The position numbers and the translations under genes are program-made. A stretch of 55,369 nt of DNA from a virus. Below are positions 1 through 55,369 of this stretch, piece after piece. Location: positions 1 to 55,369 of the IMG/VR virus record IMGVR_UViG_3300024273_001718. One strand, written 5' to 3'. The notes beneath the pieces were generated by a model. That model saw nothing but the letters and a program-made list of their open reading frames with translations, did no database searches and was not told the DNA's origin. How positions within the stretch are numbered: the stretch's first letter is position 1; every line of letters starts with the position of its first letter.

Positions 1-6
1 TTATAT

Positions 7-38
7 AAAGAAAATGGGCCAAGTTTACACCTGACCCA
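7..38 (-). terminator. Rho-independent terminator after the gp32-like gene
   Basis: On the minus strand, 7 bp arms TGGGTCA and TGGCCCA (one G-U pair) form a hairpin followed by TTTTCTTT. It lies just past the stop codon of the ssDNA-binding protein gene, so it fits a transcript end. Confidence 0.75.
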
Positions 39-61
39 CTCTATTTAACTATGTGTTAAGA

Positions 62-988
62 TTAAACTCCTAAGTCATTTAAGAAATCATCCAAATCATC
101 TGCATCGCTAGAAGCATCCGAGTTTGTGGTCATTTCTGTTGGAAATTCAAAATCTCCTGAACCTGCTGGTACAGCTGCTTGTTCAGTTTTAGCGGCTGGT
201 TTTTTAGCGGCTGGTCTTGAGACAACTGAGTCCATTGAATCTCCTGGATTTAAGTAGTTTCTTAGGATACTATTTACGAAATCTCTTGTTTCGGCATCCC
301 ATGCTTTGTATTCATATGGTTCCAATGAAGGTGCTGCATCTAATTCAGATTTGATAGTTGCCATTACTTCTTTAGTTCTTTCTGCTGGAGAACCTGCCAT
401 ATCAATTGCACTTGTTGAAGATGAGAATTTCGATTTATCGTAGTTGTTGAAGTCACCTTGTCTTGAGATAATCAATTCAAAGTTTTTACCTGCAAATAGG
501 TCAAATACTTGAGTTGGTTCACCAAATGCTGGCTTCAATTCTTCGTCAATTTTTTCTTTGATTTTATAACCAAATTTGAAGATTTTGTATTGTCCTTCTA
601 AATCTGGGTTTTGAGGATCTTTAATAACTTTAACTAGAGCGAAGTACTGCTCACGTCTTTTAAGTTTATCACTCATTTTTCTATCCACTGCTGAATCACT
701 TTTACGTAATTTGAAAAATACATCTGCAATTGGACATTTCTCGCCTACTGTTGAAGGAGAATCTACCATTTTACCATCACCACTTGCATTTGTAAGCCAG
801 TGTACGTATTTTTTTACTAAAGAGTTTCTTGGATTTGCTGGGTTTGGAACAAAACGAATAATTGCTTTGTATGTTCCGTCTTTACCATCATCTGCTGTTG
901 GTTTGTAAAGATCGCTTCCTGATGAAGCTGTTGTTTCATGTGTGTCTACGTCTGCCACACCTAAGTTAAAAATGTCAAAATCTGCCAT
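62..988 (-). CDS. 32: T4 gp32-like single-stranded DNA-binding protein
   Basis: This 308-residue protein (T4 gp32 has 301) should coat single-stranded DNA during replication, recombination and repair. The central part (about residues 38-250) has the gp32 core pattern, including a KYVHWLTN segment and a basic, aromatic-rich stretch. The last 15 residues are the acidic tail ending DDFLNDLGV, which in this family binds partner replication proteins. T4 gp32 holds zinc with one His and three Cys; here only His63 and Cys85 are seen in that region, so the zinc site appears lost. Upstream is an AU-rich leader with a direct repeat, and a hairpin terminator follows the gene. The family call is strong; the zinc loss is read directly from the sequence. 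Confidence 0.9.
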   Translation of the reverse strand: MADFDIFNLGVADVDTHETTASSGSDLYKPTADDGKDGTYKAIIRFVPNPANPRNSLVKKYVHWLTNASGDGKMVDSPSTVGEKCPIADVFFKLRKSDSAVDRKMSDKLKRREQYFALVKVIKDPQNPDLEGQYKIFKFGYKIKEKIDEELKPAFGEPTQVFDLFAGKNFELIISRQGDFNNYDKSKFSSSTSAIDMAGSPAERTKEVMATIKSELDAAPSLEPYEYKAWDAETRDFVNSILRNYLNPGDSMDSVVSRPAAKKPAAKTEQAAVPAGSGDFEFPTEMTTNSDASSDADDLDDFLNDLGV

Positions 989-994
989 GTCTTA

Positions 995-1021
995 AATACT
1001 TTAATTTTGTTAATACTTTAA
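995..1021 (-). promoter_or_regulatory. Direct repeat in the gp32 leader, possible autogenous operator
   Basis: AATACTTTAA (plus strand) occurs at 995-1004 and again at 1012-1021, 7-34 bases upstream of the gp32 start codon. In T4, gp32 represses its own translation by binding an AU-rich unstructured leader. The repeats would suit such a site, but this is inference. A TATATAATT box lies further upstream near 1036-1045. Confidence 0.35.
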
Positions 1022-1062
1022 ATTGTTTATCTGTTAATTATATACTGATATCTGGAAATGTT

Positions 1063-1242
1063 TCAACGATTCATAGTTAAAATAGCACCTGATTCATCTT
1101 TATATTGTTTGTCATCTATCTTTGATAGACCTGATTTAGCGAGTAGGATTTCTTTTTCTTGTTCAGAAATTTCACCTAACTTGACTAATTTACTTAGAGC
1201 TTTATAAAAACTAAAGTGATCAGTTGTGTTAAAAGAATTCAT
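1063..1242 (-). CDS. Small hypothetical protein, 59 residues
   Basis: The protein begins MNSFNTTDHFSFYKAL and ends GAILTMNR; it is charged and predicted mostly helical. It lies 74 bases before the gp32-like gene in the same direction and has a good promoter-like motif (1274-1282) upstream. An alternative ATG at 1253 hits a stop after four codons, so 1242 is the start. Nothing in it identifies a family. In T4 the genes next to 32 are 33 and 59, but this protein is too short to be called either. Confidence 0.6.
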   Translation of the reverse strand: MNSFNTTDHFSFYKALSKLVKLGEISEQEKEILLAKSGLSKIDDKQYKDESGAILTMNR

Positions 1243-1282
1243 CTATGATACATTTTAAATATTAGTACATGTATTATATATC
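1243..1282 (-). promoter_or_regulatory. Late-type promoter motif inside an inverted repeat
   Basis: GATATATAA (minus strand) occupies 1274-1282. Just downstream, ATAATACAT can pair with ATGATACAT-type sequence at 1245-1253 (one mismatch), ending a few bases before the start codon at 1242. RNA begun upstream could hide the translation start, whereas RNA begun at the motif would lack much of the 5' arm. Confidence 0.45.
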
Positions 1283-1356
1283 TCTATTTAAATTTGTTTC
1301 AAGACTATTTTAAATTCTTTTTAGTGTGTACTTGAAAACTATTTTAAATTATTTTC

Positions 1357-1449
1357 AGTAATGCTGAAACAATCCAGTACCCTGACAATATAACTTATGT
1401 CTTTAAGCCTGAGGGTAAAATAAGGTTCTTGCTAGATGATTTAAGAAAT
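1357..1449 (+). pseudogene. Possible plus-strand coding remnant
   Basis: The plus strand reads without a stop from 1351 past 1449 and gives a protein-like stretch (SNAETIQYPDNI, then TYVFKPEGKIRFLLDDLRNS). It has no ATG at the front, is closed upstream by TAA, and then runs antisense into the homing endonuclease gene. It might be a gene fragment carried in with that mobile gene. The otherwise one-sided coding makes this odd; chance cannot be excluded. Confidence 0.2.
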
Positions 1450-2166
1450 TCAAGGTCTCTTTTTACAATTATTAAAATGGCATCTGGTCATGTTACCTCC
1501 ACTTCCTTTAAGATTACAATGTGGACATGTTCTTTGGATATACTTAAAACCTGTAAGTGCTTTTGAAATATTATTACAGTGTTCTTTTGTTTTTTCTTTA
1601 TTAGTAAGAGACTTTGATAATTTATTTCTAGATTCAATTGACATGATTTGTCCTTTACTGGATTCTGACATTTTTTTCTTAGTACTTTCAGAATGAGTAC
1701 TACCCTTTTTAGAGTTAGATAATTTATTTCTAGATGAATCTGGCATAATATATCCTTTCCTTGCCTTAGATATATTATTCTTATGCTCTTTAGTTAAAGT
1801 TTTACATTTACCGATATTGGATAATAGTTTTTTTGTAGATTCGCTACATGGTACTCCTGCTCTATCAAATCCAGTTGAAGTTTGGTTATATTTATTATAA
1901 AATGATGGATTAATTTTTACATTAAATTTTTTATGTAATTTTATTTCTAATAAAATAGCATCATTTCTATTTTCAAATGTTGAAATTATTTTCAATTTAT
2001 AATTATATGGATTTTGCTTAAAATCATTTTTAAATTCTAAATCAGTTGAACTAGTAAAATATTTAATTCCTAAATCTAATTCAGGTTTTATAGATGAGCT
2101 TCTCATCCCATAATAATGTTTATTCTCTATAAGAGATGTAATCCGGTACACATAATGATATAACAT
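1450..2166 (-). CDS. GIY-YIG homing endonuclease with NUMOD3-type repeats
   Basis: A free-standing mobile DNA endonuclease of 238 residues. The N-terminal GIY-YIG nuclease shows YVY (residues 5-7), YYG (18-20) and Arg22. Residues about 106-205 hold several copies of a Ser-rich SxxTKKKxSxSxKG-like motif, typical of NUMOD3 DNA-binding modules. The last 25 residues form a small cysteine cluster starting CPHC, a likely zinc finger. It sits between the RuvC-like gene and the gp32 region, with structured sequence and a promoter-like motif upstream. Such genes cut DNA and spread between related phages. Whether it interrupts a gene is not evident; the flanking genes look intact. Confidence 0.9.
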   Translation of the reverse strand: MLYHYVYRITSLIENKHYYGMRSSSIKPELDLGIKYFTSSTDLEFKNDFKQNPYNYKLKIISTFENRNDAILLEIKLHKKFNVKINPSFYNKYNQTSTGFDRAGVPCSESTKKLLSNIGKCKTLTKEHKNNISKARKGYIMPDSSRNKLSNSKKGSTHSESTKKKMSESSKGQIMSIESRNKLSKSLTNKEKTKEHCNNISKALTGFKYIQRTCPHCNLKGSGGNMTRCHFNNCKKRP

Positions 2167-2190
2167 AATAATTAGTCTATTTTTAAAAAT

Positions 2191-2250
2191 AATATAAGTA
2201 ATCTAACAGACTAATTGTTAGAGTGGTTTCGAACCCATTGTCCTTATATT
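2191..2250 (-). other. Three-way-junction RNA structure in the leader of the homing endonuclease gene
   Basis: AATATAAG (2191-2198) pairs perfectly with CTTATATT (2243-2250). Inside are a hairpin with 6 bp arms CTAACA and TGTTAG (2203-2221) and a short stem around a TTCGAA centre (2224-2237). It resembles part of a tRNA but lacks an acceptable D arm and anticodon loop. It lies between the RuvC-like stop codon and the homing endonuclease start codon. Confidence 0.5.
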
Positions 2251-2252
2251 AT

Positions 2253-2261
2253 TTATATATC
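2253..2261 (-). promoter_or_regulatory. Late-type promoter motif for the homing endonuclease
   Basis: GATATATAA on the minus strand, overlapping the last codons of the RuvC-like gene and about 87 bases before the endonuclease start. A transcript from here would begin at the edge of the structured leader. Confidence 0.45.
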
Positions 2262-2918
2262 TTTACTATTTGATGTAAATATTTCCTGTGCAAGTGAGTT
2301 TAGGAAATATGCATCTACTAAGTCATCCATTGGTTTAGGTACATTCTTTACCTCTCCGATGTTAGCTTTACAGAATGCAAGAAGAGATGAGGTCTCTAAC
2401 GAAGAATCATTAAGAATGTTTTCAAGAAATCTGGTCCAAAGCTCATCCTTCTTCATGTTACCCTTGCCTGCGTGCTTCTTAATTGTTGATGGTGCAATGG
2501 TCATCATTTCCAAGACTTCAAGTCTCGACATCATTTCCATTTTAAGGATTGCTGCGCCGGCAGCCATGTCAATAATATTATTAGTTCCTGCAGAAGAACC
2601 ATAAGAGGATCCTTCAAACGCAATAACAAAAGGAGAATCATTACCTGTGATTTCAATAATCATATCAATAATGTCCCTAGCAGTCTGGGTATGTCTTTGG
2701 ATTTTAATCATCTCACCCTTTGAATAAGCCTCATTGTTTGTCCAATCAGGTTGATGCGAGATTTGAGTATCTTCAAGCATATTAAGTTCCTCTTGAAGTT
2801 GTTGTTCCTTTTTAGTTCCAGTCTTAGGCTTTAAATAACCAATAAAATTGTACTTGTCATTTTTAAATACACAAATACCAGGGGAATTAAGGGAAAAGTC
2901 AATTGTTACGAAATTCAT
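2253..2918 (-). CDS. RuvC-like Holliday junction resolvase (RNase H fold)
   Basis: This protein of about 221 residues should cut branched recombination or packaging intermediates. The RNase H-fold signatures are a first strand ending in an acidic residue (VTIDFS, Asp7), a second acidic residue in VIAFEGSS (near Glu102), and a C-terminal DDLVDAYF helix supplying the last aspartates. I start at the ATG at 2918, one base after the stop of the gene before it, rather than a GTG at 2945 that would overlap that gene. T4 uses the unrelated endonuclease VII (gp49) for this role, so this would be a functional replacement. The fold call is good; the exact substrate is inferred. Confidence 0.8.
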   Translation of the reverse strand: MNFVTIDFSLNSPGICVFKNDKYNFIGYLKPKTGTKKEQQLQEELNMLEDTQISHQPDWTNNEAYSKGEMIKIQRHTQTARDIIDMIIEITGNDSPFVIAFEGSSYGSSAGTNNIIDMAAGAAILKMEMMSRLEVLEMMTIAPSTIKKHAGKGNMKKDELWTRFLENILNDSSLETSSLLAFCKANIGEVKNVPKPMDDLVDAYFLNSLAQEIFTSNSKDI

Positions 2919-2919
2919 T

Positions 2920-3288
2920 TTATAATTTTTTACCAAGAGAAGCACCTAATGCGGCGCCAACTAATCTTGAAGTTAACATATCATACATTACGCCTGAAGT
3001 AATTCCAAGAATATTTGCAATTGTTTTACCTACAGTTTTTCCAAGTGCAAAACCTGCAAGTCCACCAAAAATACTTCCTAAAACACCTTCATTAGTAAGT
3101 TCATTATTAAAAGATTCAACATTGTAAGTTCCATCTTCATTTTTATAAGTTGATGTAAACTCTGCGATTGCAGCATCCACCTTTGCCTCTAATTCATCGG
3201 TCCACTCAGTTTGAAGTGACTCAGTTAAAATAGCAAACTCATTATCTGTAACGTCCTGCTCTTTAATATAATCTATAAATGTTTTCAT
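2920..3288 (-). CDS. Small glycine-zipper protein with a capsid-targeting-like N-terminus
   Basis: 122 residues. The N-terminus MKTFIDYIKEQ closely resembles the T4 capsid-targeting sequence (MKTYQEFIAE) that directs internal head proteins into the prohead before cleavage after Glu. The middle (about 10-65) is acidic and helical. Residues about 68-120 are rich in spaced Gly and Ala (GSIFGGLAGFALGKTVGK), a glycine-zipper pattern seen in membrane-associating peptides. A packaged, membrane-active protein is one reading; a holin-like role is another. It is followed within one base by the RuvC-like gene. No family is recognised. Confidence 0.7.
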   Translation of the reverse strand: MKTFIDYIKEQDVTDNEFAILTESLQTEWTDELEAKVDAAIAEFTSTYKNEDGTYNVESFNNELTNEGVLGSIFGGLAGFALGKTVGKTIANILGITSGVMYDMLTSRLVGAALGASLGKKL

Positions 3289-3300
3289 AATCTATATATC

Positions 3301-3852
3301 TTAATCTATTTCTAATACTATATTGAATTTATTATAGTAGAAGTTTAAGTCAAATGTAGTAAACTCTGCAATATTGGAACTCATATTTAAATCAAGTTCT
3401 GAAATAGAATTCAATATTGGTTTTTCAAATACAGCACTCATAATATGAATACCTTCAGCATCCATTATTTGTAGTTTAACATCGTTTAACCATGGTTCTT
3501 TAACTGCCTTTGAATAATAATATAGTAAAGTGTCCTGCATTATCCAATAATTAATATAACCATCTAATAATTGTAGTGTAACTTTAAATTGTCTATCAAT
3601 TGTATTTTGTAATGGAATAGAACCTCTATGATATGTAACTGTTCCGTCATTTGGTGAAATTTCAATCGGGTCAAATGTTATTCCAGGTAGATTAACACCC
3701 TGAATTGAATAGTTGATAAAGTCAATTGGTTCAGTTATTAAATTACCTGGCATTCTATTCAAATACTTGCGATACTTGTCGGCAACCTCCTTAGGAATAA
3801 AGGTCCTAGGGAATTTGAAATTGAATAAATTATTTCTACTGTTTAAAATCAT
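3301..3852 (-). CDS. Probable tail-tube-fold virion protein
   Basis: 183 residues with little charge clustering and alternating beta-type sequence. The pattern of an N-terminal PRTFIPKE segment, a central VTLQLLDGYINYWIMQDTLL segment and a C-terminal FTTFDLNFYYNKF strand recalls the gp19/gp48/gp54 tail-tube fold of T4-type phages, but I cannot confirm it by alignment. Its start overlaps the stop of the preceding gene by one base, so the two are likely translationally coupled. It is the most downstream member of the virion block. An unrelated baseplate or neck protein remains possible. Confidence 0.6.
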   Translation of the reverse strand: MILNSRNNLFNFKFPRTFIPKEVADKYRKYLNRMPGNLITEPIDFINYSIQGVNLPGITFDPIEISPNDGTVTYHRGSIPLQNTIDRQFKVTLQLLDGYINYWIMQDTLLYYYSKAVKEPWLNDVKLQIMDAEGIHIMSAVFEKPILNSISELDLNMSSNIAEFTTFDLNFYYNKFNIVLEID

Positions 3853-5915
3853 TATACAATGTTAACGTTTCCATAGTACAATAAAGATTCTGTACCACCA
3901 TTTTTTATGTTAATATAAAACTTGTCAGCGTATTGATTTGTATCTGATTGGTCAAATCTGTTTGCTGTACTTTTTGCAACTTTAAAGAAAACTTCTCCAT
4001 TACCCATATCCACTCCTGGAAATGAAGGGTCATGTGAAATTCTTTCTTCGATAGTTCCGCTCTTAATAATTAAAACCATGTCTTCTGCATTTACAAGACT
4101 GATAGCATTAAGAACTCCATCTCCAGGTTTTGCAACTTTAAATTTAATAAAGTTATCTGAAACCTTAGATAATGTAATTGTTCCCTGTCCCTCTTCATCA
4201 TATCTAATATCAGCTGCTGCGGTAATATCAGCACCATCTATTGTCATTTTTGTATTTGCCGCTAAGATTCCATAAGTATCGAGTGCAACTGGAACGTATT
4301 TAGTTTCTCCAATGCTTGGTCTTATTGAGTTAACAAATCCATTTATCTCTCTATTAGCTGATGTATTTGGTAATGTATTGTAAACTATCGTTGGTGTAAA
4401 ACTTGAATTTAAATTTAACTTCAATAAATTCTTGCCATACTTTTTAGGTTGTCCATAAATCAATGAAGCTACCTTTAATATTTGAGTATTGTCAGTCTCA
4501 TTATAAATTCTCATGTTAACCGTAATTGTAAAGTTACTTGAAATAGATGAGTTCATAATAACTGGTCTAAATACTATCACCTCATCAAATTGTGATGTTT
4601 GTGTAAATGTATTTGAGAAAGTGTTAATATAATTAAGACCAAGTTGTTCACTTACTTGTACTTCATAAAAAACCGTTAGGTCATCTCCTGAAGTTTGCAT
4701 TCTACTTGTAACATAACTTTCAAATCCTGACTGTGAACCATCTTTAGTTCCAAATATTTCAAAGTAATCTCCATTGTTTGAATGTTGTACGTTCACTGCA
4801 ATATCTACATATTCGTCTTCCTGTGAAAGTGTAACTGATTTTCCCTCAGCTAAATTAATATAATCATACCCGTTAAGTGTAATTACTTCACTGATTAATT
4901 TAAAATCAATCTCATAATTAACAGTAGGGTTAATTGCATCATTAGATCCTGTGGTTCCAAAGAAACTTTCTTCAAACTCTAAGTTTTTAGTTGGGTCATA
5001 CATGTTAACCAAAGTTGGAACTTTAATCTCAACATATTTTGAGTATGATGTGTCTCCTAATATGAATGGGTTTGGATTTTGAATCTCAAAGTTAGAAGAG
5101 TTTAAGTAAACGGTAGAATTAAAGTAATTATAAACTCCTGATTCTCTTTTAATCTTTGTTTGAAATAAGAATCCATCATAGCCTCTACCATAAAATGAAT
5201 AGCCAGTTCTTAAATGAAGTCTTATCGTATCATACCAAACAGCATTAACTGTTATGTTAGGAACCACTGTTAAATTACTTGAATTTGTTCCTAACCACTC
5301 AGTAGAATCTAAATAATCTAATGAGTTATTTAATAATGCATATGTAGAAGGGTTATCAGTTGGAACTGCATAATATCTTCCAGACTCTCCTGGCGCAGTT
5401 TTAATGTCATTTCCGGTTTGTGCTTCTGGAACTGAGAATAGAGAACTTGCTCTATTTGAAACTTCTATTTGACCACCAATAAATGTAGTACCGGCTAAAT
5501 CTTCATATTCATACTGGAAATTTCCATTAGTAGTTGGTGTATAAACATAAATAGATCCAACTAAATATCCAGCTCCTCCGGGAATATTAAATCCCGTAAT
5601 ATTATCAATACTTAAATCTGTTAAATCGAATTTATATGTTTTACCATTTCTAAGTAAAAGTTGTCTACTCGCAAACTGATTAATAACAACGTATCCGCTC
5701 GTAGTAGTTACAGTAAACTCAACAACATCAGCACCAAGTTCGCTAATTAAGAATCGCGAAGCACTATCGTCTCCATTAACCGTGTTTAGGTATTTAATTT
5801 GAGTTCCATTGTTATCATTTTCAATCTTAACCACATCAGGGTTTGATTGGTCATGATAGATGAATTCTAATAATACATCTTCGTCTATTCTTAAGAATCT
5901 TGATGATTTTGCCAT
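3852..5915 (-). CDS. Large virion structural protein, unknown role
   Basis: 687 residues, beta-rich, acidic, full of Asn, Ser, Thr and Tyr, with no signal peptide or membrane segment and no recognised catalytic motif. This composition is typical of phage tail or fibre proteins made of stacked beta domains. It lies between a tube-fold protein and the spanin candidate at the far end of the tail gene block. The start follows the previous gene by 14 bases. I do not recognise the family. Confidence 0.75.
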   Translation of the reverse strand: MAKSSRFLRIDEDVLLEFIYHDQSNPDVVKIENDNNGTQIKYLNTVNGDDSASRFLISELGADVVEFTVTTTSGYVVINQFASRQLLLRNGKTYKFDLTDLSIDNITGFNIPGGAGYLVGSIYVYTPTTNGNFQYEYEDLAGTTFIGGQIEVSNRASSLFSVPEAQTGNDIKTAPGESGRYYAVPTDNPSTYALLNNSLDYLDSTEWLGTNSSNLTVVPNITVNAVWYDTIRLHLRTGYSFYGRGYDGFLFQTKIKRESGVYNYFNSTVYLNSSNFEIQNPNPFILGDTSYSKYVEIKVPTLVNMYDPTKNLEFEESFFGTTGSNDAINPTVNYEIDFKLISEVITLNGYDYINLAEGKSVTLSQEDEYVDIAVNVQHSNNGDYFEIFGTKDGSQSGFESYVTSRMQTSGDDLTVFYEVQVSEQLGLNYINTFSNTFTQTSQFDEVIVFRPVIMNSSISSNFTITVNMRIYNETDNTQILKVASLIYGQPKKYGKNLLKLNLNSSFTPTIVYNTLPNTSANREINGFVNSIRPSIGETKYVPVALDTYGILAANTKMTIDGADITAAADIRYDEEGQGTITLSKVSDNFIKFKVAKPGDGVLNAISLVNAEDMVLIIKSGTIEERISHDPSFPGVDMGNGEVFFKVAKSTANRFDQSDTNQYADKFYINIKNGGTESLLYYGNVNIV

Positions 5916-5929
5916 TTCTTTATTGTTTT

Positions 5930-6760
5930 TTAAAATCTAAGCCATTTTGGTGACCACATTAGTCCTATATTTAATGATGGTCCCGGTACAACCAATCCTC
6001 CACTGAGGTTTAAACCATATCCTATTCCTATGCCCATTGACCAGCCTGCTTGTTTCTCGTATTTTTCATTTAGTTTATCATTAACTAAATTAATGTTTTC
6101 TATATTTGTAAATGTAACTCCAGGATAAGGTGTACTTATTCGCAAAGAGTTAACTCCGTTTTCATTTAGGATTGCAGCCTTTAATTCCATTCCCTGAACA
6201 AAATCAAATCTACTTGATCCCACTGTTAATATATTTGTTTTACTGTTTCGTAAAACTCCTATGTCTCCATTAAACCTTCTCCAGTTATATTTATCCCAAT
6301 TTTTTTCATCTGAAATTTTAATGATACTAAGTGTGTCATTAACTGTAATAACATTGGTCTTTGCATTAATGATAGAATCTTTAATTTTAATCTCAGCCTT
6401 TAATAATGCGTTAACATTTTTAAGATCTTTATCAAGATTAAGAGAACCTTGATATATTGCAATTAATTTTTTGTTTGCCTCGGTTAATGAGTTTATGTCA
6501 AATTCATATGTTCTTTTTGATGCTACTAATTCTCCATTCTTGTTTCTTTCAATTTTGATAGTATCTTGACTGGCCTTATAGTTATTAAGTTCTCTATCCG
6601 ATACTATTTTAATCTGTTTAATTTCTCTCTTTAATTTAGAGTTTGAATTACATTGATGTAAAAAAAGCAGGATAAAAATTATAAGACCAATATATAAAAT
6701 ATCAGTCTTTGTTAGTTTTAGATTTTTTATCCAATTTATTATTTTATAAATGTATATCAT
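5930..6760 (-). CDS. Membrane-anchored coiled-coil protein, spanin candidate
   Basis: 276 residues. A single membrane helix lies at about 20-36 (ILYIGLIIFILLFLHQC), followed by a charged, helical region (about 40-135), then a beta-type region. The C-terminus (about 240-276) is Gly-rich and alternates like outer-membrane beta strands (GIGIGYGLNLSGG), ending in Phe as outer-membrane proteins often do. An inner-membrane anchor plus a periplasmic coiled coil plus an outer-membrane-like end is what a protein spanning the envelope would need, so a spanin-like lysis role is proposed. It sits next to fibre genes rather than the endolysin, which weakens the case. A virion-associated membrane protein is the alternative. 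Confidence 0.65.
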   Translation of the reverse strand: MIYIYKIINWIKNLKLTKTDILYIGLIIFILLFLHQCNSNSKLKREIKQIKIVSDRELNNYKASQDTIKIERNKNGELVASKRTYEFDINSLTEANKKLIAIYQGSLNLDKDLKNVNALLKAEIKIKDSIINAKTNVITVNDTLSIIKISDEKNWDKYNWRRFNGDIGVLRNSKTNILTVGSSRFDFVQGMELKAAILNENGVNSLRISTPYPGVTFTNIENINLVNDKLNEKYEKQAGWSMGIGIGYGLNLSGGLVVPGPSLNIGLMWSPKWLRF

Positions 6761-6778
6761 TCTCGATTGTTTTTAATA

Positions 6779-8413
6779 TTAAACAGGTGACTGTGTTGAT
6801 AGTAGATTTTGAGAATTATATGTAATATATCGAGTAACATTAGGTACACCATGTGAAGAAACCGTCAATGTCAATGTTATAATAGTAGCTGCTCCATTTA
6901 ATACAGCAGATACAGAATATCCTTGTGAAACTAAAGTAAATGTTGGAATTCCCAGCCAATAATATGTATTAGGCGCCTGAATTTCTATGTTTACTATACT
7001 GTAAGAACTTCCTTGCATTGCAGTGTAATTAACACTAACATTTGGAACGTTTGGAACTCCAGTGTATATATCATCAAACACATAATAGTTAATACCTGTA
7101 GGTGCTTGCCCTGTTCCTTTATCTGTCCAATACATATCAGGTGTCCCCAAGTAAATTATTTGCGGAAGTTTCTTAATAGTATATGAAGTCCCTATCGCTA
7201 GGCCAATACTTTGACTTGTTGTTGTAACAGTACCCTGAACTAAATAAGTAGATCCAGTGATTATAGAAGCACCCATTGAAGTATCCGCTCCGCCTATGAT
7301 AGCTACCTCCGAATTTGATAATCCCGCAGATCCTTGACTATTTATATCTATAGAACCTGGATTATCGGCAATTGTGTATGAGAATGAATTTAAGTCTGGA
7401 ACAATATGTATAGATTCTCCATCTGTCCATGTTTTTCCATTACATAGGTACCATCCCGCATAATCATTGATTCCTCCCCCTACTCGGATGGGAATTGGTA
7501 AATTAAGTTGAGGTAAAATACTTGCGTCAATCGTTTCTTGATTAATAAATTTTGCATTGTTTGCAAATATAGAAGGTAACATTGAAATTATAGTGCCGTA
7601 TGGAACTGTTCCTCCAATTTCATTTTTAGTCTTAAACACAACCTTCCCGGTAGCATTGTCTGATACTACTATTTTACCAACACCTGCGCTTGGATCTGCA
7701 ATCGTAAGTTGCTGATTAATCACAACAGGATTATTATAAACTACATTAGTATTATACGTTATTTCAGTGTCATTTACTATAAATAAATTTACACCCGTGA
7801 TATTACTCTTAAATATATGTTCACCCGCATACCAAATAATCTTAGAATTAGTGGCGTTTGCAAATGCCATTGTAAACGTATTAATAGGATTTAATGGATT
7901 TGAATTATCATTATCCATTATAAAATCAAAGTAATTATTACCAATCGCATCATTTGTAAATCTTAGATTGGCAGCAAAGTGATTTTTTCTATTAATAATC
8001 CATTGATATGGAGATTGACCTGCATTTATAGGTTGTGTCTGGTTATACTGTGGATCTGTTGACAAAAATCCGATACTGACAACAGGTGGATACAACATTG
8101 GAATTTGTGCAGTTAAATCATGAATAGGCAATAAAGTATCTGCATTTAAATTTCCTGGAGTAGAAATACCTTGAATACTTTTCCAGTATGTTGTTGTAAT
8201 AGGTCCATCGATTCCTTGAGGACCAGTAGCTCCTTGAAATCCTTGAGGACCATTAGCTCCAGTAACTCCCTGTGCTCCAGTATCCCCACCAGGTCCAATG
8301 GGTCCTTGAGGTCCACCTCCATTAGCAACCAACTGATCAAAGTTATAATTAACCTTATCCAGTTTAATATTATCGCTATCAGAACTGCCGATTTGTTTAA
8401 GATTTATTGCCAT
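6779..8413 (-). CDS. Collagen-repeat tail fibre with collar-like domain
   Basis: 544 residues. The N-terminus carries an INYNF-type motif (VNYNFDQL, 21-28) shared with the neighbouring fibre proteins, probably for attachment or trimerisation. Residues about 34-72 are Gly-X-Y collagen-like triplets. A YAGWYLCNGKTW segment followed by VPDLNSF matches the tail-collar domain of T4 gp12-type short tail fibres. The C-terminal part is Thr/Ser/Val-rich beta sequence, likely the receptor-facing region. It is a paralogue of the next fibre gene, with the same domain order. A trimeric receptor-binding fibre is well supported; the receptor is unknown. Confidence 0.85.
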   Translation of the reverse strand: MAINLKQIGSSDSDNIKLDKVNYNFDQLVANGGGPQGPIGPGGDTGAQGVTGANGPQGFQGATGPQGIDGPITTTYWKSIQGISTPGNLNADTLLPIHDLTAQIPMLYPPVVSIGFLSTDPQYNQTQPINAGQSPYQWIINRKNHFAANLRFTNDAIGNNYFDFIMDNDNSNPLNPINTFTMAFANATNSKIIWYAGEHIFKSNITGVNLFIVNDTEITYNTNVVYNNPVVINQQLTIADPSAGVGKIVVSDNATGKVVFKTKNEIGGTVPYGTIISMLPSIFANNAKFINQETIDASILPQLNLPIPIRVGGGINDYAGWYLCNGKTWTDGESIHIVPDLNSFSYTIADNPGSIDINSQGSAGLSNSEVAIIGGADTSMGASIITGSTYLVQGTVTTTSQSIGLAIGTSYTIKKLPQIIYLGTPDMYWTDKGTGQAPTGINYYVFDDIYTGVPNVPNVSVNYTAMQGSSYSIVNIEIQAPNTYYWLGIPTFTLVSQGYSVSAVLNGAATIITLTLTVSSHGVPNVTRYITYNSQNLLSTQSPV

Positions 8414-8470
8414 CTGTATTCTATATTTATATTATATATTCTTTTAATTTATTATAGAGAAGTATTATGT

Positions 8471-9778
8471 TTATAATGATGTAGGAGACTGTGTTGGTGC
8501 CCCATTATCTCTCCATATAAGTGTTGGTTTCTCTAGATATATGATATGCACCATTCTAGTTACATATGATGGAATTGTTCCAATATTTCCCATTGTGTTT
8601 GGAATTATTGAAGTATCATTTCCGCTCCATGTATTTGTGAAACTAACATCGTATGTTCCAACATTATATGAACCCGTCAAAGATATGTCATAGCCACCTA
8701 TCATTATTGGATCATTATTACCGGCCCCTGTAACAATATATTGACCTGCTCCATTCGGCGCAATACTATAATTAAATGAATTTAAATTTGGCACAAGATA
8801 ACTTAAACCTCCCCCAACTAAAAACCAAGTATTACCGTTGCATATATACCAACCTGCATAATCAGTTCCTACCCTTCCTCTACCCCATCTAATATCTAAT
8901 GCACTAAGATTTGAATTAATTGATTCGGTTAGATGAAAATTATTTGAGTTAAAATCTGATTCTCTAATAGATATTATCGATCCAATTGGAAAACTTGGAA
9001 GTACATCTGTTTTCTTTTTCCAACTTACATTTCCAGCATTATTATCTGCAGTTAATATGTAATTCGTTTGTGCATTAACGTTGTATGAAAATGAATCATT
9101 TGAGATTGTTTGATTTGATGGGTCTTCTAGAAATGCGTTCACGCTTGTTACCGCCCCGTTATCATCTACTATATGAGATACCCCTGATATGGTATTAATG
9201 GAACTTATCCTGGCGTTATGGATAATTTTAAATCCAGGGTCACCTGAGACTATTTTACCAACTTTAAGTTCATAATCTTCAGTTAACATGAAATCTGAAA
9301 CCCTAGAATCATGTTGGAGTCTTAAATTAATTTTAATACTTTCAGGGGTTGCAGTGTTATTTATGTTTGATCTAACAACATATTCACTATATAGTGAAGG
9401 TGTATCATATTCAGTGACATCATACGCACTTGTACCTATTTTCATTACACTTGGTGTGTATTGTATTCCAGACACATTATATGGTTTTGGAAACAAATAT
9501 CCTGGTGTTGTAATACCGTGTGGAAAATAAACCCAATCGCTTTCAGCTCCAGCTCCAATAGGACCCTGTGCTCCATTATATCCTTGAGAACCTTGGGATC
9601 CTATCGTTCCGACAGGTCCAAAATCACCATCAGGGCCTATTTGTCCTTGCGGCCCATACATACCTCCACTGGAGAGCTGATAAAAATTATAATTAATTTT
9701 ATCTACTTTGTCGTTAGACCACCATGTCTGGCTGTTTGGATCTAAGTCACTCTTAAACAATTCTTTAATATCAATCAT
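8471..9778 (-). CDS. Collagen-repeat tail fibre with collar-like domain, second copy
   Basis: About 435 residues. It shares the order INYNF-type motif (KINYNFYQL), collagen-like Gly-X-Y run (about 40-80), beta region, FPIGSIISI strand and YAGWYICNGNTW collar motif with the fibre at 6779-8413. The ATG at 9778 is preferred over the in-frame TTG one codon earlier; it lies three bases after the stop of the large structural gene before it. The two copies differ strongly in the C-terminal third, as expected for receptor-binding tips under selection. Confidence 0.85.
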   Translation of the reverse strand: MIDIKELFKSDLDPNSQTWWSNDKVDKINYNFYQLSSGGMYGPQGQIGPDGDFGPVGTIGSQGSQGYNGAQGPIGAGAESDWVYFPHGITTPGYLFPKPYNVSGIQYTPSVMKIGTSAYDVTEYDTPSLYSEYVVRSNINNTATPESIKINLRLQHDSRVSDFMLTEDYELKVGKIVSGDPGFKIIHNARISSINTISGVSHIVDDNGAVTSVNAFLEDPSNQTISNDSFSYNVNAQTNYILTADNNAGNVSWKKKTDVLPSFPIGSIISIRESDFNSNNFHLTESINSNLSALDIRWGRGRVGTDYAGWYICNGNTWFLVGGGLSYLVPNLNSFNYSIAPNGAGQYIVTGAGNNDPIMIGGYDISLTGSYNVGTYDVSFTNTWSGNDTSIIPNTMGNIGTIPSYVTRMVHIIYLEKPTLIWRDNGAPTQSPTSL

Positions 9779-9781
9779 CAA

Positions 9782-12700
9782 TTATGCCTGTATTTTAACA
9801 TGTATCTTAAAATTATAAGAGTACCCGTGCCTTTTATTATATATTAATCTAAAACTCAATCCATCGTTTTGATAATTTTGAATATTGTAATTACTCAACA
9901 ATTTAAATCCACCATCGGTTAATTCTGAAATGTATTTAGTAGAATAGAAATATGTTGTTATATTCTTCTCTTCTATTCCATATATTGATATATTGTCAAT
10001 AATGAATCTGGGTACAATGTTGTATTCTGAGTATATTGCCAAATCGTCGTTTAATGTTGTTTTATCTCCAAATGAATTTTCAGGTTTTACATATTTCTTA
10101 AATTTAGCAGAAATTCCATCCTCTATTAATTCAGTAAGAATTGCATCTACCAAATAAACATCAATAACAACCTGATCTTCATTTTCATACCAATGGATAG
10201 ACTCTGTATTTAATTTGTTAAGTCTAACTTTATCTAAAGATTCAATAGAAGCCTCTTCCGTGCTAGTGTATCTCGTAATGTCATACGTATTTTTAACCTT
10301 CATGATCGTAGAGGCTAAGAATGTTTTCTTTTCAACTGGACTTAATGTTCCATTTACCAATTCAGTTAAAGAACCTGCAAGTGATTTTGTAAAATAGTCA
10401 CTAGCGTACTTGGATTTAAATACATTGATTTGTTTTTTATCAATAGCAACTTCTCCAATTTTAGGATATAAAGGTGGTTTGTCTGAAGTTTGAGATAACT
10501 TAAGAATGTTCTTAGAATCCTCGGCGTTTACCTTATGAAAAAAGTAGTTGTTAATATATCCATATCCATTGTCTATTAATTTGTGAGAATCAAACGCAAT
10601 TGAAGACCCTTCAAATGTGTTATACATCAAAGCGTATCTTACATCATACGATTGTAATGGAACTACTTTATTTCTATTCCATGTATTCGAGAACGTAATT
10701 ACAGAGTTGAATAATGGATTATATGATCCGTTCATTCTTCGTAAAATCGTAATGTAACCCCCATCAGTTCTTTCCGATATAACACTACCAATCTCTCCTG
10801 AAGACAATTTATATGCCTTGGGTCTATCTGGATCAGTCTCTGACCTTATTAATGATGGTTTGATAATATCAGCACCAGATTCTATAGTTAGCACATAATC
10901 ATTAAGAGTGATGTCACCGTTTAACGTAACTGTAATATAATTAACATCACCCGACTGGTTGAATCTCTTTGCAAAATTATAAGCATTGATTTCATTTAAT
11001 ATAGAACCAAATCCATTACTACCTCCTCTAATATATGTGAAAACGCTATTAATAGGAATTAATGAAAATTGACTAGGATTTAATCTAGTCTCACTGACAT
11101 CAATAGTATTCGTCAAATTGTCCCATAACCATGGCCATCCATCTATTAAAACACTTTCATCATTTACAACGGAGATCACCTTAACACCATATGTGGATCC
11201 ACCAGCATCAAACGTTATCCATGAATATTCTCCAACGTTATCAACCATGACATACTCACTAAATTTAGCAGTACCATCTAATACTGAAAACTGCGAAGCG
11301 TTTAATACCCATTCGCCGCTATCAGACGGGCTGGCTACTGAATTACTAAAATCGATAAAGAATGGAATATTAGTGTCAAGTATTTCTCCACCTACCTCTA
11401 TATCATTTAACGTATACAACAAATATCTGTCAAGAAACTCGGCATCGTTTTCCACCATATTAAGTTCAATAAAAACACATATAAATTTAAACTTGTCATT
11501 TTTCACTGAGTATACTTTAATCTCATTGCTAGTTATAGCGTTTCCTTCGCTATCAATTACTTTATTGTAGTTAAAAACAACACCAAACTTATAATCACTA
11601 ACACTTGAATCCGATATAAACTCAGTCGGTGAGTCCTTTGTATTTTCCTTTCTCCTTAAATAAGAATATCTAAGACCTCTAAAAACCGCAGATGCATTTC
11701 TTTCTATATTACCTGTATCAAATTTACTCCAAAGTCTTTTGAATGTATTGTCTACCCATAAATCATCAACACCTACATAGTAACCATTCCAATTAAAATG
11801 TCTTTCAAAATAATCAAAAGAAGTGTCCTGTAACTTATCTACTGTTATTCCTCCATCGTCTGCAAAATCAAGATAGTTATTTAAATTTATTTGATCATTA
11901 TAGAATGCCGCTGGAATTTTATTAATATGGAAATGTTCCATGTTCATATATTCTACCTTACGTTGTGAAGATATTTCAATATTTGGGGAAAGGTTATCTT
12001 CGCCAAATGCTTCGTTTACATTTAGGATATATGGAAGGTTTCTTGCATTTGAAGAATTTTTCAACTCAAATTTACATATTGTAGGAACAACTCTACTTAA
12101 TACCGCAGTCTCCTTTAATTGATTTTCATTGAGTCTATCATACTCATTATCTATTGGGGCTTGATTTATATTTTCATCAATCTTCTCTGCCTCTAACACA
12201 CTATTTAAACCATCGTAAAATGTTGAAAGATCTACCAGTTCTTGTGACGGTGTGCCTCCTTCGACTAATGGGGGTATGGTGACATAATGTTCGCCATATA
12301 CTAAATCACCTAAGTCAGAATTTCTTGTTGAATAAAAATCAAAGTCAAAGTCTTTAAAGTCATATGCAGAAAATCTACCATGTGAAGTAACATATCTTTC
12401 GTAAACCTCAAAGGTATTATCATTTGATAATTTAACAGGTGTGTCTAAGATTATTCTATATAAACTTAAATTGAATGGATCTTTTTCTATTTCTATAATT
12501 TGTATAAAATTATCAGTGTCCTTTCTTTTAACCCATTCACCAACGCTAACATTTCCTATTTCCTTTTTATCAACCAAGACACATTGCCCCTCTATAGATC
12601 CACCTGTCATTGTATATATTAACCAATCACTGAAAACCGTATTTGTAGTTAATGGAACAATTGCATCGACTAAACCAATATCATTTAACTCTGCGTTATC

Positions 12701-14248
12701 AACATGAATAAAGTCCACTAAATTAAGATTGTAAATCCCAATAGCATTCTGTCTTCTTCTATTACCTGCAGAATAATCTTCAATCACAACAGAAGTTCCA
12801 TCCACACTTGTTTTATATGTCACTATCTCTCCATTTCTAATAGAAGCAGAAATTGCCATAGCAATTTGCTGTAAGCTTCCTTGGTTAGAAAACTTATTAC
12901 CATTTGCTCTTCCTGGTAAAATTGATCCATCAGCTATTATAGCATAATCCCCTAAATTATATTGAGAAATCTCTAATTCGGTTTTATCACAGATAAAAAT
13001 TCTATCATTATTTGATGGAACCTGTGTTACTGTTATTTTAACAAAACCTCTAGGGTTTGGAGTATCTTTTAAAGCAACAATGCTTTTTCCATTCTTTGCA
13101 AATCCAATAAATTTATCAGCTCCAACTGTGTTGGCTGCAATTATCAATTTATTGTATGGTAAATTACTAACACCCTTTAAATTATAAAAAGAACCCTCTT
13201 TGTCCTTTACCCATTTTAATTGGGGAATAGCAAAATCAGACTCCAATGGAAACATATTAAGATGAGTAGTTCCTGCTGAATCTACATCATATATTGTCGT
13301 ATAACTATCCTCATTAACATTAATAATTCCTGACGATGTCATACCTTCGCTTGAAAAATAACCTTCATCGATTGCATCTGCATAAATACCAAAGTATCTA
13401 TATATTTTATAATCATCTGCTCTGTCATCGTCAAATAAGAATTCCAAGTTAATAATATTCGCAATTGCAATTTGATTTCTCTCAAATCCCTGTGTGATAA
13501 TTTCGTTACTAAAAATCTCAGGGTAATCTACCTGTGTGTAGTATTTATCAAGCTGTTCTGCCTTGCTTGCAAATCCACCGTTTGCAAGATCTATTCCATT
13601 AAACGTGGATTGGGATCCTTCGTTAAAATTTATGGAAAGCGCAGAAATAGGAAACATTTTATCGTTAACATAATTGTTTAAGTATTTTCCAATGTTTGAA
13701 TTTTTACTTAAATCAAATGTCTTAACAATAGTTGCGTTTTTAAGAAGCTCATTGATTCTATTATTCTGTCCTTTTACATTTTCTTCGTACTGTGCAGAAT
13801 AATCGGTATCTTCGATTCTATATATAATAAAATTAGTTGGTATTTTCTTTTCTAACCAAATTGGAGCAAATATCCTGTATTGTTCATCATACAATTTTGT
13901 AGTATTATGTATAGCGCCATATTGATACTGGTCCTCATATTGAAATTTATAGTCTGAGAAAACAGTAATATCGGAAGTTTCTCGTAGGGTTTGATACTTT
14001 TCAGTAGAAGGAAGACCTCTATAGAATGCAGCAACGTCATCAGCATAACTTTCATTAGCTGATAACTGGTATTTTTGATATTCAATTCGTGAAAGTTCTT
14101 TGTTTGCTCTAAATGAACTTAAAAAGATTTCCCCAGTTGAATCAACCAATAACTTTACATTACTGGTTAACTTCGGGTTTGTTCTTAAAAGAGCAAATGA
14201 TTTATCATCTATTGAACCGTTTGCAATATTAGTATTAATTGTAGCCAT
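9782..14248 (-). CDS. Very large virion structural protein (1488 residues), unknown role
   Basis: The largest protein in the window: long, acidic, beta-rich, with many Asn, Asp and Tyr residues. No signal peptide, membrane segment or catalytic motif is evident. Its place between the wedge genes and the collagen fibres suggests a peripheral baseplate or long-fibre component, in the position T4 uses for gp10-gp12. It has its own intergenic promoter/inverted repeat upstream (14266-14307), unlike most genes of the block. No homologue is recognised by eye. Confidence 0.75.
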   Translation of the reverse strand: MATINTNIANGSIDDKSFALLRTNPKLTSNVKLLVDSTGEIFLSSFRANKELSRIEYQKYQLSANESYADDVAAFYRGLPSTEKYQTLRETSDITVFSDYKFQYEDQYQYGAIHNTTKLYDEQYRIFAPIWLEKKIPTNFIIYRIEDTDYSAQYEENVKGQNNRINELLKNATIVKTFDLSKNSNIGKYLNNYVNDKMFPISALSINFNEGSQSTFNGIDLANGGFASKAEQLDKYYTQVDYPEIFSNEIITQGFERNQIAIANIINLEFLFDDDRADDYKIYRYFGIYADAIDEGYFSSEGMTSSGIINVNEDSYTTIYDVDSAGTTHLNMFPLESDFAIPQLKWVKDKEGSFYNLKGVSNLPYNKLIIAANTVGADKFIGFAKNGKSIVALKDTPNPRGFVKITVTQVPSNNDRIFICDKTELEISQYNLGDYAIIADGSILPGRANGNKFSNQGSLQQIAMAISASIRNGEIVTYKTSVDGTSVVIEDYSAGNRRRQNAIGIYNLNLVDFIHVDNAELNDIGLVDAIVPLTTNTVFSDWLIYTMTGGSIEGQCVLVDKKEIGNVSVGEWVKRKDTDNFIQIIEIEKDPFNLSLYRIILDTPVKLSNDNTFEVYERYVTSHGRFSAYDFKDFDFDFYSTRNSDLGDLVYGEHYVTIPPLVEGGTPSQELVDLSTFYDGLNSVLEAEKIDENINQAPIDNEYDRLNENQLKETAVLSRVVPTICKFELKNSSNARNLPYILNVNEAFGEDNLSPNIEISSQRKVEYMNMEHFHINKIPAAFYNDQINLNNYLDFADDGGITVDKLQDTSFDYFERHFNWNGYYVGVDDLWVDNTFKRLWSKFDTGNIERNASAVFRGLRYSYLRRKENTKDSPTEFISDSSVSDYKFGVVFNYNKVIDSEGNAITSNEIKVYSVKNDKFKFICVFIELNMVENDAEFLDRYLLYTLNDIEVGGEILDTNIPFFIDFSNSVASPSDSGEWVLNASQFSVLDGTAKFSEYVMVDNVGEYSWITFDAGGSTYGVKVISVVNDESVLIDGWPWLWDNLTNTIDVSETRLNPSQFSLIPINSVFTYIRGGSNGFGSILNEINAYNFAKRFNQSGDVNYITVTLNGDITLNDYVLTIESGADIIKPSLIRSETDPDRPKAYKLSSGEIGSVISERTDGGYITILRRMNGSYNPLFNSVITFSNTWNRNKVVPLQSYDVRYALMYNTFEGSSIAFDSHKLIDNGYGYINNYFFHKVNAEDSKNILKLSQTSDKPPLYPKIGEVAIDKKQINVFKSKYASDYFTKSLAGSLTELVNGTLSPVEKKTFLASTIMKVKNTYDITRYTSTEEASIESLDKVRLNKLNTESIHWYENEDQVVIDVYLVDAILTELIEDGISAKFKKYVKPENSFGDKTTLNDDLAIYSEYNIVPRFIIDNISIYGIEEKNITTYFYSTKYISELTDGGFKLLSNYNIQNYQNDGLSFRLIYNKRHGYSYNFKIHVKIQA

Positions 14249-14265
14249 GTATAGGACTCTTTTTG

Positions 14266-14307
14266 TTTAGATTATATATCCCATGTATATTTGGGCTAAT
14301 CTAAACC
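14266..14307 (-). promoter_or_regulatory. Late-type promoter inside a 10 bp inverted repeat
   Basis: GTTTAGATTA (14266-14275) and TAATCTAAAC (14298-14307) are perfect inverted repeats, with nested CCCA/TGGG. GATATATAA (minus strand, 14272-14280) overlaps the arm nearer the gene. There is no following T-run on either strand, so a terminator is unlikely. It sits in the 66-base gap before the 1488-residue structural gene. Confidence 0.5.
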
Positions 14308-14314
14308 ACCTATA

Positions 14315-17300
14315 TTACCATGGAGTTATCTCAGGGTATGAGTAATTAATAGTGTTATCACTTAAGTATTTTCTTCTACCCCCTGCCCCTGTGAAATTAT
14401 TGTTATAATTAGTTAACATAGAACTGGTGATATTATTTATATTTTTACCTTGAGTTGCATACTTTGCGTAAACTTCAACATCGAATTGGAAATCAACGTT
14501 TGCAATATCAATAATATCAATACCTACCTTTTTAGCGTATGTTAGGTTCGTAAATGTATTTGTAAGTACACCACCAATTCTACCAGTTCCTCCACTACCA
14601 TAGTAATCTGTCATTCTATATTGGAAAATCAGATCAAGCGTAATTGTGTTTGCGCTTCCTCCTGGAATTTTCTTATTACCGTTTTTGTTAGCAGAACTAA
14701 CTGAAAGTGAATCTAAATTAAGAGGTGAAACATATAGGAAAGAACCACAAGACCTTCCTCCTAATAGATATTTATCCTCGGGTGTAAACCCGTTTTTGAT
14801 AGTAGATCTAGGTGCAAGCGTGCCTGCGCTATTAATGGTTTGTAGTAATCTAAACGGCGTTTGTTTTTTACCATGTTCATCTACTGCTCTTCTAGGTGCG
14901 GTTTTTGGCATTCCAACTAAACCATTACTCACAATGTCAATAGCGTCTATTACTCCATTACTTAATAGGGGATGATCCTTATGCATAAAAATACCATTAC
15001 TATAACTTCCGTTACCTATGGTGTTTATTGATGTAACTTGCGGAGTTGAACCTACAAATGAACCTGCCCATATAAAATCTCCAGGTAATGTAGATATAGA
15101 ATATGGAGTTATTGAAGCCCCTGTGAAGTCGGTAACACCGCCTGATATTACAGGGTTAGAGAAATAATTAAATGAAAGCCCGTACTCATATGTGTCATAT
15201 CCAATACCAGGGTATGTTGTACTAGGATCTACATCCCCATCCAAGTTAATACCCTCATTTATCACATACAAATTATCATCGTTAGCAATGTTTCTAAATC
15301 TTGAATAAATGAATTGTCCCTTTAGTTGTGTAGACTGATCTGGACCATTATTGAAATAATCCTCAACCGAACCCTGTATATTTTGATAAACAACTGGAAC
15401 TAAATCGTACCTAGCCTCTGTTGTGTAATATGAATTGTTGCCATATATTGGATCTATTGATGATACCCCAGTTCCAAGACCAAATGTCGTATTATCTGAA
15501 GATACTGGTACTGGTTTCGTGATGTCTCCTATGATTCTTGAAATTAATTCAAGGTCAGTTGCCTTGGTATTAGATAATTCAATCTTAAAGTTCTTAGTAA
15601 CAATGGCTCCTTTACCGTCAGGTGTTGGAATCTCATTAACATAATATCCAGCGAACAATTGCACTGTGGTATTATTAGTGACAGGGGTAACGTTACCATC
15701 CTCGTCAATAATTCTTACAAGTAACTCACCGGTTGTCTTCTCGATCACGGCACGTAGACTCAGCACTTCATTTTGTAATGCTAGTAGCTTTTCATAAACG
15801 GTGATTGGTGTTTGTTGATCTGTTAAAAATCCAGAAGCAATTGTGTTCGCATTATGTGAATATGTTGTTTCGCCTGCAGTGAATGAATCCTCAACATGTT
15901 TGTAAATTCCAGCAGATTCAATGTCCTGTTTGATAGAAACCTTCAATGCATCCATCTCATTGGCTTTAATAACATTACCTAAAGAATCTGTGCTTATTTC
16001 ACCATCAGGAAATTCTATTTTATTAATGTCAGACCACTCAGATTCAACTGGATTTGCTGGAAATCCTGCCTCTGAAATAGACTTAACCATAAATTCAACA
16101 ATTTCACCAGGAACAATTGGAATGTCAAATGAATTGAAGTTAACTACATCTGCATCTTCTTCTCCTTCAATGATCCATTCATATTTTCCAGCATCATTCA
16201 TTTTTCTTTTTCTGATAGGTCCTAAAACCTCAGTCCAATTTGAGAATGCAGCAGTTTTTTCTGTTTGATTTGTCGAATCAGTAAATGGTATTTGGTCTAC
16301 AACTGCTGTTTTACCAGAAGTTGAAACATATCTATATCTAATTTTAAATTGTACAACTTCCTGTGAAATTTCATTACCAATTTTCTTTGGTTCAGGAATT
16401 GACCAGAATCCTCTAACTCTAAACTTAGGAGAAACTGTTTGCAAATCTGCAGATTCCGCAGATGATTTAATCTCTGCTACAATTGACGAGAATAATTTTG
16501 ATTCAGATTCTCTCTGCCCAATTATTGAATTAAGCTCATTCGTATGTGTATCTTTTTGTGCACTTGAAGAAAACTTCTTAGTGTTTATTAAAGATTTTTT
16601 TTGCTTAATAGACTCGTCTAATTTTTTTAAAGATTGTTCTGTTGCAATCTTGTCAGATTTTAACTGTTTAATCTTTATGGTATTAGCATTATCAGTAAGG
16701 TGTTTGTTGACTTGAACAACCTTGAAATTATTAGTATTGATAACAGGTGAATCTGGCGTAATACCAACTGAACTTGGTGGAATATAATCCACTTTCAATG
16801 ATTTAATGAATTGGCCAAAATCAGAAACTTGTTCTTTATAGTATTGTGCCAATGTCATTGTAGTTCCAGTAGTATCTGTAAGCTCTAATTCGTTTGAATA
16901 GAAGGCAACCCCTGGTGAGAAGTTTTCTGCCGGAATTTTAGAATTAGGATCAATTGGTTTAACAAACACAACCTGTCTCTCATTATAACCAACTTTAATC
17001 TCTATGTCAAGATTTGTATCTACATCTTTGTAAATTCCAAGTTGATTAACACCGATCTTAACAGATTCAGAACCTTCCAATAATAAAAGTTCTAATTGTG
17101 AAGTTGAATTGTCAATAGAAACGACCTGGTATCTTGTTCTATAATTACCTGAATTGATAATTAATGAATCACCTACCTTTAATGTTTCAGTATCTTTAAG
17201 CGATTTAGCGGAATCTGTATATGTTAATTTATTAACTGTATATAATTTTACTGTTTTGGTTTGAGAAACTCCATCAATAACATATGTCTTTTCAGCATTA

Positions 17301-17959
17301 TCAACTTTAATAACATCTAAAGCACCTGTATATTGAATCATTCTCATCGGCATATCTAAAACATCTGCATCGACATAATACTTATATGGATTATCGGAAA
17401 GTTCAGTTTTAAATGTAGAGTAATCTATTCCATTTCCGCCTTTATATATTTCATCAAACGCAGTAAGAGATACAATGTCAGTTGAATCAAAAACAAATCT
17501 CTCAACATAAACCTTTTCCGTTTCAACGGGAATTTGACCAGTAACATCTAGGTTAATGGTTAATAGGGGGTTAAGAAAGTCCTCAAAGAATTCGTTTAGT
17601 TTTGTAGTAAATGTTGTTGGAGCAGCAAGAGATGTAATGTCCTTTGAAGGACCTTTTAATCTTGCTGTATGGATAGTTCTATAAGAACCATCCTTTAATC
17701 TAACATTTGCATCTGATCCTTCTAGACCGCTAATTGAACTAATATTATTATTAAGCCTTTCAATTTCTCTCTTCAAATATCCAAACGCTGGAATTTGAAT
17801 AGTCTCCATTGTCCCTGTCTTACTATTATAAAGGTCAATAACCACGTTTTCCTTGTTCGTGGTTATTGCTTCATTAATTCTATTAAATGTTTCAAGTGAG
17901 TTAGTGTTTAACTCAAGAAACTGCTCAAGTAATTGTGATATTGAATTGCTAGCGCTCAT
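14315..17959 (-). CDS. Large baseplate/tail protein with coiled coil and FN3-like region
   Basis: 1214 residues. The N-terminal 90 residues are helical. Residues about 420-505 form a heptad-rich, Lys/Ser/Glu-rich coiled coil. After it comes an Ig/FN3-like region (roughly 510-640) with paired aromatic strands, a PGEIVEFMVKSIS segment and an acidic linker, then a Gly/Asn/Ser-rich C-terminal part. Its position after gp25, gp6 and a gp7-like gene suggests an outer wedge or fibre-socket role, but no T4 counterpart is recognised. The stop of this gene precedes a 66-base intergenic region. Confidence 0.75.
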   Translation of the reverse strand: MSASNSISQLLEQFLELNTNSLETFNRINEAITTNKENVVIDLYNSKTGTMETIQIPAFGYLKREIERLNNNISSISGLEGSDANVRLKDGSYRTIHTARLKGPSKDITSLAAPTTFTTKLNEFFEDFLNPLLTINLDVTGQIPVETEKVYVERFVFDSTDIVSLTAFDEIYKGGNGIDYSTFKTELSDNPYKYYVDADVLDMPMRMIQYTGALDVIKVDNAEKTYVIDGVSQTKTVKLYTVNKLTYTDSAKSLKDTETLKVGDSLIINSGNYRTRYQVVSIDNSTSQLELLLLEGSESVKIGVNQLGIYKDVDTNLDIEIKVGYNERQVVFVKPIDPNSKIPAENFSPGVAFYSNELELTDTTGTTMTLAQYYKEQVSDFGQFIKSLKVDYIPPSSVGITPDSPVINTNNFKVVQVNKHLTDNANTIKIKQLKSDKIATEQSLKKLDESIKQKKSLINTKKFSSSAQKDTHTNELNSIIGQRESESKLFSSIVAEIKSSAESADLQTVSPKFRVRGFWSIPEPKKIGNEISQEVVQFKIRYRYVSTSGKTAVVDQIPFTDSTNQTEKTAAFSNWTEVLGPIRKRKMNDAGKYEWIIEGEEDADVVNFNSFDIPIVPGEIVEFMVKSISEAGFPANPVESEWSDINKIEFPDGEISTDSLGNVIKANEMDALKVSIKQDIESAGIYKHVEDSFTAGETTYSHNANTIASGFLTDQQTPITVYEKLLALQNEVLSLRAVIEKTTGELLVRIIDEDGNVTPVTNNTTVQLFAGYYVNEIPTPDGKGAIVTKNFKIELSNTKATDLELISRIIGDITKPVPVSSDNTTFGLGTGVSSIDPIYGNNSYYTTEARYDLVPVVYQNIQGSVEDYFNNGPDQSTQLKGQFIYSRFRNIANDDNLYVINEGINLDGDVDPSTTYPGIGYDTYEYGLSFNYFSNPVISGGVTDFTGASITPYSISTLPGDFIWAGSFVGSTPQVTSINTIGNGSYSNGIFMHKDHPLLSNGVIDAIDIVSNGLVGMPKTAPRRAVDEHGKKQTPFRLLQTINSAGTLAPRSTIKNGFTPEDKYLLGGRSCGSFLYVSPLNLDSLSVSSANKNGNKKIPGGSANTITLDLIFQYRMTDYYGSGGTGRIGGVLTNTFTNLTYAKKVGIDIIDIANVDFQFDVEVYAKYATQGKNINNITSSMLTNYNNNFTGAGGRRKYLSDNTINYSYPEITPW

Positions 17960-17960
17960 A

Positions 17961-19889
17961 TTATCTTATAATTTCAAGTTCGAATGTCTTGTTTATTTGG
18001 TCTACACATATTAATTCAACGTATGGTTTTTGGCTCATTAGATTTGATGTATCTAAGGTTGCTTTTAAAACCCATCCATTTTGTTTTTCTGTGTAAATAT
18101 TAATTTTGTATACTCCTAATGTTGGTAGTTGATTCTTGAAAGAGAACTTAATCGTTTGTCCTTTTTTCCATGAATTAATACTATCGTCTAGATATATATT
18201 CAGATCTCCTGATAGTATTCCTGCATCAGTATTCACTCTTATTAAATTATCATAAGGTCTTACTCTTGTAATCATTCCCTGTGATGCAGTTAACGTCATA
18301 TTAAAGAGATTGGAAGCGTTAACTAAATTACCAGTAGTTGAAGAGATAAAATCATATTCAAATACATCATTCAGTGTATATCCATAATTGGTATTTACTA
18401 ATTTAATTGCATTTTGAACCGATTTGTCAATTATCATTCCATCTCCACCTGTTAAAACATCAGTATTATATTGTATTTCAGTTGGTATAACTCCACTAAT
18501 GATCTGGTTAACTCTAGTATTGACAGATGTAATCATATCTAAAATTGATGTAGAATCTGCATAATTAAGAGCGGCATCCTCTAGGGCTGTCTCAAGTGAT
18601 AAAACTCTAGCAGATAAATCAGCAGCTTCTCCTGAAGTCATTAATAAATCTTCAACGCTTGCAAGTCTATCAACAATACTTGCATATGCATTGTTAGCCT
18701 CAACCAATAATTTTGCTGCATTCTCAAGGGCAGTTGTAGTGTCCAAGAAGATGTCCATTGAGAACGTTGTAAAGTCATTAATGTTTGATTCAACACCAAC
18801 GTTGTCCAATGAAGAGTTAAACTTAACATTAAGCTTAAGCGCAAACGCATTTCCATTTAATCCGGTAACCTCATTCGGTTTGTATTTTGTTAATTCAGGA
18901 ATATACCATCCAGTTGAGTTAGGATCATCCTTAAAGTTATCTAAAAGAATAATACCATATAAATTTGTTGATCTGTTTGCAACATTTGATTTTGAATATA
19001 TATCGTAGTAAACAAGTATTGCGTTGAATCTAAACTCTCCACCTCTTTTTGAATAATCTTGAAAGTTACTTAAAGCAGGGTCGTTTGTAATTTTAGTGTA
19101 TATCGAAGAATTCCATTCAATTCCATAATTATATAAAGTTACAGGATCCATATCGATAGTACCTGTATTGTTATCTGCAAGCGATCCTAATGTGAGGTTA
19201 ATATCTGGATGTGTTTGACCAGCTCTTCCATTTATGAATGAATCAGGGGAGTATGCTGCTGCGGTTGTGTTATAATTAGAAGATTTAAATAAAACTTCAG
19301 GTGTATATCCTACAGATGAAGGTACATTTACAAATACTTCGTTATATGTATTTCCAGCATAGTTCTTGTCATTTGAAACATCAATGTTTCCAAGGTACTT
19401 TACTACTCTATTATAATTATTACCAGTGTTTGTTGTATCTTCATTCTCGATTGCTCTTGAATATCCTGAAACAACTTGTTGAGTATTTGCAGGTTTAACT
19501 TCAAATGCACCTAAATGATGTAGCCATTTAAAAAAAATCTTCTCTGCGTCTGATGCATATATTGAAGGATCAAAATCATCATCATTTAAGATAAAGTTTT
19601 CAAAGTTCAATGCGTAGTTTTGTAATGTCTCTGCAAAATCTACGTTTGCATCTCCATTTGGAGTATATGGCGTTAATGTAGTTGCACCTTCCCACAGATT
19701 GCCGAACTGAATGTAGTTTTCACCACTTCCAGGTGAAGCAACAACGGGAATATCCACAAGCGCAAATTTAGAGTACTCAAAATTAATATCTGGGTTGTAA
19801 TATGCTCTCGTTAAATCCCTAGCCGCGCCTGAAAATGCATACATAGTTCCTCCTTGTTCTTGAGGTATTCTTATTAATGGTGTTGCCAT
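17961..19889 (-). CDS. Baseplate-region virion protein (642 residues)
   Basis: The protein begins MATPLIRIPQEQGGTMYAFSGAARDL. The N-terminal two-thirds are mixed alpha/beta and rich in Tyr, Asn and Asp. A helical stretch at about 385-470, with Ala/Leu heptads, may trimerise the protein. The C-terminal 160 residues are beta-type. By order (after gp25, gp6, gp7-like) it stands where T4 has gp8/gp9, but length and sequence do not prove identity. It ends one base before the start of the next gene. Confidence 0.7.
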   Translation of the reverse strand: MATPLIRIPQEQGGTMYAFSGAARDLTRAYYNPDINFEYSKFALVDIPVVASPGSGENYIQFGNLWEGATTLTPYTPNGDANVDFAETLQNYALNFENFILNDDDFDPSIYASDAEKIFFKWLHHLGAFEVKPANTQQVVSGYSRAIENEDTTNTGNNYNRVVKYLGNIDVSNDKNYAGNTYNEVFVNVPSSVGYTPEVLFKSSNYNTTAAAYSPDSFINGRAGQTHPDINLTLGSLADNNTGTIDMDPVTLYNYGIEWNSSIYTKITNDPALSNFQDYSKRGGEFRFNAILVYYDIYSKSNVANRSTNLYGIILLDNFKDDPNSTGWYIPELTKYKPNEVTGLNGNAFALKLNVKFNSSLDNVGVESNINDFTTFSMDIFLDTTTALENAAKLLVEANNAYASIVDRLASVEDLLMTSGEAADLSARVLSLETALEDAALNYADSTSILDMITSVNTRVNQIISGVIPTEIQYNTDVLTGGDGMIIDKSVQNAIKLVNTNYGYTLNDVFEYDFISSTTGNLVNASNLFNMTLTASQGMITRVRPYDNLIRVNTDAGILSGDLNIYLDDSINSWKKGQTIKFSFKNQLPTLGVYKINIYTEKQNGWVLKATLDTSNLMSQKPYVELICVDQINKTFELEIIR

Positions 19890-19911
19890 TTAATCTGTGT
19901 TTTATATTTTA

Positions 19912-20508
19912 TTAGTATGTTACTGTTGCATTCATTGCAGAAACCACGTGGAATGTAGAAGTGGTTCCATTATATACAAATGTGATAGATCCGTTTTCTC
20001 CAACCTCAACAACCGTAGGTCCTTGAATGTTTGTTGCATCGAATGCAACTACTGGTGTAATTATTCCAGTACCTGTTAATACTGGTGTTCCATCAATAAT
20101 AAATGTAACGTGTTGTCCATCTTCTGCTGCAGGAAGTGCAATTGCTGAAGCAAATGCAGTTGCATCCAATACATAAACAGAAGAGTCATATCCTACTGAA
20201 GGAATTACACTAATACTATCCTCTAATTTAGTAACTAATCCACTGTTTAACGTAACCTTATCATTAAAGATAGATGCAACATTTGCTGTAATATCTGTGG
20301 TAGAAACCAAAAATGTATCTATCACACCATTATTTACTCTCAAAGTTCCACCTTTAACTTCTCCTGTTAAGGCTAATGTTTGCGTTGTTGTGTTTAACAC
20401 TGCTGCAAAATTACCAAGCTCGGTATTTAATGCATTGAAATTGTTATTAATCACAATTCTTGATGAGGAAACGCTGTCGGTTCCTAAAATCGTTGTTATA
20501 CTTGCCAT
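19912..20508 (-). CDS. Small fibre- or whisker-like protein
   Basis: 198 residues, very rich in Thr, Val, Ala and Asn. The N-terminal segment SRIVINNNFNALNTEL matches the INxNFxxL motif in the two collagen fibres downstream, which suggests a common baseplate-attachment or trimerisation element. The rest alternates like a beta-helix or beta-prism fibre (ITANVASIFNDKVTLNSG). No enzyme motif is present. It is flanked by large wedge genes, so a small fibre or fibre adaptor is likely. Confidence 0.65.
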   Translation of the reverse strand: MASITTILGTDSVSSSRIVINNNFNALNTELGNFAAVLNTTTQTLALTGEVKGGTLRVNNGVIDTFLVSTTDITANVASIFNDKVTLNSGLVTKLEDSISVIPSVGYDSSVYVLDATAFASAIALPAAEDGQHVTFIIDGTPVLTGTGIITPVVAFDATNIQGPTVVEVGENGSITFVYNGTTSTFHVVSAMNATVTY

Positions 20509-20509
20509 T

Positions 20510-23272
20510 TTAAATGATTCTTAATATATTTTTATTTATTTTGTTTTTATTCCCATTAACATCCTTTAATTCAAGTTCAACGGTGTAATCTCCTTTGTAC
20601 TTGAATAGATATGTTAGCCATATATTACTATAATATATATCACCTACATTTTCGCTATTGTTTTTTAGCGTCCATTGTTGCGAAACGATACCTGGCATTT
20701 TAGTAGTATCATATGAAAATGTAACATGATTTAACATATTTACTTCCATATGAGAATCTATAATACAAATATCATTAAAATCTGGATTGTAACTTGTAAA
20801 ATGAATCTCAGACCCGGTTACAATTGAACCACCCTGTGGATTATTAAATCCAACCTGATAAAAATCATGAGTTCTTGAAGGTTCCTCTCCAACCGCTAAT
20901 ATATAGAAACACTCATCCTCGATGCCATCTCCATTATTATCAATCAAAATTGGATTGTAATTAAATTTAGTTAATATTGGATGGGTAATAGGATCTAAGT
21001 TATTAAGTTCATTCGCAACTGATTGCCACCCTGCTAAATCGGTTGAATCCGAAGGATATGCTGTAGTTATTGTATATAAATCTGTTATGTCTAAATTAGT
21101 TCCCGGATCTACTTGTTTTATTTCAAACGCATATCCATTTAAATATCCTTGATCTTGTCTAATATCAAATTTAAAGGATGAATTTATGTCAGCCCCAACT
21201 CTCATCATATTCCAGTTAACTTCAGATCCATCATTCCATACATGGGTTCTAAGTTCTTTCCATTGATATGGTCCAGGTGTTTCGCTAAACCCGGTGATTG
21301 AATTACTATCAACATATCTTCTAACTGTTGAAAACTCTTCACCATCTTCGGCGTCATGGACGTAATTTGCCCTGTCAAGGGTTAAATAATATGTAGCAAT
21401 AATACTATCAACATCCGCTGTATTTTCTCTAGACCAATCCCAATCACTTCCTGCTTTACCCCAATCATAATTGTATTGATTCCAGTTTAATTGTGGAAGC
21501 ATTCTTTGGAATAGTCCATATACTTCAACATTCTTATTTTTAACTTCAAAGTAATTCTCTTCTCTCCAAGAACTTCTTACATTGTATAAATCAAATATAG
21601 CAAGTTCTACTGAGTACATTCCAGTAAACGGTAAAACCACAGGGAATTGTTGGTAGCCTGGGTGAAATACATCAAAGGCATCCCAATATCCAATCTTACC
21701 TCTAAAGGTTTTCAAATAATTGTTAGGACCTTTAACTACCCATTCCATTTCATAAATACCCTGATTCCACCAATTGTTCCAAGTTAATAGATGATTTCCA
21801 GTGTTATCTGCGTCCATGTAAGTGAATTCGGCTGAATCCCATGAATCTATAAATGAATCTGCATTTAATACAACAGGGCAACCTACAGGTATGCCTGTCA
21901 ATGTGTTAAAGGTAGACATGTCAGTATCATAATATCCATTATAATAATCGATAATTGATTGTGCAATTTCTTCTCTATCAGTTTCACCTAAAGCAGCAAA
22001 GTCCTGATTAATTCCAGTAAGTCTATAATCTACTTTTCTAAGATCTTCAATAAATAATTGTCTCTTCTCTGGAAATCTACTAAACTCTACGTTAGAACCA
22101 GCTTCCTGTACTTTAATACTATGTTGGTTGGTCCACACATTTTGATTAAATTGAGAAAAGTAATCTCCCTCTCCAGTAATATCTATGATTTTAGCCTGTA
22201 ATGGTAGATATTGTTTTTGTAGTTTATTCTTTAATCCATATAATTTAATTAAAACCTCATCAGGAGAATAGTCAGTAGATTCCTTTACGGTTGGGATATC
22301 CCATTCGTCAACTCCTCCATCTGCCTCATTTAATCTATAAACTAGTGAGAATCTACTTGTCTTTTTAAGGTTAGAACTTGGTAGTTCATTGCCCTTATTT
22401 TTGTCTGCTAAAAATCCAACAGTGTCCTGTCCTGGAACTGCAACTGCTTTTAATTTTCCAAAGTTCTCACTCTGTTCATTGATATTTAGCCAATATTCTT
22501 TAATTGTTATTTTATCATAACCAAAGAAATCTATCGCATTTAATATTGCTTTGTAAGTTCCAATAAATGGCTTGATTTGGCTGGCCTGTAATAATAACTC
22601 TTTGCGTTTTTCATTCATTAAAATCCAGTCTGGAGATAACTCCTTAATGTCTGAATCTTTTAATATCATATAATCTTCTGGAGTAAGAGTCATTCCTATA
22701 TTTGATAATAGGACCGCAAGCCTTTCATCTTCCTCTTCAGTTTCTCCATAAATTCGGATAGTTGCAACTAAAGTATCAACACCATCAACAACCTCTGTAA
22801 TATCAAGAAGTCTGGTGTGGTAATTGTCAACATTACTCATAAGGGCAATGTTACATTTAATAGGATCCATTGGAAGAGTTCCTCCAATTATTTTAAACCC
22901 ATTAGTATTAGTACCAACTGCAACTCCAGCATCTAATAGGCTAGAGCTTTGTTCTTCGATCTTTTTAATTTCTAATCTACCATCAACTTCGCTTGCACCA
23001 TACATAAAAATGTCTTCACTAAATTCATATCCACTAAAGAACTTAAATTTAAATGAAGTTGGTAAAGCATTCTCTGAAATTGGTGTAGTATACTTGGTGT
23101 TTCCCAGCTGACCTTGAACTTCCTCCAATATATAAATTGTAAGAGTTTCATATAGTCCTGTAGAAACCGCTGGTAGATAACAAACACCCTCCCATATATT
23201 CGTATCGGAATTATATAGAAGGTTTAGGTCGTTTGATTCACTATCAAAAAATCTTAATTTATTATATGCCAT
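20510..23272 (-). CDS. gp7-like baseplate wedge protein with PKD-like domains
   Basis: 920 residues. It follows gp6 in gene order, as gp7 does in T4 (1032 residues). A helical segment near residues 215-250 (ELLLQASQIKPFIGTYKAI) followed by FFGYDKITIKEYW resembles the region of gp7-type and P2 gpI-type wedge proteins that packs on gp6. About residues 470-580 and the last 80 residues look like PKD/Ig-type beta domains, each ending in a YSVELAIFD or YTVELELKD strand. The wedge assignment rests mainly on order and that helical region; the PKD call is by pattern. Confidence 0.65.
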   Translation of the reverse strand: MAYNKLRFFDSESNDLNLLYNSDTNIWEGVCYLPAVSTGLYETLTIYILEEVQGQLGNTKYTTPISENALPTSFKFKFFSGYEFSEDIFMYGASEVDGRLEIKKIEEQSSSLLDAGVAVGTNTNGFKIIGGTLPMDPIKCNIALMSNVDNYHTRLLDITEVVDGVDTLVATIRIYGETEEEDERLAVLLSNIGMTLTPEDYMILKDSDIKELSPDWILMNEKRKELLLQASQIKPFIGTYKAILNAIDFFGYDKITIKEYWLNINEQSENFGKLKAVAVPGQDTVGFLADKNKGNELPSSNLKKTSRFSLVYRLNEADGGVDEWDIPTVKESTDYSPDEVLIKLYGLKNKLQKQYLPLQAKIIDITGEGDYFSQFNQNVWTNQHSIKVQEAGSNVEFSRFPEKRQLFIEDLRKVDYRLTGINQDFAALGETDREEIAQSIIDYYNGYYDTDMSTFNTLTGIPVGCPVVLNADSFIDSWDSAEFTYMDADNTGNHLLTWNNWWNQGIYEMEWVVKGPNNYLKTFRGKIGYWDAFDVFHPGYQQFPVVLPFTGMYSVELAIFDLYNVRSSWREENYFEVKNKNVEVYGLFQRMLPQLNWNQYNYDWGKAGSDWDWSRENTADVDSIIATYYLTLDRANYVHDAEDGEEFSTVRRYVDSNSITGFSETPGPYQWKELRTHVWNDGSEVNWNMMRVGADINSSFKFDIRQDQGYLNGYAFEIKQVDPGTNLDITDLYTITTAYPSDSTDLAGWQSVANELNNLDPITHPILTKFNYNPILIDNNGDGIEDECFYILAVGEEPSRTHDFYQVGFNNPQGGSIVTGSEIHFTSYNPDFNDICIIDSHMEVNMLNHVTFSYDTTKMPGIVSQQWTLKNNSENVGDIYYSNIWLTYLFKYKGDYTVELELKDVNGNKNKINKNILRII

Positions 23273-23274
23273 TT

Positions 23275-23544
23275 TTACTTAACTTTTTTGTCTCCCTTTT
23301 TGTGAGTGTAAGACTTATATGATTTTAGATATGTAACTGAATCAACCCAGTCTGCAATGACATGCTGAATCATAATAACAAAATCGTTCATTTGATTGTT
23401 TCGTTGGATGTATTTAGAAACAGAGTTAATAAGAATATTGGTTCTATAATTATTACCAACATTTTTTCTTGCATCCATTGCTGATAATCTACTTTCGTAA
23501 GATTTTACTTTACGTACTTTAAATAAATTACTAAATAAATCCAT
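23275..23544 (-). CDS. Small basic protein between gp6 and gp7-like genes
   Basis: 89 residues, basic (many Lys and Arg) and helical, with a long amphipathic stretch (ILINSVSKYIQRNNQMNDFVIMIQHVIADWV) and a Lys-rich end. It overlaps the stop of the gp6 gene by one base and ends two bases before the gp7-like gene, so it is co-translated with the wedge. It could be a wedge assembly factor, but no family is recognised. Confidence 0.65.
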   Translation of the reverse strand: MDLFSNLFKVRKVKSYESRLSAMDARKNVGNNYRTNILINSVSKYIQRNNQMNDFVIMIQHVIADWVDSVTYLKSYKSYTHKKGDKKVK

Positions 23545-25364
23545 TATATTGCTTTTCTATTTTGTGCTTGTATTCTACTGAATATTGTGTTAGGAACTGC
23601 AGGCTCATCAAAGTAAATTGAAAGTGCTGCCATCTCTCCCATTTTTACGTCATCTAAAACAGTAGAACCATCTCTATCTTTCCATCCACCTCTAAATAAT
23701 GCAACCTCTTCTTTTTCTAAAAGAATATCTCCAAACGAATCCAAGTTAATTACATTCTCAGGTAGAGCTTCTCCTTGTGCAAAATTAACATTTGTCCTTG
23801 TAACTGTTCTCTTAAAGAAAACATATTTTTGTTTGCCATTTCCTATTTCCTCAAGGACAGGTGTACTTGGAGTCACTGTAACAGTTTCACTGATATAATA
23901 TCCATTTCTCCTTGCAGTTTCTTCAGCCTCCGAAACAAATCTTACATTTACTGAATCAATACCTTCAACACCCTCTAAAAGTGCAATGATGTCTGATTTT
24001 GGCAAACGATCTCTTCGTGTAATATTAATTAAATAGTCTGAAATCTTAGAACGAATCGCAGTGTATAAATTTGTTTTGTCATATCCTTCAAAATATCTAA
24101 CCTTAACATCCATTCTAAAGAACTGAACCTTAGGCTCAACTACCTTTACTTCAGTTGTAACCATTTGTTGCCCTGATTTTTCAAGTACATTTAAGATTCC
24201 ATTGATCTCGCCTTCCGAGAAGAAAAACTCTTCTTGATTAAGGTTGAAGTAATCATTATTTTTAGAAAGTTTTCTGGCAGTGTCAGGGAGCATAAACAAA
24301 TATATCACATTGTCATCGTCAATATAACCATCATCTGTTGTATTATAAACATCTAAGTATGAAAACATACCATATCTTGAAAGGAATGCCTCGTAGTTCT
24401 CTGGTGTTGCTAGAACAAAAGAGTGACTTTGCATTGGTGCAATTAACTTTGTAAGTTCAACCGATTCTGGATCAGATCCCATCACAGGAGCTGTCATAAA
24501 CGATGATTCAAGCAATTGATTCAAGTTGTATGTATTTCCTAGTGAATCGAATCCTTCTGTTTCGAATTTAAAATTAAGATCTTTAGAACCAGATAAATTA
24601 CCTTTAGTTCCATCTGTGATTAAGTATTCTACCTCAATAGTTGCTCCTTCTACTGGAATTTCTCCAAATGAACCATTACCAAAATAAATATCTAAACCAC
24701 CTGAAATTCCTGTTTTAACCAAATATCCTTTGGTCCCACGCTTCATATCATATAGAGAATCATATTTAGTCCATGGTACACTATTAACACTTACTTTAAC
24801 AGAATCATGGTCTGTATTCTTTTTAATAATTAAATTGAAAGATTGTAAGTTTTGACCAGTACCAGTAACTATTTGCTTCTCAATTTTACCCTGAATTACA
24901 GGGATATAAATATATGAAGGGTTACTTTTCTCAATTCTAAATTGATCGCTATTGGTTTTTAATAAGTATTGTAGATTATTTTTACTTGCTTTAATAATTG
25001 TATTTGCTGGAATATTGATGGCATCTCCTGCAATTTCGTTAAATGCGCTTGTGTTTAATCTAACTCTAATCTCTCCAACAGCTGAACTTCCTCTAAATGC
25101 GTCATGACCAGCAAGTCTCGCAAGCCCATATATTGATTCAGGGTTTTGAGCTGTTAATATGTTTTGTTCAACTGTTGCATCCTCAATATAAAAGAATATT
25201 AAGTTTGAAAGCTCTGCCAACACTTCGAGTATTTGAGCAAATGGTGAAGCTGTAGTAAATAACTCACCACCTCTACCATACAGTCTACTAATATATGTTT
25301 TAGTATCTGCCAACATTTCGCTAGCCTTAATTCTAGCGGTTGATAAAAATTTTAATTCTGCCAT
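23544..25364 (-). CDS. 6: Baseplate wedge protein gp6 (baseplate J-like)
   Basis: 606 residues (T4 gp6 has 660). The N-terminus has the AELSNLIFFYIEDATVEQNILTA-type helical region; the middle has the NIPANTIIKASKNNLQYLL pattern characteristic of the baseplate J/gp6 family (an addition of beta strands after an inner helix). In T4, gp6 dimers form the ring that joins the wedges and drives the hexagon-to-star change. It lies directly after gp25, as expected for a T4-type wedge operon. Confidence 0.85.
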   Translation of the reverse strand: MAELKFLSTARIKASEMLADTKTYISRLYGRGGELFTTASPFAQILEVLAELSNLIFFYIEDATVEQNILTAQNPESIYGLARLAGHDAFRGSSAVGEIRVRLNTSAFNEIAGDAINIPANTIIKASKNNLQYLLKTNSDQFRIEKSNPSYIYIPVIQGKIEKQIVTGTGQNLQSFNLIIKKNTDHDSVKVSVNSVPWTKYDSLYDMKRGTKGYLVKTGISGGLDIYFGNGSFGEIPVEGATIEVEYLITDGTKGNLSGSKDLNFKFETEGFDSLGNTYNLNQLLESSFMTAPVMGSDPESVELTKLIAPMQSHSFVLATPENYEAFLSRYGMFSYLDVYNTTDDGYIDDDNVIYLFMLPDTARKLSKNNDYFNLNQEEFFFSEGEINGILNVLEKSGQQMVTTEVKVVEPKVQFFRMDVKVRYFEGYDKTNLYTAIRSKISDYLINITRRDRLPKSDIIALLEGVEGIDSVNVRFVSEAEETARRNGYYISETVTVTPSTPVLEEIGNGKQKYVFFKRTVTRTNVNFAQGEALPENVINLDSFGDILLEKEEVALFRGGWKDRDGSTVLDDVKMGEMAALSIYFDEPAVPNTIFSRIQAQNRKAI

Positions 25365-25376
25365 CTTTTTTATATT

Positions 25377-25730
25377 TTATATGTACAGCCCTATTCCATA
25401 TCTATTATCAATAGAAATATCTATATAGACTGCGTTTCTGTCTGATTCTATGGTGTATTCAACATTCACACTTACCGGAAATTTGTTAGACAATGGTATC
25501 CATGTGGATATCGCATTGGAAACTAGTCCTTGTATCATGGTATCATTATACATAAATGAATATACATAATCATCTAAGTTCAAACCAAAATCAGGACTGC
25601 CTATTACTTCTCCCTTATTGGTGAATATTAATGTTTCTATTTGTGTCAACATTAATTGAATCTCCTCACCTGATTCCATTTGATCTTCATCAAAATTAGG
25701 ATCCCCTATTGTTTTTATGTATAATTCCAT
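25377..25730 (-). CDS. 25: Baseplate wedge protein gp25 (GPW/gp25 family)
   Basis: 117 residues (T4 gp25 has 132). The sequence fits the gp25 core: an early hydrophobic strand, a QLMLTQIETLIFTNKGEVIGSPDFGLNLDDYVY segment containing the GxPxFG-type motif, and a C-terminal beta hairpin. In T4 it forms part of the inner wedge core together with gp6 and gp53 and touches the sheath. It precedes gp6 by 12 bases, the classical order. Confidence 0.9.
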   Translation of the reverse strand: MELYIKTIGDPNFDEDQMESGEEIQLMLTQIETLIFTNKGEVIGSPDFGLNLDDYVYSFMYNDTMIQGLVSNAISTWIPLSNKFPVSVNVEYTIESDRNAVYIDISIDNRYGIGLYI

Positions 25731-25745
25731 ATTTTATATATTCTT

Positions 25746-26576
25746 TTAAGAATGCATCATCCAGTCGGTACCTTCGTCACTTTTTATTTCTTCAATTACA
25801 GCTTCTAATTCAGCTTCTCCTAATCCTTGTATTAAATCAGGACTAACAGTGATATTACCAGGAAGGGCAAATCCAAAGATTCCTAATTTCTGACCTAATG
25901 ATATTTTTATTTTTGCAGCGCAATATCTAAAGAATGCTTCATCAGAAAATAATGCACATTCAGGAATAGTTTCATAAACCTCTAAAATAACATCCCTTGT
26001 TGGGGTTTCTCCCGTGAATCTAAGCTCATGAGTTAGTTGATTATATTGATAACTCAATGGATTGTGAATAATTTGTCTAGCCAAATCAAAGAAACTTTCA
26101 TTGATTACGTAGTACTGTAAATTCTCAGCAGCATCCGCTGTTTTAGAACCACCATACATTCCACCCATTAACATTCTTTCAACGGCAAAATCACCCTGTG
26201 TAAAGTTAATGTCCATTGAACCTCCCCAATTTGCTCCGGTTTGAAATAAACCATACACTGAATAAACTTCGTTTCCTCCTGTGATTGCATCCATAGCCGG
26301 AAGTGTAAAACTTCTAGTGTTTTTAAAATGATCCGTTGAAAATAGTGCAATTGGCAAAACCATGAAGTTCTCCCTAACAGAGTACTCGTAATTTTTATAG
26401 AACCATTTCTTTGCACGTTTGACAATGTTTTGTACCTCCTTTTTTGGAAGGTTCATCGGAATCATACAAGATCCTGTAATTTCATCTGCTAATTCGTTGA
26501 CAAAGGTATTAAAGCACTCAGTATCCCATGATGGATCTATTAAGCTATCATCGTTTCCTACTAGTATGTTACTCAT
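25746..26576 (-). CDS. Virion protein upstream of gp25, unknown role
   Basis: 276 residues. Features are a helical, basic segment (KKEVQNIVKRAKKWFYKNYEYS), a Gly/Met-rich loop (MLMGGMYGGSKT) and a C-terminal acidic helix (about 240-270). No membrane segment or catalytic motif is seen. It heads the gp25-gp6-gp7 run and is probably a baseplate, neck or connector component; I do not recognise a T4 counterpart. Confidence 0.6.
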   Translation of the reverse strand: MSNILVGNDDSLIDPSWDTECFNTFVNELADEITGSCMIPMNLPKKEVQNIVKRAKKWFYKNYEYSVRENFMVLPIALFSTDHFKNTRSFTLPAMDAITGGNEVYSVYGLFQTGANWGGSMDINFTQGDFAVERMLMGGMYGGSKTADAAENLQYYVINESFFDLARQIIHNPLSYQYNQLTHELRFTGETPTRDVILEVYETIPECALFSDEAFFRYCAAKIKISLGQKLGIFGFALPGNITVSPDLIQGLGEAELEAVIEEIKSDEGTDWMMHS

Positions 26577-26592
26577 TATCTTATTTTTATTT

Positions 26593-27885
26593 TTATATTA
26601 ATTTGTACTTAATGATTTCAACATCATTAAATTTTGCAAGTTTTTTATCGTATGTACCTTCTCTAAAAATACCACCATGCATTGTTCCTTTAAATACTCC
26701 TTTACCATATACATAACAATCGCTTGCAACACAAGATCCATGTACATATGATGTGTCTAATTTACTTGAATTCAGCTGAGTACTTGAATAAAAGTTACAA
26801 TAGTGAATATCTGAACCATGAATATCACATCCATACATATCACATTCTGAGAATTCTCCTCTTAAGAAACATCCAACGAATTCATACCCATGTAAATCTA
26901 CACAATACTCTAGTTTTCCACCAGATACCTGTATTCTCCCACTATCTGAATCATAATTAATGTGTCCTTTTGATAGGGTACCATGTGTAAACAATTTCAT
27001 CACATGTTCTTTAACACTTGGCCAATAAAGATCTACTACCTTTGGGTTGTCATTTAAATCTACTGTAAATTTAACATGCTTCCAATTGTCTTTGATTGTT
27101 TTCCAATCCTTACGTGCGTCAATTATTCTTTGATTTTTAGAAATTATCTTCTTAAGTTCAATTGCATTCAATCCTGAAAATTCATGGTTATCTGTTGATT
27201 TCCATAATTGTAATATGAAGCTATCGACAAGATGTAAAATTTTAGTTGTTTTCTTTTCCCAATCAGCGCCACCAACATATCTAAACTCTAAATAGTTTTT
27301 ATGTCTCTTTTCGAAATTGATACCATAGTATTTAGTATCTGGGTAGATGAAGTTTTGTTGGTTGATATATTTACCATCAAAGAAATATGTGTCCTCTTTA
27401 GGTAAAACGAATTTGATTGATTTTGCGTATGCTGAATTCTCTCTCTTTGGAAAGAATTTAAAAACCTGCTCCTCGTTAAAATCTAGAATGAATTTAAGAG
27501 TATTCATCTTAGAGATTCTATATTTATTCTCTATTTTAGATTTGTCAAAGGAAATATTCAGGTGAATCGAGGAACGGTCATTAGTATATCCATTCTCTTC
27601 AATCCATTTACACACATCGATTATCATTAATCTTGCTGCAAAATATGGAAGAGCACCTGTAACAAGTTCAAGAAGCTTTGCACCTCCCGACATATCAGGT
27701 TCTATTTTAAATTCATCTTGAGTTACTTCAAAATCACTATGTGCCTTTATCTCAACATGTATCTTTTTGCCAAGAAGCTTTGCAATTTGATCTGCAGTTT
27801 CTTGAGCTGACAAATTTGAATAAAATTCAAATTCAACACCGACTAAGGCATTTTGCAAAATGTTTGCATCGTTTAGGTTATTCAT
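26593..27885 (-). CDS. Amidoligase-family enzyme with C-terminal repeat domain
   Basis: 430 residues. The N-terminal GVEFEFY (16-22) is the metal-binding ExE signature of the amidoligase (COOH-NH2 ligase) family. A DMSGGAKLLELVTG segment (64-77), an SIHLNISF strand (106-113, His108) and YLEFRYVGG (199-206, Glu200/Arg202) fit the remaining active-site blocks. Residues about 325-410 are imperfect short repeats rich in Gly, Cys and aromatic residues, like a pentapeptide or right-handed beta-helix domain. Members of this family join carboxyl and amino groups using ATP. Here it could modify cell-wall peptides or virion proteins; the substrate is unknown. It lies among structural genes and has a promoter hairpin overlapping its start codon. 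Confidence 0.7.
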   Translation of the reverse strand: MNNLNDANILQNALVGVEFEFYSNLSAQETADQIAKLLGKKIHVEIKAHSDFEVTQDEFKIEPDMSGGAKLLELVTGALPYFAARLMIIDVCKWIEENGYTNDRSSIHLNISFDKSKIENKYRISKMNTLKFILDFNEEQVFKFFPKRENSAYAKSIKFVLPKEDTYFFDGKYINQQNFIYPDTKYYGINFEKRHKNYLEFRYVGGADWEKKTTKILHLVDSFILQLWKSTDNHEFSGLNAIELKKIISKNQRIIDARKDWKTIKDNWKHVKFTVDLNDNPKVVDLYWPSVKEHVMKLFTHGTLSKGHINYDSDSGRIQVSGGKLEYCVDLHGYEFVGCFLRGEFSECDMYGCDIHGSDIHYCNFYSSTQLNSSKLDTSYVHGSCVASDCYVYGKGVFKGTMHGGIFREGTYDKKLAKFNDVEIIKYKLI

Positions 27886-27933
27886 TTACTATTAGATATA
27901 TTAACTTACGTTAGGTTATATATCCAAGTAAAT
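27884..27933 (-). promoter_or_regulatory. Promoter-containing hairpin covering the amidoligase start codon
   Basis: ATTTACT (27884-27890, overlapping the start codon) pairs with AGTAAAT (27927-27933). Inside, GATATATTAAC (27895-27905) pairs with GTTATATATC (27915-27924) with one bulge. On the minus strand the 5' arm contains the late-type motif GATATATAA (27916-27924). Read-through RNA would lock the start codon in a stem. Confidence 0.55.
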
Positions 27934-27935
27934 AA

Positions 27936-28739
27936 CTACATCATAGAATCCAGTTTAGTTTGTAGTTTTTTAATTTGTTTAGTCCAATCGACGATTGATT
28001 GTTCTTTCCCGGTAATGTTGATTCTTTTCCAACTTTCTATTTTTTTAGCAATACCATCTTCCATCTCTTGATTGTAATATGCCTCGTCATTGTTGTAATT
28101 TTTGGCAGCATCTCTCTTTATAATCTCTGACCATGTTGGCCATTCATACCAATCGTTTTTATCTTTTAATATTTGAATGATTTCACTATCTGTTGGTTTT
28201 GAATTCATCTTAACATCTTCTAATGCCTTTGTAATTCTGGCCTCATATTGTTTAATGTCATTGTTTAACTTTTCAGCCTTAGACATTTTTTTAATCTTGT
28301 CAGAATATTCTTTCGAAATCGTAGAAGCTCCAGTTTTAGGAATGCTTGTTTTTGTAATATATCTATAATGAAGTCTTTGGATATTGTGACCACCTGCATA
28401 AATAGCTTCAGTCGCAAAATTATATGCAACTCCATCTCTCTGGATTTGTGCATTTATTTCAATATTTCCTTTAGCACTTTTACTAACGTTTAAAGAAAGT
28501 AAAGAATCAGTTGGTTGTGTATAAGTTTCAACAGCTTTAACCATATCAAAGATTAGATTAAGTCTTGCAGATTCTCTGTCATACTTAGTAAATTCTTGGT
28601 TGAATGTTTTAACAAACCATGTTTCAGTAGCAGCAACCATTTCTAAAACAGTAGGTTCTAATGCATCCAAAATAACATTAACAATATTATTTTCCTTTGA
28701 TTCGTTTAAGAACTGTGAATATGTTTTAATTTTGCTCAT
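27936..28739 (-). CDS. Protein with a capsid-targeting-like N-terminus, unknown function
   Basis: 267 residues. MSKIKTYSQFLNESKE at the start has the KxYxxFLxE pattern of the T4 capsid-targeting sequence. The body mixes helices and strands; residues about 155-267 are strongly helical, Lys/Glu-rich and probably coiled coil (about 155-190 and 245-267). No catalytic motif is seen. If the N-terminus acts as it does in T4 internal proteins, the protein would be packaged in the head and injected with DNA. Upstream is a terminator/promoter block that separates it from the S1-like gene. Confidence 0.6.
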   Translation of the reverse strand: MSKIKTYSQFLNESKENNIVNVILDALEPTVLEMVAATETWFVKTFNQEFTKYDRESARLNLIFDMVKAVETYTQPTDSLLSLNVSKSAKGNIEINAQIQRDGVAYNFATEAIYAGGHNIQRLHYRYITKTSIPKTGASTISKEYSDKIKKMSKAEKLNNDIKQYEARITKALEDVKMNSKPTDSEIIQILKDKNDWYEWPTWSEIIKRDAAKNYNNDEAYYNQEMEDGIAKKIESWKRINITGKEQSIVDWTKQIKKLQTKLDSMM

Positions 28740-28780
28740 ACGTTATATATTTGTTTTTTTAATTATAATGTAAATATAAA

Positions 28781-28840
28781 CAAAAAAGCCCAAACAAAAA
28801 AATGTTTGGGCTATTATTTTTCAAAAAGTTATTAACAATT
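28781..28840 (-). terminator. Terminator of the S1-like gene plus conserved tail motif
   Basis: A 10 bp stem AGCCCAAACA/TGTTTGGGCT (28787-28796 and 28803-28812) with a loop of six A residues (plus strand) is followed on the minus strand by a T-run. The preceding sequence AATTGTTAATAACTTTT (minus strand) recurs at three other loci. A stretch like TTTATATTTACATTATAATT follows, which may be a promoter. Confidence 0.8.
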
Positions 28841-30029
28841 ATAGTTTTAAGAAAACTTTTCTTGTGTCAACTTCTATTCTTGTGATTTGTACAGTAATTG
28901 GACTGTTCTTTGTGAGTGAATCAATTTCTATACCCTCTGGCAATTCAGATATATGTAACAATCCTACAATACCATCTCCAATGTCTACGAATACACCATA
29001 ATCTTTCACGGACTTAATGGTACCAATAACTTCAGTTGGGAATGATTTGTACTTTCCTGCAATTTCTTTCCATGGATCTACAGTTTCAACAACATCCAAT
29101 TGAGTCAAAGTAATTTTAGTATCACTGATAATTTCTTTTACTTTGAATTCAATCTCATCACCGGGATTAATTTCTCTGGCTTTATGTTTTCTAGCCATTT
29201 CACTGGTTAAGTCATTAGCATAAATCATACCAGTTAAACATCCATCAAATTCAACGAATACTCCATATTTTGCAGAACCTGTAACATTTCCTTTTTTAGT
29301 TTCTCCAATAGAATTTCTAAGTTCTTCTACTTTACCAGGAATCATTGCCTGTAGGTATTTTCTATGTGAAACAATAACTGTTCCTCTTTCTGTCGAATAG
29401 CTCATAGGAACTACATACATTTGAGTGTTTAAGATAGATTCAAATTCTGCAAGTTTGTTAATTCCCGCAAGAGAACCTGGCATAAAACAATCCACTCCTT
29501 GTACATTTACGAAATACCCTCCGTTTGGAATCATTCCAGTCACAGTTCCGACGTATGCTGTTTTACCTTCTTCGATCGATTCTAAAATATCTCTAAGAAC
29601 TGCAGCTTTAATTCCAGCATCAACAGATCCTAAGATAAATCCTTTGTTTGTTCTGTCACCTGATACTTCAACAGATACCTCAGTACCTGGTACTAATTTT
29701 GCCTTTGAAATTGCTGTCTCCTTTGCCATATTAACATAAACCATTTCTTTGTGGCCAATATCAATTGAAGCCCATTCAACATCTACTGCATATACTATAC
29801 CGCTATGTGTTTCTCCAGGGTTAACCGAAAATACGTTTTGGGTTGTTGTGAACGCATTTTCCATTAGGTTGTAAAGTTCTTGAGCGTAGGGCTCTCTTGA
29901 ATAAACTTTGTGACCATTCTTTGTTTTTACATGAGGGTTTGGTTTTTTGTAAGCTGATGGACAATCCGCTAAGTGAGCATCCCAATCAAATCCTAATAAA
30001 CCTTCATTTGCAATTTGTTTTTTTGACAT
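28839..30029 (-). CDS. S1-like RNA-binding protein with four S1 domains
   Basis: 396 residues. Four S1-type OB folds can be traced at about 70-135, 155-226, 243-310 and 330-396; the third and fourth are clearest (GNVTGSAKYGVFVEFDG, GTIKSVKDYGVFVDIGDG). The first 65 residues are a unique region with many aromatic and Pro residues. Bacterial ribosomal protein S1 has up to six such domains and binds mRNA on the 30S subunit. In hosts lacking Shine-Dalgarno signals, S1-type proteins are likely to matter for choosing mRNAs, so this may favour phage mRNA. A free RNA-binding or exoribonuclease-associated protein is the alternative. The gene is bounded by its own terminator. Confidence 0.85.
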   Translation of the reverse strand: MSKKQIANEGLLGFDWDAHLADCPSAYKKPNPHVKTKNGHKVYSREPYAQELYNLMENAFTTTQNVFSVNPGETHSGIVYAVDVEWASIDIGHKEMVYVNMAKETAISKAKLVPGTEVSVEVSGDRTNKGFILGSVDAGIKAAVLRDILESIEEGKTAYVGTVTGMIPNGGYFVNVQGVDCFMPGSLAGINKLAEFESILNTQMYVVPMSYSTERGTVIVSHRKYLQAMIPGKVEELRNSIGETKKGNVTGSAKYGVFVEFDGCLTGMIYANDLTSEMARKHKAREINPGDEIEFKVKEIISDTKITLTQLDVVETVDPWKEIAGKYKSFPTEVIGTIKSVKDYGVFVDIGDGIVGLLHISELPEGIEIDSLTKNSPITVQITRIEVDTRKVFLKL

Positions 30030-30081
30030 TTTTTTTGTTTGTTAAAGTGTTAATAAATTATATGATTATATATATGTTTTT

Positions 30082-31704
30082 CTAGAATGTAAATGGACTA
30101 AATCCTATCATAGGAGTAACGGAAGTTCCTGCTGACAATTGGCCATTGTATATGAATTTTAAATCCTTTAAATGTTTTGAGCATGATACTGCAACTGCAG
30201 TTGCAACTGCTTTAACTGCAGTCTCAAGTGATGGATCTGTTTTAAACTGCTTGCCTGTATTCCATGCTCTTCTCAGGTCATCCGCTAGTCTTTGTTTATT
30301 ACCATATGATATTGGAATAAATGTACCAGGGGAGGGGATGTTACATGGTAATATTGGCGGTGCAGGGTTAAATGGCTGAGTGGATGTCGATATCCAATAT
30401 TTAATAATAGTATCTGCCATTATACAATATGCATCATTACCATTACAACCATCCGCTTGAGTCCTATTTGCGTCTGCAGTTTCATTGACCCATTGCCTCT
30501 TTAACGAATCGAACCTATCCCTCTCAACGATATATTGTATTTTTTTAGTATTAGATGCCTCACTGTCCTTTCTACGCAGATATTGGCCATATAATAGACC
30601 AGTTGGATCTAACAAATTATCCCTTTTATATTCGTTAAGACTTAAGTATTTGTTTTGTTGAGTATATACTAATGTTGTAATAAATGGTATTGTTAGCCAT
30701 GCAGGAATTCTATCAGGGTATGTTTTGCTTTCTTCTTGAAATATTCTACTGTTTAGATTTTCTCGGAACGTTGTACCATTGTCCATCCATAATATCACTT
30801 GATCCTTGACCTTCGATATAAACGTATCAGGTTTATTAATATCTATATTTTCTACCCATCTTCTAAATTCTATAGTCCCGTCATTTTGGCCCAACACTCT
30901 CTTAGCAACTGCTATTACTCTAGTGCCTTCATTCATTTCCGGTACAATTTGTCGTTTGGCATTTGATTTAATTACAATATCCCCAGGTACTCCGTCTGGC
31001 ATTATTACAATAGTGAGACTTTGATTAACATCCTTTAACTCTATTGTTCCAGTAGAATCTATTGCGCTATCAAAAATATATCTGTATTTTCCAGGTATCA
31101 CTGGGATCCTAACTTTAGAGACACCCTGTAAATCCGTGGTGGTCTTTAGTCGCACTCCATTTAATCTATAAGTAATTTCATACGGTGCAACCCCATCGCC
31201 TCCAGTTACCTTCAGGGTAACTTCTGATGGTACCTTCATGTTATCTGTATCATTATTGGAAGTAACTCCAATTTCTCCAAATAGATTGGTCTCCTCTACT
31301 ATATTTGGATTTGGACAAGTTGATGGAAAGAGCTGATAAAATAAAAAAGGTTCTATTTTGTTTTTATTTTCAAGAGTCCATTTCTCCATATCACATAGAG
31401 GGTCTAGATTTAAATCAATCTTTGGAAATGGTTCAAACATATCCGCATATATGGAATTTTCGAATTTATCCTCAAGCCTTGGTTCTGTTGATTTGTATAG
31501 TGTATCGAATGCAAGAGTAAAACCTACTTCAAGTATTTTTTTATCTCCAGGCGAATGTATGTTTCCATTTGGTATTTGGGCAGTTTTAATGGCTCTAAAA
31601 TATTCATTAGCAACGAACATACCGAAATCATTAGGCCCTGTAGAAGTTCTACTGAGCATTTTATTTGAAACGTTACTTATGAATATTGGCCACTGTGCAG
31701 GCAT
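30082..31704 (-). CDS. Virion protein with central Ig-like region
   Basis: 540 residues. The first 150 residues are mixed alpha/beta. About residues 178-225 form a beta-type segment (VPSEVTLKVTGGDGVAPYEITYRLNGV), like the Ig/PKD-type domains common in tail proteins. The C-terminal 200 residues are helical, with Cys pairs near 425-465. It follows the gp5-like gene downstream. An accessory tail or hub component is likely; no family is recognised. Confidence 0.65.
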   Translation of the reverse strand: MPAQWPIFISNVSNKMLSRTSTGPNDFGMFVANEYFRAIKTAQIPNGNIHSPGDKKILEVGFTLAFDTLYKSTEPRLEDKFENSIYADMFEPFPKIDLNLDPLCDMEKWTLENKNKIEPFLFYQLFPSTCPNPNIVEETNLFGEIGVTSNNDTDNMKVPSEVTLKVTGGDGVAPYEITYRLNGVRLKTTTDLQGVSKVRIPVIPGKYRYIFDSAIDSTGTIELKDVNQSLTIVIMPDGVPGDIVIKSNAKRQIVPEMNEGTRVIAVAKRVLGQNDGTIEFRRWVENIDINKPDTFISKVKDQVILWMDNGTTFRENLNSRIFQEESKTYPDRIPAWLTIPFITTLVYTQQNKYLSLNEYKRDNLLDPTGLLYGQYLRRKDSEASNTKKIQYIVERDRFDSLKRQWVNETADANRTQADGCNGNDAYCIMADTIIKYWISTSTQPFNPAPPILPCNIPSPGTFIPISYGNKQRLADDLRRAWNTGKQFKTDPSLETAVKAVATAVAVSCSKHLKDLKFIYNGQLSAGTSVTPMIGFSPFTF

Positions 31705-31724
31705 TTACTATATGTTTTATAGAA

Positions 31725-31733
31725 TTATATATC
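31725..31733 (-). promoter_or_regulatory. Late-type promoter motif
   Basis: GATATATAA on the minus strand, about 21 bases upstream of the 540-residue virion protein start. The intergenic region (31705-31787) also holds an AT palindrome around 31762-31779 (GAATATATATATATATTC) just after the gp5-like stop codon, which might end transcription or be only AT-rich spacer. Confidence 0.45.
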
Positions 31734-31787
31734 TTTATCTCAAAACGTTAACATGTCCTTTGAATATATATATATATTCTCTTTTAT

Positions 31788-32486
31788 TTATTTTCCAGTT
31801 TGCTGATATGGTAAATGTACTGGTGCCCATGGTGCAACTGGAACTCCACTAGGGCCAGCAGGTGTTGGATGGATATGTGTATTATATAATTCTTTGAAAG
31901 ATTCTAGAAACGTTTCTAAAGATTTACCTCTAACCGCAGGTTCCTTTTCATCTTCAGATCCTTCTCCTGTATTTGAAAGAAATATATTTCCAGCATCTAA
32001 AAATATCTTGTTATCAGATGATATTTTTATAATTCCATTTTCATCCAATTGTATGATTGGTCTTTCCTTTGCCCCAGATCCTCGTGTTATGACCAGTCCA
32101 TCCTCAGGGGAATGATATATTCGAATGTTACGTACTTCATCATATATTAATGAAACCACGTCATGGGCCGCAGCTGATGATTTTAGGACATCAGTTATTA
32201 GCGCTTTACTTTGATTAATTTGAAACCAATATTCAGGGTGATATATGTTACCATTGTCAAATCGAACAGCAACAACAGTCCCAATATTCGGAGGATTATG
32301 AGAACCAACAAAGTCACAATTCATAGGAGTTGCCCATGGAATTGCATCGTTTGGTAACTTATCAAATTTACCAAACACCTTAACACGACAACGACCCAAG
32401 AATTTTGGGTCAGCGTTATCAACAACCTCACCAATCCAGTGGGTTTCTCTAATATTATCTTTGTCTAATTCTTTATCTGTTGCCAT
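31788..32486 (-). CDS. 5: gp5-like baseplate hub/needle protein without lysozyme
   Basis: 232 residues. The N-terminal part (about 10-95) has the OB-fold pattern of gp5/gpV/VgrG (HWIGEVVDNADPKFLGRCRVKVFG, then IGTVVAVRFDNG). After it come short beta repeats (KISSDNKIFLDAGNIFLS) of the type that build the triple-stranded spike. Near the end THIHPTPAGPSGVPV carries a His-x-His pair, as in the metal-binding spike tip of P2 gpV. T4 gp5 has a lysozyme inserted between OB and needle; here that domain is missing, and a lysozyme is instead fused to the gp27-like hub two genes upstream. The role is the membrane-piercing device. Confidence 0.85.
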   Translation of the reverse strand: MATDKELDKDNIRETHWIGEVVDNADPKFLGRCRVKVFGKFDKLPNDAIPWATPMNCDFVGSHNPPNIGTVVAVRFDNGNIYHPEYWFQINQSKALITDVLKSSAAAHDVVSLIYDEVRNIRIYHSPEDGLVITRGSGAKERPIIQLDENGIIKISSDNKIFLDAGNIFLSNTGEGSEDEKEPAVRGKSLETFLESFKELYNTHIHPTPAGPSGVPVAPWAPVHLPYQQTGK

Positions 32487-33682
32487 TAATCAAATACATT
32501 TCCTAGCGCTCTTGTTGCCGCTCTTTGTAATCCTTCTCCAATCGTACTTCCACTCATATCACCAAACACATTTAAATTAATATTGTTACCAATATTCTTT
32601 GTGACTTGATTAATATCAGTAGCAGCATCTACATTTCTCACAAAGTTAGAGAAAACATTTTCCATTGATGGAATTCTATTAACTGTTCTGTTTCGAAGTT
32701 CCTGTTCAAGTTCTCTCTTCTTTTCTTCTGCTAATTTTTTTGCAGCTGCCTTTGCTTTATCTTTAAATTCATTTGCCTTTCCTGTTGCCTTTTCCTTTGC
32801 AAACTCAAGGGGTGATTTTGAAGAATCTTCAAAATACTCACTGTCAGGGGCAGGTGAAAGATAACCCGTAGAATATGTTGGTTGTTTTTTTATAATACCA
32901 TTAAGAACTCTTGCCTCTACTCTTGAAAGCGTTTCATATGTAAATGTGATTGTGTTTGCTGCAACCTCAGGATTTTTAGAAAGATCTGCAAATATGTTAG
33001 TACCAGTGGTCATATCCCACTCACAGTATCCAAGACCAATCATAAAATATGGTCTTCCGCTTGGTCCCATTATGTCTGCATTTTCATTCTGTGAATCAAT
33101 AGTAGGTTTAAAATTATCAGGAAATCCTGTAATAGCAGCTTTATTTGCTTTATTTGGTATTCCTCCTACCTTTGTACTTACGTTAGTTTGGATTGATCTA
33201 ACCTCTGTTACGTAAACATAAACTTTAAACTTTCTGAGGTTTTTAGGAATAATCCATGTCCATTTTCTCTCATCAAATGCAGCTCTCCTATATAAATGCA
33301 TAAGACCTGCAATCGGTAGGTTAAGCGATTCTAACGTTTCAATTTCTATTTTAGCATCATCACCTCCCAAATATGCGTTTTCGGGGTTATATTGCTGAAG
33401 CTTCTCAAGACCCTTTAAGCTTTGCCAATACCATGGCATCTCAACATTAATTTTTTTAAGAGCATCTTTAAAATTTTTAAGATCTTCTAATCGTTCTTGA
33501 TAAAATTCATCAGATTCTGCGAGTTTTTCTAAAAAAGATTGAGCTGGACCTGCTAACAATGGCGAATCCTCTGGATTATACCAGTCGAATAGCAATGCAA
33601 ATGAAAGATAGGTAGGATCCTGATACGGAAACGTCCTATATGAACCTTTTCTAAAGTCGTTTATGTTTTTAAAATCTGACAT
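32486..33682 (-). CDS. Tail-tube-initiator-like protein (gp48/gp54 type)
   Basis: 398 residues. The first 130 residues are helical. A beta region (about 140-265) with KFKVYVYVTEVR and RPYFMIGLGYCEWDM fits the tube fold shared by gp19, gp48 and gp54. The C-terminal region contains an Ala/Lys/Glu-rich helix (about 290-340). The gene overlaps the gp5-like start by one base and follows the hub gene, exactly where a tube initiator is expected. The call is by fold pattern and position. Confidence 0.55.
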   Translation of the reverse strand: MSDFKNINDFRKGSYRTFPYQDPTYLSFALLFDWYNPEDSPLLAGPAQSFLEKLAESDEFYQERLEDLKNFKDALKKINVEMPWYWQSLKGLEKLQQYNPENAYLGGDDAKIEIETLESLNLPIAGLMHLYRRAAFDERKWTWIIPKNLRKFKVYVYVTEVRSIQTNVSTKVGGIPNKANKAAITGFPDNFKPTIDSQNENADIMGPSGRPYFMIGLGYCEWDMTTGTNIFADLSKNPEVAANTITFTYETLSRVEARVLNGIIKKQPTYSTGYLSPAPDSEYFEDSSKSPLEFAKEKATGKANEFKDKAKAAAKKLAEEKKRELEQELRNRTVNRIPSMENVFSNFVRNVDAATDINQVTKNIGNNINLNVFGDMSGSTIGEGLQRAATRALGNVFD

Positions 33683-33722
33683 GTATTATTTATCTTTATT
33701 TCTGTTACACTTCATTTTTTGT

Positions 33723-35834
33723 TTATGCGTATGCAGTATTATCTAATTCGATGTCGTTCCAGTATGTTATGAATTTTTCCTGTCTATCCTTTAGTCCGTT
33801 TGTTCCGCCGTTTACTGCCTTTGAAACAGATAGAACATTAGCACTGGTAGATCCTAGATTGGCTAATCCGGAAACTCTACTGTTTATTTTTTTCCACCAA
33901 AAACAAGCAGAGTCTGCTGCGTAATATGGTGTTTTCAATATATCCGGATCTATGAGCACATTTATGTTTTTACCATCGGGTTTCGAATTCAGATATGTAT
34001 TATATTTAGTATAGTTACTTCGCCCTGTAATTTGTATATAACCTCTACCTTTGAATTTTACACCGTCACCTGGTCTAACGTTTCCAAGATCCTTTCTACC
34101 CTCATACGCTATGCCTGATGCAAATTCCTCTACCCACTTAAAGTTACCTGATTCATGTGCACACTGTGATAGGAAGTGAGCTCTTTCCAATGGAGATACT
34201 ATTCCATATCTCTTCATTGCTTCCACAAGCTCCTTAGGTGGTTTTGATACCTTCTTACCTCTATATTTTTTATTTGCAACGTCAGATGTTGTATCAGGTA
34301 CTACCGGTGGAGCAACAGGTTCCTCTGGAACCTTTTTCATAGGAGTTACTGTCTCCTTATTAATATTATTAACCCTGCTTGGCCATTCTCTTCTTAGTAA
34401 ATTTATGCGTTGTTTAACTGAAACATCTCCCGCACTATATGTATATACTATTCCACCCACCACATAATATCCACTTAAAAAATTATCAAGGACATACGTT
34501 CCTGAATTTGTTAAATCTGAATCCTCTACCTTTTGAGTACCATTAAATCCTCTCTCTTCCTTTAAATCTTTCACTGTTTTATCAGCAATCATTCTGTCCT
34601 GTTCGTTTGTATATATTGCAACCGGAATTTTATGGTATCTGTGTATTGCGGGATTAAAAGTTTCTAATTCAATATTTAAAGACATTTTTTTAACTTCATC
34701 CATGTTTTGTACATTTGCAATTGCAGCGTATTCATAGTTAAGATGTACGTTTGATGTTTCAGGATCTCCTGATTTTCTACCAACGTATTTATATTTAATT
34801 TCATTCTTATACCTGTCCTCATCTCTTCGGCCTTTCATAGGCTCTTCGATATCCTTCATATTTTTACTTGCTAAAGGTTCGATAGTGTGAGATACTAAAC
34901 CTTCATCAGAATCATTTTCATAATACTGTAACACTCGCTTGTATCCGTTCTTTTTAGCAGAAGCTCCGGCCATATTTATAAGAGATTGGGATGTTATTTG
35001 ACGATTGGTTCCCGAATCTCTAATATGATTTGATAACAATAATGGCAATTTACCCTGATTTATTGCATCATCAATTGTAGCAGATGGCATGTCAGTCATT
35101 TCTTTGTCATATGCAATTATAGCGTCCTCGAGGGTTTCCTCTGAATTAAGTAATTCATTTAAATTAACATAGTTGATATAGTAGTATGGATCAATGCTAA
35201 AAGTCTGAAAACTATCTTCGTCAATATAAGAGTGTCTTACCAAATCTGCTAATGTATCATACATAGAATTAAAGGGTACAACCAGGTTCATCTCATCGTC
35301 AGTATTACTAATATTGGTTGCAACTCCTAGTTTTAAATCGTTTGCAATAGATTCAACATGGTCTAGACTTGTTCCATTTCCATATGATTTACAATCCTCA
35401 GCATAAAGTCCTGGAATTTTAATCCTTCCAATGAATGAGTACCTACCTCCACTAAGATCTGCCCTTTGTTTAGGCGAATCCACATACACAATATCAAAGT
35501 CCATTCTAATATCCTTGTATGATGTTTTATCAAGAGTACCAAGTCTAATGTTTATAACATCTCCATCTCTAGGAAATGTATCAACTGTAAATTGTCCCTT
35601 AATATCCACAATGGAAAGATCTAATATTGGCAAAACGCCAGTGCAATCCAATGTCATTCTGGTAATAGAGTCCAAGTTGAATAGATACTTATTAATCATA
35701 ACTATTAGGTTTAACCCCTTACTTGTATTAGCCCTATCATTACCTTCATTCTCGCCAAAAGACGCAAATTCAATTTTATCCAACTTAATGCTAGGTTCTG
35801 TTACTGTTAAAATGTGATTGTTAATTGATGCCAT
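33723..35834 (-). CDS. 27: gp27-like baseplate hub fused to a GH19 lysozyme
   Basis: 703 residues. The first about 500 residues show a hub-type pattern: a beta domain with LDLSIVDIKGQFTVDTFPRDGD, then helical and beta segments, as expected for a gp27-like trimeric hub. A Pro/Val-rich linker (about 500-525) leads to a GH19 glycoside hydrolase domain (about 530-697) with AHESGNF (catalytic Glu near 561), GRGYIQITGRSNY and a terminal NGGTNGLKDR. GH19 enzymes cleave chitin or peptidoglycan glycan chains. In T4 the tail lysozyme belongs to gp5, so here the wall-digesting activity has moved. The gp27 part is inferred from position and pattern; the GH19 part is clear. Confidence 0.8.
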   Translation of the reverse strand: MASINNHILTVTEPSIKLDKIEFASFGENEGNDRANTSKGLNLIVMINKYLFNLDSITRMTLDCTGVLPILDLSIVDIKGQFTVDTFPRDGDVINIRLGTLDKTSYKDIRMDFDIVYVDSPKQRADLSGGRYSFIGRIKIPGLYAEDCKSYGNGTSLDHVESIANDLKLGVATNISNTDDEMNLVVPFNSMYDTLADLVRHSYIDEDSFQTFSIDPYYYINYVNLNELLNSEETLEDAIIAYDKEMTDMPSATIDDAINQGKLPLLLSNHIRDSGTNRQITSQSLINMAGASAKKNGYKRVLQYYENDSDEGLVSHTIEPLASKNMKDIEEPMKGRRDEDRYKNEIKYKYVGRKSGDPETSNVHLNYEYAAIANVQNMDEVKKMSLNIELETFNPAIHRYHKIPVAIYTNEQDRMIADKTVKDLKEERGFNGTQKVEDSDLTNSGTYVLDNFLSGYYVVGGIVYTYSAGDVSVKQRINLLRREWPSRVNNINKETVTPMKKVPEEPVAPPVVPDTTSDVANKKYRGKKVSKPPKELVEAMKRYGIVSPLERAHFLSQCAHESGNFKWVEEFASGIAYEGRKDLGNVRPGDGVKFKGRGYIQITGRSNYTKYNTYLNSKPDGKNINVLIDPDILKTPYYAADSACFWWKKINSRVSGLANLGSTSANVLSVSKAVNGGTNGLKDRQEKFITYWNDIELDNTAYA

Positions 35835-35837
35835 TTA

Positions 35838-36338
35838 TTAAATAGTTATTGTACCGTTTCCGATTGTTAGGTTTACTTCTCCATCTTTTAAAATGTTTGG
35901 AGGTAATATTTGTGAAGACCCATTTGCCTTCTGTGCAGCCTTTCTCTGTAAGTACTCAATTCGGCTAGCGTCCTTCACTGGAAGTCTTTTCGTATCAATG
36001 AATTGGTCTCTAATAGAGATTTCATCTGTTGATTTTTGTACCATTTTAACTGGTCTAATAACAGCAAGAACTCCATTGTTTTGAGGTATCTCTAAAACAT
36101 CTCCAATATTAATAATGAATGGATTTGATATATTATTCCATTTCAATATATAGTCAACGAAATTAGCATCTCTATAATATTTTAAAGATATTAAATCCAT
36201 TCTTACAATATCATCTGCAGTTACAATATGCTCAGCGATAACTTCAGTTCCCTCTACAAAAACAACAGTAGGTCTAGCGAATATAACTTTAGTTCCGTCA
36301 CTTGAGAGTGTCTTTTTTTCTAATGTATTAAATTTCAT
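35838..36338 (-). CDS. LysM-type baseplate protein, gp53-like
   Basis: 166 residues. Residues about 43-85 (MDLISLKYYRDANFVDYILKWNNISNPFIINIGDVLEIP, quoted here only in parts: DLISLKYY and IINIGDVLEIP) match the LysM-like fold of T4 gp53-type wedge proteins. The C-terminal half is helical and basic with a Gly/Asn-rich end. It lies between the hub and a tube-fold gene, overlaps the next start by one base, and probably holds wedges together through that fold. Confidence 0.7.
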   Translation of the reverse strand: MKFNTLEKKTLSSDGTKVIFARPTVVFVEGTEVIAEHIVTADDIVRMDLISLKYYRDANFVDYILKWNNISNPFIINIGDVLEIPQNNGVLAVIRPVKMVQKSTDEISIRDQFIDTKRLPVKDASRIEYLQRKAAQKANGSSQILPPNILKDGEVNLTIGNGTITI

Positions 36339-38140
36339 TATCCGTTACTTATTTTTCTAAAGACATTTATAAAGTCATCTTTCTTAGGTGTTCCACCATC
36401 TTTATTTCCATATGCACTTACATCAGATGTGTTATTAATATCGGCGCCATCATCAGGTTGTAGGTAAAATCTACCTCGACCTGCGTTAAACATGGATTCA
36501 ATCTCTGCCTTATCTCTCGGTCTTCCTGGCTTTAATGTAATTACAACTACCATTTTTTCAGGAAAATCCTGTAGCGCAGTAGCGCCTTCAAAGGTAATTT
36601 CACAATTTTCCATTGCTAAGTTACCACATACAATTATAGGATTCAATGGATTTCCTACAGTAACATGCCATTGACCAGTAGGATCTCCTGTTAAAAGAGC
36701 CGCGGCAGCTTGGCCTCCCTGTGGTGTGTTAAACATTTCCATTAAACTACCACCTATTAGGTTGTTTAGTAATTTATTATCTGCTAAATTTTTCCAATTC
36801 GCAGGATCCGCAACTCCTTTAAACATATTACCCATATCTGAGACAATAGATCCTAAAAATCCACCATAATCACCCGATTTAAGCTTAGCCAAATTTCCAA
36901 GTGGCCTTGCAACAGATCCATCTCCAATGTATCTAACGCTTCCTCCCCAAAATGGAGCATTATTATAAGTTAATGCAAGTATGTTTGCGAGTTGGTCTAA
37001 CATCATTACCTTCGGGTTAACTCCCTCAAAACTCTTAAGTTCGTATTCAAATTTAAGCGTGAACGCTTGTTCAAATTTAAGACCGCTTTCCCTTACTAAG
37101 GTATCTTTAATAACATTTAGTGGTCCAAATACATGATTAGGGTATGTGTCACTGAATGCGTCATAACCTGCATTTTGTGCAGAGGCATTTGATTCAACAG
37201 CACCCTTTCCCTTTGCAGCATTAGCAGCTGCTGATAAAAATTTACTATTGTTTACCATATTACCAAACTTACCAGAAGCACCTTTTGTTTGAGATTGCAA
37301 TGTCTGTACCTCTGCTGTGGCTGTTTTCCAATTATATCCATGTGAGAACTTTAATATCTCTGTAATTGAATTTCCTGGAGCTTCGCCAAGCCATGTAACA
37401 GCTCTTGCAATATCAGGTTGTTGTACCTCTTCTACTGTACCATCAGCCCCTAATTGTTTGGGTGTAATAATGTCGTCCGATACAGGATATGCAAATCTAC
37501 GAAGTGTTATTAATAAATTGTTTGGAATTTTACCATAATATTTCGTAAGAGCAAAGTCTGAATAATTATATCTATATCCATAATTACCTGCAACATTACC
37601 TGTTATTTCTATAATTTGAGTAACGGTTGGATTGACCAAACTCATTGGATCTATTTTTCGATATCTTCCAGTAGCAACTGTAAGACCATCTTTCGTAAGG
37701 TCCAATGGATTACCCCTGTAATTTATTAATGAATATTTGTTAAATGCAGAGTATGGTCTTGGGCCGATTGTAATTTTATTTGGATTTGTTTTGCCTGCTT
37801 GGGTAGATATATACGTCTCAGAGTCATGCTCTTTAGTGTAGTATTTAGACTCGTTTGTATTAATTATAGTAAATGGTTCGTCAGTTGCAACTGCTCTTGC
37901 AGCGGTCTGATCAGGTTTTTTTGGAGCCTTTATAACGTTACCTCCTTTTTTTCCTCCAGTATTAACGCCATCTGGATTTGCTCCATCTATTGTATTTGGG
38001 TCATATCCTGTAATGCTCTTTGTGGCACTGATAAATCCTTTACCTAATCCTGTAGTTTTAGCATAGTCAAAGCCTTCCTTCGCTTTTGCCTTTGTAGCAT
38101 CTGCTAATTTATCAAAATAACTTTTTTCAATTTCTGCCAT
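36338..38140 (-). CDS. Large tail-tube-fold protein (gp48/gp54 type)
   Basis: 600 residues. The N-terminal 100 residues are low complexity (Lys, Ala, Gly). A tube-fold pattern is split: IPNNLLITLRRFAYPV near 205 and a C-terminal block, GQWHVTVGNPLNPIIVCGN to MVVVITLKPGRPRD (about 490-545), separated by an Ala/Gly/Asn-rich insert and a long helical part. This long form occurs in phages that put a tube initiator at the hub. Its start is in a promoter-bearing hairpin. Exact correspondence to gp48 or gp54 is not resolved. Confidence 0.6.
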   Translation of the reverse strand: MAEIEKSYFDKLADATKAKAKEGFDYAKTTGLGKGFISATKSITGYDPNTIDGANPDGVNTGGKKGGNVIKAPKKPDQTAARAVATDEPFTIINTNESKYYTKEHDSETYISTQAGKTNPNKITIGPRPYSAFNKYSLINYRGNPLDLTKDGLTVATGRYRKIDPMSLVNPTVTQIIEITGNVAGNYGYRYNYSDFALTKYYGKIPNNLLITLRRFAYPVSDDIITPKQLGADGTVEEVQQPDIARAVTWLGEAPGNSITEILKFSHGYNWKTATAEVQTLQSQTKGASGKFGNMVNNSKFLSAAANAAKGKGAVESNASAQNAGYDAFSDTYPNHVFGPLNVIKDTLVRESGLKFEQAFTLKFEYELKSFEGVNPKVMMLDQLANILALTYNNAPFWGGSVRYIGDGSVARPLGNLAKLKSGDYGGFLGSIVSDMGNMFKGVADPANWKNLADNKLLNNLIGGSLMEMFNTPQGGQAAAALLTGDPTGQWHVTVGNPLNPIIVCGNLAMENCEITFEGATALQDFPEKMVVVITLKPGRPRDKAEIESMFNAGRGRFYLQPDDGADINNTSDVSAYGNKDGGTPKKDDFINVFRKISNG

Positions 38141-38179
38141 TACGTATTAGATATATTTGTTTTGTTATATATCCACGTA
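38141..38179 (-). promoter_or_regulatory. Promoter-containing hairpin at the start of the tube-fold gene
   Basis: TACGT (38141-38145) pairs with ACGTA (38175-38179), and GATATAT (38150-38156) pairs with ATATATC (38167-38173). The late-type motif GATATATAA (minus strand, 38165-38173) is in the 5' arm, and the 3' arm abuts the ATG at 38140. Confidence 0.5.
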
Positions 38180-38187
38180 TCTATTTG

Positions 38188-38775
38188 CTACTCAAGATTG
38201 TCTAGTTCAATTGATCTAGGTCTAAATAGTAATTTGTCAAAGTAGTCTTTCGATTCACCTGCCCTATCTCCTAGGAATTTCTTGATATGCGCTTCAAATA
38301 TCCCTTTACTACCATAGTAATATGTACCCTTTGAGTAGGTGTTTCGTGTGGAAAGTTCATATAAATCCTTTATCGTTTTCTCAATAAAGAAATCCTGTAT
38401 GTTATTATATAACTCATTAACTTCTGTAAACGTTCTCACGCACATTACAGAATCAACCACAACAAGATATGTCTCCCATTTGGAGTCAATATAATTTTGA
38501 AACTCCTTTACTGTGGCGAATTTTTGTCTGGATATTCTGAATGAAGTAAGTGCACCGTCAAAATTCCTGTCAAATTTCATGTCAAACATATATCGTTTTA
38601 AGAAATCTAACTCATCATAGAATTTAGTGATGCGGATTTGATACCTTGGCATTTTATCATTAAACTCAACGTCATGGATAATTGCCCTTACCGGAAATAC
38701 TATATTGTTATATCTGTTATTTGAAATGAGAACATGGATATGGTCTCCTTTTGAAAAAAGTTTGTGTCTAATCAT
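38188..38775 (-). CDS. Hypothetical protein near the hub genes
   Basis: 195 residues, mixed alpha/beta, basic, with many Tyr and Phe. The first 50 residues look like a small beta barrel (HIHVLISNNRYNNIVFPVRAI). No motif or membrane segment stands out. It overlaps the next upstream gene by four bases and precedes the tail-tube gene, so a hub-assembly role is possible but unsupported. Confidence 0.6.
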   Translation of the reverse strand: MIRHKLFSKGDHIHVLISNNRYNNIVFPVRAIIHDVEFNDKMPRYQIRITKFYDELDFLKRYMFDMKFDRNFDGALTSFRISRQKFATVKEFQNYIDSKWETYLVVVDSVMCVRTFTEVNELYNNIQDFFIEKTIKDLYELSTRNTYSKGTYYYGSKGIFEAHIKKFLGDRAGESKDYFDKLLFRPRSIELDNLE

Positions 38776-39176
38776 CGTCTAATAATATTAACAGTATGAA
38801 ATAGGTCTGCAATATCTTTGCTTACCTTTACATTATTATGTATCACCGTTAATATGATTGCAACTTCTCTCTCCCTTTTTGAATTGACCAATGCTATGAA
38901 GTTTTCTGTAATGTCAATTTCAAGGTTTTTAAACAAATAAATTACGCGACCCACGATTTCGTTTGAAACCATTAACTGTCGCGTAATTTCATTGATTATT
39001 GATAATCCAACTACTGAGTCGCTTGGCTCTTCTCCATACGGATCTGATTTAATAAGTTTACTTTTAATTGATGCATAGTCAACAATCTTGACCGTAGCTT
39101 TATCAATGTTTTTAGTATACTTATTAAACTCTCGTTTAGATGGACACCATACGCATTCAATAGTTAAATTATTCAT
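38772..39176 (-). CDS. Hypothetical protein, 134 residues
   Basis: Basic, mixed alpha/beta, starting MNNLTIECVWCPSKREFNKY, with a helical C-terminal half. The two Cys (8 and 11) are not part of a larger zinc site. It is tightly packed between neighbours (overlap of four bases with the next gene). No family is recognised. Confidence 0.6.
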   Translation of the reverse strand: MNNLTIECVWCPSKREFNKYTKNIDKATVKIVDYASIKSKLIKSDPYGEEPSDSVVGLSIINEITRQLMVSNEIVGRVIYLFKNLEIDITENFIALVNSKREREVAIILTVIHNNVKVSKDIADLFHTVNIIRR

Positions 39177-39491
39177 TTATTTTTTAAATGAGGCATTCAA
39201 TTCTTTTAATTGTTTTTCAAGCCTCTCTATTTTTTCAAGTTTCTCAGCATCGGTTGGTTGATAATCAACTCCCCAATCTTCGATAATTTTTATTTGGTGT
39301 TTGTTCTTAGAATTTCCAAAGGATAATCCAATATCAACACATAATTCTTTAATGAATTTAACTTTGCTTGATTTATTATCGAAATCATATATTGTAGTTG
39401 ATTCGAAACTTTCACCAGCCGAGTTAATATTATCATCTTGAACTGCTTTGATAACACCGTTGTCTGCTAATGTTATTTTAACTGTTTGCAT
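39177..39491 (-). CDS. Hypothetical protein, 104 residues
   Basis: A beta-type N-terminal part (MQTVKITLADNGVIKAVQDD) and a C-terminal coiled-coil helix (about 80-104, LEKIERLEKQLKELNASF). Its ORF overlaps the preceding gene by 14 bases, so the genes are co-transcribed. The coiled coil suggests oligomerisation; nothing more can be said. Confidence 0.6.
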   Translation of the reverse strand: MQTVKITLADNGVIKAVQDDNINSAGESFESTTIYDFDNKSSKVKFIKELCVDIGLSFGNSKNKHQIKIIEDWGVDYQPTDAEKLEKIERLEKQLKELNASFKK

Positions 39492-39870
39492 TTAACCTAG
39501 AATTTAAAGATTCTCTAGCTTCCTTCATCAGTTTTCTAGCTAATTTTTTATCTTCTCTATAGGTTTCTTTATTTTTAACAGCGGTTTGGATCCAAGCCTC
39601 GCATAGCATTGCGATTTCAGTCTCGTTGTATCCGATTGCTGCCCATGTTTCTTTAGTAGAATTCAATTTAGTTTGCAGTTGGTTTTCAGTATTATCCAAA
39701 CTTCTTTTAACGTTTGCCTCATGTGCAGCCATTCCATCTTCTCTCATTTTATCATACCATGCCATTCCTTGTGGAGAGAATCTTCCAAACATGTTCTTGA
39801 TTTTCAAATAACCCATTGCTCTAAATTGAGCTCTTCTGTGTCTTCTCGACTGTGTTGTTGTTTTACTCAT
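39478..39870 (-). CDS. Small basic helical protein, 130 residues
   Basis: It starts with an Arg/His-rich patch (QSRRHRRAQFRAMGY), is almost entirely helical, and ends with a Lys/Arg/Glu helix. This composition suits nucleic-acid or nucleocapsid-related binding, but no family is recognised. It overlaps the upstream gene by eight bases. Confidence 0.6.
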   Translation of the reverse strand: MSKTTTQSRRHRRAQFRAMGYLKIKNMFGRFSPQGMAWYDKMREDGMAAHEANVKRSLDNTENQLQTKLNSTKETWAAIGYNETEIAMLCEAWIQTAVKNKETYREDKKLARKLMKEARESLNSRLNANS

Positions 39871-40405
39871 TGTAATAATTGTTTATAAACGTTGTTACTT
39901 CTTCTGTTAAATATTCTTGTAGTTTATTTATCTCAATTTGTGAGACTGCCACCTTGGCGATTGTATTAATTAGGTTATCTTTATCCTCATCTGCACTGTT
40001 AATTAACATGTCAAATATTTGTTTATTTGGTATGTTTAAATTGATTACAGTAGATAGGGGTTCAATATTCTTTTTAGAAAGTTTTGCCACTAATTCCTCT
40101 AATGGAGAAACCTCAGGTTTAACATCAGCACCTGTTGGGGTTCGGTTAGTTTGTATTGGTGTGTTTTTAATAATTGGCATTGGAGATTCTCCCATTGCAA
40201 CTTGAGTAAGCGTATCAGCCCCAGGAAATGGTAAATTACCATCAACTACTTCTGATAGGAATTCATCCAATACATTGTTAAATATTTGAGATCCATCTGT
40301 GAACTTTGTAAATTTGTCATCTACGCTAAGTACTTCAACGACTTTGCCAAAGTTCTCTCCTTTTTTCCATTGATATTGTTTGGTTTTTTCTTTCACTGCT
40401 TCCAT
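39863..40405 (-). CDS. Hypothetical protein, 180 residues
   Basis: The reading frame extends upstream to 40552, but that would overlap the small gene at 40452-40655, so the ATG at 40405 (MEAVKEKTKQYQWKKG) is preferred. The centre holds a Pro/Gly-rich linker (about 65-100) between a compact N-terminal domain and a helical C-terminal domain. The position before hub genes hints at a baseplate or assembly role, without motif support. Confidence 0.5.
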   Translation of the reverse strand: MEAVKEKTKQYQWKKGENFGKVVEVLSVDDKFTKFTDGSQIFNNVLDEFLSEVVDGNLPFPGADTLTQVAMGESPMPIIKNTPIQTNRTPTGADVKPEVSPLEELVAKLSKKNIEPLSTVINLNIPNKQIFDMLINSADEDKDNLINTIAKVAVSQIEINKLQEYLTEEVTTFINNYYNE

Positions 40406-40451
40406 TATTTGTATATTTTGATAATTATATTCTTTTTTTGAGAATTGTTTC

Positions 40452-40655
40452 TTAATCCATCTGATTGAACTCATGTTTGGTTTCATTATTATAGTATTTA
40501 TGTTGAAATGAATCAATAAAATCAACTGACCTACTGGGACCCATAAATGCATCTATGGATTTAACCCATCTCCAATAAAAATCCCTGCTTCCATTCTCTT
40601 TAAGATATTCTACCAATACCTTTTTTTCTGGCAATATTCTTTTATTAAAACTCAT
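40452..40655 (-). CDS. Small hypothetical protein, 67 residues
   Basis: It begins MSFNKRILPEKKVLVEYL and is rich in aromatic residues (Tyr, Trp, Phe). An ATG three codons earlier (40664) is possible; both overlap the end of the dCMP deaminase gene, by 11 or 20 bases. It has no recognisable motif. Confidence 0.5.
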   Translation of the reverse strand: MSFNKRILPEKKVLVEYLKENGSRDFYWRWVKSIDAFMGPSRSVDFIDSFQHKYYNNETKHEFNQMD

Positions 40656-41160
40656 TCCATGCATTTACCTGGTTAACAATAATTCCTGCAGTTTCCAACA
40701 ATTCAACACCACTCATATCTCTATAATCTTCAGTGTAATACACTGTAGAAATTCCTGCCTGTGTGATTAATTTTGCACAATCAAAACATGGGCAGGTTGT
40801 TGTATATAATGTGGCACCTTCACAACTCATTGTTGATTTGGCGACTTTCATAATAGCATTTGATTCAGCATGCAAAACTTCACGTTTCGTAATTGCATCT
40901 CTTTTAGTACAACATCCATTTTCACACGTGTACCCATGCTCCTCGGTTAACTCTAGGGCAAAGTCTGGATTTTCATAATATTTAATATCATCTTCCTCGC
41001 ATTTGTTGTCAAACCCATGTGGCATGCCATTATATCCAAATGATATTACTTGATTGTCTTTCACAATTACACATCCAACCTTTCTTCGGTTAGCGTAACT
41101 GAGTTTTGCGAACTGATATGCGGTTTGCATATAAATTATTTCTATCGGAATTCTAGGCAT
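40645..41160 (-). CDS. cd: dCMP deaminase
   Basis: 171 residues (T4 cd has 193). The zinc-dependent deaminase signature is present: HAESN (His97, Glu99) and PCxxC (Cys125, Cys128). Additional Cys/His residues between 50 and 85 suit the second structural zinc site known in T4 dCMP deaminase. It converts dCMP to dUMP, feeding dTMP synthesis for phage DNA. It starts directly after a perfect 15 bp inverted repeat holding a promoter-like motif. Confidence 0.92.
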   Translation of the reverse strand: MPRIPIEIIYMQTAYQFAKLSYANRRKVGCVIVKDNQVISFGYNGMPHGFDNKCEEDDIKYYENPDFALELTEEHGYTCENGCCTKRDAITKREVLHAESNAIMKVAKSTMSCEGATLYTTTCPCFDCAKLITQAGISTVYYTEDYRDMSGVELLETAGIIVNQVNAWNEF

Positions 41161-41162
41161 AA

Positions 41163-41202
41163 AAAAAGTCTATATATGTTTAGTATTATATATAGACTTT
41201 TT
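41163..41202 (-). promoter_or_regulatory. Perfect 15 bp inverted repeat with embedded promoter motif
   Basis: AAAAAGTCTATATAT (41163-41177) and ATATATAGACTTTTT (41188-41202) are exact inverted repeats with a ten-base loop, ending two bases before the dCMP deaminase ATG. The minus strand carries TATATAATACTAAAC across the loop. With flanking A- and T-runs on both sides the structure could also end transcription of the previous gene. Confidence 0.6.
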
Positions 41203-41221
41203 ATTTAGTTTATTCTCTGGA

Positions 41222-41701
41222 TTATTCTACATCCTCAGCATCGATAGCGTCCTTAGATTCTTTACACTCATTAATTTTCTTAGCGTAAGCCTCTGACATT
41301 CTATTCAAACATGCTTCAAATGCTTCAGTTTCCATGTCACTTTTCATTTCGGTAAGAGCGTTAACTGCTAATTTAGCAACTAATGCAGCGTTTTCAACCA
41401 TGTATGTTTCTATTGTATGATCGTCATGCGCATCTTCTGCCCACTCCTTTGCCTCGTCAATGATTGCCTCGTAACATTTTTCTAACATTCCATATACTGG
41501 AACATTAGACGCCATTTTTGAGTTTGGTTCTTGAATTCCGATTGCAGTTACATCTTCAGCTTCTTGAACTTCTTCAGCCTCTTCTTCGGTTTCCTCTACG
41601 TCCTTTTCGTCAGGTTCACTCATTTTTGATAGTGTGTCTTCGATCTCCTCCGATCTATCCATCTCGCCAACGAATGTTTCAAATGATTTAATACTTCCCA
41701 T
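41222..41701 (-). CDS. Acidic protein with a capsid-targeting-like N-terminus
   Basis: 159 residues, strongly acidic (long Glu/Asp run at about 18-50) with a C-terminal alpha-helical domain (about 70-150). It starts MGSIKSFETFVGEMD, matching the KxFxxFxxE pattern. Acidic helical proteins with such starts occur as scaffold or internal head components in T4-type phages. The gene is preceded by a promoter motif and followed by the large inverted repeat. Confidence 0.6.
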   Translation of the reverse strand: MGSIKSFETFVGEMDRSEEIEDTLSKMSEPDEKDVEETEEEAEEVQEAEDVTAIGIQEPNSKMASNVPVYGMLEKCYEAIIDEAKEWAEDAHDDHTIETYMVENAALVAKLAVNALTEMKSDMETEAFEACLNRMSEAYAKKINECKESKDAIDAEDVE

Positions 41702-41734
41702 AATTTTATTTTTTTTTATATGATTACTTGAATT

Positions 41735-41743
41735 TTATATATC
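41735..41743 (-). promoter_or_regulatory. Late-type promoter motif
   Basis: GATATATAA on the minus strand, about 34 bases before the start of the acidic protein (41701), in the 48-base gap following the LETM1-like gene. No strong inverted repeat surrounds it. Confidence 0.45.
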
Positions 41744-41749
41744 TCTATC

Positions 41750-42061
41750 TTAGTTCATATATTCAAAACTAGAGGGTAGTATGTGTTTCTGTAATTTTAG
41801 TACCTTTATTATTAGTGCAACTACAACACCACCTGGCATGATTGCGATAGTAGTAAGTCCTACTGTTTTTAGAACATCTCGCATTTGATTTGCAACCCAT
41901 TCCTTTTCAATATCACTCATTTTTCTCTCGTTAAACATGTGTTTACATATCATATTGAATGCAGTTTTTGTCTCATCACTCTCATTCTTTAATGCACCAA
42001 TAAATTTTCTAAAGTGTGCCATAAAGTCATCTAAATATGACTGGCTAATGTTTATTTTCAT
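41750..42061 (-). CDS. LETM1-like membrane protein
   Basis: 103 residues. The C-terminal two-thirds match the LETM1-type pattern of mitochondrial and bacterial proteins: MSDIEKEWVANQMRDVLKTVG, then a hydrophobic IMPGGVVVALIIKVL stretch and the terminal ILPSSF. LETM1 proteins are linked to membrane ion transport and to ribosome contact in mitochondria. Here the protein is reduced to that core, so membrane association or ribosome binding is possible. It overlaps the next upstream gene by four bases. The family match is by eye. Confidence 0.55.
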   Translation of the reverse strand: MKINISQSYLDDFMAHFRKFIGALKNESDETKTAFNMICKHMFNERKMSDIEKEWVANQMRDVLKTVGLTTIAIMPGGVVVALIIKVLKLQKHILPSSFEYMN

Positions 42062-42516
42062 GGTTTAGGAAAACGTACCATTGTGTTTCGAGTTTCGCTC
42101 TTGTCAACATTCTTTATAAATCCATGTTGCTTATAAAACTTTTCAAGTCGAGCAGTTGAAGTTGCTCCAAAATCCTTAGATGGAGTCAAATATATTTTAA
42201 GACCCAATTGATCTGCATAATCATTAATTTTATCCATCAATTCCGAGCCTACGCCATTTCCTCTATCCTCTTTAGGAATAACGATTCTAGTCAATTCTAG
42301 GAATTTACCATTATTATATAGATCTAATATAACATTGAATTTTGGTTCAAGTTCCTTTAGGACATATGATTCACCAAGGATTGGCGTGTTATCATGTCCA
42401 CATTTGTGGCAAATATACATATCATGTCCACCATCTTCAAGTCTCCATTTCCATCCACAGTTATCACAGACTATTTGGTTGGCTGAAAATTCTTCAAACA
42501 ACAGTACATGTTTCAT
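42058..42516 (-). CDS. Zinc-ribbon plus GNAT acetyltransferase protein
   Basis: 152 residues. It starts MKHVLLFEEFSA, a motif recurring in this phage. Residues about 17-41 form a zinc ribbon (CDNCGWKW then CHKCGHDN). Residues about 60-150 contain a GNAT-type acetyltransferase pattern (IPKEDRGNGVGSELMDKIN, then FYKQHGFIKN), which binds acetyl-CoA. It might acetylate a protein or nucleotide target; the substrate is unknown. The LFEEF start suggests a shared targeting signal with the neighbouring protein. Confidence 0.75.
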   Translation of the reverse strand: MKHVLLFEEFSANQIVCDNCGWKWRLEDGGHDMYICHKCGHDNTPILGESYVLKELEPKFNVILDLYNNGKFLELTRIVIPKEDRGNGVGSELMDKINDYADQLGLKIYLTPSKDFGATSTARLEKFYKQHGFIKNVDKSETRNTMVRFPKP

Positions 42517-43040
42517 TACTTAGATTTCTTTTTACCCTGTGCGTTATCCCATGCATCCTCATCTGGATAATCCTCATCACCTGGTTTTGCAGGAGCTTCA
42601 CCTCTTTTTCTTTTAGCCCATACGTTGTCCCATAGGCCTTTTTTCTCTTTTAAAAATTCTTCGAATAGTTTAATTCTTTTCATAGTAGATTTACCTTCAT
42701 TTTTTATTTGCTTCATCTTAGCCATCGCCCAATCAACTCCTTCATCTCCACCCCAAATTAACCATGCAATATATCCATTGTCTTTCCATGGTTCATCTTT
42801 AAATTCAGGAGCAATCTTTGAGTTTTTACGATGTCTATTGAATGACGACATTCTACCCACAGTATCAGCACTTAAGTTTTCACCACTTGCTAATTGATGT
42901 GCCCTAGCCCAACCTACTGCAGTTCCGCCCTTTACTTCATCTCTGCCATATTTTTCTTTCCATTCAATTGCTTTTTTAGCATTTGACTTGGCAGCCGCAG
43001 GATAATCGCTATATGTGTCTTCTGATTCTAATATACTCAT
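42516..43040 (-). CDS. Capsid-associated-type protein with internal second domain
   Basis: 174 residues, two parts. Residues 10-108 carry a pattern seen in many phage head-region proteins (AVGWARAHQLASGENLS, then MSSFNRHRKNSK and a Trp/Gly-rich WLIWGGDEG). Residues 120-174 start MKRIKLFEEFLKE and continue KGLWDNVWAKRKRGEAPAKPGD, a short motif common in phage-encoded small proteins. The second part begins with its own ATG at 42683 and could also be made alone. The exact function is unknown. Confidence 0.65.
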   Translation of the reverse strand: MSILESEDTYSDYPAAAKSNAKKAIEWKEKYGRDEVKGGTAVGWARAHQLASGENLSADTVGRMSSFNRHRKNSKIAPEFKDEPWKDNGYIAWLIWGGDEGVDWAMAKMKQIKNEGKSTMKRIKLFEEFLKEKKGLWDNVWAKRKRGEAPAKPGDEDYPDEDAWDNAQGKKKSK

Positions 43041-43960
43041 TAACTATATATCATTGAAAATTCTTTATGGTACTTGATTAGGGCTAGTTCCTTCTTTTTT
43101 GCCTCTATCTCAATATCTAGATCCATTCCATATGTTTCAATAAATTCATATAGATAATCTGCATGTGCTCTTAGGATTACTGTATTATCCTCGTGTAGTT
43201 TCTTGGAGGATGAGTAGTGGCATAGTTGACGAATACCCTTTGGCCATGTAGTTGCACACAATTCCAGTGCATCTTTTTCTGGCATAGAATCCTCATAACA
43301 CCAATGGTGAAAGAAGTCAAAGGTAATTGGAGTGCCACATAGCTTGTAAATTTCGTATAGGTCGCTTACACTATATTGACTTGCTTTATCGTCATTCTCT
43401 AAAACTAATCGTGAGCTTGCACATTCTGGAAGCAATTTAAAGTTTTCTGCAAATCTTGCAATCGCAGATTCCTTGTCGCCATAGGTTCCACCTACATGGA
43501 TATTCATTGCAGCATAATGAGTTCTTGGTAAGCCCATTAAATCCATTACCTTTCCATGCTGAGTTAATTCCCACACAGCATCGTTGACAACTTTAGGATT
43601 TGGACTTGCAAGAATATTAAAAGGACCTGGATGGAATGTAAGTCTTTGACCTACTTTGGTTGCATAATCACCTGCCGTTTTTAACAATGATTTGATTGTA
43701 TTGTAGTTAGGCAATTCCTCAATATCATATTCTGAATTCCATGGAAACATACTAGAGGACATACGGTACATTGTAACTCCATTTGCATTATTCCATTTAA
43801 GAATTTCGATCATGTCTCTGAGGTTAGCTTCCGCCAACTCACCTGCATATTTAATGCCCTTTGCTTGAAAGGTTTTTTTAATCATGCTTCTACCTATCTT
43901 AATACCTTTTTGTTTGTCCAATGTTAAATTGATACAACAGTAACCGTAATTTGCTCCCAT
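43040..43960 (-). CDS. uvsE: UV-damage endonuclease UvsE
   Basis: 306 residues. The TIM-barrel UvdE/UvsE family pattern is clear: GYCCINL at the start, ILKWNNANGVTMYRMSSSMFPW, LTFHPGPFNIL, LVLENDDK and ITFDFFHHW, each contributing metal-binding residues. The enzyme nicks DNA 5' to pyrimidine dimers to begin repair. Some phages carry it in place of the T4 DenV glycosylase, which is not seen in this window. The gene overlaps its neighbour by one base and is co-transcribed with nucleotide and repair functions. Confidence 0.9.
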   Translation of the reverse strand: MGANYGYCCINLTLDKQKGIKIGRSMIKKTFQAKGIKYAGELAEANLRDMIEILKWNNANGVTMYRMSSSMFPWNSEYDIEELPNYNTIKSLLKTAGDYATKVGQRLTFHPGPFNILASPNPKVVNDAVWELTQHGKVMDLMGLPRTHYAAMNIHVGGTYGDKESAIARFAENFKLLPECASSRLVLENDDKASQYSVSDLYEIYKLCGTPITFDFFHHWCYEDSMPEKDALELCATTWPKGIRQLCHYSSSKKLHEDNTVILRAHADYLYEFIETYGMDLDIEIEAKKKELALIKYHKEFSMIYS

Positions 43961-43961
43961 A

Positions 43962-44198
43962 TTATTTTATATCTAATTCTTTCTTAATGTTTAAAAATAT
44001 TCTCTCAGCATTACATGCTTCTTCCAGCGTAAATACATCTAAATCCTGAAATAGTAAACCACCATCTGTATTGACAAATACAATATTGTCAATTTGTTCA
44101 ACAGAGTCAACGCGATACACTGTATAGTCACCTACTAATATAACATGTGATGCGTTTAGTATTCTTAACTTTCTTTCTTGAAACGAGATCAATCCCAT
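43962..44198 (-). CDS. Small hypothetical protein, 78 residues
   Basis: It begins MGLISFQERKLRIL and is mixed alpha/beta without membrane segments. It overlaps the gene upstream by ten bases, suggesting coupling. No family is recognised. Confidence 0.55.
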   Translation of the reverse strand: MGLISFQERKLRILNASHVILVGDYTVYRVDSVEQIDNIVFVNTDGGLLFQDLDVFTLEEACNAERIFLNIKKELDIK

Positions 44199-44584
44199 TC
44201 TTTCTCAAATTTATACCAATGATCTGCACTTGCACAATCACGAAGTGCTTCCAATATAAGTATGTCCATTTCAAAACCGCTTAATGAATTTGTAAATGCT
44301 TCGATAATTCCTTCTAACACATAAGAATCAAACGCCTTGCCATCTCCATGATATTCATTAATAGTAGCCTCTGTAATTGCGCTACACAGACGATCCGCAA
44401 CTCTTTCATTATCACTAAATCTATTTCCTGGATAATAGTCATCATTTCCTGGTAGCATTTCCATGATTTTATCAGTTGAATTTCTCATTCTAAATAGAGA
44501 GATTGCAGTTGTGATAAATGGTCTTACATTATTAGCTGGACTCATCATTCCTATTCCGTTACATTTAATATCTGATACTTTCAT
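44189..44584 (-). CDS. Hypothetical protein, 131 residues
   Basis: The frame reaches 44638, but the ATG at 44584 (MKVSDIKCNGIGMMS) avoids overlap with the preceding gene and leaves a ten-base gap. The protein is helical with acidic stretches and ends in a Trp/Tyr/Glu-rich segment. No motif is recognised. Confidence 0.55.
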   Translation of the reverse strand: MKVSDIKCNGIGMMSPANNVRPFITTAISLFRMRNSTDKIMEMLPGNDDYYPGNRFSDNERVADRLCSAITEATINEYHGDGKAFDSYVLEGIIEAFTNSLSGFEMDILILEALRDCASADHWYKFEKEWD

Positions 44585-44594
44585 TTTATATTGA

Positions 44595-44864
44595 TTAAAG
44601 GGTTGTTTGAATTTTTGGGTAGTGATTACATGTATCATAAACTTTCATTACACGTTCTTCTAATTTAGTTGGTAAATCTAAAGCATATAATTGAACGTTC
44701 TGGTATAAATATCCATCGAACATTCCATATAACATATTTTCCAAGTGGAAAACATTTTCGTTTCCATCTGATCTATCATCATATCGAATATCCTTAATAA
44801 GGCTTAAGATTTCAAATCTTGTTTCTTCTGTCATGTTTGAGTGTCTGTCGAAATTTGTGTACAT
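44595..44864 (-). CDS. Hypothetical protein, 89 residues
   Basis: Starts MYTNFDRHSNMTEETRFEIL, acidic, mostly helical. It is the first gene of a run that ends with uvsE and has a possible promoter/terminator-like block upstream. No family is recognised. Confidence 0.55.
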   Translation of the reverse strand: MYTNFDRHSNMTEETRFEILSLIKDIRYDDRSDGNENVFHLENMLYGMFDGYLYQNVQLYALDLPTKLEERVMKVYDTCNHYPKIQTTL

Positions 44865-44939
44865 TTTGTTTGTTTTAATTATAGTATAAATATAACTATA
44901 AACTTTGATATAAAAAAAAAATTAGTATATTATTTTCGG

Positions 44940-44956
44940 AAAGTTATTAACAATTT
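44940..44956 (-). repeat. Conserved tail motif without hairpin
   Basis: AAAGTTATTAACAATTT (plus strand) matches the tail of the terminator modules at 28824-28840, 45244-45260 and 50121-50137, but here the hairpin is replaced by an A-run and a TATATTATT tract. It overlaps the stop codon of the small protein at 44955-45155. Confidence 0.55.
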
Positions 44957-45155
44957 AGAATATGCGTTTATGAACTTCATCGTATACGAAATCATAATTC
45001 TCATTTAATACATCTAATTCTTCGTCTGTCATTTCACGCCCATCATAAAATGCAGAGCTAATAAATGCATCACAAAAATCAGGATAATCTCTAGTGTCTA
45101 TTCCATCCACGTCAATGTCACTAATTTTACTGTAGTCTAATTCTAAATTTACCAT
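44955..45155 (-). CDS. Small conserved-type acidic protein, 66 residues
   Basis: Very acidic, with IDTRDYPDFCDAFISSA followed by a TDEELDVLNENYDF segment, a pattern I recognise as recurring in small phage and bacterial proteins of unknown function. It stands alone between two copies of the conserved tail motif. No function is assigned. Confidence 0.7.
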   Translation of the reverse strand: MVNLELDYSKISDIDVDGIDTRDYPDFCDAFISSAFYDGREMTDEELDVLNENYDFVYDEVHKRIF

Positions 45156-45202
45156 ATTATTATATTTTAATGTTGTTATTTAATTACTATACAAATATAA
45201 AC

Positions 45203-45260
45203 AAAAAAAGCCAAACAAAAAATGTTTGGCTAATTATTTTTTAAAAAGTTATTAACAATT
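45203..45260 (-). terminator. Terminator of the endolysin gene plus conserved tail motif
   Basis: GCCAAACA (45210-45217) and TGTTTGGC (45223-45230) form an 8 bp stem with a loop of five A residues on the plus strand, followed on the minus strand by a T-run. The preceding AATTGTTAATAACTTTTT begins three bases after the GH19 gene. Confidence 0.8.
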
Positions 45261-45261
45261 C

Positions 45262-45873
45262 TTATTTTACATAAGTAGCATACTTATATGTTTTAACCTT
45301 TCTATCTTCCAATCCATTAGTACCACCATTAATTCTTTTAGTAAGTACTAATATTGCAGCATCATTGATTCCTTTGTCACAAATATCCCATAATTTATTC
45401 TTGTCAAAGAAAAACATAGCTGACTCAAATGAATAAGTGGTTGCTACCAAATCTGGATTTTCCATAATTTCTGGTTTATTTAGATATTTAGCGAATGCTT
45501 GATAGTTTGCCTTTCCAGTTAATTGAAGAGCTCCTCTACCTCTGAATTTCCAACCATCCCCAGAAGCTTCATCGCCATTACCCATTCTTGATGCATAAAC
45601 TCTATTTGCAATCCTTTCAGGTTGACGCGCATAAGACTCTTCTAAATTACCTGGAAAATATTTTCCAAAAGTATCCTGTAATCCTCGTGTTGAATAGTTT
45701 AGGTTTTCAGTGAATAGTTTATAATCACAGGTTTCGTGTGCGGTTTGTGCAAAAAAATGTGCAGCTCTGATTGGTGTTAATTTAAAATAGGCAATTGCAG
45801 CCTTCATGGTACCTGGGCCAAATGATCCATCAACGGTAACTCCTACCCTTTCTTGTAATGATTTTAAACTCAT
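45262..45873 (-). CDS. GH19 endolysin with short N-terminal wall-binding region
   Basis: 203 residues. The first 25 (SLKSLQERVGVTVDGSFGPGT) look like a shortened peptidoglycan-binding motif. The GH19 domain has AHETCDY (catalytic Glu47), GRGALQLTGKANYQAF and NGGTNGLEDR, closely paralleling the GH19 domain of the hub protein at 33723-35834. There is no signal peptide, so release would need a holin or spanin system. The likely role is host lysis. It overlaps the next gene by four bases. Confidence 0.85.
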   Translation of the reverse strand: MSLKSLQERVGVTVDGSFGPGTMKAAIAYFKLTPIRAAHFFAQTAHETCDYKLFTENLNYSTRGLQDTFGKYFPGNLEESYARQPERIANRVYASRMGNGDEASGDGWKFRGRGALQLTGKANYQAFAKYLNKPEIMENPDLVATTYSFESAMFFFDKNKLWDICDKGINDAAILVLTKRINGGTNGLEDRKVKTYKYATYVK

Positions 45874-46220
45874 AATTTATATATTACTTTAAATACCTTT
45901 ACATTCTTGGAAGCTGCCATGTCGATAGTCATTCTAGTTCCTTTGGAAACACCATCCCAAAACGCAATAATAATATCGGAATTTTCAACGATTTTTATAT
46001 TTCTAATTGCAGCAGCACCCTTGCCAATAGACCAGTCTGGTTTAAAAATAATAGTATCTATGTTGTTTAGATTTGCATATTGTTCTGCTAGAGAATCTGC
46101 TCCTTTTGCTCCACCACTAATTATTGAAGATATTTGAGTTCTGTTAGATATTCTATTTAAAGTTTTTTCTAGTAATTCATAGTCCATAAAGGTTCTACTG
46201 CCGATGACACCTATTCTCAT
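45870..46220 (-). CDS. SLOG-fold (YspA-like) protein
   Basis: 116 residues. MRIGVIGSRTFMDY at the start and SGGAKGADSLAEQYA (36-50) are the nucleotide-binding signatures of the SLOG superfamily, near DprA and YspA-type proteins. Such domains sense or make nucleotide-derived signals and often occur with defence systems. Between an endolysin and a membrane protein, its role is unclear: a lysis-timing sensor and an anti-defence factor are both possible, neither supported by more than context. Confidence 0.75.
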   Translation of the reverse strand: MRIGVIGSRTFMDYELLEKTLNRISNRTQISSIISGGAKGADSLAEQYANLNNIDTIIFKPDWSIGKGAAAIRNIKIVENSDIIIAFWDGVSKGTRMTIDMAASKNVKVFKVIYKL

Positions 46221-46565
46221 TTATTTCCAGAATAACTGAACGCATATCAGGACTAAAGCTAATGAGAGTGAAACAATTGTCTTTGTATTTAACGATTCTC
46301 CCATCATGAAATATGTTAGTAAACCGAATGACAACATTCCCATTGCAAATCCTATGAATCTTCCTGGCCATATCTGGCCATCATAATATTCGGCAATGAG
46401 TCGAGTAGCAACTATAAACATATATGATATTGTAGAACCTCCGATCGCTGCAATCAAGATTGGATTCCTTTTAAACCATGGCCAGATAAATTGTCCGTTT
46501 GTTTGAAACCATATCATTGATTGTCCAAGCAAGAACAATAATATTCCATAGATTAAACCTCTCAA
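46221..46565 (-). CDS. Small integral membrane protein, four helices
   Basis: 114 residues with four likely membrane helices (about 3-20, 34-55, 70-87 and 93-112). The only start compatible with the sequence length is a TTG whose codon overlaps the RNase HII stop by four bases (TTGA); an ATG lies 16 codons further in. It resembles small transporter-like or holin-like proteins. Close spacing with the endolysin and SLOG gene raises a lysis role, unproven. Confidence 0.6.
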   Translation of the reverse strand: MRGLIYGILLFLLGQSMIWFQTNGQFIWPWFKRNPILIAAIGGSTISYMFIVATRLIAEYYDGQIWPGRFIGFAMGMLSFGLLTYFMMGESLNTKTIVSLSLALVLICVQLFWK

Positions 46566-47194
46566 AACAATGTTCCCGTTTCAGTTAATAAATGTGATAT
46601 AAAACTTGGTCGATGCACTTCAGTTGCTCCGATTTCTTTGATCGCTTTGATATGAGCTGCGGTTCCATATCCTTTGTTAGAGTTCCATCCATATCCTGGA
46701 ATTTGAATATCTAACTCCTTCATCATTGCATCTCTTTCGGTTTTGGCAAGAATACTTGCAGCCGCAATTGATGTATATTTGTTATCTCCACCAATTACTG
46801 TCTCAAACGGAATTCCTTCAAATCCATGAAATTGGTCTCCATCAATTAGGATAAAATCAAATGAATGTGTCTTATTAACTTCAACTAGACATTGATTCAT
46901 TCCCTGTAGGGTTGCTCGCAAAATATTGGTTGATTCGATTTGGTCGGGATAGATGTGAACAATGCTATATGCAATTACATTGTCTAATACAATTTGTCTT
47001 GCATCTTTTCGTTGCTGCTCATTAAGTAGTTTAGAATCCTTTACCAATTCATGTTGAAATCCGTATGGCATGATACATGATGCAACAGTCACTGGCCCAG
47101 CTAAAGCACCGCGACCTGCCTCATCAACTCCAATTTCTATAGTGTCCTCTACTCCTGTAAAACTTGATTTAAGTAGTATGTGTCTTGTTTCCAT
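46562..47194 (-). CDS. rnhB: Ribonuclease HII
   Basis: 210 residues. The signature GVDEAGRGALAGPV (22-35, Asp24/Glu25) is diagnostic. ILIDGD and the ASILAKTERD segment supply the further active-site residues. The enzyme removes RNA from RNA/DNA hybrids, as for primers. T4 instead uses a flap-nuclease-type RNase H, so this is a substitution. Its start codon lies in a 13 bp inverted repeat. Confidence 0.92.
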   Translation of the reverse strand: METRHILLKSSFTGVEDTIEIGVDEAGRGALAGPVTVASCIMPYGFQHELVKDSKLLNEQQRKDARQIVLDNVIAYSIVHIYPDQIESTNILRATLQGMNQCLVEVNKTHSFDFILIDGDQFHGFEGIPFETVIGGDNKYTSIAAASILAKTERDAMMKELDIQIPGYGWNSNKGYGTAAHIKAIKEIGATEVHRPSFISHLLTETGTLF

Positions 47195-47229
47195 CTATTA
47201 TATGTTTATAGATATTATATAATAGATGG
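47191..47229 (-). promoter_or_regulatory. 13 bp inverted repeat covering the RNase HII start codon
   Basis: CCATCTATTATAT (47191-47203) and ATATAATAGATGG (47217-47229) are perfect inverted repeats; the first contains the start codon. On the minus strand TATTATATAATATCTATAAAC spans the 5' arm and loop and resembles the late-type motif. Readthrough from the phoH gene would produce RNA with a hidden start codon. Confidence 0.6.
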
Positions 47230-47254
47230 ACTTAAAGTTTCAGTTATTTATATA

Positions 47255-47962
47255 TTAAAGATTATTTTCATCCTTCCATTTATCATAAATGTCTACAACT
47301 TCTTGTAGAATTTTAGCTCTTACAATGTCCTTTGATGTGAATTCATGAACCCCAACCCCACGTACTTTACTAAAAATTTTAATAAACTTATGAAATGATA
47401 CTTTGTCCTTAGCTATATCATATTGACTAATATCTCCGGTGACTAATACCTTTGAATTTTTACCCATCCTTGTTATGAATAAAATTAATGCATGCCATTG
47501 TGCATTTTGTGCCTCATCTAAAATCATAAACGCATCGTCGAATGTGTCACCTCGCATAAACGCAAGTGGTTTGAATTCTATTAATCCATGGTGAATTAAA
47601 CTTTCAGTTAATTCATGTCCAACAATCTTTTTAAAGTTGGAAATATATGATTGCATATATGGATCTATTTTATCTGCAATATCACCAGGTAGAAATCCAA
47701 GTTTTTCACCAGATTCCTGTATTGGCTTACATAAAATTATCTTTTTAACTTTTTTATCAGCAAGTAAACTTAGTGAAGTGTAACATGCTGTAAATGTTTT
47801 TGAGGTTCCGGCAGGGCCAGAGCAAAATGTTATATCGTTTTTAAATATTTGGTTGACGTATTCCCTTTGATTATTTCTTAAATTAACATGTTTAATGTTT
47901 TCATCTTTGACTGACATTTTTTTAATGTGCTGTGTTGGTTCTGAACTCGTCTTCTTTTGCAT
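47255..47962 (-). CDS. phoH: PhoH-like ATPase
   Basis: 235 residues. The Walker A motif is GPAGTSKT (49-56) and Walker B is LDEAQN (148-153), with the PhoH-type KPIQESGEKLGFLPGD after the first. PhoH proteins are RNA helicase-like ATPases common in phages. The first 25 residues are a Lys/Ser-rich extension. It is the first gene after the hypothetical gene at 47977 and precedes RNase HII. Confidence 0.92.
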   Translation of the reverse strand: MQKKTSSEPTQHIKKMSVKDENIKHVNLRNNQREYVNQIFKNDITFCSGPAGTSKTFTACYTSLSLLADKKVKKIILCKPIQESGEKLGFLPGDIADKIDPYMQSYISNFKKIVGHELTESLIHHGLIEFKPLAFMRGDTFDDAFMILDEAQNAQWHALILFITRMGKNSKVLVTGDISQYDIAKDKVSFHKFIKIFSKVRGVGVHEFTSKDIVRAKILQEVVDIYDKWKDENNL

Positions 47963-47976
47963 ATAATTAAATATAT

Positions 47977-48270
47977 TTAGTCGCCTGCCATTATGACAAG
48001 CTCCTTTAACTTTTTAAGTGTATCACACTTCTCGTACTCCTCTAGCTCTACAAAATAATTTATAAGAAGATCTATAAACATGCTTCTCTGTCCTACACCA
48101 TGTGGAATGTCTATTGTATTTTTGCTGTCTTGATATACAATAAATCGATTAACAGTTTTTGTAAAATTTCTTGTTATTATGTAATAGCTGGATCTCATTA
48201 GGGAGTCTCTTTCCTCTCTCGTAACTTCTTCCATCCTTGTTAAATCTTTTTGTAATAGGGTAATACCCAT
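47977..48270 (-). CDS. Small protein with UVR-like C-terminus (copy 1)
   Basis: 97 residues. The C-terminus YFVELEEYEKCDTLKKLKELV is nearly the same as in the proteins at 48517-48768 and 49758-50042. The EEYEKCxxLKxI pattern resembles UVR motifs in UvrB, UvrC, ClpC and McsA, which mediate protein contacts. The first 70 residues differ from the other two and are mixed alpha/beta. The start codon lies in an inverted repeat. A role in a shared complex is inferred. Confidence 0.6.
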   Translation of the reverse strand: MGITLLQKDLTRMEEVTREERDSLMRSSYYIITRNFTKTVNRFIVYQDSKNTIDIPHGVGQRSMFIDLLINYFVELEEYEKCDTLKKLKELVIMAGD

Positions 48271-48293
48271 TCTTATATTATATATTAAGATGG
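48267..48293 (-). promoter_or_regulatory. Promoter motif within an inverted repeat at a UVR-like gene start
   Basis: CCATTCTTA (48267-48275, containing the start codon) pairs with TAAGATGG (48286-48293) apart from one bulged T. The minus strand has AATATATAATA in the loop, a close variant of the late-type motif. Confidence 0.45.
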
Positions 48294-48343
48294 ACGCTAG
48301 AATAAGGGCGAATAAGACCTTTTATTTGAAAAAGGTTAGTATA

Positions 48344-48523
48344 TTATAAATCCCTATTTTGCTTGTATTTTGCCTTGCTAATCATTTGTCTTTTTTCAAC
48401 TGAGGGCTTTGTAAATTCCTTTCTATCTCTAAGCTCTTGGGTTTGCTTTGTTGAAAAGACCTTGCGCTTTAAAGTCTTAAGCGCTTTCTCTATATTACCG
48501 TTTTCTACTTTGGTTATTAGCAT
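48344..48523 (-). CDS. rpsU: Ribosomal protein bS21
   Basis: 59 residues, too short for a routine length cut-off. MLITKVENGNIEKALKTLKR, then KVFSTKQTQELRDRKEFTKPSVEKR, matches the bS21 family layout: an N-terminal strand, a basic helix, an ELRxRxxFxKPS core and a Lys/Arg-rich helix. bS21 sits near the anti-Shine-Dalgarno end of 16S rRNA in the 30S subunit. A phage copy could replace or compete with the host protein to favour phage mRNA. The ATG overlaps the end of the upstream gene by seven bases. Confidence 0.85.
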   Translation of the reverse strand: MLITKVENGNIEKALKTLKRKVFSTKQTQELRDRKEFTKPSVEKRQMISKAKYKQNRDL

Positions 48524-48768
48524 GATAGTTTGTCTATTATTTTTTTAAGTTCAAGGCATTTTTCATATTCCTCTCTTTCTTTAAAGAAATTTAATATCTT
48601 TTGAACTCCTTCTATCTTGTCCTCCACTGGTGCGTTATGTTTCAATGCACCCATGCGATCATTCACTATAGAATTATATATCAAATCCATCATATCCTCT
48701 CTTGAGGATTCTTGTAGTTTTTTAATGAACTTTGTTTCTTCGTACTCGTACTCTTCTAATTCATCCAT
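48517..48768 (-). CDS. Small protein with UVR-like C-terminus (copy 2)
   Basis: 83 residues, acidic and helical. The C-terminus NFFKEREEYEKCLELKKIIDKL shares the motif found in two neighbours. The N-terminal part (MDELEEYEYEETKFIKKLQE) is unrelated to the other copies. It overlaps bS21 by seven bases and DnaJ by one base, tying the three together in one operon. Confidence 0.6.
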   Translation of the reverse strand: MDELEEYEYEETKFIKKLQESSREDMMDLIYNSIVNDRMGALKHNAPVEDKIEGVQKILNFFKEREEYEKCLELKKIIDKLSC

Positions 48769-49565
48769 TATGAATTTTTTATCTTTTTTAGTAATGCGAT
48801 TTGGTCTTCTGTTAAATTAACTGGAAGAGTTCTAAGTTTTACCATTAGATTACCAAATCCATATATCAGATTATATATTGGCATTCCCTTGCCAACTACT
48901 CTGAGTATTTTAGAATCATGTGAACCTTGAGGAACTTTAATCTTTACAGTATGGACCTTGGTTTTTACTTCAAATTCGCCACCCAATAACATATCAATCC
49001 AATCTAGATAGAGGTCCACGAATATGTCACTTCCGTTTACAATTAAATCAATGTCATGTAATACGTTTACTGTTAGGATTATATCTCCTTTCGGGGCGCT
49101 TGAATTGATTGGGTGACTTTGGCCCTTTTCCCTGACTTTAAGTTTTGTGCCATTCGGAATTCCCTTAGGTATGTTAATATTAAATCCACCAGTGCCGACA
49201 TCGATGTATCTTCTTGTTCCTTCATAACTTTCTTCTATTGTTATATTTATTGATACTCTAACATCATCTCCCTTTGCGTTTCCATCGAATGCATTATTGA
49301 ATGCGCCTGAAAAATCATATCTATTAAAAATATCCTGCCATGCATTATTAAAATCATACGATGTGTAACCTGATCTTTGGCCATCATGTTGCCTTCTCCT
49401 TTCAGGGTCACCAAGAATTTCATAGGCTTCTGAGATCTTTTTAAATTGACTATCATCTCCTCCGTTTTTGTCAGGATGATGTTGCTTTACCAACTTCCTG
49501 TAAGACTGCTTGATCTCATCTTGGGATGCATCTCGTGAAACATTAAGAGTTTCGTAATAATTCAT
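48768..49565 (-). CDS. DnaJ/CbpA-like cochaperone
   Basis: 265 residues. An N-terminal J domain (1-65) has the HPD motif (30-32) needed to stimulate DnaK ATPase. A Gly/Asn/Phe-rich linker (about 66-95) follows. The C-terminal beta-barrel region (about 100-255) resembles the substrate-binding domains of CbpA-type proteins, without the zinc finger of full DnaJ. The phage may direct host DnaK to phage folding or replication needs. Confidence 0.9.
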   Translation of the reverse strand: MNYYETLNVSRDASQDEIKQSYRKLVKQHHPDKNGGDDSQFKKISEAYEILGDPERRRQHDGQRSGYTSYDFNNAWQDIFNRYDFSGAFNNAFDGNAKGDDVRVSINITIEESYEGTRRYIDVGTGGFNINIPKGIPNGTKLKVREKGQSHPINSSAPKGDIILTVNVLHDIDLIVNGSDIFVDLYLDWIDMLLGGEFEVKTKVHTVKIKVPQGSHDSKILRVVGKGMPIYNLIYGFGNLMVKLRTLPVNLTEDQIALLKKIKNS

Positions 49566-49567
49566 GT

Positions 49568-49729
49568 CTATTTTTTAGATGGTTTCCTAGGGCCGCCCAT
49601 TATAAGGGGTTTCCTTGACTCCTGAATTTTCTTTTTATTTTCAGCTACTTCTCTGGCCTGCTTGTTTTCCATGCACTGTGCAATTCTTGCAAGACTGTCT
49701 GCGATACTCTTTAATAGTTCTTCGTTCAT
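49568..49729 (-). CDS. Small basic protein, 53 residues
   Basis: Starts MNEELLKSIADSLARIAQCM (helical), then a Lys/Arg-rich, Gly/Pro-containing end (PLIMGGPRKPSKK). It fits exactly between the third UVR-like gene and dnaJ, with a TATATAATATAC motif upstream. It has no known family and is below normal gene-calling length. Confidence 0.5.
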   Translation of the reverse strand: MNEELLKSIADSLARIAQCMENKQAREVAENKKKIQESRKPLIMGGPRKPSKK

Positions 49730-49757
49730 GTTATTATCTCATTAGTATATTATATAT

Positions 49758-50042
49758 TTAGATTTGTTCTAGAATATCCTTGATCTTTGCACATTTCTCA
49801 TACTCTTCTAATTCAACGAATAGGTCTAACATTAAGGATAGGGTGTTTTCCAATGTAGTAGTATCATGACCACTTCGTTTCATTGCAATAACATCAACTC
49901 CTTTGTCAACTATCATTTCATAGTTTTCGTTGGCTAATTTAATTTTTAGGTCGTACATTGCTTGTTCCATTTCTGCTTCTTTTTGGATTGTTTCAATTTC
50001 ACTTGTTTCTTCGAATAAATCGTTATCGTCAAAGTCTTCCAT
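49758..50042 (-). CDS. Small protein with UVR-like C-terminus (copy 3)
   Basis: 94 residues, very acidic at the start (MEDFDDNDLFEETSEIE). The C-terminus DLFVELEEYEKCAKIKDILEQI is the shared motif. It is the first gene of the operon leading to DnaJ, a second copy, bS21, the first copy and PhoH; a terminator for the previous operon lies just upstream. Confidence 0.6.
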   Translation of the reverse strand: MEDFDDNDLFEETSEIETIQKEAEMEQAMYDLKIKLANENYEMIVDKGVDVIAMKRSGHDTTTLENTLSLMLDLFVELEEYEKCAKIKDILEQI

Positions 50043-50077
50043 ATTGTATCTATTTTAATTATAATGTAAATATAAAC

Positions 50078-50137
50078 AAAAAAAGCCAAACAAAAAAATG
50101 TTTGGCCAATTATTTTTGTAAAAGTTATTAACAATTT
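50078..50137 (-). terminator. Terminator of the glycosyltransferase gene plus conserved tail motif
   Basis: GCCAAACA (50085-50092) and TGTTTGGC (50099-50106) form an 8 bp stem with a loop of six A residues (plus strand), followed by a T-run on the minus strand. The preceding AATTGTTAATAACTTTTAC contains the stop codon of the upstream glycosyltransferase. Confidence 0.8.
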
Positions 50138-50955
50138 ACATTTATTGATTTATGATAAATCAAATCTATTTCCGTTTCAATATTATTTCCTATTATCAAT
50201 TTATCATAGTGGTTTGCTAGGCCTGCATCCTTGTTTTGTGTGCTGTTTCTTTTTGCATACTGGATATACTTAGACCTAACATAATCTGCCCCCATAAATT
50301 TGAAATGCAAGAGCTTTATTGGAAAATCATTATAAGTATCTAATACTTCAAATTGCATTTTCCATCTTCCCCAAGGATGTCCATTCCACGCACCAATTGG
50401 TCTGATTTCTTTAGGTACAGGGTGTAGTATTTCTCCATCTATTTTAGAATTCAGTTCTATTTCATGACAACCCTCTATCCATTCTAATGATTCAATCTTA
50501 TTTGGATTAATAAGAATCGGTTTTGAATACCATGGATCTGGAGTACCTGTCCTTACCTCATCATATATTTGTCCATCTCCTTCTGGAAATGTCCATGAAA
50601 CCATTTGAAAACCAGCTGGAAATATTACTGGGTGTTTATTTTCTTTTAGGAATTCAACAAGATTTGGATGGACTATAAACTCATCACAATCGCTTACTAT
50701 AATATAATCTGCATTTCCCCTTGCCTCCTCAATACATTTATGTTTTAAATCAAGATGGATATAATCATTGAAAGTTTCTTCAGTTGAATAGGTTCTTACT
50801 TCAACCATTGGCCATTCCTCACAGATACTCACAGTGCTGTCTGTTGACTCATTGTCCAAGACTATTATTCTTTCACAAAACTGAGAATAATGTCTTAGAT
50901 AGTAAGGGAGCATCCTCTCCTCATTCCAAACAGTAACGTATGCCCAAATCTTCAT
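50128..50955 (-). CDS. GT2-type glycosyltransferase
   Basis: 275 residues. A GT-A fold is indicated by the NEERMLPYYLRHY helix region and the DNESTDST segment, with a DxD-type nucleotide-sugar binding motif in SDCDEF (89-91). A His/Trp-rich region near residues 165-215 likely binds the acceptor. It may glycosylate phage or host surface structures, or modified DNA; the substrate is unknown. It closes an operon with the exonuclease and the larger glycosyltransferase. Confidence 0.8.
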   Translation of the reverse strand: MKIWAYVTVWNEERMLPYYLRHYSQFCERIIVLDNESTDSTVSICEEWPMVEVRTYSTEETFNDYIHLDLKHKCIEEARGNADYIIVSDCDEFIVHPNLVEFLKENKHPVIFPAGFQMVSWTFPEGDGQIYDEVRTGTPDPWYSKPILINPNKIESLEWIEGCHEIELNSKIDGEILHPVPKEIRPIGAWNGHPWGRWKMQFEVLDTYNDFPIKLLHFKFMGADYVRSKYIQYAKRNSTQNKDAGLANHYDKLIIGNNIETEIDLIYHKSINVNC

Positions 50956-50959
50956 CTCT

Positions 50960-51682
50960 TTAGATTATTGGTAAATATGAAAGCCTAAGCATCGCATTCA
51001 TTGTTGATTTTACATCTGCCTCACAGTATGTTTTTATTTTCTCAAGATTTCCATTCCAATATTCCTCAGTAGTTTCACTTCCCTTCATTAATGCCTTTGG
51101 TGATGGAATATTTAATGAGTCACAAATCAAATCAAGTGAAGCGCTGTTCCAACCTGCAAATTTCCAAATATCATAGGTATCTAATAAACAGTTTTCCCAT
51201 GGTTTTTTATTTTGTAAGTGTAATTGATGAGGTACTTGAACTCCATTGATTATTGAACGCTTGATTAGGAATGGAAAGTCAAAGTTCTTAATATTATGTC
51301 CAGTGAATTGAACGTTTGGATTTTTATTAAAAATAGCCTGTGCAGTTCCCATGAATTCAGCTAAAAATTCAGCCTCATCATCTCCATAAAAAGATCTAAT
51401 TTTATCTGTAACTGGATTTCCATCTTCATCGAATTGAACCTGTCCAATTGAGACTACAATTATCTTTGCAAACTCAGGGTGCAATGCTGCGTTCTTTAAA
51501 TAAAGATCTGCATCACTAAGATCCATACAATCCGATTCTGTTCGTCTGTAATTATCTGCCTTCTTTGCCCAGTGAATAACTGCACCTGGCCTTGCCTCAC
51601 AGAATTCACTATAATGTTTATATTCTGAAACAGTTTCAATGTCTATAAATAACATTGACTTTAAATTTGATACACTATACAT
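50960..51682 (-). CDS. 3'-5' exonuclease (DnaQ/PolB-exo type)
   Basis: About 240 residues. Asp14 and Glu16 (LFIDIET), HNIKNFDFPFL (second acidic block) and YCEADV (third) form the DEDD exonuclease set. I start at ATG 51682; the frame continues upstream but would overlap the preceding gene by much more. The ATG overlaps the upstream stop (ATGTATAG). The enzyme could trim DNA ends in repair or replication. No polymerase domain is attached. Confidence 0.8.
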   Translation of the reverse strand: MYSVSNLKSMLFIDIETVSEYKHYSEFCEARPGAVIHWAKKADNYRRTESDCMDLSDADLYLKNAALHPEFAKIIVVSIGQVQFDEDGNPVTDKIRSFYGDDEAEFLAEFMGTAQAIFNKNPNVQFTGHNIKNFDFPFLIKRSIINGVQVPHQLHLQNKKPWENCLLDTYDIWKFAGWNSASLDLICDSLNIPSPKALMKGSETTEEYWNGNLEKIKTYCEADVKSTMNAMLRLSYLPII

Positions 51683-51911
51683 CTCCTTCGTTTTTAGAAA
51701 TATTATAAATTGAAACAGGGTATCTGCGAGATTTTGCACCATCTGCTTCGCATGTTAGCCAGTACCATGCATGTCCATATATTTTTGTCAAACTTTCATT
51801 TAACTTAAGCATAGGACCATACATTGGGCTTCCTGCAAATCTAAAGTAGTATTTCTCACCAATCTTTGGTTTAACTACATAAATCCTTTGTTCCTTTTTA
51901 TTCTTTGCCAT
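51675..51911 (-). CDS. Small hypothetical protein, 78 residues
   Basis: Basic (MAKNKKEQRIYVVKPKIGEKYYF), then Gly/Tyr-rich beta-type sequence with WYWLTCEADG. No membrane segment or known motif. It overlaps the exonuclease start by eight bases. Confidence 0.55.
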   Translation of the reverse strand: MAKNKKEQRIYVVKPKIGEKYYFRFAGSPMYGPMLKLNESLTKIYGHAWYWLTCEADGAKSRRYPVSIYNISKNEGDV

Positions 51912-51941
51912 ATAATGTTATATGGTATGAATTCAAAAAGT

Positions 51942-52163
51942 TTAAATTTTATCAATAGAATAAAAATTACCTTGAGATTGTCTAAGCCTTAAATATCTCT
52001 CGAACGTTATGGATAATTCAATCCAGCCGCCAGTTATAGATTCTGGAACGCTATCATCACTTGTAAAATGGTGAGGTGCTTTATCAATGTGTTCCAATAG
52101 GAAGTCAACCATACAATCAACCTCCATATTATGAACCCATATTTTTACGAATGTATTATTCAT
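51942..52163 (-). CDS. Small hypothetical protein, 73 residues
   Basis: Beta/alpha type, starting MNNTFVKIWVHNMEVDCMVDF, with an aromatic/Arg-rich C-terminal segment (FERYLRLRQSQGNFY). It overlaps the large glycosyltransferase gene by eight bases. No family is recognised. Confidence 0.55.
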   Translation of the reverse strand: MNNTFVKIWVHNMEVDCMVDFLLEHIDKAPHHFTSDDSVPESITGGWIELSITFERYLRLRQSQGNFYSIDKI

Positions 52164-54006
52164 TTTCGTTGTAAACTATATTTGCTGCCATTTCTTCTGT
52201 ACCGTATCTAGGTGGAGTAATCAATGGTGCATGTGGATTTTCTTCGTATGCCCAATCTCTAAGACCAAGCTCTTCAAATCTATCCTTGATTTGTTCATTA
52301 TAATAATAACCAATTGTTCTTACTCTTCTTTGAATATCTGCTCTGGCCATATCATGTGTATTTTGACCATTTGCGTTATTATATAAGAACTGAACATATC
52401 CTAATTTAGGAATTTTACAGGTGATTGTTTTTAAGAAAGTTCTTACTACTAATTCATAATCATCTGCAATCGCAAGAGTTCTATTATGTCCTCCAATTTC
52501 AAAATATGTTGAACGTCTCCAAGCTCTTACATGATTTGGAACTCCAACAATGTGTCTAATGGTTTTAGGATTAATATTATGCTGTGTTGCAACCTTCATC
52601 ATTTGTCCATTATACTCTTCATCGCGATATGTCCCATATGCAAATGCAAATCCTTCAGGATATGTTTGGCATTCCCATTCCTCATTAACCTCTAATGTGT
52701 CATTAAAAAAGAATCCTGCCTCTGGATGTTTCTTTGCTGCTTTGTATAAATCCTCAGTACACCATGGAACTAATAAATCATCATGGTCTAATTCAGCTAG
52801 GATAAATCCTTTAGCCATAGTACATGCTCTCCATTTTACTTCTCCAATATTACCACCACTCTTCTCTCTGAAATCATACACCTTAACTCTTGGGTCATGT
52901 TTTGCAATATCCTCTGCGATCTTAAGAGTTCTACCACCATCTGTTGAATCGTTAACAAGTACCCACTCCCAGTTTTGATATGTCTGTTGCCTCAGGGATT
53001 CATATGTGTTATATAACTTTTTACCTGTATTATAAATAGGAGTTGTATAAGAAATCATCTCAGAATCCTCGAGTGAATCAGTATCTAGCATGGTTGTCAT
53101 TGCACATTGATATGCTGCTTGTCCTACTTCTTCGATTGAAGTCTCTTCAGGAATGTTTAACCATTTTCTACGAAACTGTAATGGCATACTTGCCATCACT
53201 GGGAATTTTTCCCAAGATTCTCCTCTACTTACAATCACATCAGGGTTAAATGACGCAAGTATTATTGATATGTTATTGTCACTTGTTAAATACTTGACAT
53301 CAAGATTATCTGCCTCGTAGTCAAGTATTTTAAGTGACTTTAATTCAGGCTGATCTTTTCCAATATATAATACCTTTGGAACCTTTGCTGTAGATTTTTT
53401 CTGTAAATAATTATAGTGTGATAATTCAAATGGTGTAAATGTAAACCATTCAGGATGCTCTCTATAAACATTGTTTATAAGAATTCCATCTGCGCAATAG
53501 TCAGGCAAAAAATTATATCCATATTCATTATAGACATCGATGCTAACAATATATTGGGCAAGATCAACTCCACCTACTTTCATAAAGTGAGATGCTGCCA
53601 ATCTATATGTTAATCGTGAGAAATCCTTTCCTGCCACATTTTGAGAAACAACATGTACTTTTTTATCTGGGTTCTCTGTTGATGTTACTAATACATATTC
53701 ATAAAATCCTTCATGGATAATATTGTCATCATCTGCAAAATAAATCCAGCCATCTCCTAGTTTTGAAATTATGTTTGAACACTGTGGATATAACATTCCA
53801 ACTGCATCTCCTTTTTCAAAATAATAATTTGTTGAATTGTCTTTTAAATCACTTAACAATTCCGCATCAATATCTTTAAGAGTTGCAGTATCGAATACAA
53901 CATGCCATTCGATGTCCATACCCTTTGGTATGTTTTTAAAAACCGATTCTTTAACAGTTCTTAAGTTTTGAAGTCTGGTACTTCGTGTAATTACGTGAAT
54001 TTTCAT
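52156..54006 (-). CDS. Two-domain glycosyltransferase
   Basis: 616 residues. The N-terminal domain (about 1-215) is GT-A-like, with FADDDN (91-95) as the DxD motif. After a middle region, about residues 320-480 form a typical GT2 domain: SYTTPIYNTG, YESLRQQTYQNWEWVLVND and ELDHDDLLVPW. Two catalytic units in one chain suggest either a repeating sugar transfer or two steps in a pathway. Which glycan is made is not evident. It clusters with another glycosyltransferase and a 2OG oxygenase-like protein. Confidence 0.8.
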   Translation of the reverse strand: MKIHVITRSTRLQNLRTVKESVFKNIPKGMDIEWHVVFDTATLKDIDAELLSDLKDNSTNYYFEKGDAVGMLYPQCSNIISKLGDGWIYFADDDNIIHEGFYEYVLVTSTENPDKKVHVVSQNVAGKDFSRLTYRLAASHFMKVGGVDLAQYIVSIDVYNEYGYNFLPDYCADGILINNVYREHPEWFTFTPFELSHYNYLQKKSTAKVPKVLYIGKDQPELKSLKILDYEADNLDVKYLTSDNNISIILASFNPDVIVSRGESWEKFPVMASMPLQFRRKWLNIPEETSIEEVGQAAYQCAMTTMLDTDSLEDSEMISYTTPIYNTGKKLYNTYESLRQQTYQNWEWVLVNDSTDGGRTLKIAEDIAKHDPRVKVYDFREKSGGNIGEVKWRACTMAKGFILAELDHDDLLVPWCTEDLYKAAKKHPEAGFFFNDTLEVNEEWECQTYPEGFAFAYGTYRDEEYNGQMMKVATQHNINPKTIRHIVGVPNHVRAWRRSTYFEIGGHNRTLAIADDYELVVRTFLKTITCKIPKLGYVQFLYNNANGQNTHDMARADIQRRVRTIGYYYNEQIKDRFEELGLRDWAYEENPHAPLITPPRYGTEEMAANIVYNENE

Positions 54007-54024
54007 TATTATTATATTAATATA

Positions 54025-54978
54025 TTATACATCAAAAAAGAACATGTGGAAAAATCTAGAGTTATCTATTGCATCTCCAAAATATTGAGTTGCAGCATGA
54101 ATATTTTTAGCATCAAACAAAACAAGTCTGTTATATACATTTCCAACTTCATCAATTTTTTCAAAGTTGGTACCATCATAGAAATTCATTTCTGCACTTT
54201 TACCCTGGAAGGCTCTTACATAATTAAGTGTATTTCTTTTCTCATCATCAAACTTATAATCTCCTGTAACTTTACTTCTATAGAATGCGGTTCCTGTTGA
54301 TGCAGGTGCTTCCGGGGTAAGGAATACAATTCCAGCATAGGTTTGGTTATCAACATGATAAACAATAGGTTGGTCTGCTGTACAGAATTGAAATATCCCA
54401 TTAGCATACGCATCATGATTCCAATTATATATTGGCTTACCTATAATCTCTTCAAGTTTTTCTTTCATACCAAATATTGAGAATCTTTCGGTAGCTCTTT
54501 CTCCTTTATGATAATTTGATGGAGAGAAGTTAATTTCATTGATTGCCCATTCTCTAATAAGATCAGGGTTTGCATAAAAATTGTCTACTACAATTAATCC
54601 TTTGTCCTCATTTGCAAAGCCTGAATAATATGAAACCCATTTTGCAAATGATTCTATTTCATAGTTAATGAGTTCATTTGTATCATTATCAATTACTGAT
54701 ACAATGATGTTTTCAAACAAATCGAATTTACTAATAGTGATTCCAAATCCAATATTAGTGTCTTTTAGCGTTGGATAAAATGAACTAACATCAGGTCTAT
54801 CTAGAAATTCAGGTGAAAGATCAGATGGTTTAGAGTTCTTTAATTTAATATTTGTTATTTTGCCATTAGTTGCAAAAATCCAGCCAGTCAAATCATATTT
54901 AGATCCTACTTTATTAACAGTATCAATATACATTAATATGTTACTTGCTGATGTTTGATGTTTGATAATATCTGCCAT
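54025..54978 (-). CDS. 2OG-Fe(II) oxygenase-like protein
   Basis: 317 residues. An N-terminal beta domain (about 1-115) precedes a jelly-roll part (about 125-317). YHVDN supplies His208-x-Asp210; His294 (AKNIHAA) and Arg308 (NSRFFHMFF) complete a possible iron and 2-oxoglutarate site. YAGIVFLTPEAP and GTAFYRS fit the fold. It may hydroxylate a sugar, peptide or base; neighbouring glycosyltransferases make surface or DNA modification plausible. The iron triad is inferred by spacing. Confidence 0.65.
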   Translation of the reverse strand: MADIIKHQTSASNILMYIDTVNKVGSKYDLTGWIFATNGKITNIKLKNSKPSDLSPEFLDRPDVSSFYPTLKDTNIGFGITISKFDLFENIIVSVIDNDTNELINYEIESFAKWVSYYSGFANEDKGLIVVDNFYANPDLIREWAINEINFSPSNYHKGERATERFSIFGMKEKLEEIIGKPIYNWNHDAYANGIFQFCTADQPIVYHVDNQTYAGIVFLTPEAPASTGTAFYRSKVTGDYKFDDEKRNTLNYVRAFQGKSAEMNFYDGTNFEKIDEVGNVYNRLVLFDAKNIHAATQYFGDAIDNSRFFHMFFFDV

Positions 54979-55026
54979 GGTTATTATACGCGTGTTTTTA
55001 GATTAGTTTATTATTATATTATGTTA

Positions 55027-55035
55027 TTATATATC
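55027..55035 (-). promoter_or_regulatory. Late-type promoter motif
   Basis: GATATATAA on the minus strand, about 50 bases before the oxygenase-like gene start and just after the terminator at 55039-55068. Confidence 0.5.
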
Positions 55036-55038
55036 ACT

Positions 55039-55068
55039 AAAAAAGGGACCCTCTGTGAGGATCCCTTT
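55039..55068 (-). terminator. Terminator of the collagen-repeat gene
   Basis: On the minus strand AAAGGGA pairs with TCCCTTT, extended by one T-G pair and CCTC/GAGG around an ACA loop, followed by T residues. It stops transcription of the gene ending at 55102. Confidence 0.8.
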
Positions 55069-55101
55069 AATTAATATTAAATCTATTTATAGATTATTGT
55101 G

Positions 55102-55369
55102 CTATGCCGGCTGCAAAGCAAATACTCCTCCATCGCTAAACTCAATGATAACTGCCCTTTGTTCAGAGTCGTAATACATTGATCTTACATTGATTAGATC
55201 TGAATTTCCATCAGCACCTACAGCACCTTGTGCTCCAGTTGCTCCATTAGTTCCATTAGTTCCTGCAACTCCTTTAGCTCCTACAGCTCCTTGTGCTCCA
55301 GTTGCTCCATTAGTTCCATTAGTTCCATTAGTTCCTGCAACTCCTTTAGCTCCTACAGCTCCTTGTGCT
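55102..55369 (-). CDS. Collagen-repeat protein, partial (runs past the window end)
   Basis: Only the C-terminal part is present; the start lies beyond 55369. The visible upstream portion is Gly-X-Y repeats (GAKGVAGTNGTNGATGAQ and similar). A short non-repeat tail follows (SDLINVRSMYYDSEQRAVIIEFSDGG), ending ALQPA. This matches a C-terminal tail-fibre or capsid-decoration protein of collagen type, like the two fibres elsewhere in the window. Terminator 55039-55068 follows. Confidence 0.75.
   Translation of the reverse strand, partial: AQGAVGAKGVAGTNGTNGTNGATGAQGAVGAKGVAGTNGTNGATGAQGAVGADGNSDLINVRSMYYDSEQRAVIIEFSDGGVFALQPA
55232..55366 (-). repeat. Tandem repeat of collagen-coding units
   Basis: The 63-base unit at 55232-55294 repeats at 55295-55366 as a 72-base unit that has one additional 9-base insertion (TTCCATTAG, plus strand), coding one more Gly-Thr-Asn triplet. 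Copies are otherwise almost identical. The variation looks like replication slippage. Confidence 0.8.

Follow-up and report, generated by a model that had tools for sequence, protein, structure and literature searches.

Promoter motifs and start-site hairpins in the window

The window analysed here, i.e., the whole stretch of 55,369 nucleotides corresponding to positions 1 to 55,369 of the IMG/VR record IMGVR_UViG_3300024273_001718, is viral DNA (window strain G001) from a poorly known group of phages of the environment, whose host is presumably a member of the Bacteroidota. An initial annotation had pointed to six hairpins in which a late promoter box sits in or beside the 5' arm while the 3' arm covers or touches a start codon. 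The features concerned are the following.

1243–1282, minus strand: further site of the initial annotation, promoter present, hairpin unsupported
14265–14306, minus strand: candidate hairpin of the 1488-aa gene at 9782–14248, arms 14306–14297 and 14274–14265 around a GATATATAA box (14272–14280)
27882–27935, minus strand: putative lock hairpin of the amidoligase gene (26593–27885), 5' arm 27935–27918, main 3' arm 27901–27882 with a bulge, covering the ATG (27885–27883)
27916–27924, minus strand: GATATATAA late-type promoter box of the amidoligase gene, within the 5' arm
38141–38179, minus strand: putative lock hairpin of the tail protein gene (36338–38140), 5' arm 38179–38167, 3' arm 38156–38141, stopping one base before the ATG
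38165–38173, minus strand: GATATATAA late-type promoter box of the tail protein gene, within the 5' arm
41163–41202, minus strand: terminator-like hairpin before the dCMP deaminase gene (40645–41160), 5' arm 41202–41188, 3' arm 41177–41163, with a T-run up to the ATG
41186–41212, minus strand: bipartite promoter TAAACT-N14-TATATAA of the dCMP deaminase gene, extending into the terminator-like hairpin
47190–47230, minus strand: putative lock hairpin of the RNase HII gene (46562–47194), 5' arm 47230–47217, 3' arm 47203–47190, covering the ATG (47194–47192) and the next two bases
47215–47241, minus strand: bipartite promoter GAAACT-N14-TATATAA of the RNase HII gene, passing through the 5' arm
48230–48294, minus strand: candidate long-range lock, UCCAUCUU (48294–48287) with 48237–48230 over the corrected start 48234
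48278–48286, minus strand: box AATATATAA of this candidate, between the arms

The GATATATAA box is a real promoter motif, presumably of late type to judge from the sequences, and occurs nine times on the coding strand and never on the other strand of the window, with a strand bias of 129 versus 3 when eight contigs including the window are considered. The initial annotation had taken all boxes for late promoters, which does not hold for the RNase HII (47194) and dCMP deaminase (41160) genes, where the box serves as the -10 element of another promoter type. This type is bipartite, of the form [GT]AAAC-N14-TRTATAA, and consists of AAAC, a constant spacing and TATAA; both this motif and GATATATAA are strand-biased. 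The late box of T4, TATAAATA, was rejected as the late box here, its 14 copies in the window against 13.0 expected being at chance level. A gp55-like sigma factor (phrog_234) was found in 8/8 relatives searched, and phrog_12791 matched none of eight contigs, the controls likewise being without match.

The comparison of folding with shuffled controls that the initial annotation had proposed was run with 200 dinucleotide-preserving shuffles per site, and a second test kept the box and the start codon fixed while the flanks alone were shuffled (box-fixed). Four of the six hairpins fold beyond shuffles: amidoligase (27876–27940: z -3.73, 2/200 shuffles at least as good; box-fixed z -3.9), tail protein (38132–38185: z -3.37, 1/200 as good; box-fixed z -3.5), dCMP deaminase (41155–41210: z -6.37, 0/200 as good; box-fixed z -6.6) and RNase HII (47182–47235: z -5.63, 0/200 as good; box-fixed z -7.0). 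The two others stay at shuffle level and were rejected as hairpins, namely 1243–1282 (1232–1290: z +0.37, 123/200 at least as good; box-fixed p 0.166), which is not evident in the relatives shown, though gene and promoter are, and the local pairing at 48267–48293 (48255–48300: z +0.21, 113/200 at least as good).

The gene listed at 48270 probably starts at 48234, because an in-frame ATG is present at or within one codon of this position in 17/17 aligned sequences (the window strain and 16 relatives). At the equivalent start, AGATGG is predicted to pair with CCATCT beside the box in 4/16 relatives (L338, L339, L340 and L343), and this long-range pairing also occurs in the window, where alone it is not significant (z -1.17). 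The candidate at 14265–14306 gives z -1.76, with 12/200 shuffles as good and a box-fixed p of 0.048. As regards other structured RNAs, ARAGORN finds no tRNA in the window, so that the repeats lying upstream of 2166 were rejected as one, and none of the Rfam families reached its gathering score in the window or in L322 and L296.

Over the eight contigs, most promoters are without a hairpin: at p<=0.005, hairpins accompany 14/192 intergenic promoters versus 1/86 control boxes; with the threshold at p<0.05, promoters are only slightly ahead (34/192 versus 12/86). Because hairpins are carried by a minority of promoters, the predicted structure is a device of particular genes, and not the phage-wide switch initially suggested.

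Pairing of the arms among orthologs

The orthologs compared comprise, after merging of identical upstreams, 31 RNase HII sequences (from 40 loci, L227 being left out for want of an ATG), 33 amidoligase sequences (from 80 of 221 relatives) and 38 tail protein sequences (from 80 of 111 relatives, the incomplete L150 and L163 being left out, thereby giving 78 loci). In each set, the arms of a given upstream pair better with each other than with arms swapped between orthologs, with means of -13.2 versus -6.9 kcal/mol for RNase HII, -11.1 versus -8.9 for amidoligase and -9.7 versus -7.1 for tail protein, a difference reached in 0/2000 permutations each time, in tests that treat orthologs as independent of kinship; G004 alone gives a weaker arm-swap result (46/5000). 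Among the mismatched stem positions, G.T outnumbers A.C by 31 to 6, the dCMP deaminase share in the first tally being 12 plus-oriented rows only. Such compensatory change among relatives would show that selection acts on the pairing as such. Not every ortholog carries a hairpin, p being at least 0.05 in 10/31 RNase HII, 11/33 amidoligase and 16/38 tail protein upstreams. The outer arms shift register in the RNase HII alignment (A5) and in a restricted alignment (A7), both of which were left out of the covariation counts for this reason, and RNAalifold gave no consensus structure for all 33 amidoligase sequences (A6).

How far the pairing reaches into the gene differs between sites. In many RNase HII orthologs, the first codons, whatever their sequence, are complementary to the 5' arm, the start-of-CDS complementarity being 22.0 versus 12.5 for shuffled and 14.4 for swapped sequences, and the ungapped 3' arm overlaps the ATG in 14/17 hairpins. 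Such overlap is found in 12/31 amidoligase and 13/34 tail protein hairpins, the others mostly stopping 1–15 nt before the ATG, and complementarity restricted to -8..+13 is no higher in these two sets than in shuffled sequences, 325/2000 and 16/2000 swaps, respectively, reaching the observed mean. With transcripts assumed to start about 6 nt past the box, the 5' arm lies wholly upstream of the start in 80/93 unconstrained hairpins, which is partly forced since the box lies in the hairpin. The start region was compared in two RNAs, and its predicted openness rises from 0.16 in a read-through RNA to 0.80 in the own-promoter RNA for RNase HII (20/31 evaluable), from 0.38 to 0.72 for amidoligase (32/33 evaluable) and from 0.39 to 0.69 for tail protein (38/38 evaluable).

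As a positive control, the same statistic applied to hand-chosen T4 genes recovers e, segB, I-TevII and 26, and misses soc. Among relatives, a homing-endonuclease gene of G009 carries such a hairpin, and 9/20 gp32 loci were usable, minus-strand loci being left out. At the amidoligases of four huge-phage records (L333–L336, 31–41% identity), no comparable start hairpin was seen.

The hairpin before the dCMP deaminase gene

The initial annotation had placed a 3' arm over or against the start codon here as well. That description does not fit the dCMP deaminase site, where the 3' arm passes into a run of seven T immediately ahead of the ATG, the start codon staying outside the pairing. The 31 loci give 23 distinct starts, and a stable stem directly followed by a T-run is present in 22/23 distinct upstreams, the exception being L246. 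In alignment A4, whose 22 rows include the window and leave out L246 (no hairpin) and L273, the covarying helix has 14 pairs with 93.0% of cells paired, and its covariation amounts to 0.335 versus 0.170 when shuffled (0/500) and at most 0.203 when slid. The stem is AT-rich in the window and contains more G and C in several relatives.

This hairpin looks like an intrinsic terminator with a promoter inside it, and not like a start-codon lock, termination being what such a stem and T-run would bring about. It resembles known intrinsic (rho-independent) terminators in its stem followed by a T-run, but differs from them in that the promoter of the next gene passes through the stem, the assumed start lying between the arms.

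Origin of the transcript as a possible control

The preferred reading, to which a probability of about 0.75 is given, is that at a few genes a hairpin with an embedded promoter would act as a lock that depends on the gene's own promoter, with a terminator version at dCMP deaminase. It builds on sequences, pairing, covariation, promoter motifs and geometry relative to the assumed start site. At these genes, an RNA hairpin contains the promoter core in its loop or its 5' arm, and its 3' arm extends over the start codon or close to it. An RNA started upstream, if such read-through exists, would hold both arms, fold, hide the start codon (and the first codons in RNase HII) and be poorly translated, whereas an RNA started at the embedded promoter would begin past the 5' arm, escape this fold and be translated. 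Each gene would thereby be tied to its own promoter, of the putatively late GATATATAA type for amidoligase and tail protein and bipartite for RNase HII. For dCMP deaminase, the same layout would work one step earlier, the terminator stopping upstream RNA while internally started RNA lacks the 5' arm. A more general design, in which one layout serves as translation lock and as terminator with two promoter classes, the origin of an RNA setting its fate, is given even odds; it would include some RNase HII orthologs such as L228, where the box ends 5 nt before the ATG, so that the gene's own transcript may start at the AUG itself and the 3' arm of the lock be all coding.

Three other explanations have to be weighed. 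The repeats could act at the DNA level, the symmetric box being recognised by a dimeric regulator, as a palindromic operator, or by the polymerase, as a late promoter working in both directions, and the amidoligase core GGATATATAAC-CTAACTTAAGTTAATATATCC is indeed nearly symmetric and conserved, the box in the stem recurring on the opposite strand. However, the arms vary between genes and orthologs while pairing is retained, G.T is favoured over A.C on the coding strand in the mismatches counted above, and the partner of the RNase HII arm is coding sequence, which makes this explanation unlikely. An equally improbable one gives the hairpins no part in hiding start codons and takes them for structures that serve RNA processing or stabilise 5' ends, or takes all of them for terminators: it suits the dCMP deaminase hairpin and its T-run, but in the window no T-run follows the stem of the RNase HII, amidoligase or tail protein hairpin, and the RNase HII 3' arm extends into the codons. 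Finally, palindromes arising by chance where both the box and its surroundings are rich in A and T would account for 1243–1282 and the local pairing at 48267–48293, and are in line with the counts at p<0.05 over eight contigs; for the four strong sites this explanation is contradicted, since these beat composition-matched shuffles and composition does not produce compensatory change, and as a general account it is very improbable.

With regard to the transcript-origin lock, T4 offers the closest parallel. Start-site hairpins with an embedded late promoter are described there for e, soc, 49, I-TevI and others, for segB, and for mobE of Aeh1 (PMC3014915, PMC2988022); a T4 review also mentions that close relatives of T4 have comparable structures at gene e, the passages concerned giving no compensatory counts. 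According to these sources (PMC3014915, PMC2988022), the initiation region is there, too, spanned by an RNA structure whose 5' strand contains or adjoins the late promoter, folding is expected of long transcripts and not of short ones, and one of the genes codes for a homing endonuclease, as in G009. The gene e-like reading advanced initially is well supported at RNase HII, amidoligase and tail protein, where a helix lies over or next to the AUG, by arms that co-vary among orthologs, the G.T preference, the predicted opening of the start region and the T4 control; it fails at dCMP deaminase (41160), where such a helix is absent, and at two of the six sites. Unlike in T4, 58/58 starts in the window lack a Shine-Dalgarno core, so that hiding would concern the AUG together with the first codons; the genes are RNase HII, amidoligase and tail protein, and a bipartite promoter class and a terminator version are added. 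The late-type promoters resemble the late promoters of T4 (TATAAATA, gp55) as single short AT-rich elements upstream of structural genes, with a gp55-like protein in the relatives, but their consensus differs.

The principle is that of T4 (e, I-TevI, segB). New elements are the genes concerned, a second class of promoter, a promoter placed within a terminator, and the lineage itself, which has no Shine-Dalgarno sites; the open-licence PubMed Central literature yielded T4 reviews, and nothing on such a device for this lineage or on phage terminators that contain a promoter. The two promoter motifs are offered for a lineage for which no mapped transcripts were found in the same literature. A promoter inside a terminator would be a compact part, able within about 50 bases to insulate a gene and to start it. 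If the reading is true, the control by transcript origin known from T4 would extend to a phage lineage that is widespread in the environment and lacks Shine-Dalgarno sites.

Folding and compensated pairing of the promoter hairpins

When the named sites were folded against 200 dinucleotide-preserving shuffles each, four of them folded beyond their composition:

27876-27940, minus strand: amidoligase site, z -3.7
38132-38185, minus strand: tail protein site, z -3.4
41155-41210, minus strand: dCMP deaminase site, z -6.4
47182-47235, minus strand: RNase HII site, z -5.6

No excess over the shuffles was detected at 1232-1290 (z +0.4) or 48255-48300 (z +0.2), and of the six inverted repeats named in the initial annotation the four listed are confirmed (z -3.4 to -6.4). 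Among other window starts, 41701 and 14248 reached z -2.0 and -1.8 against dinucleotide shuffles, and 31704, 988, 30029, 54978 and 8413 gave z +0.6 to +1.4. With box and ATG fixed and the flanks shuffled, p<=0.006 was obtained for 4 of 14 window promoters; over the window promoters, swapped arm pairs were worse than matched ones in 5000/5000 permutations.

Related loci were collected by a first protein scan (9) and by three scans (80, 80, 40) yielding at least 200 more, the amidoligase loci being the best 80 of 221 relatives and the tail loci the best 80 of 111. Each distinct ortholog upstream was divided at an assumed start ~6 nt beyond the box; its 5' part was paired with the remainder as far as the start codon, a region extended into the coding sequence for RNase HII, and own arm pairs were compared with pairs swapped among orthologs in 2000 permutations. 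Own and swapped means were -13.2 versus -6.9 kcal/mol for RNase HII (31 distinct upstreams), -9.7 versus -7.1 kcal/mol for the tail protein (38) and -11.1 versus -8.9 kcal/mol for amidoligase (33), the own mean being reached in 0/2000 permutations at each gene. These comparisons argue that the three lock hairpins, i.e. inverted repeats with a promoter box in the 5' arm and the 3' arm over or near the start codon, are maintained by compensation. Against box-fixed shuffles, p<0.05 was observed for 21/31, 22/38 and 22/33 upstreams, respectively, all others giving p>=0.05; the amidoligase loci L084, L087 and L091, among others, keep the box without a comparable hairpin. Moreover, the RNase HII 5' arm complements AUG and the next codons despite codon differences (ortholog loci L210, L211, L213, L228, L237 and L242), and where L213 and L211 use synonymous serine codons (TCA versus TCG), the facing 5'-arm base is changed to match. 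After the amidoligase late box, AACTTAAGT is conserved (window ~27904-27915), even in lineages without hairpin arms.

Predicted pairing in RNA and access to the start codon

The arms could also be regarded as an operator or a cruciform in DNA. Such an element would be expected to show no preference for G.U on the coding strand, whereas the mismatches in the best ungapped stems comprise 31 G.T versus 6 A.C; the G.T share expected from the window letters is 0.444, and the binomial value of 1e-6 assumes independent sites, the sequences here being related. This preference argues that the pairing acts in RNA rather than in DNA.

The 5' arm lies entirely upstream of the assumed start in 80 of 93 hairpins selected regardless of start site, a geometry partly forced because the box sits in the hairpin. 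An ungapped 3' arm extends into the ATG in 14/17 RNase HII, 13/34 tail and 12/31 amidoligase cases, and the arms that do not overlap it mostly end before it. In read-through RNA, coming from upstream with both arms, the start codon is predicted to be paired in 19/20, 26/38 and 26/32 sequences, respectively. The mean predicted unpaired probability of the start region is 0.16 in read-through RNA versus 0.80 in own RNA, begun at the embedded promoter past the 5' arm, for RNase HII, 0.39 versus 0.69 for the tail protein and 0.38 versus 0.72 for amidoligase. The predicted values are 0.31 and 0.64 for 19 late promoters with a significant hairpin, and 0.57 and 0.66 for 71 without.

The terminator-like dCMP deaminase hairpin and the promoter classes

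The dCMP deaminase site differs from the start-codon locks. The hiding of its start codon, claimed initially, was not supported, an ungapped 3' arm overlapping the ATG in 0/11 cases (start codon paired in 5/11 predicted read-through RNAs); instead, 22 of the 23 distinct ortholog upstreams carry a stem and then a T-run ahead of the gene, locus L246 being the exception. AAACT and TATAA are invariant at a single fixed spacing in all 22 rows of the dCMP alignment A4, so that the promoter passes through the stem. Over these 22 rows, the 14-pair helix is 93.0% paired versus 84.7% in shuffles, with both sides changed in 6 pairs and a covariation of 0.335 versus 0.170 in shuffles (0/500) and at most 0.203 for a slid helix. 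Upstream transcripts should halt at the stem, and transcripts begun inside the hairpin would be unable to form it. In the related contigs G003 to G008, a separate terminator-like stem is followed by the promoter region; fused and separate forms therefore both exist.

Over eight contigs, the late box GATATATAA has 129 copies on coding strands and 3 on opposite strands, and [GT]AAAC[ACT]-N14-T[AG]TATAA has 57 and 1; at spacings 11, 12, 13, 15, 16 and 17 the bipartite motif has 2, 1, 1, 8, 3 and 0 coding-strand copies. We consider it a putative second promoter class of the lineage, with these window members:

41212, 47241, 1300, 1064 and 27, minus strand: copies of [GT]AAAC-N14-T[AG]TATAA, confined to the coding strand and with a single spacing

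The assignment of the boxes to late promoters is compatible with the strand bias of GATATATAA and is not supported for RNase HII and dCMP deaminase, which carry the bipartite class. Since this class stands in the window upstream of the gp32-like SSB, RNase HII, dCMP deaminase and a 59-aa gene, it may be earlier, middle-like in timing. Upstream of gp32, the motif occurs in 5 of 9 usable orthologs, and the window gp32 leader shows no fold against dinucleotide shuffles (z +1.4). A gp55-like sigma (phrog_234) was found in 8/8 relatives searched (E 6.5e-9 to 5e-13). For the 59-aa gene 1063-1242, the promoter (1274-1300, minus strand) has both the GAAAC element and a complete GATATATAA box, and may hence be read by both systems. 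At five bipartite promoters of contig G004 (163754, 161251, 136406, 173891, 92000), the -10 box ends -1 to 7 nt from an ATG, which suggests leaderless messages. Besides, a T-rich stretch followed by TTTATATTTRYATWRTAATTAAA recurs upstream of window 28739, 44864, 45155 and 50042, with a terminator-like stem in 3 of the 4 copies, and is probably another promoter class. Finally, at 2166-2300 (minus strand), upstream of gene 2166, GATATATAA precedes a pair of inverted repeats and GGTTCGAAACC, which resembles a tRNA T-loop; ARAGORN reports no tRNA there.

Distribution, comparison with T4 and lineage

In eight contigs, p<=0.005 was reached by 14/192 intergenic GATATATA[ACT] or bipartite promoters versus 1/86 control boxes, located inside genes or on the opposite strand, and p<0.05 by 34/192 versus 12/86; for intergenic [AT]ATATATAA boxes the counts were 2/64 and 4/64. 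The promoter hairpins are therefore a device of particular genes, and the proposal of a phage-wide switch is not borne out. In contig G009, strong promoter hairpins precede two genes without family match, at 147501 (L282; z -5.0, arms of ~16 bases) and 194681 (L284; z -9.2, arm within the coding sequence). Late-type boxes adjoin a GCAGCGCTGCT repeat at G011 128471 and G012 86024 with no ORF start nearby, the next gene downstream of the former beginning ~120 bases on.

According to passages of PMC3014915 and PMC2988022, the initiation region of T4 e, soc, 49, I-TevI and others is hidden in long transcripts, late transcripts begun within the structure get translated, and a 100-fold reduction is stated for gene e. 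As a positive control, the same statistic was applied to T4, where 19 of 44 hand-picked starts have a box in range. It gave p values of 0.002 (I-TevII), 0.004 (segB), 0.006 (genes 4 and 51), 0.008 (e), 0.014 (segE), 0.018 (gene 26) and 0.078 (I-TevIII); soc was not detected (p 0.874), and 49, I-TevI and 25 had no box within range. The four window sites score equal to or better than known T4 sites. In contig G009, one such hairpin precedes the gene for a 186-aa protein with a match to a homing endonuclease family (E 1.3e-8), an arrangement that is classic in T4. The suggested gene e-like switch is retained as the probable reading for RNase HII, the tail protein and amidoligase, whose arms compensate, and is not supported for dCMP deaminase, 1232-1290 and the local pairing at 48255-48300. 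The device is a variant of the T4 kind in another lineage, gene set and promoter class, for which a literature search of open-licence papers found no report.

The window, an IMG/VR virus record of 55,369 bases, has nearly all its genes on the minus strand, which carries 50,271 coding bases versus 1,890 on the other (ORFs of at least 100 aa). One tail-region protein weakly resembles Prevotella, Tenacibaculum, Flavobacterium, Chryseobacterium and Sphingomonas phage proteins, and we infer a Bacteroidota host. Contigs G001 and G002 match the window with 100% identity from 26576 on, and below 25730 their proteins are only 36-85% identical, a fall that points to tail-region recombination near 25.4-26.6 kb. 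A Shine-Dalgarno core was found at 0/58 window gene starts, versus 9/30 hand-picked T4 starts. A protein with S1 RNA-binding domains is encoded at 28839-30029, and in a lineage without Shine-Dalgarno sites such a phage protein is of interest for translation.
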